This document shows, piece after piece, positions 1 through 64,000 of a stretch of DNA of 64,000 nt. Each line of letters opens with the position of its first letter. Position 1 is the first letter of the stretch. The stretch is from Liquidambar formosana (Eukaryota > Streptophyta > Magnoliopsida > Saxifragales > Altingiaceae): NCBI GenBank assembly GCA_039720395.1, contig CM077826.1, positions 22,755,053 to 22,819,052 on the forward strand, read 5' to 3'. The notes below the pieces were generated by a model that saw nothing but the letters and a program-made list of their open reading frames with translations, was not told the origin of the DNA and did no database searches. The translations under genes were made by a program, and so were the position numbers.

Positions 1-2465
1 ACTTGGGGATTCAAGCGTGCCTCCAGAACTGAGTTCTCTAAGCTCATTCGCACAAGATCCCTCCTTAATCCTTCATTGAGTTCAATGCATTCTTGGGCGT
101 ACTCCCGTGGGACCTAGGAGAGTATGAACATGGTTAATAATAATGAAAGAATTGAATTCCTAAAAGGTAAGAGTTTAGAACTCACATTCTCATAATACGA
201 ATCGATCTTGTGATATTCATCGAATGGTGGATGGGTAATGTCAGTCTTCACAAATTTTGTCCCACTGCACAAGTTCACATACCAATTTAGTTGTGGGAGG
301 AGTGGAGGTTGATTTCCTTCAAGGTCATCATCCTCGTTATTGTAAGTCATCCCTGTAGCAGATCCAATTGTGGAGCTGTGTCCCCTTGCCCGTCGGCCCT
401 GAAATTCAAATGTTTGTCAAGAAACGTCTTTCTTATGATCTTAAAAAAGAGTTTAAGAGTTTGGGGAGCTCACCCCTTGAGGTGGGAGACCAGTGACCCT
501 AGGATTCATCAGATATTGTCGACAGAAAGCAGTGTATTCTATGCGAGGGCAGGTGAATCCCTCAGCATCCCAACCCCTCAGAGCCTCTTCTAGTTCATCC
601 CCCACTAGGTGGCTAGTATGCCTCATGTTCTTTGGTGGCATGGAAGGTGTCACAGCTGTATTCATATTTCCGTGGACTTATCTCAGGACTCGCTCCCCAA
701 GATACCAGCTTCTACCTGTGGGGCTTCAAAAAGGACCCTTTTGCTTGTCAACTCCAAACAAGAGGAGTACTTCTCGGAAGCCTATGCTCCCACAGCCTCC
801 ATGGATCCCATTCCACCTGTTGAGTTTGAAATAAGAATGAGAAAAAAGATAAAAAAGATATAAAAGAGGAAAGAAAGATTCTACCATATCAACAGTCAAG
901 CTGGCAAGATATGCCCTTGCATGGGCATAATCATGTCGATTGGAGGCTTTTATAGCCAAGCAAGATGGAGCGTAATTTTGGAGGATGGGCCATGACATGG
1001 CATCACTAGCAAGAGTTGGATGGCACATGTTCAGGTACTCATAGTACATATCTGTGGAAAATCAATCAAAGAAATAGAAGAAATCATGTATGTGTTAAGT
1101 TTCGGGAAATAATAGAGAATTGAATGTTCTTTGTTACCTCCCAAACGAAAGGAAGTCCCCCAAAGTTCTTTGCAACTCCTCGGGACATGTCAGTCATGGA
1201 GCGATACATGTTGCGAAAGCAGCCCACCCCAATTGTATCTCCAATTTTGTTCACATCTTCCATGCTAGCTAGCAACTCTAGTCGAGCCATGTCATTGGTG
1301 CCCGCAAAGAAGGTACATGAAATCATGTAGAGCAAGAAAGCTTCACAATGTATTGGGGATCGTCCCCTCACTCTCTTCCACAATGGCAAAGGTGTTGTAG
1401 AGCCAAGTACGGCGTACGCCTTTTGGGCTTAGCTCCGCTTCCACCCGAGTAGGCTACTATGTAGTTCTGATCCATGTTGGCTTGTTCGTAGTACTCCAAG
1501 CGCTTGCCTTTCAAGCTCAACCCAGTTATCATGGTGAAGTCCTTAGGGGTCATGGTCATCTCCCCGAAGCTAAAATGGAAAGTGTTGGTGGTGTCCCACC
1601 ATAGCTTGTCAAGGCAAACAATGCTTGCCTATCCCATTGCTCGTTCCATAGAGCATCTAGGAAGGGCCCAAAACCCGCCTTCTTTACTATCTTGCGAGCA
1701 CGTGGTTGGGCATGTTCCATATGTCTCCACCATGAGATGAGCCCCTTTATTTGTCCTTGTACGGAGACTTGGAAGTCGGGCTATGTCAAAAGGATTGTGT
1801 ATTGAGTTAGCATTGAAAACATAGAGATATTGGGCATACATTGGTAATTGATTTCAAATGGTTTTCCAAAAGTTTTAAAATATGGGTTTTGATTCATGAA
1901 ATGAATTAGAAATGAATGCCCATGACTTTGTGTATTCAAATTCATTGATTTTGTAAGGATTGAACATGGTTTTGCCTTTCGGGCATTTTATCGAACACTT
2001 GGGTGTAACTTATTTTCAAGCATTGAAATGAAAGATTTTGTATACCAAATCCTTGCCAATACCATTTGACTTTGTGCTACAATGCAAACCAATTGATTTT
2101 TCAAGAATTGAACATGTTTTTGTCTCTTTGGCATTTTATCAAACACTTGGTGGGCATCTTTTCTCAAGCATTGGGAAACAAGCTTTGTACACATTCAATC
2201 CTTGCCAAATCAATGAAATTGGCTTAACAATGATAGAAACAATCAAAAGAAGATCATGGGAATGCATTTTATCCAATAGAAATCAAGATTTCATGATAAA
2301 CATGTTAATTGGGAAGAACTAACCTCATGTTGGGAATGGAGGTATAGAGATGCTTCTTGGGTTCAAGCAACACCTTGTCTTGGGATCATCATAGATTGGT
2401 GCCTTGTATGTATTCTTGATCACATAGTATGGATACTTGATGTTGGAATCATTGCTAGAAGCCAT
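1..2465 (-). pseudogene. Antisense plant mobile domain (PMD) gene, first copy, 5' part
   Basis: Near-identical duplicate of the antisense PMD gene at 12006-14669 and homologous to the seven-exon gene at 47924-50583. Exon 1 starts with the ATG at 2465 and ends near 2324 at a GT donor. Exon 2 carries the PMD core, with motifs such as WWDTTNTFHF and MTPKDFTMITGLS, up to the donor near 1139. Later exons continue to the window edge, where exon 6 ends at about base 3. Relative to the copy at 12-14.7 kb it differs mostly by single-base deletions that break the frames; exon 1 is 142 instead of 144 nt. One position is better preserved here: a TGG at about 1727 that is TAG in the other copy. Lesions may be real decay or low-quality assembly next to the N gap. 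Known: PMD proteins occur both as plant nuclear proteins and as transposon passengers. Confidence 0.75.
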
Positions 2466-2751
2466 TGATGATGGTTGAGCTTGTATGAGAAAAATGGGTT
2501 TGATAAGAAGATGATGAATTGATCTTGCAACTTGATGATTGATGCTTGTTTTGTTGTTGAATGACTTGTTCTTGATGCTATTTCACAACAACTTGAATTG
2601 AAAGTGAAACTTTGAAGAGAATGTGTGTGTGAGTGTTTGGAGAAGATGGAATGGGTTTCTAGAGAGAGAACTCTCTATTTTCGGGTTTGGAGAAGTGTGA
2701 GCATGAATGGGGGTCAAGGGTTTAAAAACCCAGATTTTAGAGGACCCTAGC

Positions 2752-2833
2752 CTCGGGTAACCGCCTAGCATGGGGCGGCAAGCCGCCTGGGCTTGGGCGG
2801 CAAGCCACCAGCAGCCAGGTGGTCAGCCGCCTC
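2752..2833. promoter_or_regulatory. 22-bp-unit palindromic array upstream of PMD gene (copy 1)
   Basis: GC-rich array opening with CTCGGGTAACCG and made of repeated GGCGGCAAGCC-type units. It lies 24 bp from the TTTTTAAA (2728-2721, minus strand) of the PMD gene. It belongs to a set of ten such arrays in the window. This copy and its duplicate at 14965 have the most degenerate right end. Confidence 0.7.
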
Positions 2834-2987
2834 GCCCACTCCGCATTGCCCGTTTAGCCTTTGCTCGCCTATTCGCGCTTTTGAACCTTCTTTGAGATGC
2901 AATCTCAGCATGTTTTGAGTTGAAAAATGAATGAATATCTTGACTTTGTTTGACATGAAATGGTTTGAAATAGATTGCGTTGGTAGC

Positions 2988-3777
2988 TGTGAACCCCGGA
3001 AATTGGGCCCACGAGGGATTGAAAAGAAAGTGGGTTTGAAAAAGAAAAAAGGAAAGGAGTCGCCACCTTATTTTTAAAGGAAACAAGGAAAACCCTAAAA
3101 ATCAGGTTGTTTAGGAAAACAATTTGAATGACTCCATAAAAAAAGGAAAGGCAAAAACCAATCTTTGAAAACCAAAGAAATCGGGATTCAGAGGTTAAGT
3201 TATGACATGGGGGTTCTAGGCAAAGCCTATAGGCACCCATGTCACCCTTTCGGTCTCTCAGTTCATTTGGGCTAAATTAAAGTCTTTCCATACAAAAATC
3301 AGCAAGTATATCATCACAAGAATTGCATGCATATCATATATTTCATTCATCCATCCATGCATAATAAGCAAATAAAACAAAAACGAAAATAAAAAGAAGA
3401 AAAGAAAACATAAATAAACCTAGGATGCTTGGATCCTAGAACGGACTTGAGCCTCACGAAGAGCGCCTACGTACCATGCAACGAAATACATGGTCAAAGT
3501 CCACGTAGTTCGATTAGAATTAGGGTTAGACCTAATATAAACCTATGGTTAAAACCCTAGGTTTCCTTATTTGATCAAAAGAGTTGAATATGATAGAAAG
3601 TTTGATTTTAGGAAAGAAATCCACAAAATGGAAACTTTAATAAAAACCAGAATTTTGTTGGTTAAGGAAACCTCTAATTAAACCATAGGATCATATTAAA
3701 TTAACCCTAAATAGGGAGAAGAGAATGAGTTAAGAAGAAAGGTGAATTGGGGCACACCTTCACACCACTTACCTGAG
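2988..3777 (-). mobile_element. Inverted Tat LTR fragment (duplicate of solo LTR at 15203)
   Basis: Begins TGTGAACCCC right after GTAGC (2983-2987) and reads as the reverse complement of a Tat LTR 3' end. It is the same insertion, with the same left target duplication, as the solo LTR at 15203-17988. It stops at the N gap. The shared junction shows that 1-3777 and 12190-15967 are copies of one locus made after the LTR inserted, or the same locus assembled twice. Confidence 0.85.
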
Positions 3778-3877
3778 NNNNNNNNNNNNNNNNNNNNNNN
3801 NNNNNNNNNNNNNNNNNNNNNNNNNNNNNNNNNNNNNNNNNNNNNNNNNNNNNNNNNNNNNNNNNNNNNNNNNNNNN
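3778..3877. other. Assembly gap, exactly 100 N
   Basis: A run of exactly 100 N, the usual placeholder for unknown gap size. Left is an inverted LTR; right is the middle of gag. The 5' LTR, PBS and gag start of element C are therefore unseen. Confidence 0.99.
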
Positions 3878-6330
3878 ATTCTTGGCCCAATGTTCCATGA
3901 AACCCTAGCCACTTCTGCTTTAAATGGTTCCTAGCCTTGGATGAAATAGAACCCGGACTTGGGAGGACATATGTAATGAGTTCTCAAGCACTACAAGTAC
4001 AACACTGAGGTGGATGTCACGTGAAGGGACCTAAAGACCACGAACAAGGGGCTAAGACCCTCTCCGCTTTCATTACAAGGTGGAGGCAAAAGGCCTCGAA
4101 AATGGCAGATAGACCGAATGAAGAATCATTCAGTTGGTAGTTAAGAACCTATTGCCGTGTATCACAAGCATCTCTTTGCTCACTACTTCCCTAATTTCAA
4201 GGCTCTTATGGAGCAGGCACCAAGTTAAGGATGCTATTGCCGATGGTCAATCAAGGCAGAAGAAGTCCAAAGGAGCCGCAGGCCGAACTTTGCTGGGAAG
4301 AAATTGCGAGGTCAATGCCATAGCCCAACCCATTCAACCCATCTCTCTAAATGACACCAACCCACCTCGCCAATTCACTAAGTTGCATATGCCACTTGAA
4401 AAGTGCTTGAGAAGCTAAAGCCGAGGCCTGTTGAAACCTCTCGACCTAAGACCACCACCAATCCATTGCCTAAGACTACAATGAGAATGAATACTGCAAA
4501 TTCCACCAAGCCAAAGGCCACTCAACCAACCGTTGCTATCGCCTTAGGCATGAGATCCAAGACTTACTTGACAAACAAATCATCTCACCACCAACTCCAC
4601 TAAATCGCCCAAATGTCACCCAAAATCCACTTCCCTCTCATATTCATCTAACTCCATAAATGCCATTGAAGCCGACCCATCTCGACTTTGCCTACCCATA
4701 AGACAATATACCCCGTTACCTATGTCCTTGACCCAAGCCTTTTACCAATGCTGTAACCAAGGCCTTATCATACCTCACCTTCCAAAGCCAAGACCCCAAA
4801 CACCCCATCAATATTGCCAATACCATGGTATACCTGGCCATGACACTGAGGACTGTGCTATGTTGAGAAAGGTCATCCAAGACCTTATTGATCAAAAGAC
4901 CCTACAATTGTCGAAGAAGTCCATCCAACAGCAGCTGAAAGAAAGGTATGAAGCAGGAGACCCTCAAGTAGGGCTATTAGGAGAACCTTCGGGAAATTTG
5001 ATTACTATGTGCTTTATCCTAATCCATTGCCAAGTGAGCCCATAATTCCTACGGGCTGGGATGATATACCTGAAGAAGTACATGGAGACATTGACATGAT
5101 TGAATGGGATGACCTAATGGGTGACACAAATGAGATTGATGACATATGGGCTAGTGATGAAGAAGTAGACCACATGACAAGAGGGGGCCGCCATTTCAAG
5201 CCTCCGCACTTGGAATCTGATAATCCACTGGGTGAGTTAGATAAGCGCCTTGATGTGCAAGAAGAAGAGGATGAAGTACTCCGACAGTTGAAGAAGACCA
5301 ATGCTAATATCACCATATGGGGCTTGCTTATAGCCTCCCACAAACACAGACAGACAGTGCTGAAGTTGTTAAATCAGATACAGGTTCCGGTTGATTTGTC
5401 TCCTGAGGGATTGGTGAATCTAGTAAACCCTGCTCCGAAGAATTCCACTATAGTGTTCACAGAGGCTGACTTACTAAAAGTGGGCCAAGCCACTCCCAAG
5501 CTTTGCATATAACTGTTGACACCATGGGGAAGGGGTTCCCACGGTCTTAATTGATAATGGTTCCGCGTTGAATGTATGTCCCTTAAGAACTGCAACTGTT
5601 TTGGGCTTGGGGCCCACTGATTTCATTCCATCTGGGCAGACAGTGAGGGTGTATGATAATACCCGTAGAGAAGTAATTGGGGTAATCATTTTACCTTTAA
5701 TCATGGGACCCACGGAGTTCAGAGTAGAGTTTCAAGTCCTGGATGTGCCGTCATGTTTTAATTTATTATTGGGGAGGCCTTGGATTCATTCTGCTGGGGC
5801 TGTACCATCCTCATTGCATCAAAAGGTGAAGTTCCCACATGAGGGAGCCATTGTCACACTTCAAGGGGACTATGATTTGAAAATGGCGGAGTACCCGTAT
5901 GTGAAATAAAACCAGAGTCAGTTGAGATACCCTTGTCTGGGTTTGAGTATGTGCAGTGCATAGAAAAAGAGTTCGAAAAGGAAGAGCCATCACACTATTG
6001 CACTTTTTACCCAAGTTCTGATCCAGTACTAGCAGACAAAGATTTTTGTGACAAGTACTTTACAGAGGGGCCGAATCCTCAGAGCTTGACAAGTTGGTAC
6101 AATTCTATGGGAAAGAAGAAAGAAGACTAGGTAGAGTATGTGGATACCAAGGCTATGGTCACCATGTTCCAAGATGTGGTTCTTACTTTGGGGGAGTCAG
6201 CAACAGAAGATTGCCAAGATTCGTCAATTCACCATGCAACCATGCTGCTTCACAATTGGTACCTAGAAGATGGAGCCATTGTAGGGATCCTTGAAGAGGA
6301 AGATCATGACTTGCCTGATAGTAGCTTGTA
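3878..6330 (+). pseudogene. Element C gag-pro, 5'-truncated and frameshifted
   Basis: Collinear with the intact gag-pro of element A (55498-57966). Fragments in shifting frames cover the gag domain (about 3900-4250), two CX2HX4HX4C knuckles (first near 4496, second near 4814) and the retropepsin region with a DNGS active-site motif near 5553-5565, followed by an LLGRPWIH-type flap near 5767. Most lesions are single-base deletions, so it cannot encode a continuous product as assembled. The final codons and stop (TAG, 6329-6331) match element A. Function in an intact copy: structural particle protein and aspartic protease. Confidence 0.85.
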
Positions 6331-6505
6331 GGTTCCTTAGTTAGAGTCTTTCCTGCTTTCAATAAAGTATGTCCACCTATCCCACTTTGTGGAATTAGGA
6401 GTCATCTCATAGTTGTGGCACCAAATTTTGTTTCCTTTTCAAGTTTGTGTCTTTTTTTTGTTCCTTTAATGAAGTGTGTTTCTTTTATACATTGTTTGCT
6501 TGCAG
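6328..6505 (+). other. Putative intron between gag-pro and pol (element C)
   Basis: GT at 6328 in CTT|GTAGGT and AG at 6505 in TTGCTTGCAG after a T-rich tract. Both sites are conserved at the same places in elements A and B. The intron would remove the gag-pro stop codon. Splicing between pro and RT is known in Ogre elements; here it is inferred. Confidence 0.55.
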
Positions 6506-6524
6506 TGTTTCTTTTCTCTCTTCT

Positions 6525-9500
6525 ATGGATATTTATAGCATGGATATAGATCCTAGGAATGACGTCCCCCCAGAGCTCGTCGAGCGAAGGAAAAGGGGTG
6601 TCACGAACCTAACATGGATGAATTGGAATCAATCAATTTAGGGACAAATGAATTGCCAAGATAATTAAAATTGGGATAACCCTCTCACCACTCAAAAAGA
6701 AAAGCTGATAGCTCTCTTAAAGGCCAACATAACAGCCTTTGCATGGTCTTATGAAGACATGCCCGGCATAGATCCAGACATTGTGCAGCATTTCATCCCC
6801 ACCAATCCCCTTAAAAAGCCGATAAGCAAAAGTTGAGAAGGTTAAAACCTGAATGGGCGTTGAAAGTAAAGGAGGAAGTAACCAAGCAACTCGATGCGGG
6901 GTTCCTACAGGTTGTGGAGTATCCGGAATGGTTATCTAACATAGTGCCTGTGCCTAAAAAGGATGGAAAAGTAAGGATGTGTGTGGATTTTCGAGATCTT
7001 AATGCAGCAAGCCCTAAGGATGATTTTCTTTTGCCCCACATTGATGTGTTGGTAGACAGTACTGTAGGATATGCGCTTCTCTCTTTATGGATGGATTTTC
7101 TGGATACAATCAGATAAAGATGGTGCCGTAAGATATGGAGAAAACAGCTTTTATCACACAGTGGGGAACATATTGCTACAAAGTGATGCTGTTCGGTTTG
7201 AGAAATGTCGAGGCTACCTATCAGAGAGCTGCTACAACATTGCTACATGACATGATCCATAAGGAGGTGGAAGTGTATGTCGACGACATGATCGTGAAGT
7301 CTGTGGACCGAGAAGGACACTTCATGGCACTAGAAAGGTTCCTGGAGCGAGCAAAGAAGTACAACTTGCTGGTTGAATCCTCAGAAATGCGCCTTTGGTG
7401 TCATTGCGGGCAAGTTTTAGGGTTCATGATTACTCAGAGGGGAATTGAGGTCAATCCAGGGAAAATCAAGGCCATTGTAAGATGGAGCCGCCTAGCACAG
7501 AAAAGCAGATTCGAGGGTTTTTGGGGAGAATTCAATACATAAGCAGGTTTTGCTAACCTGACCATGGTGTGTGAGCCGATTTTCAAGCTGCTTAAGAAAG
7601 GTGTGCCGAAGGTATAGAACGAAGAATGTTAAGAAGCTTTTGAGACTATTAAAAGGTATTTGAGTAATCCACCAATTCTAGTTCCTCCACGGCAAGGTGA
7701 GCCGTTATTGCTATACTTGACGGTCACTGAAACCGCGACGGGGGCTATGCTAGCTCATTACCTCGAGGGGTCGAAAAAGGAGAATGCCATTTACTACCTA
7801 AGCAAGAAGATGACAGATTATGAGGTGAAGTACAATGCTATAGAGAAGGCTTGTGTGGCTTTGGTGTGGGCAACTCAGAAACTCCGTCACTACATGATGT
7901 CCTATGAGGTTTTCTTGATAAGTCGTATGGACCCGCTGAAGTACTTGATAGAAAGGCCGGTTTTATCCTATAGAACTGCTCGTTGGTCAATTCTTCTCAA
8001 TGAATTCGACATAAAGTATGTAACACAGAAATCAGTAAAAGGAAGTATCATTGCAGATTATTTGGCTAGCTGCCCTGTGGCGTCATCAGAACAATTCAAT
8101 GATCAATTCCCCGATGAGGATGTCCTGGAAATCAGAAAGAAGAATTGGAAAGTATACTTCGATGGAGCTGCAAACAAAAGAGGGTATGGGATAGGAGTTC
8201 TACTGGTCTCACCTGAAGAAGCATTCACACCTTTGGCGGTTAAGTTGGGGTTTGAAGCAACCAACAATATCGCTGAGTATGAAGCCTGCATCCTTGCATT
8301 GGAAGCTGCACTGGAATTGGGGATCAAAGAGTTAGAGGTTTTCGGAGATTCAGCACTGATTATCTGCCAGATAAAGGGAGAGTCGAAGACTCGTGATGAG
8401 AAGCTACTACCGTATCATGCCTACTTAGAAGCCTTGACTAAGGAATTTGTGGAAATAGAGTTTAATTACTTGTCGAGAAATAAGAATCAGTTCGCCAATG
8501 CTTTGGCAACTCTAGCTTCTATGGTGGAAATCCCGGATGGTGGGAACGTAAAACCATTGGTGATAGAATGTAGAGAAAAACCTGTGTATTGCTGCTCTAT
8601 TCGAGAAGGAGAGGTGAAAGATGGCCATCCTTGGTACTATGACATCATGAAATTCATCGAGAAAAGGGAATATCTAGAAGGAGCATCCTGTGTTGATAGG
8701 AGAACACTGAGGAGGCTAGCAAGTCACTATGTTTTGTGTGGAAGAAAGCTATACTGAAGGTCATACAATGGGGTCCATCTGTTGTGTGTCACCAAGGAAG
8801 AAGCCGAATGTCTTGTTAGTGAAATCCATGAAGGAGTTGGAGCACCGCACATGAATGGTTATATGCTAGCCAAGAAAATCATGAGGTTGGGCTACTATTG
8901 GTCTACAATGGAGAGAGATTGCCATGCACATGTCAAGAAGTGTCACAAATGTCAGGTCTTTGCTAATGGACAACACTTGCCTTCCATGCCTTTGACAAGC
9001 ATGTCGTCGCCTTGGCCGTTTGCAGTGTGGGGAATAGATATAATTGGGCAGATTAAGCCGAAAGCCTCTAATGGGCATGAATACATCTTGGTAGCTATTG
9101 ATTACTTCACTAAGTGGGTAGAGGCAGCATCTTTCAAGACCCTGAATGCTAAGAAGGTAGCGCAGTTCATACAGCTCAACATCATCTACAGGTATGGGGT
9201 ACCCCATGAGATCATTTCAGACAATGGTCAGCACTTTCAGAAAGAAACCAAAGAGCTTTTGCAGAAATACACGTAGTGCACCATCTATCCTCCCCTTATC
9301 GCCCGCAGACTAACGGAGCAGTGGAGGCCGCCAACAAGAATGTTAAGAAGATACTACAGAAAACGGCTGACACTTACACTGATTGGCATGAGAAGTTAAC
9401 CTTAGCTTTGTGGGGCTATAGAACATCTGTGAGATCGTCGACAGGGGCTACCCCTTATTCTTTGGTGTATGGCATGGAGGCTGTCTTGCCTATTGAGTTG

Positions 9501-9875
9501 GAGGTACCGTCGCTACGGGTTGCTATGGAGAGTCAAATAGCAGAAGCAGATTGGGTTAAGAACCGTTATGATGAGCTGGCATTGCTCGATGAAAGGCGAT
9601 TAAGGGCCTTATATCATGTGCAGGGATATCAACGAAGGGTTGCAAGAGCATTCAACAAGCATGTTAAAGACCGAGGTTTGAAGACAGGGGATTTGGTGTT
9701 GAAAGAAATCAGAGCTCCAATTTTTGATCCACGAGGAAAATTCAAGCCTAGTTGGGGTGGCCCGTATGTCATTAAAGAGATATTGCCAGCAGGGGCTGTT
9801 CGCCTTATGGATTTGGATGGAATTGAGTTCGCTCGTCCTACCAATTTGGATCAATTGAAGAAGTATCATGTGTAA
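6525..9875 (+). pseudogene. Element C pol (RT, RNase H, archaeal-type RNase H, integrase), broken
   Basis: Collinear with the intact element A pol (58161-61520). Visible parts: reverse transcriptase with YVDDM near 7278, a degenerate first RNase H (7660-8060), the archaeal-type RNase H (8145-8520), integrase with HHCC and DDE residues (8780-9350) and a GPY-type C-terminus near 9760. Frameshifts lie between 6600 and 7660. There is a TGA near 8755 where A has CGG, and a one-base deletion near 9272. The fourth acid of the archaeal-type RNase H is Asn (QFANALA) where A and B have Asp. Confidence 0.9.
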
Positions 9876-9960
9876 GGCCTGCTAGGTTGAAAACCCATAA
9901 GGGCGGCCTAGGCAAAAGTTAAGGCATTTGAACTACGAAGGCCTGATTCCCCATTCCTAA

Positions 9961-10068
9961 AGAAAAAAAAAAAGAAAAGAAAGAAAAAAAAAGAAAAGGA
10001 AAAAGAAAAAAAAAGGAAAAAAAAAAAGGAAAAAGGAAAAAAAAAGAAAAAAAAGAAGAAAAAAGGAT
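9961..10068 (+). repeat. A/G-only low-complexity tract at convergent gene ends (element C)
   Basis: About 105 bp of almost pure A and G between the pol stop (9875) and the 3' end of the antisense gene (10248). An equivalent tract sits at the same place in elements B and A, each followed by a conserved block beginning near GATACGTAGGCA. It could act as an internal polypurine tract or separate convergent transcripts. Confidence 0.7.
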
Positions 10069-10247
10069 GGGATACGTAGGCAACCCATAAAGTTACCTTG
10101 GGTGCAGTCCAAACAACACCACAACAACAAATCTCAAAATTAAATTATTATTGGCAATTCATTTAGAACTAATTAATTGACATAGCAATTTATTGATGTT
10201 AAATAAAGAACTACTGACATGCCATAGATATCCTATTTCTAAAGTCT

Positions 10248-11534
10248 TCAAGTCCTTTTGATTTTCTTCAGAGTCTCTTGGTTTGCTTTCTTCTCTTTTC
10301 TTTCAAGTCTTCGTTTCTTTCGTAAGTTATGGGCATGTGCTGCTTCCACTACTTCTAGAATGTCTTCCTTGCAAAACCCAAGTCTTGTGTCCTTGATAAG
10401 GTCATAAATCCTTTCCCTGCGTAGGGTTTCTCTTTCACACAAGCTAGTCTTCAACCATGTCTTATATTTAGGGCTTATGACATAAGGCCAATCAGTGTTT
10501 TCAACTCGAGTCAGTTTTAGTTGGTCAGTCCATCTAGTTTTGGCCCACTTAATCATCGTGGGGCCCACAGGTTCAACAGAATGATCAAATACCACAGAAG
10601 TAGGTATGGTTTGCATGGCACCCATTTGACGAAGGATTCTTGAGGTCCAATAGAATGAAGTTGATCTCAACCCTATGAGCTTGACCATAGCACACCCAGA
10701 AGTTCGGAGAAGAATTTGTTCCTTGCATCCCCATATGAAGACAAACCACTTGATGTTTCGCTATGAGAGAGTTTGAAAGTAGCCTAACCATTCCCTCAAA
10801 GAAAATTGACCAGGATGTTCAACTCGACGGCAATAATAATGTTGGGGTTTGTATGGGTTAATGGTGGCAGGAGATAAGAAGTTAAGCCTTTCGAGAAGCC
10901 ACATCTGCAGCAGAATGGGGCTCCCTCCTAATGGGGCTTGTGGATTATCATGAGCTTTGTCTAAGCTATTCAGGGTTTCAGCTAGCACCATGGGAATCAG
11001 GTTGTTGTGTTCAAGAAGAAAAGGAATCAGTTCACAAATTTGAATAGGGACATAGAGAGTCCCCGTGGAGATAAGGAAGCAACCAATCAAACAGAAAGCC
11101 AGAGCGTGTTGTGTATTAAGGTTGAAATTCAGGGTACCTTTGCTATCATGAGCCAAAAAGGAAGTTGCTATTTCCATGAGATTCACCACGTGATCCTTCA
11201 CGAATATGGAGACCTCTTGTTGAGAAATCCCAAGGAAGTTGGAAAAGGAAATCAGGTAACTTGAGCGTGGAGTAGGGAGGATGAAAGGTCCTACAGGTGA
11301 AACTCCATACAGAGCACAAAATTCTTCCATTGTTGGGCATAGTTCTTCATAATTGAAACGGAATACATGAAGTTGGGGATCCCAAAAATATGTAGCAGCA
11401 GTAAGAAGAGTGGTTTCAAGCTTCTCATGCATCAAAGAGAATAATGGATCCAAGCAGTAGCGCTTGAACTCCTTCCTTGCCTCCGCACTCATAACCTTCA
11501 GAAAATCACTCAAGAGTTTGTCTAGGGCTTCCAT
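10248..11534 (-). pseudogene. Antisense DUF7745/PMD-superfamily gene, element C, one nonsense codon
   Basis: A 428-codon frame read from the ATG at 11534, opening MEALDKLLSDF. It is intact except for one TAG at 10763-10761, which replaces the Trp in the SWRNI stretch of A and B. After it the same frame continues to 10248, so no frameshift is needed. Motifs: WDPQLHVFRFNYEELCPTME near residues 52-71, a long helical middle, then VKLIGLRSTSFYWTSRILRQ near residue 285, and a basic C-terminus. The fold resembles DUF7745 plant proteins as I remember them. No intron is visible. A TATAAGA box lies at 11590 on the minus strand. Function unknown. Confidence 0.75.
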
Positions 11535-11677
11535 AACTTGCTCTCAATGAATGTAAGTAGGGTTTGAGACCCCTTGGATGTGCTCTTATAGGAAAAAATT
11601 TGGAAATCCGTGTTTTGGAAGGTGAAATTCCGTCAAAATAGGAAGTTTCCTAAAAACAGGCGAAACACTGCCTCGGG

Positions 11678-11756
11678 CTCGGGTGACCACCCAGGCCTGG
11701 GCGGCTAGCCGCCTGGGCCTAGGCGGCTAGCGCCCAGCCCCAGGTGGTCACCCGAG
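11678..11756. promoter_or_regulatory. 22-bp-unit palindromic array upstream of DUF7745 gene (element C)
   Basis: Ends are the perfect inverted repeat CTCGGGTGACCACC / GGTGGTCACCCGAG; the interior holds GGCTAGCCGCC-type units. It is 79 bp, one base short of the usual 80. Distance from the array to the TATA-like box (11590, minus strand) is 88 bp, as in elements A and B. Confidence 0.85.
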
Positions 11757-12005
11757 GCCGCCGCTTCTTTCGCCCATTTTTGCCTTGTTATGCCTTTGTT
11801 TGGCCCTTTTGTGATGTTTTGACTCTTTTGTGCTTGATTTAAGCCCATTTTTCACACAATACAAGATCATATCATTGCAATAAAGTTCAACATAGATTCA
11901 TCAAGTATCCACAATAGGAGTTCAAGGTTGGGAATTGAAATTCCTAATTAGTACATGACAAGAAGATAGTAAGTTCCAAAGTTCCTAACAAGAGGTGAGT
12001 GAAAC

Positions 12006-14669
12006 TCAATGATTTCCCATGGGCCTTCTCTTTCGACTTGGCCCAGCTCCATCATGACCTGAACGAGGTGCTCTAGAAGGGGGCATATCCTGTGCTGGAT
12101 GAGATGATGATGCCTGTTGCAAAGGAAGATAATGAGTTAGTAGGGGAATGGTGCCAATCCTAAGTGACAGTTGATAAAGATGATCACTTACTTGGGGATT
12201 CAAGCGTGCCTCCAGAACTGAGTTCTCTAAGCTCATTCGCACAAGATCCCTCCTTAATCCTTCATTGAGTTCAATGCATTCTTGGGCGTACTCCCGTGGG
12301 ACCTAGGAGAGTATGAACATGGTTAATAATAATGAAAGAATTGAATTCCTAAAAGGTAAGAGTTTAGAACTCACATTCTCATAATACGAATCGATCTTGT
12401 GATATTCATCGAATGGTGGATGGGTAATGTCAGTCTTCACAAATTTTGTCCCACTGCACAAGTTCACATACCAATTTAGTTGTGGGAGGAGTGGAGGTTG
12501 ATTTCCTTCAAGGTCATCATCCTCGTTATTGTAAGTCATCCCTGTAGCAGATCCAATTGTGGAGCTGTGTCCCCTTGCCCGTCGGCCCTGAAATTCAAAT
12601 GTTTGTCAAGAAACGTCTTTCTTATGATCTTAAAAAAGAGTTTAAGAGTTTGGGGAGCTCACCCCTTGAGGTGGGAGACCAGTGACCCTAGGATTCATCA
12701 GATATTGTCGACAGAAAGCAGTGTATTCTATGCGAGGGCAGGTGAATCCCTCAGCATCCCAACCCCTCAGAGCCTCTTCTAGTTCATCCCCCACTAGGTG
12801 GCTAGTATGCCTCATGTTCTTTGGTGGCATGGAAGGTGTCACAGCTGTATTCATATTTCCGTGGACTTATCTCAGGACTCGCTCCCCAAGATACCAGCTT
12901 CTACCTGTGGGGCTTTCAAAAAGGACCCTTTTGCTTGTCAACTCCAAACAAGAGGAGTACTTCTCGGGAAGCCTATGCTCCCACAGCCTCCATGGATCCC
13001 ATTCCACCTGTTGAGTTTGAAATAAGAAATGAGAAAAAAGATAAAAAAAGATAAAAAGAGAAAGAAAGATTCTACCATATCAACAGTCAAGCTGGCAAGA
13101 TATGCCCTTGCATGGGCATAATCATGTCGATTGGAGGCTTTTATAGCCAAGCAAGATGGAGCGTAATTTTGGAGGATGGGCCATGACATGGCATCACTAG
13201 CAAGAGTTGGATGGCACATGTTCAGGTACTCATAGTACATATCTGTGGAAAATCAATCAAAGAAATAGAAGAAATCATGTATGTGTTAAGTTTCGGGAAA
13301 TAATAGAGAATTGAATGTTCTTTGTTACCTCCCAAACGAAAGGAAGTCCCCCAAAGTTCTTTGCAACTCCTCGGGACATGTCAGTCATGGAGTGATACAT
13401 GGTTGCAAAAGCAGCCCCACCCCAGTTGTATCTCTCAATTTTGTTCACATCTTCCATGCTAGCTAGCAACTCTAGTCGAGCCATGTCATTAGTGCCCGCA
13501 AAGAAGGTACATGAAATCATGTAGAGCAAGAAAGCTTTCACAATGTATTGGGGATCTGTCCCCTCACTCTCTTCCACAATGGCAAAGGTGTTGAGAGCCA
13601 AGTACGGCGTACGCCTTTTGGGCTTAGCTCCGCTTCCACCCTGAGTAGGGCTACTATGTAGTTCTGATCCATGTTGGCTTGTTCGTAGTACTCCAAGCGC
13701 TTGCCTTTCAAGCTCAACCCAGTTATCATGGTGAAGTCCTTAGGGGTCATGGTCATCTCCCCGAAGCTAAAATGGAAAGTGTTGGTGGTGTCCCACCATA
13801 GCTTTGTCAAGGCAAACAATGCTTGTCTATCCCATTGCTCGTTCCATAGAGCATCTAGGAAGGGCCCAAAACCCGCCTTCTTTACTATCTTGCGAGCACG
13901 TGGTTGGGCATGTTCCATATGTCTCTACCATGAGATGAGCCCCTTTATTAATGTCCTTGTACGGAGACCTTGGAAGTCGGGCTATGTCAAAGGATTGTGT
14001 ATTGAGTTAGCATTGAAAACATAGAGATATTGGGCATACATTGGTAATTGATTTCAAATGGTTTTCCAAAAGTTTTAAAATATGGGTTTTTGATTCATGA
14101 AATGAATTAGAAATAAATGCCCATGACTTTGTGTATTCAAATTCATTGATTTTGTAAGGATTGAACATGGTTTTGCCTTTCGGGCATTTTATCGAACACT
14201 TGGTGTGTAACTTATTTTCAAGCATTGAAATGAAAGATTTTGTATACCAAATCCTTGCCAATACCATTTGACTTTGTGCTACAATGCAAACCAATTGATT
14301 TTTCAAGAATTGACATGTTTTTGTCTCTTTGGCATTTTATCAAACACTTGGTGGGCATCTTTTCTCAAGCATTGCGAAACAAGCTTTGTACACATTCAAT
14401 CCTTGCCAAATCAATGAAATTGGCTTAACAATGATAGAAACAATAAAAAGAAGATCATGGGAATGCATTTTATCCAATAGAAATCAAGATTTCATGATAA
14501 ACACGTTAATTTGGGAAGAACTAACCTCATGTTGGGAATGGAGGTATAAGAGATGCTTCTTGGGTTCAAGCAACACCTTGTCTTGGGATTCATCATAGAT
14601 TGGTGCCTTGTATGTATTCTTGATCACATAGTATGGATACTTGATGTTGGAATCATTGCTAGAAGCCAT
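12006..14669 (-). pseudogene. Antisense multi-exon PMD gene, element C, disrupted
   Basis: Exon 1 14669-14526 (48 codons, donor GTTAGT). Exon 2 13981-13329 holds the PMD core: WWDTTNTFHFSFGEMTMTPK, then AFLLYMISCTFFAGT and MSRGVAKNFGGLPFVWE. Later exons are homologous to exons 3-7 of the element B gene; the last ends with TGA at 12008-12006. Lesions: a TAG early in exon 2 (near 13927, TGG in the copy at 1727), exon 2 one base short of the B homologue, and a one-base difference at the start of exon 3. The tail is rich in Pro, Arg and Ser. PMD proteins are known as plant nuclear proteins and as passengers in transposons; here the gene is carried by the retrotransposon in antisense with its introns. 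Confidence 0.75.
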
Positions 14670-14964
14670 TGATGATGGTTGAGCTTGTATATGAGAAAAA
14701 TGGGTTTGATAAGAAGATGATGAACTTAATCTTGCAACTTGATGATTGATGCTTGTTTTGTTGTTGAATGACTTGTTCTTGATGCTATTTCATACAAACA
14801 ACTTGAATTGAAAGTGAAACTTTGAATGAGAATGTGTGTGTGAGTGTTTGGAGAAGATGGAATGGGTTTCTAGAGAGAGAAACTCTCTATTTTCGGGTTT
14901 GGAGAAGTGTGAGCATGAAATGGGGGTCAAGGGTTTAAAAACCCAGATTTTAGAGGACCCTAGC

Positions 14965-15045
14965 CTCGGGTAACCGCCTAGCATGGGGCGGCAAGCCGCC
15001 TGGGCTTGGGCGGCAAGCCACCAGCAGCCAGGTGGTCAGCCGCCT
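14965..15045. promoter_or_regulatory. 22-bp-unit palindromic array upstream of PMD gene (element C)
   Basis: Starts CTCGGGTAACCG and repeats GGCGGCAAGCC-type units; the right end is degenerate (GGTGGTCAGCCG). It lies 24 bp upstream of TTTTTAAA (14941, minus strand), the same distance as in copy 1 and in element B. Confidence 0.75.
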
Positions 15046-15202
15046 CGCCCACTCCGCATTGCCCGTTTAGCCTTTGCTCGCCTATTCGCGCTTTTGAACC
15101 TTCTTTGAGATGCAATCTCAAGCATGTTTTGAGTTGAAAAATGAATGAATATCTTGACTTTGTTTGACATGAAATGGTTTTGAAATAGATTGCGTTGGTA
15201 GC

Positions 15203-17988
15203 TGTGAACCCCGGAAATTGGGCCCACGAGGGATTGAAAAGAAAGTGGGTTTGAAAAAGAAAAAGGAAAGGAGTCGCCACCTTATTTTTTAAAGGAAACA
15301 AGGAAAACCCTAAAAATCAGGTTGTTTTAGGAAAACAATTTGAATGACTCCATAAAAAAAGGAAAGGCAAAAACCAATCTTTTGAAAACCAAAGAAATCG
15401 GGGATTCAGAGGTTAAGTTATGACATGGGAAGGTTCTAGGCAAAGCCTATAGGCACCCATGTCACCCTTTCGGTCTCTCAGTTCATTTGGGCTAAATTAA
15501 AGTCTTTCCATACAAAAATCAGCAAGTATATCATCACAAGAATTGCATGCATATCATATATTTCATTCATCCATCCATGCATAATAAGCAAATAAAAACA
15601 GAAAATAAAAAGAAGAAAAGAAAACATAAATAAACCTAGGATGCTTGGATCCTAGAACGGACTTGAGCCTCACGAAGAGCGCCTACGTACCATGCAACGA
15701 AATACATGGATCAAAGTCCACGTAGTTCGATTAGAATTAGGGTTAAGACCTAATATAAACCTATGGTTAAAACCCTAGGTTTCCTTATTTGATCAAAAGA
15801 GTTGAATATGATAGAAAGTTTGATTTTAGGAAAGAAATCCACAAAATGGAAACTTTAATAAAAACCAGAATTTTGTTGGTTAAGGAAACCTCTAATTAAA
15901 CCATAGGATCATATTAAAAATTAACCCTAAATAGGGAGAAGAGAATGAGTTAAGAAGAAAGGTGAATTGGGGCACCTTCACACCCACTTACCTGAGCGCA
16001 ATTAGCTCCAAGCATTTAGCCATTTCAGACATAAGCAGCCCTATTTGCCATGGGACAAATACCACACCTATTTGCACCCTTACAAGTGCTCAAAACCATG
16101 CAAAAACACTAACATGCAAATCTGGACAGAATAGTATTATGACCTAAAATCATCCACTAAGCATGCCAATAGCAAAAACAGCGAACAATAATAAGTCCTA
16201 ACATATTCCTAGAACCATATCATGCATAAAAACCCTAAAACATACTAACATGCATGCAAAACTATCATGTTTACTCCATATGAAAAACATATACAGCAAA
16301 CACGAAGAAAAACCAAATAAAAAAGTCTACTTTATCATGCTATATGAAAACAAACACGAAACAATGACTCTAAAACCCTAAACTCACAAATATGCTTAAA
16401 AACATACAAAACATACTTTAATCATGCTAAAACCAAACTAAACAGAAATTAAATCATGCATATTAACTAACTAAAGCAATATAACATGATGAAAATCCTA
16501 ACTCTAACATGCAATGACACTAATCCTAGCACAAGGACAAACAGGAGCACAAGAATCACAACTATGCATTAAAAACCTAAAGGACAGCTCTAAAGCATGC
16601 TAATCAGTAGATAAAAAATAGATATTCCATGTATATTAACTAGCTAGAGTGTTAATACATGATAAAAAAGTTATCTTTAACATGCAATAGGCCTAACCCA
16701 TATGAAAACCTAGTTTAAGCTTGAATAGAGAAGGAGAATACCTTAGGAAGGGCCTTCCCTTGTGTTTGTAATTGTTCGTGGCTCCTCAGGTCTTTAGAGT
16801 GAATCAAACCAACATGAATCCTCCTCTTTGTCAAAGTGGTATCACAGCAAAGAGATCAAAACTCACTCAACTTTGAAAAGAAATAGAAAACAAAAAGAGA
16901 ACAAGAGAAAAGAAAAAGTGATTCTCGTCACTTTGCAGCAGCAGCAACTTCAATCGCATTTTTGGGTATGAAAACGTTGGATTTGGACAAAGCTTGTGAA
17001 ATACAAAGTTGTAGAGAATTGAATTATCTTTCTAACAAGACCAATTTCATCAAATTCTGACTTCGGATGAAAAAGTTATGATTAAAATACGACTGCTAGT
17101 TTTCAGAAAATCTGCTGCTGAATTATGATGAATTTCACTCCCTCCAAACCCTCTTCTCCTCTCCCTTGTTTAAAGACATTAAGAGAGTATTTATAGCTGA
17201 AATCTAGAGTTTCCCTTTCCTTCCTGGACTAGGTTTCCTTGGAGAATAATCAAAAGGTATTTTATAATGATAAAAGACTTCTAATCTGAATAGGAAAAGG
17301 AAATTGTCTTTTATAAAAATTGGGAGACTGACCGCTAACACGCATGCACATGTATCGTATGTGCGTACACACACTCATCACATACGTACACGTGTTAGTG
17401 TCATGATAAAAATGGCTAATTTAATAAAATAATTTTCTTTTCATTTTAACCAAAAATCTCATGCTGTGATTCGCACTAATTCTTCAAGGATAATCCGTAA
17501 ATAACCACACTAAACTCATCATCAGGCCATATCAAAATTGAACTTCATGAAACACTTTTGAGGGTAAAATGATGACTAATGAAAGTCAATTTGAAAAGAT
17601 TTGGTTGGTAATTGTGAGTCAATTAGAGCTAACCCAAGGAAGGGTCAATTAACCAACTTGAACCACATCGAGCCATTTTAATCCCGAGCCATTGACTTAC
17701 CAAATTGACACTAAAAATACCTCTTATGCATCCATATGAACTCCAATTGACAATTTGGAGATCATTCCAAGGTCAAATGAAAAGTTTGGGACTTAAAAGA
17801 CGATTATGCCCCTCAAGTCACAAAAGCTCTTATTATCCCTCAAGATCAACTCCAATTTGAACCAAAATTCATATCCATTGTCCTTGTGACTCTAGAAAAC
17901 TAATGCAAGTGACTAGACTCAAAAACAAAACAAAAACATGCATGAAATGATGAGCCCTAGTAAGGTGGTGCAAAAATGGGGTGTGACA
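15203..17988 (-). mobile_element. Inverted solo LTR of a diverged Tat family nested in element C
   Basis: Runs TGTGAACC to GGGTGTGACA, so the LTR proper is TG...CA in the minus orientation, 2786 bp. It is flanked by the 5-bp direct repeat GTAGC (15198-15202 and 17989-17993), which marks a true insertion. Removing it joins element C 3' sequence. No PBS or internal sequence is present, so it is a solo LTR made by LTR-LTR recombination. The TATA box reads TATAAATA on minus (17195-17188). The U5 hairpin and the conserved GAACTACGTGGACTTTG block are present. The sequence between is AT-rich with no gene. Confidence 0.93.
17335..17398. promoter_or_regulatory. Palindrome in U3 of the solo LTR, unrelated sequence to the other arrays
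   Basis: Imperfect inverted repeat with 8-bp perfect ends CTAACACG / CGTGTTAG and alternating purine-pyrimidine inner arms (CGTATGTGCGTAC). It lies 140 bp upstream of the TATA box in LTR orientation, roughly where other families carry the 22-bp-unit array. Confidence 0.6.
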
Positions 17989-18229
17989 GTAGCCCTTGTG
18001 TGGGCATGGCATGCTAGTAGGGTTGAACAACCCTCTCTATGCATATGGCTTTTGATCATTAGGGATGAATTCCCTCTTATGTCACTATGATTCATTGTCA
18101 TTTAGGATAAAGATACTTTCCCTATATGCATGTGAATGATCGCCTTCATGAGGAGAATGTGTCTCCTATATGAGTTGATGTTTGAGTTGAGGCATGAATA
18201 GCCTCCATGTGAGATGACTTGGTGAGATT

Positions 18230-18700
18230 GTTGAGTGTTGGTAAGTAGAAGCTTACCTTTGTTTTGATGACTTAGTGAGAGAAAGATGCAATCTTTCTCA
18301 TGATTACATGCTTACCTTGATGACTTGAAAGATGCAATCTTTCCCATGATTTGTGTTTACCTTGATGGTTTGATTATGAGAAGGACGCGATCTTTTTCAT
18401 GCTATGTGTTCACCTTGAGAGTTTGATATGAGAAGGATGCAATCTTTCTCATGTCACATGTTTACCATGATAGCTCGAAAGATGCAATCTTTCCCGTGGT
18501 ATGTGTTTACCTTGATGATTTGAGCAAGAGAAGGACGTGATCTTTCTCATGTTATGTGAATTATCTTGACAATTGAGTGATAACCTTGATGGTTTGAACA
18601 AGAGAGGGACGTGATCTTTCTCGTGGTACATGATGACTTTGATGATTTGAATATGAGAAGGATATATCTTTCTCATGTTTTGAGATAGCCTTGATGGCAT
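18230..18700 (+). repeat. Degenerate minisatellite, about 55-60 bp period
   Basis: About eight diverged units sharing GAAAGATGCAATCTTTC or GAAGGACGTGATCTTTC, followed by TCATG and CCTTGATG. The core is itself a short inverted repeat (AAAGAT...ATCTTT). Spacing varies between units. Confidence 0.75.
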
Positions 18701-18706
18701 AGTTTT

Positions 18707-19105
18707 ACCTCGTATTATTCGCCAGAGCCATTGGCGTAGTATGGGAAGACCTTTCATCGAACACAGATTCGGTGTAAGCTATGGATACCTCGTATTATTC
18801 GCCAGAGCCATTGGCGTAGTATGGGAAGACCTTTCATCGAACGCAGATTCGGTGTAAGCTATGGATACCTCGTACTATTTGCTAGAGCCATTGGCGTAGT
18901 ATGGGAAGACCTTTCATCGAACGCAGATTCGGTGTGAGCTATGGATACCTCGTATTATTCGCCAGAGCCATTGGCATAGTATGGGAAGACCTTTCATTGA
19001 ACGCAGATTCGGTGTAAGCTTTGGATACCTCGTATTATTCACCAGAGCCATTGGTGTAGTATGAGAAGACCTTTCATCGAACGTAGTTCGATGTAAGCTG
19101 TGGAT
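18707..19105 (+). repeat. 80-bp tandem repeat, five copies
   Basis: Units start ACCTCGTATTATTCGCC at 18707, 18787, 18867, 18947 and 19027. The period is exactly 80, with 79 for the last, and few substitutions. Such arrays in the 3' UTR of Tat/Ogre elements are known seeds of satellite DNA. Confidence 0.92.
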
Positions 19106-20039
19106 ACCTTATTTTGTCCCCCCAGTGAAACTGGTATACAGTATAAGAAGAGTTCTGTAGGACTTATGAGGAATACCTTTGTGCTTGTGTATGATGAATT
19201 CGAAGAATTCAATGATATGATCACTCTCTTTTCCCCAGTGGGTCTTGATGAAATCAATTCCCCTGGCAAAAATGGGTTGTTCTTTTGGTCATTGGCTCGC
19301 AAGTGAAACTTGCTCACCAATGAGGGGCTTCTGTCACACCCCATTTTTGCCACCTTAGCTAGGGTTTGTCATTTCATGTGCCATTTTGTTTCCTTTTTGG
19401 GTTTAGTATTTTGCATTGAGTTTCCAGGGTCCTAAGGATGGTGTATATGAATTTTGGTTCGATTTGGAGTTGATCTTGAGGGTTAATAAGAACTTTTGTG
19501 ACTTGAGGGGCATAATCGTCTTTTTGGTCACAAACTTTCCATTTGACCTTGAAATGATCTCCAAGTTGCCAATTGGAGTTCATATGGTTGTATTTGAGGT
19601 ATTTGTGGGTTCAATTCGATGAATTGATGGTTTGGGATTAGAATGGCTCAACAAGGCTCAGATTGGTTAAGAGACCTACTTCGGGTTAGCTCGAATTGGC
19701 TCATGATTTTCACTCTATGACTACTCATTTGACCTTGATTAGTCTTAATTTCATCCCCAAATGTGTTTAGGGAGGTTGAATTTCGAATTAGAAAGCATTC
19801 GGTACGACCCTATGTGCATACTTAAGCTAAGCGATGGTGAGGCATAGCGGTTAACCACCTTTGTAGGACCCAACCATGTAGCCATGGCCAGGGTTTCTTG
19901 CCCTCAAGTGACTCAAATTACATTCCCCTTCGAAACACGGTCGTTTTGGCTTTCGTTTCGTCAAAATCGGAGTTGATTTGAGTCCTGAAACACATTTGGA
20001 AGCCGAAAGGGGTCAAATTTGGGCTGAAGCTGACATGGC

Positions 20040-20097
20040 CTCGGGTGACCACCCAGGCCTGGGCGGTTAGCCGCCCAGCCCCAGGTGGTCACCCGAG
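20040..20097. promoter_or_regulatory. 22-bp-unit palindromic array, short form, in C 3' LTR
   Basis: 58 bp: the perfect 14-bp inverted ends CTCGGGTGACCACC / GGTGGTCACCCGAG around two units. It is exactly one 22-bp unit shorter than the 80-bp form in the A LTR. Distance to TATAAATA (20285) is 188 bp. Confidence 0.88.
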
Positions 20098-20284
20098 CCA
20101 CTTTCCTTTTTTGAGTCTTGACGCGGCTTCCTCCCTATTTCCTCGGATTTGCTCGCCTCCAGCCGCCATTTAACCCTAATTTCAGCCCTATTTGACCTAC
20201 TTGAGCCCCAAGGGAACCTCTAAGAGCCCTTGGATCAATCCCTAGGGTTTTAATCCCAACCATTGAGGGTTTCCCCTCAATCCC

Positions 20285-20292
20285 TATAAATA
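20285..20292 (+). promoter_or_regulatory. LTR TATA box (C 3' LTR)
   Basis: TATAAATA in CCCTATAAATACCCC; the same position holds TATAAATA at 52062 (A) and TATATAAA at 26686 (B). Confidence 0.7.
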
Positions 20293-20589
20293 CCCCCTTA
20301 TACTTCAGCAATAGGGAGGGCAATTTCTGAAGTGAGAGGCATATTGGAGGCTATGGCAGCCATCCTTAGGGTAGTTTAACCTAAACTTTGAGTGAGAGAG
20401 TGTGAGAGAAAGCTTGAAGGAGGGCTGGAGTTTGGCTTGAAGGTTTGAAGGAAGGAATTCCCAGCAGTGCATAAGAGGAAGGAGGACTCTCTACAGCAAC
20501 AAGAGGATACTTCACCATAGGTATACCCCCCTTCTTCCTCTTCTCTCTTTTCAAGTTAGGGTTTTGCATAGAATAAGATGATTGCATAT

Positions 20590-21140
20590 CAAAGCTTGTG
20601 TTTTTATCATGTCTCGTTGCTTCCATTGGTATGTATGCATGACTAGGATAATGTTTATGGGCTGTTTAGTATGCTAGGATGTTATTCCATGTGATTTACT
20701 GCATGTTTGGGATTCTAAGGTTTCCTTAGTGCTGAAATTGGTTTTCTACATGAAATAACTCTTTTGCATATTAAAGCTTGTGTTTTTATCATGTCTTGTT
20801 GCTTCCATTGGTATGTATGCATGATTAGGAGGATGTTTATGGGCTGTTTAGTATGCTAGGATGCTGTTCCATGTGATTTACTGCATGTTTGGGATTCTAG
20901 GGTTTTTCTTGTGCTGAAATTAGGTTTTTACTTAGAATAGCTATATTTCATGTGCAAGCTTGTGTTTTTATCATGTGTTGATGCTTCTATTGATTAATAT
21001 GCATGATTAGAATGATGTCCATGATGAGTTTTGCATGATTTAGAGTTATTTTATGTGATTTTAAGCATAATGGTGATTCTAGGGTTTCATTCATCCTTGT
21101 ATTAGGAAAGTTGCATATAGCATGATAGTTTAGGGTTTTT
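20590..21140 (+). repeat. Degenerate 182-bp tandem repeats inside LTR, three copies
   Basis: Units start with AAGCTTGTGTTTTTATCATG at 20592, 20774 and 20956, spacing 182 bp. The same arrangement is in the A LTR near 52376, 52545 and 52731. They lie downstream of the TATA box. Confidence 0.7.
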
Positions 21141-22570
21141 CTTTATTTTTTCTTCATAGTTGATATATATGTGCTGCATATTTGATAACTATGATATTTT
21201 TTGAGCATTCACATAGTTGATTTTAGGGTTTTTATGCATGTCATGGTTCTAGGTTCAAATTAGGGTTTATGATTGTTCACTATTTATGTTGTTTGCATGC
21301 TTAGTGGATGAATATAGGCTTTAATTCAATTTTGTCCAGATTTGTTTATTTCCCTAAAAATGATATTTTTGCATTCATAGTAGTGGATTTTAGGGTTTAT
21401 TGCATGTCATTGCATATAGGATTGAATTAGGGTTTTTATTGGTTCATGATTGGTGTTCTTTGCATGATTTATGAGTGATTTTAGACCTTATTTCAATTCT
21501 GTCCAGATTTGTCTATTGTTCTTATTGCCATATTTTGAGCATGTGTTAGCCTATGTTTAAGCATGATAATTGTTTGATTGGAACCTAGCTAGGTTGTTGG
21601 TATTTTTGGTGTTATTTGCATGCAAATTGCAGGTGCTTGACAGGTACAACAGGTGCAACTACCCCACCAATGTGGGGTAGTTATTTTGGCTATTGTGAGA
21701 TGAAATCTTACAAATAAGATAATTACCCTATGCAATAGGGTGGTTATTTTGATAGGTTGCTTTTGCTTAAAGGTAAGTAGAGTATGAGGGTGCCCCAATT
21801 CACCCTTCTTTCCTTTCCTTGAAACTTTCCCTTTCTCCCCCCCTAGGGTTATTCCTTAATAGAAGGGTATAGTAGATTCCTATAGTATCCTTTCATTAAA
21901 AAATACCTTTTAAATCAAAGTTTCCATCTTCATCAAATTTCATATTTACTGAAGATCTTTTGAGAATAATTCATTTTTGGAAATTTACCATGTTTTACTT
22001 GAAAGGAAACTTAGGGTTTACCATAGGCCTTGATTAGGTTATAACCCTATTCTCATTCGAACTACGTGGACTTTGATCCATGTATTTCCATACATGGTAC
22101 GTAGGCGCTCTTCGTGAGGTTCAAGTCCGCTCTAGGATACAAAGTATCCTAGGTTTTCTTCCCCCCCCCCTCTCTTTTTCTGTTTTTTACTTGATTATAT
22201 GGATGAATGAATGAATGATATGCATGCTGTCTTTTGATGATAATTGTTGATTTGTGTGTGATTAAGACTTTGATTTAGCCCAATTAAATTAAGAGACCAT
22301 TTAGGGCGATATGGGTGCCTATAGGCTTTGCCTAGAACCTTCCCATATCGTAACTTAGCCCCCGAATCCCCGATTTCTCTGGTTTCCAAAAGACTTTTTG
22401 CCTTACCATTTTTAAATATGGAGTTAATCTTTTGTTTTCCTAAAACAAAACTGTTTTTTTAGGGTTTTCCTTGTTTCCTTTAAAAAATAAGGTGGCGACT
22501 CCCTTTTTCGTTTTCTAAACCCTATTCTTCTTTCCAATCCCCTCATGGGGCCTGATTTCCGGGGTCCACA

Positions 22571-23079
22571 ACTGGAGATCCCAAGAACTAGGTTCAAAGG
22601 GAAAAACGAATCATAGAGTTAGTTGGTGGTAAGATGCACAAATTGGAGTTTATTCTCTCGGTCTCTCTATATGGTGTAAGTGCATCAATTCTGTAATGGA
22701 TATAAGGATGAGATTATCTCTTAATAAAATCTGTAGCTCTTATGAGTGGGATGTCATAGTTACAGAAGCATCCTTGACGGATTTTACCTATGTGAGTGTG
22801 GGAGTGGGGCCGCTTCCTATGAGAATTTGGCTTGTTCTCTAGATCACTCATGAAACTGGGATTAAGCACAAGGCCGTAACATGCTAGTTTAAAAAGCTCA
22901 AGTTGACACCTGGATTGTCATGTGTGTGACGCAATTTTTTGTATCCCAAAAGCAGTCATAGTTCAAGACTTGATTCACTACTGGCTCTGGTACAGGAATT
23001 GCCGACTCACTAAGTGAAGGTTCAAGGCATTGCCACCTTCATTAAGCATGATAGTCTATCTTTACCCGGTATGTATGTG
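22571..23079. other. Unassigned flank between element C and LTR D
   Basis: 509 bp with no convincing frame. It starts with ACTGG, the expected target duplication of element C. It does not match the other elements in the window that I could compare. It may be a remnant of another retroelement. Confidence 0.4.
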
Positions 23080-25712
23080 TGTGAACCCACGAAAAAGCGC
23101 GGAGCCCACAAGGGTTTGGCAAAATGATAATAGGTATGAAAGACAACAAACAAAAAGGGAGTCGCCACCTCATTTTTTAGGGAAAAGAGGAAAACCACAA
23201 AAATGTTTTATTTTCAAAACCACATGACTCCATTAAAGGAAAAGCAAAGTCTTTGAAACCAGAAAATTGGATCCGGGGGCTAAGTTACGACGTGGGAGGT
23301 TTTGGGCTAAGCCCATAGGCACCCACATCGCCCGAGTTGGTCTCTTAATTTAATTGGGCTAACTTAATATCTTTTTCACTCAAATATCATCATATATCAT
23401 CACAAGGCAGTATGTATATCATATATTTCATCCAATCATCTCATGCACAATCACCCAAATAAAACAAAACAGAAAAAAGAAGAAAAGAAAAGAAAAGCCT
23501 AGGATACTTGGATCCTAGAACGGACTTGAGCCTCACGAAGAGCGCCTACGTACCATGCAGCGAAATACATGGATCAAAGTCCACGTAGTTTGAAAAGAAT
23601 AGGGCTACAACCTAATACAAACCTATGGTAAAAACCGTAGGTTTCCTTATTTGAAAATACATTGATTTAATCCAAAACTGAAAACTTCCACAAGAGGAAA
23701 ACTTTGATAAAAACCAGAATTAATTATTGAAGGAAACCTTTGATAATTACCATAAGCTTGTATTAAGAAGTAACCCTAGGAGGGAGAAGAGAAAAGAAAG
23801 AAAAAGAAAGGTGAATTGGGACACCTTCAAACCCTACTTACCTGAGCGCACAAGCTCCAAACATTAGCCATTTCAGACCATAGCAGCCCTATTTGCAATA
23901 GGACAAGCATTGTACCTGTTTGCACCCTTACAAGTGCACGCAACCATGCAAAGAAAGCAATATGCAAATCTGGACAGAACCATGACAAGGCCTAAAATCA
24001 TCCATTAATCATGCAAACAACAAGAATAATGAATAACTAAGGACTCTAACTTAACCCTACATGCAATGACTCGACTAACATGCATAAAAACCTACCAAAG
24101 ACACACTAACAAGCATAAGAGACTCTAATAATATCAATAAACATGATAACAAAGCACATTCCAACCAAAAGGATGATATTTTATGTAAAATATGAAAATA
24201 GGCCTCCCTACGGCGAGCTTTCTTAAGCGAAACTATCCTAGGATAATTTCACGTAAGAAAGTCGTTATGGGGAGGTGCAATCAGCATATCCTATGTAAAA
24301 TATATACCCTAGAACACAACAGAAAAGATTTCATGCTTAAACACATCACAGAAGACTCTCATGCAAAACCTTACTCAACGAAAAGGATAATTATCCTTAG
24401 AAAATGATAATGTCTCCAAAAACCCTATAAAATATACTATATGAATGCAAACCTAGCATGATTCAACTATATGCAGCATATATAGAATGACTATGATGAG
24501 CAACAGCTCAAAAAGCTAAGCTAAGCATGCTGTATAAGACCTATGCAATTTCAGGGTTATCGAAACCCTAATCTCACAACTATGCATTAAAACCTATGAA
24601 ACAACTCTAAGACATGCTCAAATTATCATGAATATCATTCATATAGCATATATTGACTAACAGGAACATCCACACATGATAATAATCACAGCAACTTAAA
24701 CATGTGAACTATGCATGATTTAAGAAGATAGAACGAATAAGGCTATCAAATCCTTGGTAAACCAGGGATTATCAAGCATATAAAGCCATGAACTATCCTA
24801 AAATCATTCATATAACATCATGTAAACATTGAATTCAATCCATAAGAAGAGCAATTGCATGCACCACAACTATCCTAGAAGGAGAAGAAGAAAGAGAAGA
24901 AGGAGAAGCAGAAATTCATGCTCAGCATTAAAGGGATAGGCTTACCTCTTGTAAACTCTTCCTTGTCTTCAAACCTCTTGTTTCCTTGCTTGCTTGGGGT
25001 TGAAGAGCCTCCTCTTGAAGTCCTTCTAGCTCTCCAAACTCGTAGCTCCCTCTCTCTCTTAGTGTAAAGTGCAATTTCTCCCCCTATGTGCTGAATGTCA
25101 TGTCCTTTATATAGAGAACTGACCCCCTAAACCAATGGCTAAGATTAATTCATTAAATAATGATCCTAGGGCTATTAGAGACTCTCTTGGTGCTCAAACA
25201 ACTCAAACCTACACACTCCTAGGCTCAGACAAGTTGTTTTGGCGGAGGAAACCGTCAAAAGAGGGAAGATAGAGTCAGAGTTTGACTTAAAGAAGGATTC
25301 CTCGGGTGACCAACTAGGCCTGGACGGTTAGCCGTCTGGGCTTGGACGGCTGACCGTCCAGCCCCGGACGGTTACCCGAGGGTCCTCTATTTCCGCTTCG
25401 GTTTTGACTTCTACTTGCTTCAGAAGTCCTAAAATCTTTAAATTAAGTCCGATTTTGACGAAATAAAAGCCAAAACGACCGTGTTTCGAAGGGGAACACA
25501 TTTTTAGGCATCTTAGGACAAAAATCCTCAACCATGGGTGCATGGTTAGGTTTTACAAAGGTGGTTAACCATGGTGCTTCACCGTCGCTAAGCTGGGTTT
25601 GTACACAAGGTCGAACCGAATGCTTTCCCAATCGAAAATTGATCTTTCTAAACATGTTTAGGACATAAATAAAGCCCAATTGAAGTTAAATGAGAGAAAA
25701 TTGATTGGGTCT
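23080..25712 (-). mobile_element. Element D: inverted Tat LTR of the B family, cut by insertion of B
   Basis: Reverse complement of the B-family LTR. It starts TGTGAACCCAC, equal to the LTR 3' end, and runs 2633 bp until it stops abruptly where B begins. About 374 bp of its 5' end are missing here and should lie beyond the far end of B. The expected target duplication of B in D is GGTCT (25708-25712). The bases left of 23080 are not a PBS, so this is a 3' LTR or a solo LTR. TATATAAA is at 25113-25106 on minus, 188 bp from its array (25301-25380). Confidence 0.9.
25301..25380. promoter_or_regulatory. 22-bp-unit palindromic array, B-type, in LTR D
   Basis: 80 bp between CTCGGGTGACCA and CGGTTACCCGAG, with GGACGG...CCGTCC units. 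Distance to its TATA-like box on the minus strand is 188 bp. Confidence 0.85.
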
Positions 25713-28700
25713 TGTCACACCCCATTTTTGTCACCTTAGCTAGGACATATCATTTCACGTAGGATTTTGAGTCCTTTTTGAGTCTAGTCTTTTGCATTGA
25801 GTTTCTATGGCATTGAATATCATGTGTATGAATTTTGAAGTGATTTGGAGTTCATTTCGATAGTCAATAAGAACTTTTGCGACTTTAAGGGCATAATCGT
25901 CTTTTAAGCCGTGTATTTTCCATTTGACTTTGGAATGAATCCCGAGTCATCCCATCAAGTTCATATGGTTATATAGAGTCCATATATAGGTTCAATTTCA
26001 TGAATTAATGGTTTAAGATCAATTCGGCTCGTAATGGTTCGGGTTGGCTAAAAGACCCTTTCTTGGTTTGCTCAAATTGACTCATAAGACCCAATCAATT
26101 TTCTCTCATTTAACTTCAATTGGGCTTTATTTATGCCCTAAACATGTTTAGAAAGATCAATTTTCGATTGGGAAAGCATTCGGTTCGACCTCGTGTACAA
26201 ACCCAGCTTAGCGACAGTGAAGCACCATGGTTAACCACCTTTGTAAAACCTAACCATGCACCCATGGTTGAGAATTTTTGTCCTAAAATGCCTAAAAATG
26301 TGTTCCCCTTCGAAACACGGTCGTTTTGGCTTTTATTTCGTCAAAATCGGACTTAATTTGAAGATTTTAGGACTTCTGAAGCAAGTAGAAGTCAAAACCG
26401 AAGCGGAAATAGAGGACCCTCGGGTAACCGTCCGGGGCTGGACGGTCAGCCGTCCAAGCCCAGACGGCTAACCGTCCAGGCCTAGTTGGTCACCCGAGGA
26501 ATCCTTCTTTAAGTCAAACTCTGACTCTTCTTTCCCTCTTTTGACGGTTTCCTCCGCCAAAACAACTTGTCTGAGCTTAGGAGTGTGTAGGTTTGAGTTG
26601 TTTGAGCACCAAGAGAGTCTCTAATAGCCCTAGGATCATTATTTAATGAATTAATCCTAGCCATTGGTTTAGGGGGTCAGTTCTCTATATAAAGGACATG
26701 ATATTCAGCATATAGGGGGAGGTGAATTGCACTTTACACTTAGAGAGAGAGGGAGTTACGAGTTTGGAGAGCTAGAAGGACTTCAAGAGGAGGCTCTTCA
26801 ACCCCAAGCAAGCAAGGAAACAAGAGGATTGAAGACAAGGAAGAGTCTACAAGAAGTAAACATGTCCTTTCAATTCTGAACATGAAATTCTACTTCTCCT
26901 TCTTCTCTTTCTTCTTCTTCTTTTAAGATAGTTATAGTGCATGCAATTGTTCTTCTTATGGATGGAATTCAATGTTTATGTGATGTTATATGAATGATTT
27001 TAGGATAGTTCATGACTTTATATGCTTGATAATCCCTGATTTACTAAGGATTTGATAGCCTTATTCGTTCTATCCTCTTAAATCATGCATAGTTCACATG
27101 TTTATGTTGCTGTGATTGTTATCATGAATTGATGCTCCTGTTAGTTAGTATATGTGATATGAATGATATTCATGATAATTTGAGCATGTCTTAGAGTTGT
27201 TTCATAGGTCCTAATGCATTGTTGTGAAATTAGGGTTTCGATAACCCTGAATTTGCACAAGTTTTATACAGCATGCTTAGCTTAGCTTTTTGAGTAGTTT
27301 CTCATCATAGTCATTCTATATATGCTGCATATAGTTGAATCATGCTAGGTTTGCATTCATGTAGTGGGTTTTATAGGGTTTTTGGAGACATTATCCTTTT
27401 CTAAGGATAATTATCCTTTTCGTTGAGTGAGGTTTTGTATGAGAGTCTTCTGTGATGTGTTTAAGCATGAAATCACTTCTATTGTGTTCTAAGGTATATA
27501 TTTACGTAGGATATGCTGATTGCACCCCCCCATAACGACTTTCTTACTTGTAATTATCTTAGGAGAGTTTCGCTTAAGAAAGCTCGCCGTAGGGGGGCCT
27601 ATTTTCATATTTTACATGAAATATCATCTTTTTGGTTAGAATATGCTTTGTTATCATGTTTATTGATATTATTGGAGTCTCTCATGCTTGTTAGTGTGTC
27701 TTTGGTAGGTTTTTATGCATATTAGTCAGGTCATTGCATGTAGGGTTGAGTCAGAATCCTTAGTTATTCATTATTCTTGTTGTTTGCATGATTAATGGAT
27801 GATTTTAGGCCTTGTCAAGGTTCTGTCCAGATTAGTATTTTGCTTTCTTTGCATGATTGTGTGCACTTGTAAGGGTGCAAACAGGTACAATGCTTGTCCT
27901 ATTGCAAATAGGGCTGCTATGGTCTGAAATGGCTAATGCTAGGAGTTTGTGCGCTCAGGTAAGTAGGGTTTGAAGGTGCCCCAGTTCACCTTTCTTTTTC
28001 TTTCTTTCTCTCTTCTCCCTCCTAGGGTTACTTCTTAATACAAGCTTATGGTAATTATCAAGGGTTTCCTTCAATAATAAATTCTGGTTTTTATCAAAGT
28101 TTTCCTCTTGTGGAAGTTTTCAGTTTTGGATTAAATCAATGTATTTTCAAATGAGGAAACTTAGGGTATTTACCATAGGTTTGTATTAGGTTGTAACCCT
28201 ATTCTTTTCGAACTACGTGGACTTTGATCCATGTATTTCGCTGTATGGTACGTAGGCGCTCTTCGTGAGGCTCAAGTCCATTCTAGGATCCAAGTATCCT
28301 AGGCTTTTTTTTTTCTTTTCTTCTTTTTTTCTGTTTTGTTTTATTTGAGTGATTGTGCATGAGATGATTAGATGGAATATATGATATGCATGCTGCCTTG
28401 TGATGATATATGATGATATTTGAGTGAAAAAGATCTTAAGTTAGCCCAATCAAATTAAGAGACCAACTCGGGCGATGTGGGTGCCTATGGGCTTTGCCCA
28501 GAACCTTCCCACGTCGTAACTTAGCCCCCGAATCCAATTTTCTGGTTTCAAAGACTTTGCTTTTCCTTTAATGGAGTCATGTGGTTTTGAAAATAAAACA
28601 TTTTTGTGGTTTTCCTTTTTTCCCTAAAAAATGAGGTGGCGACTCCCTTTTTTGTTTGTTGTCTTTCATACCTATTATCATTTTTGCCAAACCCTTGTGG

Positions 28701-28726
28701 GCGCCGCGCTTTTTCGTGGGTTCACA
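25713..28726 (+). mobile_element. 5' LTR of element B
   Basis: 3014 bp, TGTCACACCCC to GTGGGTTCACA, then GTT and the PBS. Array 26419-26498, TATATAAA at 26686 (188 bp away), conserved GAACTACGTGGACTTTG block near 28209 and hairpin CTAGGATCC / GTATCCTAG at 28283-28302 followed by a T run. It forms a long inverted repeat with LTR D. Confidence 0.93.
26419..26498. promoter_or_regulatory. 22-bp-unit palindromic array, B-type, in B 5' LTR
   Basis: 80 bp = CTCG + three 22-bp units + a 10-bp end GTCACCCGAG. Units carry GGTCAGCCGTCC and GGCTAACCGTCC. Distance to TATATAAA (26686) is 188 bp. Confidence 0.88.
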
Positions 28727-28729
28727 GTT

Positions 28730-28747
28730 TGGCGACTCCACTGGGGA
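28730..28747 (+). promoter_or_regulatory. Primer binding site, element B
   Basis: TGGCGACTCCACTGGGGA, 3 bp after the LTR. Its complement would end GGAGTCGCCA, which fits a plant tRNA-Arg 3' end as I remember it; tRNA-Arg priming is typical of Ogre elements. Confidence 0.88.
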
Positions 28748-29495
28748 TATCGAGGGCTAGACTCATTTAATTTGATTGGGCTAAATTAATTTCTTATTGT
28801 TAATTAAAATCAATCACATTGCATCCGCTTGATTGTGTGCTTTCATTTATTGCATTGTGTGCGCTACTGTTGCATGATCACTCGATTGTCCCTCGATGTA
28901 TCCTTGCCACTGATAGCCTAGTTCGACTTTGGTTTTCCTGATTCCATGTGTTGGGCGAAGCTATCAAACCTCTCTTGCCAAGTACCCTTGGGTTTGCCCT
29001 TGGGTATATCAAATAGATCAATCACGTACTGCTGGACCCACGCGACATTCCTGATGTCACATGTGGTTAGGTATAAAGATTGGTACAAGCAAAGTTGAGG
29101 ACCCTAGCCTACCCTCTTAAAAGAAAGAATTGCATGTAATGGACCTTCTAGGACATCGTTGGATCACTTATATGCACACACATTGTTGTGATGATATGCA
29201 GCCGTGTTTGTGATGTGTTGCCATGCTTCGTTGATTGAGTGGGTAATTAAAGGAAACTTTACATCCTACATCCTTAATACGTACCCTTCCCTATGACCCC
29301 TGCAAGGGTAATTGGTTAAGAGAACTAATTAAGAGTGTACGTTGTAAAGATTTTGAGATAATTATAGAAGCTTAGGATGGACCCTTAGGCTAAAAAATTG
29401 AGTATTTACCCTATGTTAGAGGGAGAGACGTGCTGGCTTGGATCCGCAATCAACAAGGGTGCCTAGTCAGTGCTGATTCCATCACTGAGTCGAAT
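28748..29495 (+). other. Element B leader, no gene
   Basis: About 750 bp between PBS and gag. One block (around 28970-29060, with GTACCCTTGGG and CACGTACTGCTGGACCCACG) is well conserved with the A leader (54465-54555) and may hold RNA packaging or dimer signals. Otherwise I see nothing. Confidence 0.6.
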
Positions 29496-31345
29496 ATGGC
29501 TGAAGAAAGAACTAGCAACCGGGGTTTCAACCTTGAGGCCGCTTTGAAAGCTATCATGGAAAAGTTTGATCACACTACCCAGGTATCCGAGACCGCACTC
29601 AAGTTAGCTCAAGACCTTCAACAGAAGAACTCTGAACCTGAATCTAGGGCCCGTGCCACTGATAACAATCAAGGATCCAATGAGTCTGAATCCGCTGAGG
29701 AACCATTAGGAGAAGGGGGAGAACTACCCAAGACCAAGGAAGGGGAAACCAAAGCCACATCAAGGGAGAGCTCAACCATCCTGGCAAACAAGGTCGAGGC
29801 CTTAGAACGAACTCTGAAGGGAATCCGCAGGTCTGATGATATGGTGGACATCCGCACTTTGTCCTTGTTTCCAAAGGCTCGCATCCCGTTACAATTCAAG
29901 ATGCCGGAGTTGGAAAAATTCGATGGGATTGGCTGTCCTAAAACCCACCTCAAGATGTATGTGCGAGCTATGCACCCTCGAGGGGCGAATGATGAGTTAT
30001 TGGCTCAAATGTTTCATGAGTCATTAGCGAGTTCCGCCTTGAAATGGTTTTTGTTATTAGAGGATAATAGAACCAAGACTTGGGAGGATGTGTGCAATGC
30101 ATTCACGGATCATTACAAGTATAACACTGAAGTGGATGTCACGCGAAGGGACTTGGAAACCACTAAGCAAGGGGTTAACGAGACTTTCTCCGCCTTCATT
30201 ACTAGGTGGAGACAAAAGGCTTCCAAGATGACAGACAGACCGAATGAGGAAGAACAGATTCAATTGGTAGTGAAGAACTTGCTGCCCGTATATCACAAGC
30301 ACCTCTTTGCTCACTACTTTCCGAACTTCAAGGCTCTTATTGGGGCTGGCACACAAGTTGAAGATGCAATCGCCGATGGAACAATCAAAACGGAGGAGGT
30401 CCAAAGGAGTCGAAGGACAAACTTTGGAAGAAAACCCAATGCTGAGGTCAATACCATTACCCAACCCACTCGCCCTTTCTCCCTAAATGACTCCACCTCA
30501 CCTCGCCAATTCACCGAGCTATACATGCCACTCGAAAGAGTTTTCGAAAAGCTGAGAAGCCGTGACCTCCTGAAACCCCTCGACCCAAGGCCTCCCCCAA
30601 ACCCATTGCCCAAGAACTACAATGAAAATGAATATTGCAAGTTCCACCAAGCCAAAGGCCATCTAACCAACCGTTGTTACCGCCTCCGCCATGAAATCCA
30701 AGATTTGCTCGACAAGCAGATCATTTCACCACCCACCGCACCAAATCGCCCAAATGTCACTCGAAACCCCCTCCCCACTCACAATATGCCTCCTCCCAAC
30801 AACATAAATGCCATCGAGCTTGGCTCGTCCCAATCCCGTCAACCCATAAGGCAATACACGCCGCTTCCCATGACCTTGACTCAAGTTTTCCACCAATGTT
30901 GTGATAAGGGGCTCATATTGCCATGCCATTTAAAGCCGAGGCCTTCGACTCCTCACCAATTCTGTTTGTACCATCAGGCGCCCGAACACGATACGGAGGA
31001 CTGTGTTATACTGAAAAAGGTAGTTCAAGACCTTATTGATCAAAAGGTTTTGGTATTGCCAAAGAAGTCCATGCAGCGACAATTGAAAGAAAGGTTCGAG
31101 GCAGGAGATCCAAAAGTGGGTTTGTTGGGAGAGTCGTCCGAAAAGTTTGATTACTATGTACTCTACCCCGACCCCATCCCTAATGAGCCTATAATCCCCA
31201 CGGGTTGGGATGAGCTACCAGAGGAAGTCTAAATGGAAGAGATCGACACAATCACATGGGATGACCTCATGGGTGATGTAGGTGAGATTGATGATATGTG
31301 GATGAGCGATGACGAGGTGGAGCACATAACTAGAGGGGGTCGCCA
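29496..31345 (+). pseudogene. Element B gag (5' part of gag-pro), stop codon and copia insertion
   Basis: The start is taken at the ATG at 29496 (MAEERTS), which aligns with MADEATS of element A; an upstream in-frame ATG at 29430 is not conserved. The gag domain follows LPLQFKMPELEKFDG-type sequence (about residues 135-300), with WFLLLEDNRTKTWEDVCNAF and FITRWRQKAS. Two CX2HX4HX4C knuckles are seen near 30644 and 30963. A TAA at 31230-31232 replaces a Gln codon of element A. The frame is then split at 31345 by the copia element and resumes at 40857. Role in intact copies: particle-forming protein. Confidence 0.85.
31341..31345. repeat. Copia target-site duplication CGCCA, left
   Basis: CGCCA here and at 40852-40856 flank the copia element. 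Element A has a single GCCGCCATTTC at the corresponding uninterrupted site. Confidence 0.95.
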
Positions 31346-33038
31346 TGTTAGGAATATGCCCTAGAGCCAATCATAGAGATGATTGTTTATGGATTAGGAA
31401 CAATCAATTGATTTCATTTATATATGTCACATTTATTATTGATTTAATAAAAGGGCTTATTCTATTATGTTTATATGCATCATTTATATTTACATAATAT
31501 GTCCATGGAGTTAGAGTTGAGAATATGAAATTACAAAGGGTTGTAATTTTGAGACTGTAAATATATCTCTGTACTAAACTCCTAAATCATTCCTAGTTGA
31601 AGGTTCACTATGATGGACAGTAATGAACCATAGGACTAGCACTTGTTAGGTTGACTCTATAAGAGGATAGCTAGTCTCAAGCTATTTGTGTGGAGACACT
31701 ACAACCAACAAGTGGGTGCCTATTATAAGAATAGGTACACTGAATGTGACCAAAGATATGAGATAAACTGAATGGAGTTTTAACCTGCCTGTCAATCAGT
31801 TTCTCATTGTTATAGTGGTACAAGTAATCCTTAGACCTGAGACACCATGGTTGTCTAATACATGTAGCTTTAGAAGTTTGATAACACTAAGTGCAGATCC
31901 TATTCAGGGGTCTGTAAGGGTGTTCATTGGCCCTACTGCTATGTGTGTGAAGGCATGTGAGTGATCAACAAGGAATCCATCACTCTCAGGAAAAAGAGAG
32001 TGAATGTCTCATACAGCATTCATTGAATATAACTCATTAAATCCATGGGCCCATGGTAGAATGAATATGGAAAGGAGTTTCCATAAGTTCATCATTGAGT
32101 TGATATTAATGAATGAGTATAAAGTAATTGAACTAGGGACTTGACAGACTTCCATGTCCTATTAGTTCAATTGGAGACATTGTGTTGATGGAAGGATGGA
32201 ATTGTAACCTGTAAACTATAACAGAAGGGTTCTTTGTAAATGACTATTCACCTCATTAAGGACCACACCATGAGCCATATGCTAGGTGTTACTCATGGTT
32301 AGTAGAAGCCCTAATTGATATAAATGAGTTATAATCAATTAGGGAATTGAAAGGAGTTTCAATTAGACCCTTAATGGAAAGTGTTCCATTGTGCACAACT
32401 TGTGCTGTTCCTACTACTTGATGATGTGAACCCAATGGGTCACACACTGATCATGCTAAGAGAGCTTGATTGTCTATGAGAGAAAGGGTATAAGTGATTA
32501 AAGAAAAGTTCTTTAAGGGGCTAATTTGTATTTGATGCAAACTAGTGGGCTAATTGTGTAATTAAGAGTAATTACACAAATTAGATTAGGATTTGGAATC
32601 CCCCCTTGGCCGGCCCTATTAGTGGGCTATATAATGCTCACTATAAGGTGATGACATCATCACAATCATTCTCCCCAAGGGTTGGCCAAAAATTACAGCT
32701 CTCCTTCTCTCTCTCTCTCTTTCTTCTCCACTTCTAGCAACAACAAGGAAGAAGAAGGAAAGGACTTCAAGTTCAAGCTAGGTGTGGATACCGTTGGAGG
32801 CAGCACACTTGGGCTGCTCATTCACCGCTGTCCGGAGACAAAGCTTGGAGCAAAAAGGAGAAGACAAAGCTTGGACCATAAAGGAGAAGACATTAATCAA
32901 CTGTAAGTAATCCCAACTCTCTTGGTAGTTAGGGTTTATGTTTTTGTATTATGCATAATCGGATTCATGGGTTTGGGAATCGTAGGAAAATTTTAATTCC
33001 GCCCTTTGTAGTTTTCTTCCCTAGTTAGATTCCCAACA
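31346..33038 (+). mobile_element. Copia 5' LTR
   Basis: 1693 bp, TGTTAGGAATATG to GATTCCCAACA. A CT-rich stretch lies near 32700. The small frame at 32682-32906 is present in both LTRs and is not treated as a gene. Confidence 0.95.
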
Positions 33039-33039
33039 G

Positions 33040-33052
33040 TAGTATCAGAGCC
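33040..33052 (+). promoter_or_regulatory. Copia primer binding site (tRNA-Met type)
   Basis: TAGTATCAGAGCC, one mismatch from the usual plant copia TGGTATCAGAGCC complementary to initiator tRNA-Met. It follows the LTR after one base. Confidence 0.88.
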
Positions 33053-34320
33053 ATGATTATGCCTAATACAAACTACATATGGGCTGGAATTTATGGTAAA
33101 TTGATTGGTTAATAAATCTGGAATTTATGTTCATGCATTAGAATGGTTTCCCTCTCATGGAAAAACCTAGGGTTATTGAACCCTAGGTTAATTCTCCTTC
33201 TACTCCTCTTCTAAAATAGTTTTAGGGCTGCTGGTTATTCAAAAGTTGAATGGGGATTGAGTTTGGAGAAGATGATGAACAGTTTTTATGATAGTCATGA
33301 AAAATCGTCATCTTATTTTGCATGCCGAAATCAGAGTTCTTCTCCAAAATTTTCGAGCCATACATGGTTAGAAATCTCTTTGAATCAGCTTTACAACCCA
33401 ACAAACGGTTTGTCGATCCGAGTTTTGTAGTGAAAGTTATGAATTTTTACTACAGGCTGTCAGGGAAGACAGTTTTGCTCGGGAATGATGCAATAGCCAC
33501 AATTGTGAGTTTTTGATGGAGATCAAAGGCATGGCAATGGTTGCCACCACTTGGGTTATGTTCTAGTCATGGTAGGAAACGGTTCCCAAGCATTCGGATG
33601 CATCATAATTGGATTATGAGTCTAGAACAGAAGGAAGAAGGAGAAGACCACCATGTTTGAATCTGGGTTTTAGAACCCTAGGGTTCTTGCTACTGTTATG
33701 ATCAGATACTTCTATAAAATTGATGAATAATCATTATAGGATGATGATATATGATGTATAGATCATATTCTTTAATAATCAAAGGAGTCTTGATGAATAA
33801 AGAATCAAAAAGTTTGATTTCTTGGAAGAACACAGCAGGCTGTTTTTCTGCAGAAAGTCATCAATGGAGTTTTGTTCATATCTTGAGCTAGGGAACTCCA
33901 AATTGCATGAAACCAATTTTATTAGTTTCCTAAGACATGTAGGATACTAGGACAAATAATTTGGTAGCCTGAATTAATCATCTTTCTGGGTTTTAAATCA
34001 ATTTGTGATCCTGGATAGTATGCTGTCAAATTCTGGACAGCCTACTGTTCTTGAATTGTTTAGAACAATTAGGGATGATTTGATCATCCAAACCACTTCA
34101 ATTAGCTTAGTAATTCATGTAGGGACATGATACAAAAGCTGGTTTTGTTGGTGGAGTCGAATTGATTAAGTTTTAGAAACTTTTGTGACCTTGGAGGTCC
34201 TCCCATGGTGGTGCCAGCACCACTCCACACGTGTCCATGGGCTTGGCCCACACCCTGGCTTGAGTTCCCCTTTGCAGCCTTGCCTAGCCATGGCAGCCCA
34301 CTATAGGTGGCGGCAGCCTT

Positions 34321-34920
34321 AGGGTTTCTTAGGAAACCCTAATTCCCTTTAATGATAAAACCCTAAGTCTATTAATGGCATTAATTAAAACCCTAATTGA
34401 GCAATTAATTACCATAATTAAAGTGTTTAATGATTGGTCATTAGTTGACCAATCATGGTTATTAATCATTAGGGTATAATTACTTGCATTTATGATGTCT
34501 AGGGTTTAGGGTTTAGGAAACCCTAATTCATATTAATGAAACCCTAATTCTATTAATGCATTAATTAATAACTAAACCTAGTAATTAATGTGTCTAACCT
34601 AGGGTTAAATGATTGGTCATTAATGACCAATCATGATCATTAATGGTTTAGTAATTAATCATTGGCATTTAATAGGTTTAAGGTTTAGGGTTTTAGAAAC
34701 CCTAGTTAGTGCATATTAATTAGGTGTAATTAATATCCTAGGTGGCATTAATTAAACCCTAATCCTAATCATTAATACCGTATAAACCTAGGGTTTAAAT
34801 GTTTGGTCATTAATTGACCAATCATAAGGCATTTAACGCATTAGGGTTACACTTAGGGTTTAGAGTTAATGCATTTAGGGTTTAAGGTTTTAGGAAACCC
34901 TAATGCACTAATTAATTAAT
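34321..34920 (+). repeat. 180-bp degenerate tandem repeat with inner palindrome
   Basis: Units start with AGGGTTT at 34321, 34501 and 34681, with a partial unit near 34877. Each full unit carries telobox-like AAACCCTAA motifs and a palindrome of type GATTGGTCATT...TGACCAATC (near 34434, 34613 and 34802). Confidence 0.75.
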
Positions 34921-36142
34921 AAAATGATTTTATTTAATTCCGAAATTGATTATTTAATTAATGGTGATTAATTTTATAATGTTTTAAATGGTTTAAAACA
35001 CAATTTAGGATTAAATTAAAATCTGGAATTTTTTTTTAATTAAATGAAATTGTTTTGTTTAATTAAAGAGACCCTAATATTTGATATTAGAGTTTTATTA
35101 GGGGCCTTTAAATGTTTCAATTGATTTGATTAATTGAAATTAAATGTCTTAAATGTTAAGACTTAATTAATTCAGGAACTTATGCATCTCCTAATAAGAT
35201 TAGGACACATTAATGAGATTAATGAAAACCAATCAATAGAGTTACCATGAATGCCCATATGTTTATTGCTTACAGTTATTTCCTTTATTATGCAATGTGA
35301 TTGTATGGTTATGGATGAATGATGATTATAGACTATACCCCTTAAACCAATTGTGATTGGCCGTCTTATGAATGGGTTGTATTATTTTCAAGAGTTGTAA
35401 TTTTATTATGGTGATGTATTATTTATTTGGGGCTTGCATGCCACCTTCTTCTCTCTCTCTATCATTCTCTTATGTTCCCCACATTCCCCTTATGTATCCC
35501 TTTCTTTAAAATTATGTAAATGTTATGTAATCGAGAGCGCACTAAGGAGCATGGTGGACCTAAAGGAGCATGGTGGAGCCCAACAAGCCTATGGTGGAGA
35601 CCATGAAGCCAATGGAGGAGATTGAAGGACTTGAAAGCTTGGAGAAGATTTTTAAGAGTGCATGTTATGTTTCAAATGAATGTTTTACGATCACCTACAC
35701 CCACCTTAGACCAAGGATTCAATTCATTGGCTTGGATTGAATCCTCTTAAAGTCCATAATCATCATAGTGGGAGCTTTTAATGAGATTAATAGAGATAGC
35801 TCCAAATCCAAAGATCGTTATATGTCACCTTATAGGGACTAATATCGATAAGTGGATTACATATATATAATGTTGTTATATATTTCTTATTTAAATGCAT
35901 GAGATGTATGTTAGATTAGTTATTTTGATGAGACCCTTAAAACCCCTCTATTTTAATATTAAGTTGGAAATGGAGAATACATTAGGGAATGGATTCTCCA
36001 TTGCCTTCCATCATTATAGGATCATCTAACGTCCCTTAATGTGGGTACCTGGCTGCAGATATGTAGGAACTACCCATATTAAAGACATTACTTGAAACTA
36101 TCACATATATAGATATCATGGGGTGCCTAAGCTGGTATATAC

Positions 36143-36347
36143 CAAGAAACTAACATGTGAGGTATATATTTGGTGAAACATACCTGTGTGAATGATGGGC
36201 TTAACTTAACTAGGGAAGTATTCCAAGAAACTAACATGTGAGGAATATGTACCCTAGAGGCAAAATGATTGGAACTTGCTTATGAAGGAATAGACAAAGA
36301 GTTGTCTTCTTACTGTGGGTTAGAAGTCAAGAAACTAACATGTGAGG
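36143..36347 (+). repeat. 20-base motif repeated three times before copia gag
   Basis: CAAGAAACTAACATGTGAGG occurs near 36143, 36212 and 36328 at irregular spacing, less than 400 bp upstream of gag. Confidence 0.8.
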
Positions 36348-36523
36348 CTTCTAGGTCACAGTGGGACCCCAATCCCCATTAGGAATAAGATTCTTGAATT
36401 CCATTAGAGGGTGTATGGAATTTGATAAAATAGTGGGAGGTACCATATGATTAAAGACCCGATCATTATGGATTAAAAATGAAATCTAATTCTCTATTTA
36501 ATTTTTATATGTAATTCATAGAA

Positions 36524-37072
36524 ATGGCTCACCTCAACCCGTTATCCAAAATGTTGGACATCAACCGTTTGACTGGACCAAATTGTCTTGATTGGCTTAG
36601 GAATCTAAAAATTGTTTTGGATTCCAAGAATCTTACCTATGCACTACATAATCCACTTCCCATTGCTCCTGCTGAGGCTACAACTCAGCAAGAGAAAGAC
36701 GCTTACTAGAAACGCATGGACGATAATCTCATGGCAAGGTGCTATATGATGGTATTTATGAGTCTCGAGCTTAAGAAGCAACACGAGTCCATGGGAAGTG
36801 CTTACGAGATTTTTATCAACATACAAGAGTTGTATGGGAAAGAATTCTTGCTTGAATTTAATGAAGCTACTACTTCCAAGTCTAAGCTCAAGCCTAAGGG
36901 CAAGGGTATGGGCAAGGGTAAGAGTACCCGGAGGAAGAAGAAAGGTAACAACAAAGCCAAAGGAACCAGTTTTCACTGCGGCAAGGATCGGCACTGGAAA
37001 CGTAACTGCCGGGAGTATCTGGATACTCTAAAGAACCGACCTTTGGAAGGTATGGATCATGCTCTAAACTAA
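36524..37072 (+). pseudogene. Copia gag, broken
   Basis: Opens MAHLNPLSKMLDINRLTGPN, the usual copia gag start. A TAG at 36707-36709 stops it after 61 codons; the homologous frame continues at 36716 to a Lys/Gly-rich stretch and a zinc knuckle FHCGKDRHWKRNC. The first Cys of the CX2CX4HX4C knuckle is replaced by Ser (GTSFHC). The product would be the capsid/nucleocapsid part. Confidence 0.85.
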
Positions 37073-37480
37073 ATGTTAGTTCTGCTTCCACTTGGGTACT
37101 TAATTCTGATGTGAATTTTGAATTCCATGCAAAATCTAGTGGGAAGCAGAAGGCAGAGTAAAAGCGGATCAACCCTACAAGTGGGGAATGGAGCAAACGT
37201 TGCTGCATTAGCTGTGGGGCTTGTTGCTTAACTCTACCTAATGGAGTAGTTTAGAAATAATAGTTAGCTATCTTTACATTCCAGAAGTTATTAGAAACAT
37301 TAATTTTATTTCAGTTTTATCTAAACGAGGTTTTAGTTTGATTTAATAAATGTTTTCTATTAAATGAAGAGTTCATTACTTCTGGAGTTTATGTGGATGG
37401 CCTTTATTTTCTAAACTTTATTGCAAATATGAATTGCAATGGAGCATGATAGTTCTAATATTGAATGCTAATAAACCCAA

Positions 37481-38030
37481 GTGAACAAGATATACATAGT
37501 GATGTATGTAGAAGTTTCTCTAATTTTACAACCTTTACTGATGATTCAGTCTAGGTTTGGGTGTGTATACTTAATGAAGTACAAATCTGAAACATTTGAA
37601 AGGTTCAAAGAATTCAGATATGAAGTAGAGAAACAAACCGGTAAAAGTATTAAAGCTCTTCGATTAGATCAGGGAGGCGAATATTTAACCGGTTAATTTT
37701 TAGATCAACTTGTTCAAATGGGCATTCAATCACAATGGACACCTCTTGGAACACCATAACTTAATGGTGTGTCAGAAAGGAGGAAGAGGACCTTATTGGA
37801 TATGGTCCAATCCATGATAAGTTACAACGACCTAATATTATCCTTGTTAGGATATGCCCTAGAAATTGCCACGTACCTGTGAAACAGAGTTCAAACCAAG
37901 GCTGTCCCTTAAAACCTATATGAGATATGGAAAGGGAAGCACCAAACCTTAAGCATATTAAGGTATGGGGTTGCACTGCATATGTAGAGACACATGATGT
38001 AACCAAATTGGAAATCAAGATAACTTAAAT
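37481..38030 (+). pseudogene. Copia integrase remnant
   Basis: Recognisable integrase core with SETFERFKEFRYEVEKQTGK, then LRLDQGGEYLTG, followed by broken sequence equivalent to the NGVSERRKRTLLDM segment with its catalytic Glu. Several stops interrupt it. The first catalytic Asp lies in the badly decayed stretch upstream (37080-37480). Confidence 0.8.
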
Positions 38031-38289
38031 GTAGGTTTGTGGATTACCCTAAAGAAAGTTTAGGATATCATATCTATTATCCTGATGAACAAAAAGTGTT
38101 TTGTTTGTAAGTTTGCAATCTTTCTTGAAAAAGAGTTTATTCAAGAAGGAGATAACAATAGGAAAATAGAACTCAAAGAGTTGTCTAATAAGACACAAAC
38201 CAACATTGATGCAACCCCTGTCCCTGTTGAGACAGAACCCATCATTGTACCATGATTGTACAAAGGGTTAGTGGGAGTGCGATCACATT

Positions 38290-39120
38290 TATGGTCCTAT
38301 AAGTGAATGACGTTCTACTTATTAGGGAATAATGTAGAGACATTGTCAAAAGTGAAAAATTGGTTTTTCACAAGAGTTTCTCCATAAAAGATTTAGAAGA
38401 AGCATCCTATATTATGGGAATAGAAGTCTATAGAGATAGATCTTAAAGGATGCTAAGTCTCTCCCAATCGATGTACGTAGACAAGATTTTGAATGGGTTC
38501 AAAATGCATGATTTCAAGAGAAGTCTAATTCCTGTCAGACATGAAATCAAGTTGTCTAAAAGCATATGCCATGCTGTGTACATTACCAGGTATCAGTTTT
38601 GCTGTAAATGTTACAAGCAGATATCGGGTAGACCCAGATAAGGTATACTGGGAAGAAGTCAAAGCTATCCTTAAGTACTTGAGAAGAACTAAAGACCCAT
38701 GCTTTGTCTATGGAGAAAGAAACTTAGAAATGGTTGGTATAACGGATTTAGATTTTCAATCTGACGATGGTGATAGGAGATCAACATCGAGGTATGCTCT
38801 CACCTTAAATGGTGGAGCTGTAAATTTGAGCGCATTGCTGCATGTTTGGATGAGTAAGGTCATTACAGAACTAGGAGTGGTTCCTGACATTGAGAAGCCT
38901 TTACCATTGTTTTGTGACAACAATAGGGCTATTGCTCAAGACAAGGATCCACGGTCTCATCAAAAGTCCAAACTTTAAGCGGCGATTCCAAGTGATTAGA
39001 GAGATCATTGGAAGAGATGACATATACATATAGAAGTTTAATACAACAGAGAATAAAGAAGACCCCTTCACTAAGGCTATAACCCAAGTGTATTGGATCA
39101 CCACCGATAGGATATGGGTA
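38290..39120 (+). pseudogene. Copia RT (C-terminal part) and RNase H remnant
   Basis: Near 38300 the YVDD region reads as stop-VNDVLLI, so the Tyr and one catalytic Asp are lost. Upstream most of RT is deleted. Then follow FSIKDLEEASYIMGIEVYRD and SLSQSMYVDKILNGF in broken frames, and an RNase H stretch (38541-38978) ending CDNNRAIAQDKDPRSHQKSK. A frameshift follows, then DPFTKA-type sequence near 39060. Not functional. Confidence 0.85.
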
Positions 39121-39150
39121 TGAGATACATTGTGGATTGGCTTTAGTGCA

Positions 39151-39160
39151 AGTGGGAGAT
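39151..39160 (+). promoter_or_regulatory. Copia polypurine tract
   Basis: AGTGGGAGAT directly before the 3' LTR, the standard plant copia polypurine tract for plus-strand priming. Confidence 0.9.
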
Positions 39161-40851
39161 TGTTAGGATTATGCCCTAGAGCTAATCATAGAGATGATTG
39201 TTTAGGGATTAGGAACAATCAATTGATTTCATTTATATATGTCACATTTATTATTGATTTAATAAAAGGGCTTATTCTATTATGTTTATATGCATCATTT
39301 ATATTTACATAATATGTCCATGGAGTTAGAGTTGAGAATATGAAATTACAAAGGGTTGTAATTTTGAGACTGTAAATATATCTCTGTACTAAACTCCTAA
39401 ATCATTCCTAGTTGAAGGTTCACTATGATGGACAGTAATGAACCATAGGACTAGCACTTGTTAGGTTGACTCTATAAGAGGATAGCTAGTCTCAAGCTAT
39501 TTGTGTGGAGACACTACAACCAACAAGTGGGTGCCTATTATAAGAATAGGTACACTGAATGTGACCAAAGATATGAGATAAACTGAATGGAGTTTTAACC
39601 TGCCTGTCAATCAGTTTCTCATTGTTATAGTGGTACAAGTAATCCTTAGACCTGAGACACCATGGTTGTCTTATACATGTAGCTTTAGAAGTTTGATAAC
39701 ACTAAGTGCAGATCCTATTCAGGGGTCTGTAAGGGTGTTCATTGGCCCTACTGCTATGTGTGTGAAGGCATGTGAGTGATCAACAAGGAATCCATCACTC
39801 TCAGGAAAAAGAGAGTGAATGTCTCATACAGCATTCATTGAATATAACTCATTAAATCCATGGGCCCATGGTAGAATGAATATGGAAAGGAGTTTCCATA
39901 AGTTCATCATTGAGTTGATATTAATGAATGAGTATAAAGTAATTGAACTAGGGACTTGACAGACTTCCATGTCCTATTAGTTCAATTGGAGACATTGTGT
40001 TGATGGAAGGATGGAATTGTAACCTGTAAACTATAACAGAAGGGTTCTTTGTAAATGACTATTCACCTCATTAAGGACCACACCATGAGCCATATGCTAG
40101 GTGTTACTCATGGTTAGTAGAAGCCCTAATTGATATAAATGAGTTATAATCAATTAGGGAATTGAAAGGAGTTTCAATTAGACCCTTAATGGAAAGTGTT
40201 CCATTGTGCACAACTTGTGCTGTTCCTACTACTTGATGATGTGAACCCAATGGGTCACACACTGATCATGCTAAGAGAGCTTGATTGTCTATGAGAGAAA
40301 GGGTATAAGTGATTAAAGAAAAGTTCTTTAAGGGGCTAATTTGTATTTGATGCAAACTAGTGGGCTAATTGTGTAATTAAGAGTAATTACACAAATTAGA
40401 TTAGGGTTTGGAATCCCCCCTTGGCTGGCCCTATTAGTGGGCTATATAATGCTCACTATAAGGTGATGACATCATCACAATCATTCTCCCCAAGGGCTGG
40501 CCAAAAATTACAGCTCTCCCTCTCTCTCTCTCTTTCTTCTCCACCTCTAGCAACAACAAGGAAGAAGAAGGAAAGGACTTCAAGTTCAAGCTAGGTGTGG
40601 ATACCGTTGGAGGCAGCACACTTGGGCTGCTCATTCACCGCTGTCCGGAGACAAAGCTTGGAGCAAAAAGGAGAAGACAAAGCTTGGACCATAAAGGAGA
40701 AGACATTAATCAACTGTAAGTAATCCCAACTCTCTTGGTAGTTAGGGTTTATGTTTTTGTATTATGCATAATCGGATTCATGGGTTTGGGAATCATAGGA
40801 AAATTTTAATTCCGCCCTTTGTAGTTTTCCTCCCTAGTTAGATTCCCAACA
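39161..40851 (+). mobile_element. Copia 3' LTR
   Basis: 1691 bp, TGTTAGGATTATG to GATTCCCAACA, almost identical to the 5' LTR. Followed by CGCCA (40852-40856) and the continuation of element B gag-pro. Confidence 0.95.
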
Positions 40852-40856
40852 CGCCA

Positions 40857-42268
40857 TTTCAAGCCTCCGCACTTAGAATCTGACAACCCATTGGGAGACT
40901 TGGAAGGTAATCGCCACCTCGACCTGCAAGAAGAGGAGGACGAAGTGCTTAGGCAATTGAGAAAGACTAATACCAACATCACTATATGGTGTTTGCTCAT
41001 GGCCTCTTATAAGCACAGGCAGACAATCCTGAAGTTGCTCAACGAGATACAGGTTCCGGTTGACACATCTCTGGAAAATTTGGTGAACTTAGTGAATCCA
41101 ACCTCGAAGAACTCAACCATTGTGTTCTCAGAGGCAGACCTACCTAAAAGTGGACCTAGCCATTCACAAGCCATGTACATCACTGTCGACACCATGGGAA
41201 AGAGGGTTCCGACAGTCCTAATCGACAATGGTTCCGCTCTTAATGTATGCCCTCTCAGAACTGCCACCGTCTTGGGGTTGGATCCAACAGATTTCATGCC
41301 ATCCGGGCAAACAGTTGCCGCTGATTATGGGGCCTACAGAATTCAGAGTGGAGTTCCAAATGCTGGATGTCCCATCGTGCTTCAATCTTTTGTTGGGAAG
41401 ACCTTGGATTCATCCTGCAGGGGCTGTCCCTTCTTCATTGCACCAAAAAGTCAAGTTCCCTTATGAAGGGGCTATCGTCACACTCCAAGGTGATTATGAC
41501 TTGAAGTCGTCAGGGGTACCCATTTGCGAGATCAAGCCCGAGCCCGTTGGAGCACCATTGTCTGGGTTCGAGTATGTTCAATGCATAGAGAAAGAGCAGG
41601 AACAGAGAGAGTTGATACCTCTCAACTTTTGCCCTCATGGCAACCTACATGTGGGGAACATAATGAAGAAAATGAGTTTCTTCCCAGGCATGGGACTAGG
41701 ACGTCGTCAGCAAGGCATACCGGTATCCGTTCAGAACCACATTGTCACCTATACCTTCGGATTGGGGTATGAGCCTTCCAAAAAGGACCGTATGGAGATG
41801 TTGCAGAGAAGCAGAGAAAGGGTCAAAGCAAAAGCAGAAGGAAGGGTGCTAGATATCCGAATCTCGCCATATCGACCTACTTTGAATGGTTACTTTGTTA
41901 AGGAAGGGGAGGACTTTCTATTCTGTGGATTTCCCGAACCATCCATTAACAAAGCAACCAAGGCGAGAGTTCCGGGGTTTGAAATATTCTTTACTGAGTG
42001 GTATCCCATTACTGCTACAATGGCTGATGATGAAGCGATCGATGATGACTATTGGGAAGAGAAGAGTGAGGACTGGGCAGAACAGATGGATTCGGAAGCC
42101 ATGGTTACAATGTTTCAAGATATGGTTCTTGCTGTAGAAGAATCAGATCTCGAGTGTTCTTCAATTCACCATGCAGCCGTGCCGCTCCTTAATTGGTATC
42201 TTGAAGAGGGTACCATTGCAGAAGTTCTTGAGGGCGAGGATCTCGACTTACCTAATAGTAGTTTGTAG
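40857..42268 (+). pseudogene. Element B pro region (3' part of gag-pro), with G-patch-like segment
   Basis: Continues gag-pro after the copia insertion. Retropepsin-like: VLIDNGSALNVCPLRT near 41218 (DNGS in place of the common DTGS) and LLGRPWIHPAGAVPSS near 41390. Compared with A, about 50 bp are missing near 41316, which shifts the frame between motif and flap. Downstream B has a segment absent from A and C: KKMSFFPGMGLGRRQQG then FGLGYEPSKKDRMEM (about 41666-41800), resembling the glycine-rich G-patch-like segment of other Tat elements. The stop TAG at 42266-42268 lies inside the putative intron. Confidence 0.8.
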
Positions 42269-42433
42269 GTTCCTTAGTAGCTTGTTTTAGCTTTCCTTTC
42301 AAATAAAGTGTGTCCGCCTAGCCCACCTTGTGGAGTTAAGAGTCGTTCCCTAGTTGTGGCACATGTGTTTTCTTTTCTTTGTTTTGTTTTGTTAGTTCAG
42401 TCAATAAAGTGTGTTTCTTTTCATTATTTGCAG
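42265..42433 (+). other. Putative intron between gag-pro and pol (element B)
   Basis: Donor TTT|GTAGGT at 42265 and acceptor TTATTTGCAG ending at 42433, at the same place as in A and C although the sequence between is diverged. It removes the gag-pro stop. Confidence 0.55.
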
Positions 42434-42452
42434 TGTTTCCTTTCTCTCTTCT

Positions 42453-45400
42453 ATGGATATCTATGGCATGGATATAGATCCTAGGAATGACGTCCCCCCG
42501 GAGCTCGTCGAGCAAAGGAAAAGGGGCGTTACCGAACCTAACATGGATGAATTGGAATCAATCAATCTAGGGACAGATGAATTGCCAAGGATAATTAAAA
42601 TTGGGGTAACTCTCTCACCTACTGAAAAAGAAAAATTGATAATACTTCTAAAAGCCAATGTAGAGGCCTTCGCATGGTCTTATGAGGATATGCCTGGTAT
42701 TGATCTAGATATAGTGCAACATTACATCCCCACTAATCCCACTAAAAAGCCTATAAAGCAAAAATTAAGAAGATTAAAACCAGAATGGGCTTTGAAAGTA
42801 AAAGAAGAGGTAACTAAACAATTAGATGCCGGGTTTCTCCAAGTTGTGGAGTACCCTGAGTGGCTGTCTAACATAGTGCCTGTGCCTAAAAAAGATGGGA
42901 AAGTGCGAATGTGTGTCGACTTCCACGACCTTAATGCTGCGAGCCCAAAGGATGATTTCCCTCTACTACATATCGATGTGTTGGTGGACAGTACAGCAGG
43001 CCATGCTCTTCTCTCTTTCATGGATGGGTTCTCCGGTTACAACCAGATAAAGATGGCGCCTCGAGACATGGAAAAGACGGCTTTTATCACGCAGTGGGGC
43101 ATGTATTGCTACAAGGTAATGCCTTTTGGCTTGAGAAATGCTGGGGCTACTTACCAAAGAGCTGCTACGACCCTATTGCATGATATGATCCATAAAGAAG
43201 TGGAGGTGTATGTGGACGACATGATAGTCAAATCTATAGATCGGGAAGGACATTTCGCGGAATTGGAGAAGTTCCTAGAACGGGCAAAGAAGTACAACCT
43301 CCGACTGAATCCTCAGAAGTGTGCCTTCGGAGTCCCGCAGGGAAGCTGTTGGGTTTTATGATCACTCAGAGGGGAATTGAAGTTGATCCAGGGAAGATAA
43401 AAGCTATCACGGAGATGGAGCCACCAAGAACGGAAAAGCAGATCCGGGGTTTTCTGGGGAGAGTTCAATACATAAGTCGTTTTATCACCAATCTGATCAT
43501 GGTATGCGAGCCAATTTTCAAGCTACTTAAAAAGGGCGTTTCCAAGGAATGGAATGAGGATTGTCAAGAAGCCTTTGAGACCATTAAACGGTATCTGAGC
43601 AACCCCCCAATCTTGGTTCCCCCGCGGCAAGGTGAACCGTTACTACTATACTTAACGGTTACTGAAACCGCGACGGGAGCTATGTTAGCTCAATACCTTG
43701 AAGGGTCGAAAAAGGAAAACACCATCTATTACTTGAGCAAGAAAATGACAGATTATGAAGTGAAGTACAATGTGCTAGAAAAGGCTTACGTAGCATTGGT
43801 ATGGGCTACCCAGAAACTCTGTCATTACATGATGTCTTTCGAAGTCCTGTTGATAAGTCGATTGGATCCTTTGAAGTATCTGCTAGAAAAACCAGTCCTA
43901 TCGTACAGGACCGCTCGTTGGTCGCTTCTCCTCAATGAGTTCGACATAAAGTACCTGGCGCAGAAGTCCGTTAAAGGAAGTGTCATTGCAGACCATTTGG
44001 CAAGCTGCCCTGTGTCATCATCAACCCAATTCAATGATGAGTTCCCCGACGAAGATATCTTGGAAATCAAGAAGAAGGTTTGGAAAGTCTACTTCGACGG
44101 AGCTGCAAACAGAAGGGGTTATGGCATAGGAGTGCTACTAGTCTCGCCCGAGGAAGCTTTCACGCCTTTAGCAGTCAAATTGGGGTTCGAAGCCACCAAC
44201 AACATAGCGGAGTATGAGGCCTGCATCCTAGCATTGGAAGCTGCGTTAGAGTTGGGAATAAAGGAACTAGAGGTGTTTGGAGATTTAGCATTGATCATCT
44301 ATCAGATAAAAGGGGAGTGGAAGACTCGCAATGAGAAGCTGCTGCCCTATCATGCCTATTTGGAAGCACTGACTAAAGAGTTCGCGGAGATCGAGTTCAA
44401 TTACCTGTCGAGAAACAAGAATCAGTTCGCTGATGCCTTAGCAACTCTAGCGTCAATGGTGGAAATACCAGAAGGGGGAAGCGTGAAACCGCTCGTGATC
44501 GAATGTAGAGAGAAACCTGTTTATTGCTGTTCCATTCGAGAAGGAGAGGTAACAGATAACCACCCTTGGTTTTATGACATAAGAAGGCTCATTGAGGAAA
44601 GGGAATATCCAGAGGAAGCATCTCGCGTGGATAGGAGAACACTGAGGAGACTAGCAAGCCATTATGTGGTATGCGGAGGAAAACTATATCGGAGGTCTTA
44701 CGACAGAATCCACTTGCTGTGTGTCACGGAGGAAGAAGCCAGAAAACTCATCGAAGAAATTTATGAAGGATTGGGAGCTCCGCATATGAATGGATACATG
44801 TTGGCTAAGAAGATCATGAGACTAGGGTATTACTAGTCTACAATGGAAAGGGATTGCTATGCCCACGTCAAGAAGTGCCATAAGTGTCAACTCTTCGCCA
44901 ACGGACAACACTTGCCCTCCATGCCCCTAACAAGCATGTCAACTCCATGGCCGTTTGCAGTATGGGGAATAGATATCATCGGACAGATTAAGCCGAAGGC
45001 ATCCAATGGTCATGAATACATCTTGGTAGCCATCGATTACTTTACCAAGTGGGTGGAAGCAGCTTCCTTCAAAGTTTTGAATGCTAAAAAGGTGGCGCAG
45101 TTCATACAGCTCAACATTATCTACCGATATGGGGTACCGCATGAGGTCATTTCAGATAACGGTCAGCATTTCCAGAAGGAGACTAAAGAACTCTTGCAGA
45201 AGTACAAGATCGTTCACCACTTGTCGTCCCCGTATCGCCCATAGACAAACGGCGCAGTGGAAGCCGCCAACAAGAACATCAAGAAGATATTACAGAAAAC
45301 GGCTGACACGTACATTGATTGGCATGAGAAACTACCATTGGCATTATGGGGGTACAGAACGTCAGTCAGATCGTCAACAGGGGCTACGCCGTATGCGCTA

Positions 45401-45811
45401 GTGTATGGAATAGAGGCTGTTTTGCCAGTGGAATTAGAAGTTCCTTCGTTAAGGGTTGCAGTGGAAAGTCAGCTAGCAGAGGTGGACTGGATCAAAATTC
45501 GTTATGATGAGTTGGCATTGCTAGATGAAAGGCGATTGAGGGCTCTCTACCATGTGCAAGGGTACCAGAGAAGAGTCGCAAGGGCGTTCAACAAACATGT
45601 CAAAGACAGAGGCTTGAAGAAAGGAGATTTAGTGTTGAAAGAGATCCGAGCTCCAATTTTCGATCCACGAGGAAAGTTCAAACCAAGTTGGGGTGGACCG
45701 TACGTCATCAAGGAGATATTGCCAGCAGGGGCTATTCGACTTATGGATTTGGATGGGATCGAGTTCGCTCGTCCTACCAATTTGGATCAATTAAAGAAGT
45801 ATTATGTATGA
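42453..45811 (+). pseudogene. Element B pol (RT, RNase H, archaeal-type RNase H, integrase), three lesions
   Basis: Starts MDIYGMDIDPRNDVPP as in A. RT has LRRLKPEWALKVKEEV, VPKKDGKVRMCVDF and YVDDM (near 43208). A frameshift near 43333 separates RT from the rest. First RNase H lacks the leading catalytic Asp (YLTVTE). The archaeal-type RNase H keeps FDGA, AEYEA, GDLAL and FADALA. Integrase has HMNGYM, CHKCQ, GIDIIG, SDNGQHF and GAVEAANK, and a GPYVIKEILPAGA end. Nonsense codons: TAG near 44836 (TGG in A) and TAG near 45243 (CAG in A). Only three lesions in 3.3 kb, so it decayed recently. Confidence 0.9.
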
Positions 45812-45889
45812 GGCCTGCTAGGTTAAAAACCTGTAAAGGCGGCCTAGGCAAAAGCTAAGGCATTTGAACTACGAGGACCTGATTCCCCA

Positions 45890-45957
45890 AAAGAAAAAAA
45901 AAGAAAGAAAAAGAAAAAAGAAAAAAGAAAAAAAAAAGGGGGAAAAGAAAACGGGGA
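45890..45957 (+). repeat. A/G-only tract at convergent gene ends (element B)
   Basis: Purine run between the pol stop (45811) and the antisense gene (46135), followed by the conserved GATACGTAGGCAGCCC block. Confidence 0.7.
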
Positions 45958-46134
45958 TACGTAGGCAGCCCATAAAGTTACATTGGGTGCGGTCCAAACA
46001 ACACAATCACAGCAAATTCTCAAAAGTAAATTATCATTGGCAATTTATTTGAAACTAATTGTTTGACATAACAATTTATTGGTGTTAAGTAAAAGAACTA
46101 TCGACATGCCATAGATATTGTATTCTTTGAGTTT

Positions 46135-47433
46135 TTAAGTCCTCTTGAGTTTCTTCAGAATCATTTTGTTTGTCTTCTGTCTTTCTCTATCAAGTCTTCT
46201 TTTCTTTCGCAAGTCATGGCCGTGGGATGCCTCCACTGCTTCAAGAATGTCTTCTCTGTAAAGTCCAAGTCTCGTGTCCTTGATAAGGTCATAAATTCTT
46301 TCTCGGCGAGAAGTTTCCCTTTCGCCCAAATCATCCTTCAACCATTGCTTATATTCTCCACTCATCTCGAAAGGTCCTTCAGTGTTGGCAATGCGAGTCA
46401 ATTTCAGGTCTGTAGGCCAGCGAGTCCTCGCCCACTTGATTATAGTAGGACCGACAGGTTCCACAGAGCAACAAAGTCCTGTTAAGGACGGTATGGTTTG
46501 CATGGCGCCCATCTGGCGAAGAATTCTTGAAGTCCAATAGAAGGAAGTCGATCTCAGTCCTATGAGTTTGACAAAAGCACACCCCGAGGTTCGGAAAAGT
46601 ACCTGCTCTTTACACCCCCATGTGAAGACGTACCATTTGATGTTCCGCCACGACAGTGTGTGGAAGTAACCCAACCAATCTCGTAAAGAGAATGGCCCAG
46701 GGAGTTCAACTTGGCGTAGACAGAAGCGCTGGGGCTTGTATGGATTGATAGTGGTGGGAGATAGAAAGTTCAAGCGCTCGAGTAGCCACATTTGCAGTAA
46801 AAAGGGGCTACCTTCTAAAAGCGCTTTGGGGTTGCCGTGAACCTTATCTAAACCATTCAAGGTTTCAGCTAATACCAAGGGAATGATGTTATGTCGCTTG
46901 AAAAGAGGGGCAACCAACTCACATATTTGAACAGGGGCTTGGAGAGTGCCGGTGGAGATGAGAAAGCGACCAATTAAACAGAAAGCGAGTGCACGCTGAA
47001 TTTGAGGGGTGAAAGTCAGAGTACCTTCGCTATCATGAGCCAAGAATGAGGTTGCTAACTTCATTAAGTCCACCATATGGTCCTTGACAAAGATCGTTGC
47101 GTCCCTTTGAGGAATGCCAAGAAAATCCGAGAAGGAAGCAAGGTAATCCGAGCGAGGTGTAGGAAGAATGAATGGCCCTGCGGGCAAAACTCCAAATAAA
47201 GCACAGAATTCCTCCATGGTTGGGCATAATTCTTCATAATTAAATCGAAAGACATGGATTTGAGGATCCCAGAAGTATGTAGCAGCAGTGAGAAGAGTCA
47301 TCTCGAGCTTCATGTGCCTTATGGAGAGCAATGGTTCCAAGCCGAAGCGCCTAAACTCAGTCTTGTCTTTGGCAGCCATGACTACCAAAAACCCTCTTAA
47401 GAACCCATCCAAGGCTTCCATAATTATTGTCAA
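46135..47433 (-). CDS. Antisense DUF7745/PMD-superfamily protein, intact
   Basis: Open frame of 432 codons from the ATG at 47433. The ATG at 47421 (MEALDGFLRGF) aligns with the starts in A and C and is the more likely start, giving 428 residues. Motifs: TAATYFWDPQIHVFRFNYEE, PTMEEFCALFGVLPAGPF, ALAFCLIGRFLISTGTL, PLVLAETLNGLDKVHG, LQMWLLERLNFLSP and VKLIGLRSTSFYWTSRILRQ, ending in a Lys/Arg-rich tail that could be a nuclear signal. The order resembles DUF7745 plant proteins (a PMD relative), from memory. No signal peptide or membrane segment is evident. TATAAAAA lies at 47476 on minus and the palindromic array 88 bp further up. It is convergent with pol. It is the only antisense gene in the window without a lesion. 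Function unknown; it may regulate the element. Confidence 0.85.
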   Translation of the reverse strand: MTIIMEALDGFLRGFLVVMAAKDKTEFRRFGLEPLLSIRHMKLEMTLLTAATYFWDPQIHVFRFNYEELCPTMEEFCALFGVLPAGPFILPTPRSDYLASFSDFLGIPQRDATIFVKDHMVDLMKLATSFLAHDSEGTLTFTPQIQRALAFCLIGRFLISTGTLQAPVQICELVAPLFKRHNIIPLVLAETLNGLDKVHGNPKALLEGSPFLLQMWLLERLNFLSPTTINPYKPQRFCLRQVELPGPFSLRDWLGYFHTLSWRNIKWYVFTWGCKEQVLFRTSGCAFVKLIGLRSTSFYWTSRILRQMGAMQTIPSLTGLCCSVEPVGPTIIKWARTRWPTDLKLTRIANTEGPFEMSGEYKQWLKDDLGERETSRRERIYDLIKDTRLGLYREDILEAVEASHGHDLRKKRRLDRERQKTNKMILKKLKRT

Positions 47434-47468
47434 TGAAAATAGGTGAGTTAGAAGGCTCCCCTCATGTG

Positions 47469-47476
47469 TTTTTATA
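47469..47476 (-). promoter_or_regulatory. TATA-like box of the antisense DUF7745 gene (element B)
   Basis: TATAAAAA on minus, about 45-55 bp upstream of the start codon. Equivalents are at 11590 (C) and 63188 (A), each 88 bp from the palindromic array. Confidence 0.65.
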
Positions 47477-47563
47477 GGAAAAGAGTCACAAATTCGAGTC
47501 CTAAAGGGAGTAGAACCGTCAAAATCGCAAAATTCCTAAAAAATCGTGAAAAAGCGCGTCGAC

Positions 47564-47643
47564 CTCGGGTAACCGTCCAGGGCTGGACGGTCAGCCGTCT
47601 AGGCCCAGACGGCTAACCGTCCGGGGCCAGATGGTCACCCGAG
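47564..47643. promoter_or_regulatory. 22-bp-unit palindromic array upstream of DUF7745 gene (element B)
   Basis: 80 bp, CTCGGGTAACCG to GGTCACCCGAG with GGACGGTCAGCCGTC units, nearly the same as the array in the B LTR (26419). 88 bp to the TATA-like box. Confidence 0.88.
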
Positions 47644-47923
47644 ACCCCCACCTTGTTTTGCCTTGTTTCGCCCGGTTTTGCCTATTTTCGCGTTCGGGTG
47701 GCCTTTTTAGGCCATTTTCACTCCTATGAACACATATTGACTCAAATTTTCATGAAAAAGGTACCATAACATCATCATGATAGATTCAAACAAGCACAAC
47801 AAGTATCCATAGCAAGGGATAAGAGAGCTGGTTTTAGGTGGCAATTACAAAACACAAGCATAAAATGAAAAAGATAGCCATTGTTTCATTGTTTCTACAA
47901 GCCCAACAAGAAAGTAAATGAAC

Positions 47924-50583
47924 TCAGCGGTTCCCAGAGCTTCTTTTGCGGCTCGGCCCGGCTCCGTCACGACCCCCACGAGGTGCTCTAGGAGGGCGCA
48001 TTGCTGGTGGTGGCTGCATATACAGAATCCATTGCAAAGAAGTCAAGTATGAGAATAGGGTTGGTTGAAAACCACAAATAGGAACTTTAAAATGGGTTGA
48101 ACACTTACCATGACATCCAAACGAGCTTCTGCCATAGATTTGGCTAGGCTCATCCTCACAAGGTCACGTCGCAAGCCCTCACTAAGGTCAATAAACTCTT
48201 GGGCATATGCCGTAGGCACCTAGGATAATCAATAAGGGTAAAATTGAAGGTAATGTTCAAAGAAAGAAAGAAATACCCATAAAGAGAACTCACCTGTTCT
48301 CGATTTGGGTCGATCCTGGGGGATTCATCAAATGCAGGATGAGTGATGGCGGTCTTGACAAAGTCTGACCCACTGCACAAATCAATGAACCAATTCGGCT
48401 GAGGCAAGGGTAGTGACCTATCCCCCTCCATCTCATCTTCCTCAGAGCTAGGAACCACTCCTGAGCCCACTATTGAGCTATGCCCTCGTGCTCGTCGACC
48501 CTGTAAGTGTTCACCTATTAAATAGAGTCTCTACCAAAAGAAAAGGCTAGGAGAATGTTAAAGACTTACCCCCTGAGGATGAAGGCCTGTCACCCTGGGC
48601 CTCATCAAATATTGGAGACAGAAAGTGTCATATGCAATGTCAGGAGAAGTGAACTCCTCCGCATCCCAGCCTCTCAAGGCATCCCACAACTCCTCCCCCT
48701 CCATTAAGTTAACATGCCTCATGTTAAGTGGTGGAGGCATTGGAGCCATGGCGGCATTCACATCACCCATGACTTGGCGTAAGACACGCTCCCCTAGGTA
48801 CCAGTACCTACCCACGGGGCCTTCCAAGAGCACCCTCTTGCCCGTCAACATCAAGCTAGGAATGCATCGCTTGGGTAGCATTGGTACCCATATCTTCCAT
48901 GGATTCCATTCAATCTATTCAAAAAATCCAAAATGAGAAATTGGGAGTAAAAGGAAAAGGAAAAGAATGGGGAAAGAATTTCACCATATCAGCAGTGAGG
49001 CTTGCTAGGTGAGCTCTAGCAAAGGCGTAATCATGACGATTCGCCACCCGAATGGATACATAACTAGGAGAGTAATTCTTGAGGGTAGGCCATTCAATGG
49101 TTTCCTCAGCAAGGGATGGGCGACATAGGTTGAGGTACTCATAGCACCAAACCTGTCAAGAGTTGAGGAAAGAGTCAAAAAGAAAAGATAATATAAGACA
49201 AAAAAGAAATAAAAGGGAAGTAGCATTACCTCCCAAACAAAGGGCATCCCACCGAAGTCCTTGGTCACACCACGTGACATGTCACACATTGTGCGATACA
49301 TGGTGGCTAGAGCAGCCCCTCCCCAGTTGAATTTCCTAATCTTGTCAACATCTTCCATGCTTGCAAGAAGACCCAAAGGGGCTAGGTCGCCCGTCCCGGC
49401 AAAGAATGTGCATGAGATCATGTACAAAAGAAATGCCCTTGTTATGCAATCGGGGCTTGCACCTTCGCTCTCCCTTTGTTTGGCAAACTTGTTGAAAAGC
49501 CAAGTGCGTCGCACTGCTTTCTTGATTACCTCAACTTCCATCCCAAGGTAAGCTAGGAGATAATCCTCATCCGTGTGAGCCTCCTCATAGAATTCCAAGC
49601 TTTTGCCTTTAATGCTTAAGCCCGTGATCATGGTGAAGTCCTTGGGGGTTAGTGTCATCTCCCCGAAACCAAAATGGAATGTATTGGTGGTGTCCCACCA
49701 TAACTCAGACAAGGCTAGCAAAGCTTGCCTATCACATTGGTCATTTCACAAAGAATCTAGGAATGGACCAAAACCGGCCTTTTCGACATAGCCCTTGGTA
49801 ATGGGTTGGAAGTTTTCCATGTTCCGCCACCATTCAATGAGTCCTTTGACAGAGGACCGAGTGCGCATGTCCTGAAAGTTGGGCTATAGCCATTGAAAAT
49901 ACCTTGAGGGTTAGTTGAAAGAACATGGAAATAATAAGCTTACACTAGCAATTGGTTTCAAATTGTTTTCCAAAAGATGTCAAAAGGTTGTTTTTATTCA
50001 TGAAATGAATTGCTAATGGATGTCTATAAGTTTACTTGTTCATATGCCTTAATTTGGCAAGGATTGAACACTTTTTTATCACTTGGGCATTTTATCGAAC
50101 ACTTGGTGGGTGACACCTCCCAAGCCTTGAAACAAAAGAATTTTGTATGATCAATCCTTGCTAAATCATAGCATATTACTCACTTGAGGGTTTACTTGTT
50201 GATATACATTGATTTGGTAAAGATTGAACATCTTTATTTCACTTGGGAATTTTATCGAACACTTGGCGGGTGCCATTTTTCAAGCTTTCAAATGAAAAGA
50301 ATTTGTGTGTTCAATCCTTGCCAAATCAAGGGATATCACTCAACAACCCAAGGGGTATTCAAAAGAAGTAGAAGGGAATGCAATTTCATCAAAAGAATCG
50401 AAAGATTCAAAAGAAAAGTGTTAAGTTGGGTAAACTTACTTCTTGTTGGGAATGGATGAATGAGAGATGCTTGTCGGGTTCAAGCAACACCCTAGCTTGT
50501 GGAGCATCATAGAGTGGTGCCTTGTATGTGCTTTTGACCCCATAGAATGGATACTTGGTGCTTGAGTCCTTGCTTGATGACAT
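47924..50583 (-). pseudogene. Antisense seven-exon plant mobile domain gene (element B), one nonsense codon
   Basis: Seven exons with GT-AG borders, all phase 0: 50583-50440, 49883-49230, 49152-48985, 48914-48570, 48500-48294, 48219-48109, 48013-47924. They total 1719 nt (572 codons and a stop). Donors include GTAAGT (three times) and GTGAGT. Exon 2 has the PMD core: LWWDTTNTFHFGFGEMTLTP, FTMITGLSIKGKSLEFYEE, AFLLYMISCTFFAGT and MSRGVTKDFGGMPFVWE. Exon 4 has ALRGWDAEEF and PRVTGLHPQG. The tail is Pro/Arg-rich. One TGA near 49752-49750 replaces a Trp codon of the C copy; otherwise the frame is open. PMD proteins are known in plant nuclei and in transposons. Carried antisense, its introns are not removed from the retrotransposon RNA. 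The exons are my prediction. Confidence 0.8.
50031..50340 (-). repeat. Tandem duplication in PMD intron 1 (about 160 bp, two copies)
   Basis: Two diverged copies starting TTTACTTGTT at 50031 and 50191, each with a GAATTTTATCGAACACTTGG-like core. Element C intron 1 has the same duplication (near 14121 and 14267), so it predates the split of the families. Confidence 0.65.
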
Positions 50584-50869
50584 TCTTGATGATGGAGTTG
50601 GGTTTGTGAAAAATGGGTTTGATTTGGTTTGATTTCACAAGATGATGTGAATTGGTTGTTTTGATTGCTAAATGGGCTTGATTTGTTGTTGTTTGATGTG
50701 CATTTGATGTTTGGATTGAATGTTTTTTGAAATAGGAATGAGAGAATGAGAGTTGGAGAAGATAGGATGTGAGTTTAGAGAGAGAAACTCTCTAATTTTC
50801 GAATGGGAGAATGTGAGGATGAGTGTGCAAGACATGGGTTTAAAAACCCAGAAATTTTTCAATGGTGGG

Positions 50870-50949
50870 CTCGGGTAACCATCCCACCCTGGACGGTCAA
50901 CCGTCTTGCCCTGGACGGTTGACCATCTGAGGGCAGATGGTCACCCTAG
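50870..50949. promoter_or_regulatory. 22-bp-unit palindromic array upstream of PMD gene (element B)
   Basis: 80 bp, CTCGGGTAACCA to TGGTCACCCTAG with GGACGGTCAACCGTC units. 24 bp to TTTTTAAA (50846, minus), the same as in copies 1 and C. Confidence 0.85.
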
Positions 50950-51794
50950 CCCGCTTTGCCCGTTTGCCCCGTCTCGCGCGCTTGCGACCTCTAAACTTCT
51001 CTAAATTGACTTTTTGTGCAATCCTTGAGTTATGGGATGAATATATCTCTCAAGTTTATCAAGTTTCAATGAAATTTTTGAATCTTGGTGTCACACCCCA
51101 TTTTTGCCACCTTAGCTAGGGTTTGTCATTGCATGTGTCTTTTTGTTTCCTTTTTGAGTTTAGTCTTTTGCATTGAGTTTCTAGGGTCCTAAGGATGGTG
51201 TGTATGAATTTTGGTTCGATTTGGAGTTGATCTTGAGGGTTAATAAGAACTTTTGTGACTTGAGGGGCATAATCGTCTTTTTGATCACAAACTTTCCATT
51301 TGACCTTGAAATGATCTCCAAGTTGCCAATTGGAGTTCATATGGTTGTATTTGAGGTATTTGTGGGATCAATTCGATGAATTGAAGGTTCGGGATTAGAA
51401 TGGCTCAGCAAGGCTCAGGTTGGCTAGAAGACCTACTTCGGGTTAGCTCGAATTGGTTCATGATTTTCACTCTATGACTACTCATTTGACCTTGATTGGT
51501 CTTAATTTCATCCCCAAATGTGTTTAGGGAGGTTGAATTTCGAATTAGAAAGCATTCGGTGCGACCCTATGTGCATACCTAGCTAAGCGATGGTGAGGCA
51601 TAGCGGTTAACCACCTTTGTAGGACCCAACCATGCAGCCATGGCTAGGGTTTCTCGCCCTCAAGTGACTCAAATTACATTCCCCTTCGAAACACGGTCGT
51701 TTTGGCTTTCGTTTCGTCAAAATCGGAGTTGATTTGGGCCCTGAAACACATTTGGAAGCTGAAAGGGTCAAAAATGGGCTGAAGCTGACATGGC

Positions 51795-51874
51795 CTCGGG
51801 TGACCACCCAGGCCTGGGCGGCTAGCCGCCTGGGCCCAGGCTGCTAGCCGCCCAGCCCCAGGTGGTCACCCGAG
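51795..51874. promoter_or_regulatory. 22-bp-unit palindromic array, long form, in A 5' LTR
   Basis: 80 bp: CTCG, three 22-bp units with GCTAGCCGCC cores, and GTCACCCGAG; the outer 14 bp are perfect inverted repeats. 188 bp to TATAAATA at 52062. Confidence 0.9.
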
Positions 51875-52061
51875 CCACTTTCCTTTTTTGAGCCTTGACG
51901 CGGCTCCTTCCCTATTTCCTCGGATTTGCTCGCCTTTAGCCGCCATTTAACCCTAATTTCAGCCCTTTTTGACCTACTTGAGCCCCAAGGTAACCTCTAA
52001 GAGCCCTTGGATCAATCCCTAGGGTTTTAATCCCAACCATTGAGGGTTTTCCCTCAATCCC

Positions 52062-52069
52062 TATAAATA
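52062..52069 (+). promoter_or_regulatory. LTR TATA box (element A)
   Basis: TATAAATA in CCCTATAAATACCCC, the likely core promoter for the genomic RNA of element A. Confidence 0.7.
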
Positions 52070-53742
52070 CCCCCTTATACTTCAGCAATAGGGAGACACT
52101 TTGAGGCCACTGGGAGAGAAAATTCTGAAGTGTGAGGCATGTGTGAGACTTGGAGGCTATGGCAGCCATCCTTAGGGTAGTTTAACCTATACTTTGAGTG
52201 AGAGAGTGTGAGAGTAAGCTTGGAGGAGGCTTGAAGGAAGGAACTCCCAGCAGTACACAAGAGAAGGAGGACTCCCTACAGCAGCAAAAGGATACTTCAC
52301 CATAGGTATTCCCCCCTTCCTCCTCTTCTCTCTTTTAAAGTTAGGGTTTTTGCATAGAATAGGATGATTGCATATCAAAGCTTGTGTTTTTATCACGTCT
52401 TGTTGCTTCCATGCATGTTTAGGATCATATTTGTGGGCTGTTTAGTATGCTAGGATGTTATTCCATGTGATTTACTGCATGTTTGGGACTTTAGGGTTTC
52501 TTAGGTGCTTAAAATGGTTTTCTGCATGAAATAACTCTTTGGTATATTAGAGCTTATATTTTTTATTGTGTTTTGTTGCTTCCATCGGAATGTATGCATG
52601 ATTAGGATAATGTTTGTGGGCTGTTTAGTATGCTAGGAGGATGTCCCATGTGATTTACTGCATGTTTGGGATTCTAGGGTTTCCTTAGTGCTGAAATTGA
52701 GTTTATGTTTAGAATAGCTATATCTCATGTGCAAGCTTGTATTTTTCTCATGTGTGGATGCTTCTATTGATTAATATGCATGATTAGCATGATGTCTATG
52801 ATGGGCTTTGCATGATTTAGAGTTATTTTATGTGATTTTGAGCACAATTGTGATTCTAGGGTTTCATGCATCCTTGTATTAGGAAAGTTGCATATAGCAT
52901 GATAGCTTAGGGTTTTTTCTTGTGTTTTCTTCATAGTTGACATATATGTGCTGCATATTTGATAGCTATGACATTTTTCTGCATTCATAGTAGTTGATTT
53001 TAGGGTTTTTTGCATGTCATTGCATGTAGGGTTGAATTAGGGCTTCAGTTAGCTTATGATTCATGTTGTTGCATGACTTGTGGTTGATTTTAAGCCTTAT
53101 TTCAATTCTGTCCAGATCTGTTATTTGTCCTTGATATGATATTTTGAGCATGTGTTAGCCCATGTTTGGGCATGATAATGGCTTGATTTGGAATCTAGCT
53201 TGTTTGGTTGGCATTTTTGGTATGTTTGCATAGAAATTGCAGGTGCTTTGACAGGTACAACAGGTGCAACTACCCCACCAATGTGGGGTGGTTATTTTGG
53301 CTATTGTGAGATGAAATCTTACAAATAAGGTAATTACCCTATGCAATAGGGTGGTTACTTTGACAGGTTGCTTTTGCTTAAGGTAAGTAGGGTATGAGGG
53401 TGCCCCAATTCACCCTTCTTCCCTTTCTTTGAAACTTTCCCTTTCTCCCCCCTAGGGTTGTTTCCTAATAGGGGAATATGGTGATTCCTATAGTATCCTT
53501 TCAATAAAAAAATACCTTTTAAATCAAAGTTTCCATCTTTTATCAAAATTCCATATTTTACCAAAAATCTTTTGAGAATCATTTATTTTGGAAACTTACC
53601 ATGTTTTACTTGAAAGGAAACTTAGGGTTTACCATAGGCCTTGATTAGGTTATAACCCTATTCCCTTTCGAACTACGTGGACTTTGATCCATGTATTTCC
53701 ATACATGGTACGTAGGCGCTCTTCGTGATGTTCAAGTCCGCC

Positions 53743-53763
53743 CTAGGATACTAAGTATCCTAG
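53743..53763 (+). promoter_or_regulatory. Conserved U5 hairpin (element A LTR)
   Basis: CTAGGATAC-TAA-GTATCCTAG, a perfect 9-bp stem with a 3-base loop, then a pyrimidine-rich run. Equivalents in C (22132-22152) and B (28283-28302), and inverted in D near 23500-23520 and in the solo LTR near 15636-15655. Confidence 0.7.
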
Positions 53764-54222
53764 GTTTTCTCCTCTCTCTCTTTCTTTTTCTGTTTTTCTT
53801 TGATTTACTTGACTATATGGATGAATGAATGAATGATATGCATGCTGTCTTGTGATGATAACTGTTGATTTATGTGTGATTAAGACTTTGATTTAGCCCA
53901 ATTAAATTAAGAGACCGTTTAGGGCGATATGGGTGCCTATAGGCTTTGCCTAGAACCTTCCCTTATCGTAACTTAGCCTCCGAATCCCCGAATTCTCTGG
54001 TTTCCAAAAGATCATTTGCCTTTCCATTTTTAAATATGGAGTCAATCTTTTGTTTTCCTAAAACAAAACTGTTTTTAGGGTTTTCCTTGTTTCCTTTAAA
54101 AAATAAGGTGGCGACTCCTTTCTTTTTCCAAACCCATTCGTGGGCCCTCTTTTCCTGGGTCCACAGATTGGCGACTTTTAAACCCTCCTGTGGGCCTTAA
54201 CAATTTCTGGGGTTCACAGACT

Positions 54223-54240
54223 TGGCGACTCCACTGGGGA
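54223..54240 (+). promoter_or_regulatory. Primer binding site, element A
   Basis: TGGCGACTCCACTGGGGA, identical to the PBS of element B; tRNA-Arg type. It lies 4 bp after the LTR end. Confidence 0.88.
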
Positions 54241-54966
54241 CTTGTGGGCTAGACTCTATACAATTTGATTGGGCTAAGTTAATTTCTTTTGTTTAATTAA
54301 AATCAATCACATTGCATTCGCTTGATTGTGTGCTTTCATTTATTGCATTGTGTGCGCAAACTCTTGCATGTTAGGATTGATGTCCCTTGCCACTGACGGG
54401 CCTAGCCTCAACCTTGGTTTTCCTGATTCCATGAGTTGGGGCGAAAGCTCTCAACCTCTCTTGCCAAGTACCCTTGGGCTTGCCCTTGGGTATATTAAAT
54501 GAGTTAATCACGTACTGCTGGACCCACGCGGCGTTCCTGATGCCACATGTGGTTAGGTATAAAGATTGCTCAAGCAAGTGAAGGACCCCAGCCTACCCTT
54601 ATCATTAGTCCATATAGACAGACTTGTAGGACACTATGGTTTCACCCTTATGCACCCACATTGTTTGTAATGATATCATGACCGTGTTTGTGATGTGCTT
54701 AATGGAAAAATTAATAGAGGACCTTTGCACCCTATATCCTTAATACGTACCTTTCGCCCATGACCCTTGTAAAGGTGATTGGATTAAAAGGGACTAATTG
54801 AGTATATATGATGTGAAGTCATTGAGACAAATATGGAAGCCTAGGACATACCCTTAGGATGAGAGACTGATTGTTCCCTTTCCTAGAGGAGTGAGAAGAC
54901 GTACTAGCTTGGATCCGCGACCAGCAAGGGCGCTTAGTGAAGATTGATTCTACCAACCAGTCAGAC
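54241..54966 (+). other. Element A leader, no gene
   Basis: About 725 bp between PBS and the conserved gag start. It shares a conserved block with the B leader around 54465-54555. Short frames on either strand look accidental. Confidence 0.6.
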
Positions 54967-57966
54967 ATGGCCGATGAAGCAACTAGTGAAGGGGGTTTTG
55001 ATGTTGAGACTTGTTTGAAGGCTATCATGACCAAACTTGATTACACCACTGATGTATCCGAGAAAGCATTGAAAATGGCCCAAGATATCCAGCATAAGAT
55101 GTCCGAACCCGAACAGAATAATGGCCGTACCCCGGGGGATAACACCGAAAATGGGACCCAGTCTGGAGAAGGCACTAAGACCAATGATGGGGGAAGCACT
55201 CAGCCCAAGGGGAATGAATCACCTGAAGTTTTTAACCTAGAAGGGGGAAGTAAGGGGAAGACCTCTGATACAGACTCTGTGTTGGCTAGTAAGGTAGAAG
55301 CCTTAGAGAGAACTATAAAGGGAATCCGTAGGACAGATGACATGGTGGATGTACGTACCCTATCTTTGTTTCCTCAAGCTCGTATTCCATTACAATTCAA
55401 GATGCCTGAATTAGAAAAGTTCGATGGAACGGGTTGCCCCAAGACCCATTTAAAGATGTATGTACGAGCTATGCACCCTCGAGGAGCGACAGATGAACTC
55501 TTGGCCCAAATGTTCCATGAAACCCTAGCCACTTCTGCTTTAAAATGGTTCCTAGCCTTGGATGAGAATAGAACCCGAACGTGGGAGGACATATGTAATG
55601 AGTTTTCAGAGCACTACAAGTACAACACTGAGGTGGATGTCACAAGAAGGGACCTAGAGACCACAAAACAAGGGGCTAATGAGACCTTTTCCGCTTTCAT
55701 TACAAGGTGGAGGCAAAAGGCCTCGAGAATGGCAGATAGACCGAATGAGGAAGATCAGATTCAGTTGGTGGTTAAGAACCTATTGCCGGTGTATCACAAG
55801 CACCTCTTTGCTCACTACTTCCCTAATTTCAAGGCTCTTATAGGAGCAGGTACACAAGTTGAGGATGCCATTGCCGATGGGTCAATCAAGACAGAAGAAG
55901 TCCAAAAGAGCCGCAGGCCGAACTTTGCTGGGAAAAACAATGCCGAGGTCAATGCCATAGCCCAACCCATTCAACCCATCTCCCTAAATGACACCAACCC
56001 ACCTCGCCAATTCACCGAGCTGCATATGCCACTTGAGAAAGTACTTGAAAAGCTAAAAAGCCGAGGCCTGTTGAAACCTCTCGACCCAAGACCACCACCA
56101 AATCCATTGCCCAAGAGCTACAATGAGAATGAATACTGCAAATTTCACCAAGCCAAAGGCCACTCAACCAACCGTTGCTATCGCCTTAGGCATGAGATCC
56201 AAGACTTACTTGACAAACAAATCATCTCACCACCAACTCCACCAAATCGCCCAAATGTCACTCAAAATCCACTTCCCTCTCATAATTCATCCAACTCCAT
56301 AAATGCCATCGAAGCCGACCCATCTCGACCTTGCCTACCCATAAGACAATACACTCCATTACCCATGTCCTTGACCCAAGCCTTTTACCAATGCTGTAAC
56401 CAAGGCCTTATCATACCTCACCCTCCAAAGCCAAGACCCCAAACACCCCATCAATATTGCCAATACCATGGTATACCCGGCCATGACACTGAGGACTGTG
56501 CTATGTTAAGAAAGGTCGTTCAAGACCTCATTGATAAAAAAACCCTACAATTGCCAAAGAAGTCCATCCAACAGCAGTTGAAAGAAAGGTATGAAGCAGG
56601 AGACCCTCAAGTGGGGCTATTGGGAGAACCTTCGGGGAAGTTTGATTACTATGTGCTTTATCCTGATCCATTGCCAAGTGAGCCCATAATTCCTACGGGC
56701 TGGGATGATATACCCGAAGAGGTGCAGATGGAGGACATTGACATGATTGAATGGGATGACCTGATGGGTAACACAAATGAAATTGATGACATATGGGCTA
56801 GTGATGAAGAAGTAGACCACATGACAAGAGGGGGCCGCCATTTCAAGCCTCCGCACTTGGAATCTGATAATCCACTGGGTGAGTTAGATAAGCGCCTTGA
56901 TGTGCAAGAAGAAGAGGATGAAGTACTCCGACAATTGAAGAAGACCAATGCCAATATCACCATCTGGGGCTTGCTTATGGCCTCTCACAAACACAGACAG
57001 ACAGTGCTGAAGTTGTTAAACCAGATACAGGTTCCGGTTGATTTGTTCCCTGAGGGATTGGTGAATCTAGTAAACCCTGCTCCGAAGAATTCCACTATAG
57101 TGTTCACAGAGGCGGACTTACCTAAGAGTGGGCCAAGCCACTCCCAAGCCTTGCATATAACTGTTGATACCATGGGGAAGAGAGTTCCTACGGTCTTGAT
57201 TGATAATGGTTCCGCGTTGAATGTATGTCCCTTGAGAACTGCAACTGTTTTGGGCTTGGGGCCCACTGATTTCACTCCATCTGGGCAGACAGTGAGGGCG
57301 TATGATAATACCCGTAGAGAAGTAATTGGGATGGTCACTCTACCTTTAATCATGGGACCCACGGAGTTCAGAGTAGAATTTCAAGTCCTGGATGTGCCGT
57401 CGTGTTTTAATCTGTTATTGGGAAGGCCTTGGATTCATCCTGCTGGGGCTGTACCATCATCATTGCATCAAAAGGTAAAGTTCCCACATGAGGGAGCCAT
57501 TGTTACACTTCAAGGGGACTATGATTTGAAAATGGCGGGTATACCCGTATGTGAAATAAAACCAGAATCAGTTGAGATACCCTTATCGGGGTTTGAGTAT
57601 GTGCAATGTATAGAAAAAGAGCCATCACACTATTGCACTTTTTACCCAAGTTCTGATCCAGCACTGGCAGACAAAGATTTTTGTGACAAGTACTTTACAG
57701 AGGGGCCGAATCCTCAAAGCTTGACAAGTTGGTACAATTCTATGGGAAAGAAGAAAGAAGACTGGGTGGAGCACATGGATTCTGAAACCATGGTCACCAT
57801 GTTCCAAGATATGGTTCTTACTTTGGGGGAGTCAGCAACAGAAGATTGCCAAGATTCGTCAATTCACCATGCAACCATGCCACTTCACAATTGGTACCTA
57901 GAAGATGGAGCCATTGCAGAAATCCTTGAAGAGGAAGATTATGACTTGCCTGATAGTAGCTTGTAG
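54937..57966 (+). CDS. Element A gag-pro polyprotein (intact)
   Basis: Open frame of 1009 codons. The first ATG is at 54937, but homology with B favours the ATG at 54967 (MADEATS), giving 999 residues. Counted from 54937: variable acidic/Gly N-terminus (1-120), retrotransposon gag domain (about 145-320, with WFLALDENRTRTWEDICNEF and FITRWRQKAS), two zinc-knuckle variants CX2HX4HX4C (about 400 and 507), retropepsin-like protease with VLIDNGS (about 752-758), and LLGRPWIH (about 827). The knuckle uses His at the second position instead of Cys. B carries a G-patch-like segment near the C-terminus that is absent here. It forms the particle and processes the polyprotein. The stop lies within a putative intron that would join it to pol. 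Confidence 0.93.
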   Translation: MKIDSTNQSDMADEATSEGGFDVETCLKAIMTKLDYTTDVSEKALKMAQDIQHKMSEPEQNNGRTPGDNTENGTQSGEGTKTNDGGSTQPKGNESPEVFNLEGGSKGKTSDTDSVLASKVEALERTIKGIRRTDDMVDVRTLSLFPQARIPLQFKMPELEKFDGTGCPKTHLKMYVRAMHPRGATDELLAQMFHETLATSALKWFLALDENRTRTWEDICNEFSEHYKYNTEVDVTRRDLETTKQGANETFSAFITRWRQKASRMADRPNEEDQIQLVVKNLLPVYHKHLFAHYFPNFKALIGAGTQVEDAIADGSIKTEEVQKSRRPNFAGKNNAEVNAIAQPIQPISLNDTNPPRQFTELHMPLEKVLEKLKSRGLLKPLDPRPPPNPLPKSYNENEYCKFHQAKGHSTNRCYRLRHEIQDLLDKQIISPPTPPNRPNVTQNPLPSHNSSNSINAIEADPSRPCLPIRQYTPLPMSLTQAFYQCCNQGLIIPHPPKPRPQTPHQYCQYHGIPGHDTEDCAMLRKVVQDLIDKKTLQLPKKSIQQQLKERYEAGDPQVGLLGEPSGKFDYYVLYPDPLPSEPIIPTGWDDIPEEVQMEDIDMIEWDDLMGNTNEIDDIWASDEEVDHMTRGGRHFKPPHLESDNPLGELDKRLDVQEEEDEVLRQLKKTNANITIWGLLMASHKHRQTVLKLLNQIQVPVDLFPEGLVNLVNPAPKNSTIVFTEADLPKSGPSHSQALHITVDTMGKRVPTVLIDNGSALNVCPLRTATVLGLGPTDFTPSGQTVRAYDNTRREVIGMVTLPLIMGPTEFRVEFQVLDVPSCFNLLLGRPWIHPAGAVPSSLHQKVKFPHEGAIVTLQGDYDLKMAGIPVCEIKPESVEIPLSGFEYVQCIEKEPSHYCTFYPSSDPALADKDFCDKYFTEGPNPQSLTSWYNSMGKKKEDWVEHMDSETMVTMFQDMVLTLGESATEDCQDSSIHHATMPLHNWYLEDGAIAEILEEEDYDLPDSSL

Positions 57967-58141
57967 GTTCTTTAGTTAGAGTCTTTCTTGCTTTCAATAA
58001 AGTGTGTCCGCCTATCCCACTTTGTGGAGTTAGGAGTCGTTTCATAGTTGTGGCACCAAGTTTTGTTTCCTTTTCAAGTTTGTGTCTTTTTGTTTGTTCC
58101 TTTAATGAAGTGTGTTTCTTTTATACATTGTTTGCTTGCAG
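57963..58141 (+). other. Putative intron between gag-pro and pol (element A)
   Basis: 179 bp, donor CTT|GTAGGT, acceptor TTTGCTTGCAG after a T-rich tract. Removing it deletes the gag-pro stop and leaves the pol frame in phase. Both sites are conserved in B and C. Known parallel: the spliced pro-RT intron of Ogre elements. Confidence 0.6.
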
Positions 58142-58160
58142 TGTTTCCTTTCTCTCTTCT

Positions 58161-61100
58161 ATGGATATTTATGGCATGGATATAGATCCTAGGAATGACG
58201 TCCCCCCGGAGCTCGTCGAGCGAAGGAAAAGGGGTGTCACCGAACCTAACATGGATGAATTGGAACCAATCAATTTAGGGACAAATGAATTGCCAAAGAT
58301 AATTAAAATTGGGATAACCCTTTCACCACTTGAAAAAGAAAAGCTGATAGCCCTCCTAAAGGCCAACATAACGGCCTTTGCATGGTCTTATGAAGACATG
58401 CCCGGCATAGATCCAGACATCGTGCAGCACTTCATCCCCACCAATCCCCTTAAAAAGCCGGTAAAGCAAAAATTGAGAAGATTGAAACCCGAGTGGGCAT
58501 TGAAGGTAAAGGAGGAAGTAACCAAGCAACTCGATGCGGGGTTCCTACAGGTTGTGGAGTATCCCGAGTGGTTATCCAATATAGTTCCCGTGCCTAAAAA
58601 GGATGGAAAAGTGAGGATGTGTGTGGATTTTCGAGATCTTAATGCAGCAAGCCCTAAGGATGATTTCCCTTTGCCCCACATTGATGTATTGGTAGATAGC
58701 ACTGTAGGACATGCGCTCCTCTCTTTCATGGATGGGTTTTCCGGATACAATCAGATAAAGATGGCGCCGCAAGATATGGAGAAAACGGCCTTTATCACAC
58801 AGTGGGGAACATATTGTTACAAAGTGATGCCGTTCGGTTTGAGAAATGCCGGGGCTACCTATCAGAGAGCTGCTACAACATTGCTGCACGACATGATCCA
58901 TAAGGAGGTGGAAGTATATGTGGACGACATGATCGTGAAGTCCGTGGATCGAGAAGGACACTTCAGGGCACTAGAAAGGTTCCTGGAGCGAGCAAAGAAG
59001 TACAACTTGCGGTTGAATCCACAGAAATGCGCCTTTGGTGTCACTGCGGGCAAGTTATTAGGATTTATGATTACTCAGAGGGGAATCGAGGTCGATCCGG
59101 GAAAAATCAAGGCCATTGTGGAGATGGAGCCGCCTAGCACAGAAAAGCAGATTCGAGGGTTCTTGGGGAGAATTCAGTACATAAGCAGGTTCATTGCTAA
59201 TTTGACTATGGTGTGTGAGCCGATTTTCAAGTTGCTTAAGAAGGGTGTGCCGAAGGTATGGAATGAAGAATGTCAAGGAGCCTTTGAGACTATCAAAAGG
59301 TATTTGAGTAATCCACCAATTCTAGTTCCTCCGCGACAAGGTGAGCCGTTATTGTTATACTTGACGGTCACTGAAACCACGACGGGAGCTATGCTAGCTC
59401 AGTACCTTGAGGGGTCAAAAAAGGAGAACGCCATTTACTATCTAAGCAAGAAGATGACAGATTATGAGGTGAAGTACAATGCCATAGAAAAGGCTTGTGT
59501 GGCTTTGGTATGGGCAACTCAGAAACTCTGTCACTACATGATGTCGTATGAGGTTTTCTTGATAAGCCGTATGGATCCACTGAAGTACTTGATAGAAAGG
59601 CCGGTTTTATCCTACAGAACTGCTCGTTGGTCGATTCTCCTCAATGAATTCGACATAAAGTATGTAACACAGAAGTCAGTGAAAGGAAGTGTCATTGCAG
59701 ATTACTTGGCTAGCTGCCCTGTGGCGTCATCAGAACAATTTAATGATCAATTCCCCGATGAGGATGTCCTAGAGATTGGAAGGAAGAGTTGGAAAGTATA
59801 CTTTGATGGAGCTGCAAATAAGAGAGGGTATGGGATAGGAGTCCTATTGGTTTCACCTGAAGAAGCATTCACACCATTGGCGGTTAAGTTAGGGTTTGAA
59901 GCAACCAACAACATTGCTGAGTATGAAGCCTGCATCCTTGCGTTGGAAGCCGCACTAGAATTGGGGATCAAAGAGTCGGAGGTTTTCGGAGATTCAGCAC
60001 TAATTATCTGCCAGATAAAGGGAGAGTGGAAGACTCGTGATGAGAAGCTGCTACCATATCATGCATACTTAGAAGCCTTGACTAAAGAATTTGTGGAAAT
60101 AGAGTTCAATTATTTGTCAAGAAATAAGAACCAATTTGCTGATGCTTTGGCAACTCTAGCTTCTATGGTGGAAATCCCGGATGGTGGGAATGTAAAACCG
60201 TTGGTGATAGAATGTAGAGAAAAACCTGTGTATTGCTGTTCTATTCGAGAAGGAGAGGTAAAGGATGGCCATCCTTGGTACTATGACATCATGAAATTCA
60301 TCGAGGAAAGGGAGTATCCAGAAGGAGCAACCCGCATTGATAGGAGAACACTGAGGAGGCTAGCGAGTCACTATGTTTTGTGTGGAGGAAAGCTATACCG
60401 GAGGTCATACGATGGGGTCCATCTATTGTGTGTCACTGAGGAAGAAGCCGAACGTCTTGTTAGTGAAATCCATGAAGGAGTTGGAGCACCGCACATGAAT
60501 GGTTATATGCTAGCTAAGAAAATCATGAGGTTGGGCTACTATTGGTCTACAATGGAGAGAGATTGCCATGCACATGTTAAGAAGTGTCACAAATGTCAGG
60601 TCTTTGCTAATGGACAACACTTGCCTTCCATGCCTTTGACAAGCATGTCGTCGCCTTGGCCGTTTGCAGTGTGGGGAATAGATATAATTGGGCAGATTAA
60701 GCCGAAAGCCTCCAATGGGCATGAGTACATCTTGGTAGCTATTGATTACTTCACTAAGTGGGTAGAGGCAGCATCTTTCAAGACCCTGAATGCCAAGAAG
60801 GTAGCACAGTTCATACAGCTCAACATCATCTACAGGTATGGGGTACCCCATGAGGTTATTTCAGACAATGGTCAGCACTTTCAGAAAGAAACCAAGGAGC
60901 TTTTGCAGAAATACAACATAGTGCACCATTTATCCTCCCCTTATCGCCCGCAGACTAATGGAGCAGTGGAGGCCACCAACAAGAATGTTAAGAAGATACT
61001 ACAGAAAACAGCTGACACCTACACTGATTGGCATGAGAAGTTGCCATTAGCCTTGTGGGGCTATAGAACATCCGTAAGATCGTCAACAGGGGCTACCCCT

Positions 61101-61520
61101 TATTCCTTGGTGTATGGGATGGAGGCTGTTTTGCCTATTGAGTTGGAGGTACCGTCATTACGGGTTGCTATGGAGAGTCAGATAGCAGAAGCAGATTGGA
61201 TTAAGAACCGTTATGATGAGCTGGCATTGCTCGATGAAAGGCGATTGAGGGCCTTGTATCATGTGCAGGGATATCAGCGAAGGGTTGCAAGAGCATTCAA
61301 CAAGCATGTCAAAGACCGAGGTTTGAAGACAGGGGATTTGGTGTTGAAAGAAATCAGAGCTCCAATTTTTGATCCACGAGGGAAGTTCAAGCCAAGTTGG
61401 GGTGGCCCGTATGTTATCAAGGAGATACTACCAGCAGGGGCTGTTCGCCTCATGGATTTGGATGGAATTGAGTTCGCTCGTCCTACCAATTTGGATCAAT
61501 TGAAGAAGTACTATGTGTAA
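58161..61520 (+). CDS. Element A pol polyprotein: RT, RNase H, archaeal-type RNase H, integrase (intact)
   Basis: 1119 codons from the ATG at 58161 (MDIYGMDIDP, conserved in B and C); the frame is open from 58002. RT: PEWALKVKEEVTKQL, VPKKDGKVRMCVDFRDLNAA, FMDGFSGYNQI, YVDDM (about residue 252). First RNase H (about 390-510) reads YLTVTETTTGAML, so the leading catalytic Asp is missing. The second, archaeal-type RNase H (about 550-675) keeps four acids: FDGA, AEYEA, GDSAL and FADALA. Integrase has a His/Cys zinc region (EIHEG, HMNGY, CHKCQ) and D841, D902, E937 in GIDIIG, SDNG and GAVEA. The C-terminal GPY motif (GGPYVIKEIL) is present and no chromodomain follows. It copies genomic RNA into DNA and integrates it. 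Confidence 0.95.
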   Translation: MDIYGMDIDPRNDVPPELVERRKRGVTEPNMDELEPINLGTNELPKIIKIGITLSPLEKEKLIALLKANITAFAWSYEDMPGIDPDIVQHFIPTNPLKKPVKQKLRRLKPEWALKVKEEVTKQLDAGFLQVVEYPEWLSNIVPVPKKDGKVRMCVDFRDLNAASPKDDFPLPHIDVLVDSTVGHALLSFMDGFSGYNQIKMAPQDMEKTAFITQWGTYCYKVMPFGLRNAGATYQRAATTLLHDMIHKEVEVYVDDMIVKSVDREGHFRALERFLERAKKYNLRLNPQKCAFGVTAGKLLGFMITQRGIEVDPGKIKAIVEMEPPSTEKQIRGFLGRIQYISRFIANLTMVCEPIFKLLKKGVPKVWNEECQGAFETIKRYLSNPPILVPPRQGEPLLLYLTVTETTTGAMLAQYLEGSKKENAIYYLSKKMTDYEVKYNAIEKACVALVWATQKLCHYMMSYEVFLISRMDPLKYLIERPVLSYRTARWSILLNEFDIKYVTQKSVKGSVIADYLASCPVASSEQFNDQFPDEDVLEIGRKSWKVYFDGAANKRGYGIGVLLVSPEEAFTPLAVKLGFEATNNIAEYEACILALEAALELGIKESEVFGDSALIICQIKGEWKTRDEKLLPYHAYLEALTKEFVEIEFNYLSRNKNQFADALATLASMVEIPDGGNVKPLVIECREKPVYCCSIREGEVKDGHPWYYDIMKFIEEREYPEGATRIDRRTLRRLASHYVLCGGKLYRRSYDGVHLLCVTEEEAERLVSEIHEGVGAPHMNGYMLAKKIMRLGYYWSTMERDCHAHVKKCHKCQVFANGQHLPSMPLTSMSSPWPFAVWGIDIIGQIKPKASNGHEYILVAIDYFTKWVEAASFKTLNAKKVAQFIQLNIIYRYGVPHEVISDNGQHFQKETKELLQKYNIVHHLSSPYRPQTNGAVEATNKNVKKILQKTADTYTDWHEKLPLALWGYRTSVRSSTGATPYSLVYGMEAVLPIELEVPSLRVAMESQIAEADWIKNRYDELALLDERRLRALYHVQGYQRRVARAFNKHVKDRGLKTGDLVLKEIRAPIFDPRGKFKPSWGGPYVIKEILPAGAVRLMDLDGIEFARPTNLDQLKKYYV

Positions 61521-61603
61521 GGCCTGCTAGGTTGAAAACCCATAAGGGCGGCCTAGGCAAAAGTTAAGGCATTTGAACTACGAGGGCCTGATTCCCCATT
61601 CCT

Positions 61604-61665
61604 AAAAAAAAGAAAAAAAAAATGAAAAAATGAAAAAAAATGAAAAAAAAAATTGAAAAAAGGAT
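61604..61665 (+). repeat. A-rich purine tract at convergent gene ends (element A)
   Basis: Run of A with G and a few T between the pol stop and the antisense gene, followed by GATACGTAGGCAGCCC as in B and C. Confidence 0.65.
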
Positions 61666-61845
61666 GGGGATACGTAGGCAGCCCATAAAGTTACCTTGGG
61701 TGCGGTCCAAACAACACCACAACAACAAATCTCAAAATTAAATTATTATTGGCAATTCATTTAGAACTAATTGATTGACATAGCAATTTATTGGTGTTAG
61801 ATAAAGAACTATTGACATGCCATAGATATCCTATTTCTAAAGTCT

Positions 61846-63132
61846 TCAAGTCCTTTTGATTTTCTTCAGAATTTCTTGGTTTGCTTTTTTCTCTTTTCTT
61901 TCAAGTCTTCGCTTCTTTCGCAAGTCATGAGCATGTGCTGCTTCCACTGCTTCCAGAATGTCTTCCCTGCAAAATCCAAGTCCTGTGTCCTTGATAAGGT
62001 CATAAATCCTTTTCCTGCGAATGGTTTCTCTTTCACCCAAGCTAGTCTTCAACCATGTCTTGTATTCAGGGCTCATGACATAAGGCCCATCGGTGTTTTC
62101 AACTCGAGTCAGTTTCAGTTGGTCAGTCCATCTAGTCTTGGCCCACTTAACCATTGTGGGGCCCACAGGTTCGACAGAATGATCAAATACCACAGGAGTA
62201 GGTATGGTTTGCATGGCACCCATCTGACGAAGGATTCTTGAAGTCCAATAGAATGAAGTTGACCTCAACCCTATGAGCTTGACTATAGCACACCCAGAAG
62301 TTCGGAGAAGAATTTGTTCCTTGCATCCCCATGTGGAGACAAACCACCTGATGTTTCGCCATGAGAGAGTTTGGAAGTAGCCCAACCATTCCCTCAAAGA
62401 AAATTGACCAGGAAGTTCAACTCGACGGCAACAATAATGTTGGGGTTTGTATGGATTAATGGTGGTAGGAGATAAGAAATTAAGCCTTTCAAGAAGCCAC
62501 ATCTGCAGTAGAATGGGGCTCCCTCCTAATGGGGCTTGTGGGTTATCATGAACTTTGTCTAAACCGTTGAGGGTTTCAGCTAGCACCATGGGAATCAGGT
62601 TGTTGTGTTCAAGAAGAAAAGGGATCAGTTCACAAATTTGAATAGGGACATAGAGAGTCCCCGTGGAGATAAGGAAGCGACCAACCAAGCAGAAAGCAAG
62701 AGCATGTTGAGTAGGAAGGTTGAAATTCAAGGTACCTTTGCTGTCATGGGCCAAGAAGGAAGTTGCTATTTCCATAAGGTTCACCATGTGATCCTTCACA
62801 AATATGGAGGCCTCTTGTTAAGAAATCCCAAGGAAGTTGGAGAAGGAAATCAGGTAACTTGAGCGAGGAGTAGGGAGGATGAAAGGTCCCACAGGTGAAA
62901 CTCCATACAAGGCGCAGAATTCCTCCATTGTTGGGCATAGTTCTTCATAGTTGAAGCGGAATACATGAAGTTGGGGATCCCAAAAATGTGTAGCAGCAGT
63001 AAGAAGAGTGGTTTCAAGCTTCACATGTATCAAAGAAAACAATGGATCCAAGCAGTAGCGCTTGAACTCCTTCCTTGCCTCCGCACTCATAACCTTCAGA
63101 AAATCACTCAAGAGCTTGTCTAGGGCTTCCAT
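61846..63132 (-). pseudogene. Antisense DUF7745/PMD-superfamily gene, element A, one nonsense codon
   Basis: 428-codon frame from the ATG at 63132 (MEALDKLLSDFLK), same length as in C and, from its second ATG, in B. One TAA at 62820-62818 stands where C has CAA (Gln) in GISQQE; beyond it the same frame is open to 61846. Same motif order as the B protein, with basic KKRRLERKEKK sequence near the C-terminus. TATAAAAG at 63188 on minus, array 88 bp further up. The single stop differs from the one in C, so the two lesions are independent. Confidence 0.8.
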
Positions 63133-63275
63133 AACTTTCTCTCAATGAATGCTAGTAGGGTTTGAGACCCCTTGGATGTGCTTTTATAGGAAAAAATTCG
63201 GAAATCCGTGTTTTGGAAGGTGGAATCCCGTCAAAATAGGAAGTTTCCTAAAATCAGGCGAAACACCGCTTCGGG

Positions 63276-63333
63276 CTCGGGTGACCACCCAGGCCTGGTC
63301 GGCTAGCCGCCCAGCCCCAGGTGGTCACCCGAG
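63276..63333. promoter_or_regulatory. 22-bp-unit palindromic array, short form, upstream of DUF7745 gene (element A)
   Basis: 58 bp, CTCGGGTGACCACC to GGTGGTCACCCGAG around two units. 88 bp to the TATA-like box at 63188 (minus). Confidence 0.88.
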
Positions 63334-63585
63334 GCCGCCGTCTTTGTTTCACCCATTTTTGCCTTGTTATGCCTTTGTTTAGCCCTTTCGTGATGTTTTG
63401 ACTCTTTTGTGCTTGATTTAAGCCCATTTTTCACACAATACAAGATCATATCATTGCAATAAAGTTCAACATAGATTCATCAAGTATCCATAATAAAGGT
63501 TCAAGGTTGGGAATCGAAATTCCTAATTAGTACATGACAAGAAGATAGTAAGTTCCAAACATTCCTAACAAGAGGTGAGTGAAAC

Positions 63586-64000
63586 TCAATGATTTCCCGT
63601 GGGCCTTCTCTTTCGACTTGGCCCAGCTCCATCATGCCCTGAACGAGGTGCTCTAGGAGGGGGCATATCCTGTGGTGGATTAGATGATGATGCCTGTTGC
63701 AAACAAAGATAATGAGTTAGGAGGGTAATGGTGCCAATCCTAGTTGAAAGTTAATAAGATGATCACTCACTTGGGGATTTAAGCGTGCTTCCAGAACTGA
63801 GTTCTCTAAACTCATTCGCACAAGATCCCTCCTCAATCCTTCATTGAGTTCGATGCATTCCTGGGCATACTCCCGTGGAACCTAGGAAAGTATAAACATG
63901 GTTAACAATAATGAAAGAATCCAATTTCAAAAAGATAAGAGTTTAGAACTCACATTCTCATAATATGGATCGATCTTGGGATATTCATCGAATGGTGGAT
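63586..64000 (-). pseudogene. Antisense PMD gene, element A, last exons, cut by window end
   Basis: Exon 7 63693-63586 (36 codons with TGA stop, Pro/Arg/Ser-rich tail), exon 6 63881-63771 (37 codons, the same length as in B), and the end of exon 5 from 63954 upward. Borders are GT-AG. This part shows no lesion; the rest is outside the window, so its state is unknown and pseudogene is only a cautious label. Confidence 0.65.

Follow-up and report, generated by a model that had tools for sequence, protein, structure and literature searches.

A putative promoter operator of phased palindromes at sense and antisense genes of Tat-type retrotransposons in Liquidambar formosana

Plant Tat/Retand elements carry antisense genes, whose function is given as unknown in the available passages of a 2025 survey (PMC11963269) and a 2020 review (PMC7264820). 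The window analyzed here, to which all counts refer, is a stretch of 64,000 nucleotides from Liquidambar formosana (GCA_039720395.1, CM077826.1, positions 22,755,053-22,819,052). The sequence CTCGGGT occurs ten times on its plus strand, each time as the left end of one of ten arrays, all of which are present at the positions reported in the initial annotation. The right end ACCCGAG, which had been described as equally common to them, was found in seven arrays only; those at 2752 and 14965 end with GCCGCC and the one at 50870 with ACCCTAG. Two further copies of ACCCGAG, at 1443 and 58487, stand without an array.

Each array consists of three to four dyads of the type CGG-N4-CCG with a half-site close to RG[G/A]YGG and a centre-to-centre distance of 22 bp, and array lengths vary by 22 bp, i.e., by one unit. 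The dyad CGG-N4-CCG was found 20 times in the window, 18 times in arrays, against a Markov expectation of 1.5 and a maximum of 4 in 60 simulated runs, and all eight pairs spaced by 22 bp lie within arrays. Likewise, a dyad profile built from 38 units gave 38 matches, 37 of them within arrays. Hence, dyads with 22-bp spacing are nearly confined to the arrays. With a general dyad-tandem score, the arrays could not be told apart from simulated sequence (best scores 16-19 in both), whereas a stricter palindrome scan distinguished the two.

Four arrays are located in LTRs. In family 1 they were found at 20040..20097 (three dyads) in LTR L2 (19332..22570) and at 51795..51874 (four dyads) in LTR L5 (51089..54218), all on the plus strand; in family 2 at 25301..25380 (minus strand, inverted copy, four dyads) in LTR L3 (23080..25712, minus strand, first ~370 bp missing) and at 26419..26498 (four dyads) in LTR L4 (25713..28726), this array and its LTR both on the plus strand. 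The ends of L4 and L5 are followed by the primer-binding-site-like TTGGCGACTCCACTGGGGA, at 28729 and 54222, respectively. The other arrays are on the minus strand, three of them 5' of antisense DUF7745 genes, at 11678..11756 (family 1 copy a, 79 bp, third dyad one base short), 63276..63333 (family 1 copy b, three dyads) and 47564..47643 (family 2, four dyads), and three 5' of antisense PMD genes, at 2752..2831 (family 1 copy a, a duplicate of the next), 14965..15044 (family 1 copy b) and 50870..50949 (family 2). The ten arrays are not independent, because those at 2752 and 14965 are situated inside a 98% duplication and those at 25301 and 26419 inside 98% inverted arms; the material therefore comprises two families at three positions.

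Every array is situated upstream of a TATA-like box at a distance that is fixed per promoter class. The array edge is separated from the TATA box by 187 intervening bases in all four LTRs (boxes at 20285..20292, 52062..52069 and 26686..26693 on the plus strand, and 25106..25113 on the minus strand), by 87 bases in all three DUF7745 promoters (minus strand; TATA-like TATAAGAG at 11583..11590 in family 1a, TATA boxes at 63181..63188 in family 1b and 47469..47476 in family 2), and by 23 bases in all three PMD promoters, where the minus-strand box TTTTTAAACC (2719..2728 in family 1a, 14932..14941 in family 1b and 50837..50846 in family 2) is TATA-like only. The previously counted distances of 188, 88 and 24 bp, which run as far as the first base of the TATA-like box, are thus exact. 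Moreover, TTTTGACGG occurs five times in the window and always 39-40 bp 3' of an array, that is 40 bp from the family 2 LTR arrays (26539..26547, plus strand; 25252..25260, minus strand) and 39 bp from the DUF7745 arrays of both families (11630..11638, 47516..47524 and 63228..63236, all minus strand).

The constant spacing was rejected as strong stand-alone evidence. The entire stretch from LTR start to TATA box (706 bp, array and 187 bp) is equal in length in L4 and L5, i.e., across families, so the constant distance in the LTR is no peculiarity of the array. For 187-bp intervals, net length is kept between families at 33% of LTR positions, whereas two further noncoding alignments gave 2% and 0%; the values are 22-45% for 87-bp intervals and 69-75% for 23-bp intervals. 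Whether the 187 bp contains indels depends on the aligner: MAFFT placed none, whereas a less strict global alignment opened 11-12 gap runs that cancel each other. The length-rigid LTR start gave no sign of coding, as judged from long ORFs and three-base periodicity. The notion of one module at three promoter types with fixed distances in two diverged families holds, except that the LTR distance is not array-specific. The wider statement that every Tat element is marked at its three promoters applies to one family 2 element, which extends from 25713 to ~51088 and is interrupted by an insertion; family 1 shows the three promoters only as a composite, and a third LTR family, represented by L1 (15203..17988, minus strand), has no CTCGGGT array.

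The arrays cluster according to element family, and this is clearest for the LTR and DUF7745 promoters, as far as two array-bearing families in one window can be compared. LTR and DUF7745 arrays of the same family are identical to 97-98% in family 1 and to 91% in family 2, whereas four-dyad arrays at the same position share only 76-78% between families; the three-dyad arrays of family 1 reach 0.81-0.86 to the LTR/DUF7745 arrays of family 2. For the PMD arrays the grouping is weak and mainly visible in the half-site base, since the family 2 array has an identity of 0.76-0.79 to arrays of its own family vs 0.70-0.78 to the LTR/DUF7745 arrays of family 1. The third base of the half-site is G in 31 of 32 family 1 half-sites and A in 22 of 24 family 2 half-sites in all three promoter classes, and G in 18 of 18 vs A in 17 of 18 if each class and family is represented by a single four-dyad array. 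Simple CpG decay does not account for this difference, because the base that differs is not part of the CpG. The grouping with its half-site switch, the placement of TTTTGACGG and an unrelated palindrome in the third LTR family go beyond the initial annotation, whose suggestion of a shared regulator is strengthened because the half-site base switches in step. The third family's palindrome, a 64-bp sequence in L1 (17335..17398, minus strand) with the ends CTAACACG/CGTGTTAG, is the only non-array palindrome in the 64 kb that passed the strict scan, and it is positioned 139 bases before the TATA box TATAAATA (from 17195 down).

The arrays are quite probably a shared promoter operator, and the position of the L1 palindrome before a TATA box also counts for this role. 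Each array might represent an operator cluster of three to four two-fold-symmetric sites upstream of a core promoter, with a dyad spacing of 22 bp corresponding to about two helical turns, and the cluster could be filled by a dimeric, sequence-specific DNA-binding factor. A single such factor would exert joint control over the sense (gag-pol) transcript and the two antisense ones. It would be family-specific and most likely either the antisense PMD or the antisense DUF7745 protein, although we regard its origin from the element as an even call; if it is encoded by the element itself, the three promoters would therefore form one self-regulated circuit. To this explanation as a whole, operator cluster plus family-specific element-encoded factor, we assign a probability of roughly 0.5. 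The sign of the effect would likeliest be positive, with promoters kept open against silencing in a similar way as by the VANC proteins of VANDAL elements, but such an anti-silencing role is proposed only tentatively. It is conceivable, on the weaker side, that Tat-type elements encode their own regulon, in which a putative antisense PMD/DUF7745 protein on phased palindromic operators keeps the LTR promoter and both antisense promoters unsilenced. Operator and protein would then alter their specificity jointly, in the extreme case with a sister LTR family exchanging its operator entirely.

The family 2 DUF7745 gene is an intact antisense ORF of 428 aa matching PMD/DUF7745 with a basic C-terminus (46135..47421, minus strand), while the family 1 copies a (10251..11534) and b (61846..63132, ATG at 63132), both on the minus strand, each contain one in-frame stop, which in copy b precedes the open stretch from 62787. 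The estimated dN/dS of 0.07-0.12, similar to 0.07 for gag, indicates purifying selection on the DUF7745 protein, a point in favour of the above explanation. Of the antisense PMD genes, the family 2 gene (48159..49883, minus strand) comprises several open pieces with a strong PMD match only at 49008-49745, and the remains in family 1 (12306..13924, minus strand) match PMD at 13541-13924 and, just under the cut-off, at 13278-13739. Paralogy of the two antisense proteins was not detected by profile comparison (hhalign probability 0.1, shallow alignments) and rests on both matching Pfam PMD. In the protein pieces scanned, Pfam gave no known DNA-binding domain, and two PMD pieces match DUF1985, the VANC domain, at E 0.0013 and 0.03, below the gathering score; both results count against such a factor. 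A PDB sequence search with the DUF7745 protein returned no match at E up to 1, and an AlphaFold model (pLDDT 36.5) was not used.

A host transcription factor bound to the arrays and used independently by the three promoters, with no element-encoded regulator, is the best of the alternatives, though we consider it unlikely. The family 1 dyads contain AGCCGCC, which resembles the GCC box of ERF factors. Furthermore, the half-site CCGTCC corresponds to the CCGTCC-box, which PlantCARE listed five times for the long LTR of the rice element Retrosat2, and TTTTGACG contains TGACG, a plant motif also named in the accessible part of that paper (PMC3485330). A single host factor, however, would be expected to prefer a single motif, but the same base differs between the families in nearly every half-site, and the third LTR carries its unrelated palindrome instead.

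It is less probable still that the arrays act as nucleic-acid structures, either as a hairpin of the genomic RNA or as a cruciform of the DNA, with conceivable roles in packaging, in strand transfer or in ending transcripts between convergent units. Sense-strand folding gave z values of -7.4 to -11.1 in five of six arrays tested, with -2.4 for the PMD array of family 1. Pairing over the whole array (0.77 of cells, 7/38 compensated pairs) also exceeds that within single dyads (0.66, 3/22 compensated pairs), which counts against the operator and fits a hairpin as well. Yet the mismatches include no excess of G-T (11) over A-C (21), although sense RNA would tolerate G-T, and the family 1 PMD arrays have largely lost their global symmetry (0.60-0.61) but retained the dyads. 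A role in RNA would furthermore leave unexplained why all ten arrays are placed 5' of TATA-like boxes on two strands.

Mechanical homogenisation, by which arrays would be hot spots of gene conversion or template switching within the element and become alike without any regulator, appears improbable. The array borders are sharp, since 100-bp flanks of LTR and DUF7745 arrays within a family are only 0.60-0.73 identical, at most ~0.10 above shuffled baselines (0.60-0.64), so that identity falls near baseline within 100 bp, a contrast that counts for the operator as well. The likeness of LTR and DUF7745 arrays within a family includes the spacers, and the length differences of one 22-bp unit also suit such a process; conversion alone could yield the in-step divergence, which counts against the operator. 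It does not explain the fixed places 5' of three promoters, however, nor that dyads and spacing are kept although synonymous sites between the families are near saturation. The idea that a small mobile palindrome had inserted three times was rejected, because none of the ten arrays is flanked by a direct duplication of 3-10 bp and all ten are found 5' of TATA-like boxes.

Regarding the lineage, the domain order RVT_1, RT_RNaseH, RVT_3, H2C2, rve at 57960-61517 places a second RNase H before the integrase, and dual RNase H is given as a Tat feature in the available part of PMC9289625. The region between pol and 3' LTR contains antisense ORFs, as in Tat/Retand, with 46135-47421 intact and the others broken. 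Antisense TRP28 (PF04195) is reported in 97% of Retand clusters, all but two (PMC11963269), but Pfam scans of 9 + 8 protein pieces gave no TRP28 match and PMD/DUF7745 instead; hence, the elements are not filed as typical Retand but as Tat in the wider sense. Grande, RIRE2 and Retand likewise combine antisense ORFs with tandem arrays between pol and 3' LTR, and Grande gene23 has its own antisense promoter, as the antisense genes here would, while the consulted parts of the same papers describe no palindromic module common to LTR and antisense promoters for Retand/Tat elements (PMC11963269, PMC7264820).

The closest functional parallel to the proposed operator is VANC, element-encoded proteins that bind family-specific tandem motifs (PMC5735166) which are noncoding, diverge together and vary in unit number in VANDAL (MULE) elements (PMC5735166, PMC10398659). 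The present arrays also diverge by family, clearly at the LTR and DUF7745 promoters and at the PMD promoters mainly in the half-site base, and the candidate factor would be element-encoded as well. In contrast, VANDAL is a DNA transposon and the elements here are LTR retrotransposons, and the VANC motifs are of 8-9 bp and not palindromic, with YAGTATTAY of VANC21 at high density in one orientation and AGTTGTCC/AC for VANC6 (PMC5735166), whereas our arrays are phased palindromes. VANC binding was demonstrated experimentally, while binding to the present arrays is predicted from sequence, and the DUF1985 match stays below the cut-off.

PMD proteins are encoded by Gypsy elements across angiosperms as PMD-A1/PMD-A2, and the host PMD proteins MAIN and MAIL1 act in silencing and gene expression; the accessible sections of these papers describe no PMD-A target motif, and give CATGCAGTTT in MORC1 as the DOWN motif linked to MAIN/MAIL1 (PMC5418596, PMC7156037, PMC9899485). 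This DOWN motif has no exact match on either strand of the 64-kb window. HTLV-1 shows a similar logic, as its U3 contains Tax response elements for an element-encoded regulator and the antisense nuclear HBZ acts on the sense promoter, but there antisense transcription is Tax-independent and TATA-less (PMC10186651), whereas here the same module is found at sense and antisense promoters. A literature search returned no title or abstract opening describing a palindromic module common to sense and antisense promoters of one retrotransposon, and no paper naming DUF7745. In their available parts, two sunflower papers (PMC12844716, PMC11728184) refer to anti-silencing by VANC or VANDAL and to extra ORFs of LTR elements. 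The string "palindrom" occurs in neither, and the first takes no position on an influence of such proteins on methylation.

The arrays provide a concrete target sequence for tests, and the third half-site base, G in family 1 and A in family 2, supplies an internal control of specificity. If a PMD/DUF7745 protein binds them, sequence-specific self-regulation or anti-silencing would no longer be confined to DNA transposons but include LTR retrotransposons, which would also bear on how host PMD proteins such as MAIN and MAIL1 acquired their part in silencing. If the regulon reading is true, it would provide both a function and a target for the antisense PMD genes of Gypsy elements in plants, which are so far unexplained. 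In viral contigs the array pattern gave no match, and none was confirmed for the DUF7745 protein and pol. A scan of genome contigs with the array pattern yielded at least 118 stretches; among the 80 matches listed, 79 were from Pseudomonas and one from Bacteroidales, and they were taken as unrelated.

All ten plus-strand occurrences of CTCGGGT in the window are the starts of the GC-rich palindromic arrays listed in the initial annotation. The arrays consist of three (58 bp) or four (79-80 bp) two-fold sites of the form CGG-N4-CCG, here called dyads, arranged 22 bp from centre to centre, with a GC content of 0.71 versus 0.42 in the flanks and an ungapped self-complementarity over the whole array of 0.60-0.90. 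The window contains 20 CGG-N4-CCG sites, against 1.5 expected from a first-order Markov model; 18 of them are located within arrays, as are all eight pairs spaced by 22 bp and 37 of the 38 window matches to a profile built from 38 units. The fixed distance to a TATA-like box was confirmed for each promoter class: 187 intervening bases were counted in all four LTRs bearing arrays (at 20040, 25301, 26419 and 51795), 87 in all three promoters of the antisense DUF7745 gene (11678, 47564 and 63276), where the start codon follows the array after 142-143 bases, and 23 in all three promoters of the antisense PMD gene (2752, 14965 and 50870).

The four LTRs are L2 (19332-22570) and L5 (51089-54218) of family 1, L4 (25713-28726) of family 2, and L3 (23080-25712, minus strand, first ~370 bp missing), with limits set by self-comparison of the window and terminal motifs. 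L5 and L4 stay at a constant offset from the LTR start up to the TATA-like box, beyond which the offset shifts repeatedly; hence, the 187-base spacing is part of a wider length rigidity. The first 707 LTR bases can be compared at 70.6% identity with zero gaps, and no coding periodicity was found in them. This start of ~700 bp (19332-20040, 25713-26419, 51089-51795) is noncoding, yet unusually conserved and length-rigid between the families, and its first ~450 bp are retained in L1, a third LTR family. Within the 187-bp interval, two 60-bp blocks drop to 0.43-0.52 identity between families at unchanged length; a looser global alignment introduces 11-12 gap runs that cancel out, so that the absence of indels is aligner-dependent. 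As a control, the share of intervals keeping their net length was determined in the LTR alignment and two other noncoding alignments, giving 33%, 2% and 0% for 187 bp, 45, 35 and 22% for 87 bp, and 75, 75 and 69% for 23 bp. The fixed spacing taken alone is hence moderate evidence.

The sequences of the arrays differ between the families. Shuffled arrays already align at 0.62-0.69 identity, the floor from which all values have to be judged. Identity between LTR and DUF7745 arrays is 0.97-0.98 within family 1 and 0.91 within family 2, while four-dyad arrays at like position across families reach 0.76 (LTR) and 0.78 (DUF7745); the three-dyad family-1 arrays show 0.81-0.86 to the LTR and DUF7745 arrays of family 2. 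The flanks of these arrays are near baseline within a family (0.60-0.73 versus 0.60-0.64 after shuffling), hence the likeness is mostly limited to the array itself. PMD arrays show 0.76-0.82 identity to arrays of their own family and 0.66 to each other, but the family-2 PMD array also reaches 0.70-0.78 to the LTR and DUF7745 arrays of family 1, which makes the grouping of PMD arrays by overall identity weak. A sharper family sign is base 3 of the half-site, i.e. of one dyad arm (consensus near RG[G/A]YGG, exact fit in 27/32 family-1 and 22/24 family-2 half-sites). Across all three promoter classes, family 1 has G at this base in 31 of 32 half-sites, the exception being a T, and family 2 has A in 22 of 24, both T exceptions belonging to two LTR copies with identical arrays. 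When each class in each family is represented by a single four-dyad array, the rule holds for 18/18 and 17/18, respectively. These counts exclude the outer half-sites at array ends, and a single gap sign was set in the 79-bp array. Such an in-step difference would be the expected trace of co-adaptation with a diverging factor, or of strong conversion.

The third LTR, L1 (15203-17988, minus strand), aligns with L5 in five pieces of 68-90% identity (81% and 78% for the two longest); no alignment was obtained across the promoter region, and L1 has no CTCGGGT array. A palindrome in L1 (17335-17398), a single copy in the window, was first spotted by eye, and a whole-window scan came after. The strict scan (56-90 bp, perfect 7-bp ends, symmetry of at least 65%) found seven palindromes, six CTCGGGT arrays and the one in L1, but overlooked four of the ten true arrays (2752, 11678, 14965 and 50870); at 55% symmetry, three AT-rich additions appeared (17535, 34519 and 34910). 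Simulated windows contained on average 0.05 and at most 2 palindromes (n = 60), and local 300-bp shuffles gave none in 1500. When the 64-mer itself was shuffled, its symmetry was reached in 6 of 20000 cases, none of the six with perfect ends. The L1 palindrome is situated 139 bases before the TATA-like TATAAATA, versus 187 in the array-bearing LTRs.

The best account of these features, based on a single window that contains two families with arrays and one additional LTR, is that the arrays are putative operator clusters, each of which would be read by a dimeric, family-specific factor jointly controlling the LTR, DUF7745 and PMD promoters. It is rather unlikely that the arrays act instead as hairpin or cruciform: symmetry is indeed higher over the whole array (0.77 of cells) than over single dyads (0.66), however, the mismatches show no excess of sense-RNA wobble pairs (11 G-T versus 21 A-C). 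The factor reading the operators might be encoded by the element itself, which would account for the in-step change at three separate places and for the unrelated palindrome in the sister LTR. The antisense PMD and DUF7745 proteins are the sole candidates seen for this role. A working precedent is given by the anti-silencing VANC proteins, which, according to PMC5735166 and PMC10398659, each bind short motifs repeated in tandem in their own VANDAL transposon family and cause loss of DNA methylation; VANC binding is known, whereas binding is here proposed from sequence.

Both antisense genes are located on the minus strand between pol and the 3' end of the element. The intact family-2 copy of the first one (46135-47421) encodes 428 aa with a strongly basic C-terminus and matches both PMD (PF10536) and DUF7745 (PF24924) in Pfam. 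Its dN/dS between families of 0.12 (313 codons) or 0.07 (257 codons) makes it look maintained as a protein. Each of the two family-1 copies in the window carries one in-frame stop. The second, the PMD gene, is broken in pieces, two of which match DUF1985, the domain of VANC proteins, below the cut-off (E 0.0013 and 0.03). A profile-profile comparison of the two antisense proteins gave no match, and the Pfam scan revealed no DNA-binding fold in them.

A second motif is shared between promoters. Counting both strands, the window holds five occurrences of TTTTGACGG, against an expectation of 0.46 and no more than 3 in any of 100 simulations. Each of them follows an array in promoter direction at a distance of 39-40 bp, two in LTRs (L3 and L4) and one in each of the three DUF7745 promoters; the motif is absent downstream of the arrays in the family-1 LTRs and PMD promoters of the window. 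The LTR/DUF7745 match around it ranks top among 96 between-class flank comparisons (z 4.4). TTTTGACG was found nine times (1.75 expected, maximum 5), at no more than ~85 bp from an array; because several are homologous copies, they do not represent nine independent cases.

The window is composed of nested Ty3/gypsy elements of plant type. Pfam recognises gag, integrase and a pol carrying a second RNase H, which supports a Tat-type element. Wherever present, the LTR start is TGTCACACCCC, and the LTRs end with TTCACA or TCCACA; L4 and L5 are followed by TTGGCGACTCCACTGGGGA, resembling a primer-binding site, presumably of the tRNA-Arg type. The family-1 bodies extend from 3879 to ~15180 and over 54.9-64 kb, the family-2 body over 29.4-31.3 and 40.9-51.1 kb. 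With 0.62-0.74 synonymous differences per site, near saturation, the two families are deeply diverged, at a dN/dS of 0.02 for pol and 0.07 for gag. The family-2 body is interrupted by an insertion (31346-40851), probably a young LTR-type element, bounded by 1.7-kb direct repeats (31346-33038 and 39161-40851, 99.3% identical, ~6.1 kb between); its sole scanned ORF (38529-38975) had no Pfam match. L3 and L4 form a head-to-head pair (23080-28726, 95% overall), the truncated L3 abutting the L4 start. At 50950-51089, the family-2 body joins a family-1 LTR directly at the LTR start motif, as if two elements had been fused by LTR recombination. The segments 1-3777 and 12190-15996 are 98% duplicates that include the point where a family-1 PMD region meets an inverted LTR from a different family, and the first copy is directly followed by an assembly gap (3778-3877, 100 N), hence mis-assembly is possible. 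Finally, a tandem repeat array with an 80-bp unit (18626-19105) lies between L1 and L2.
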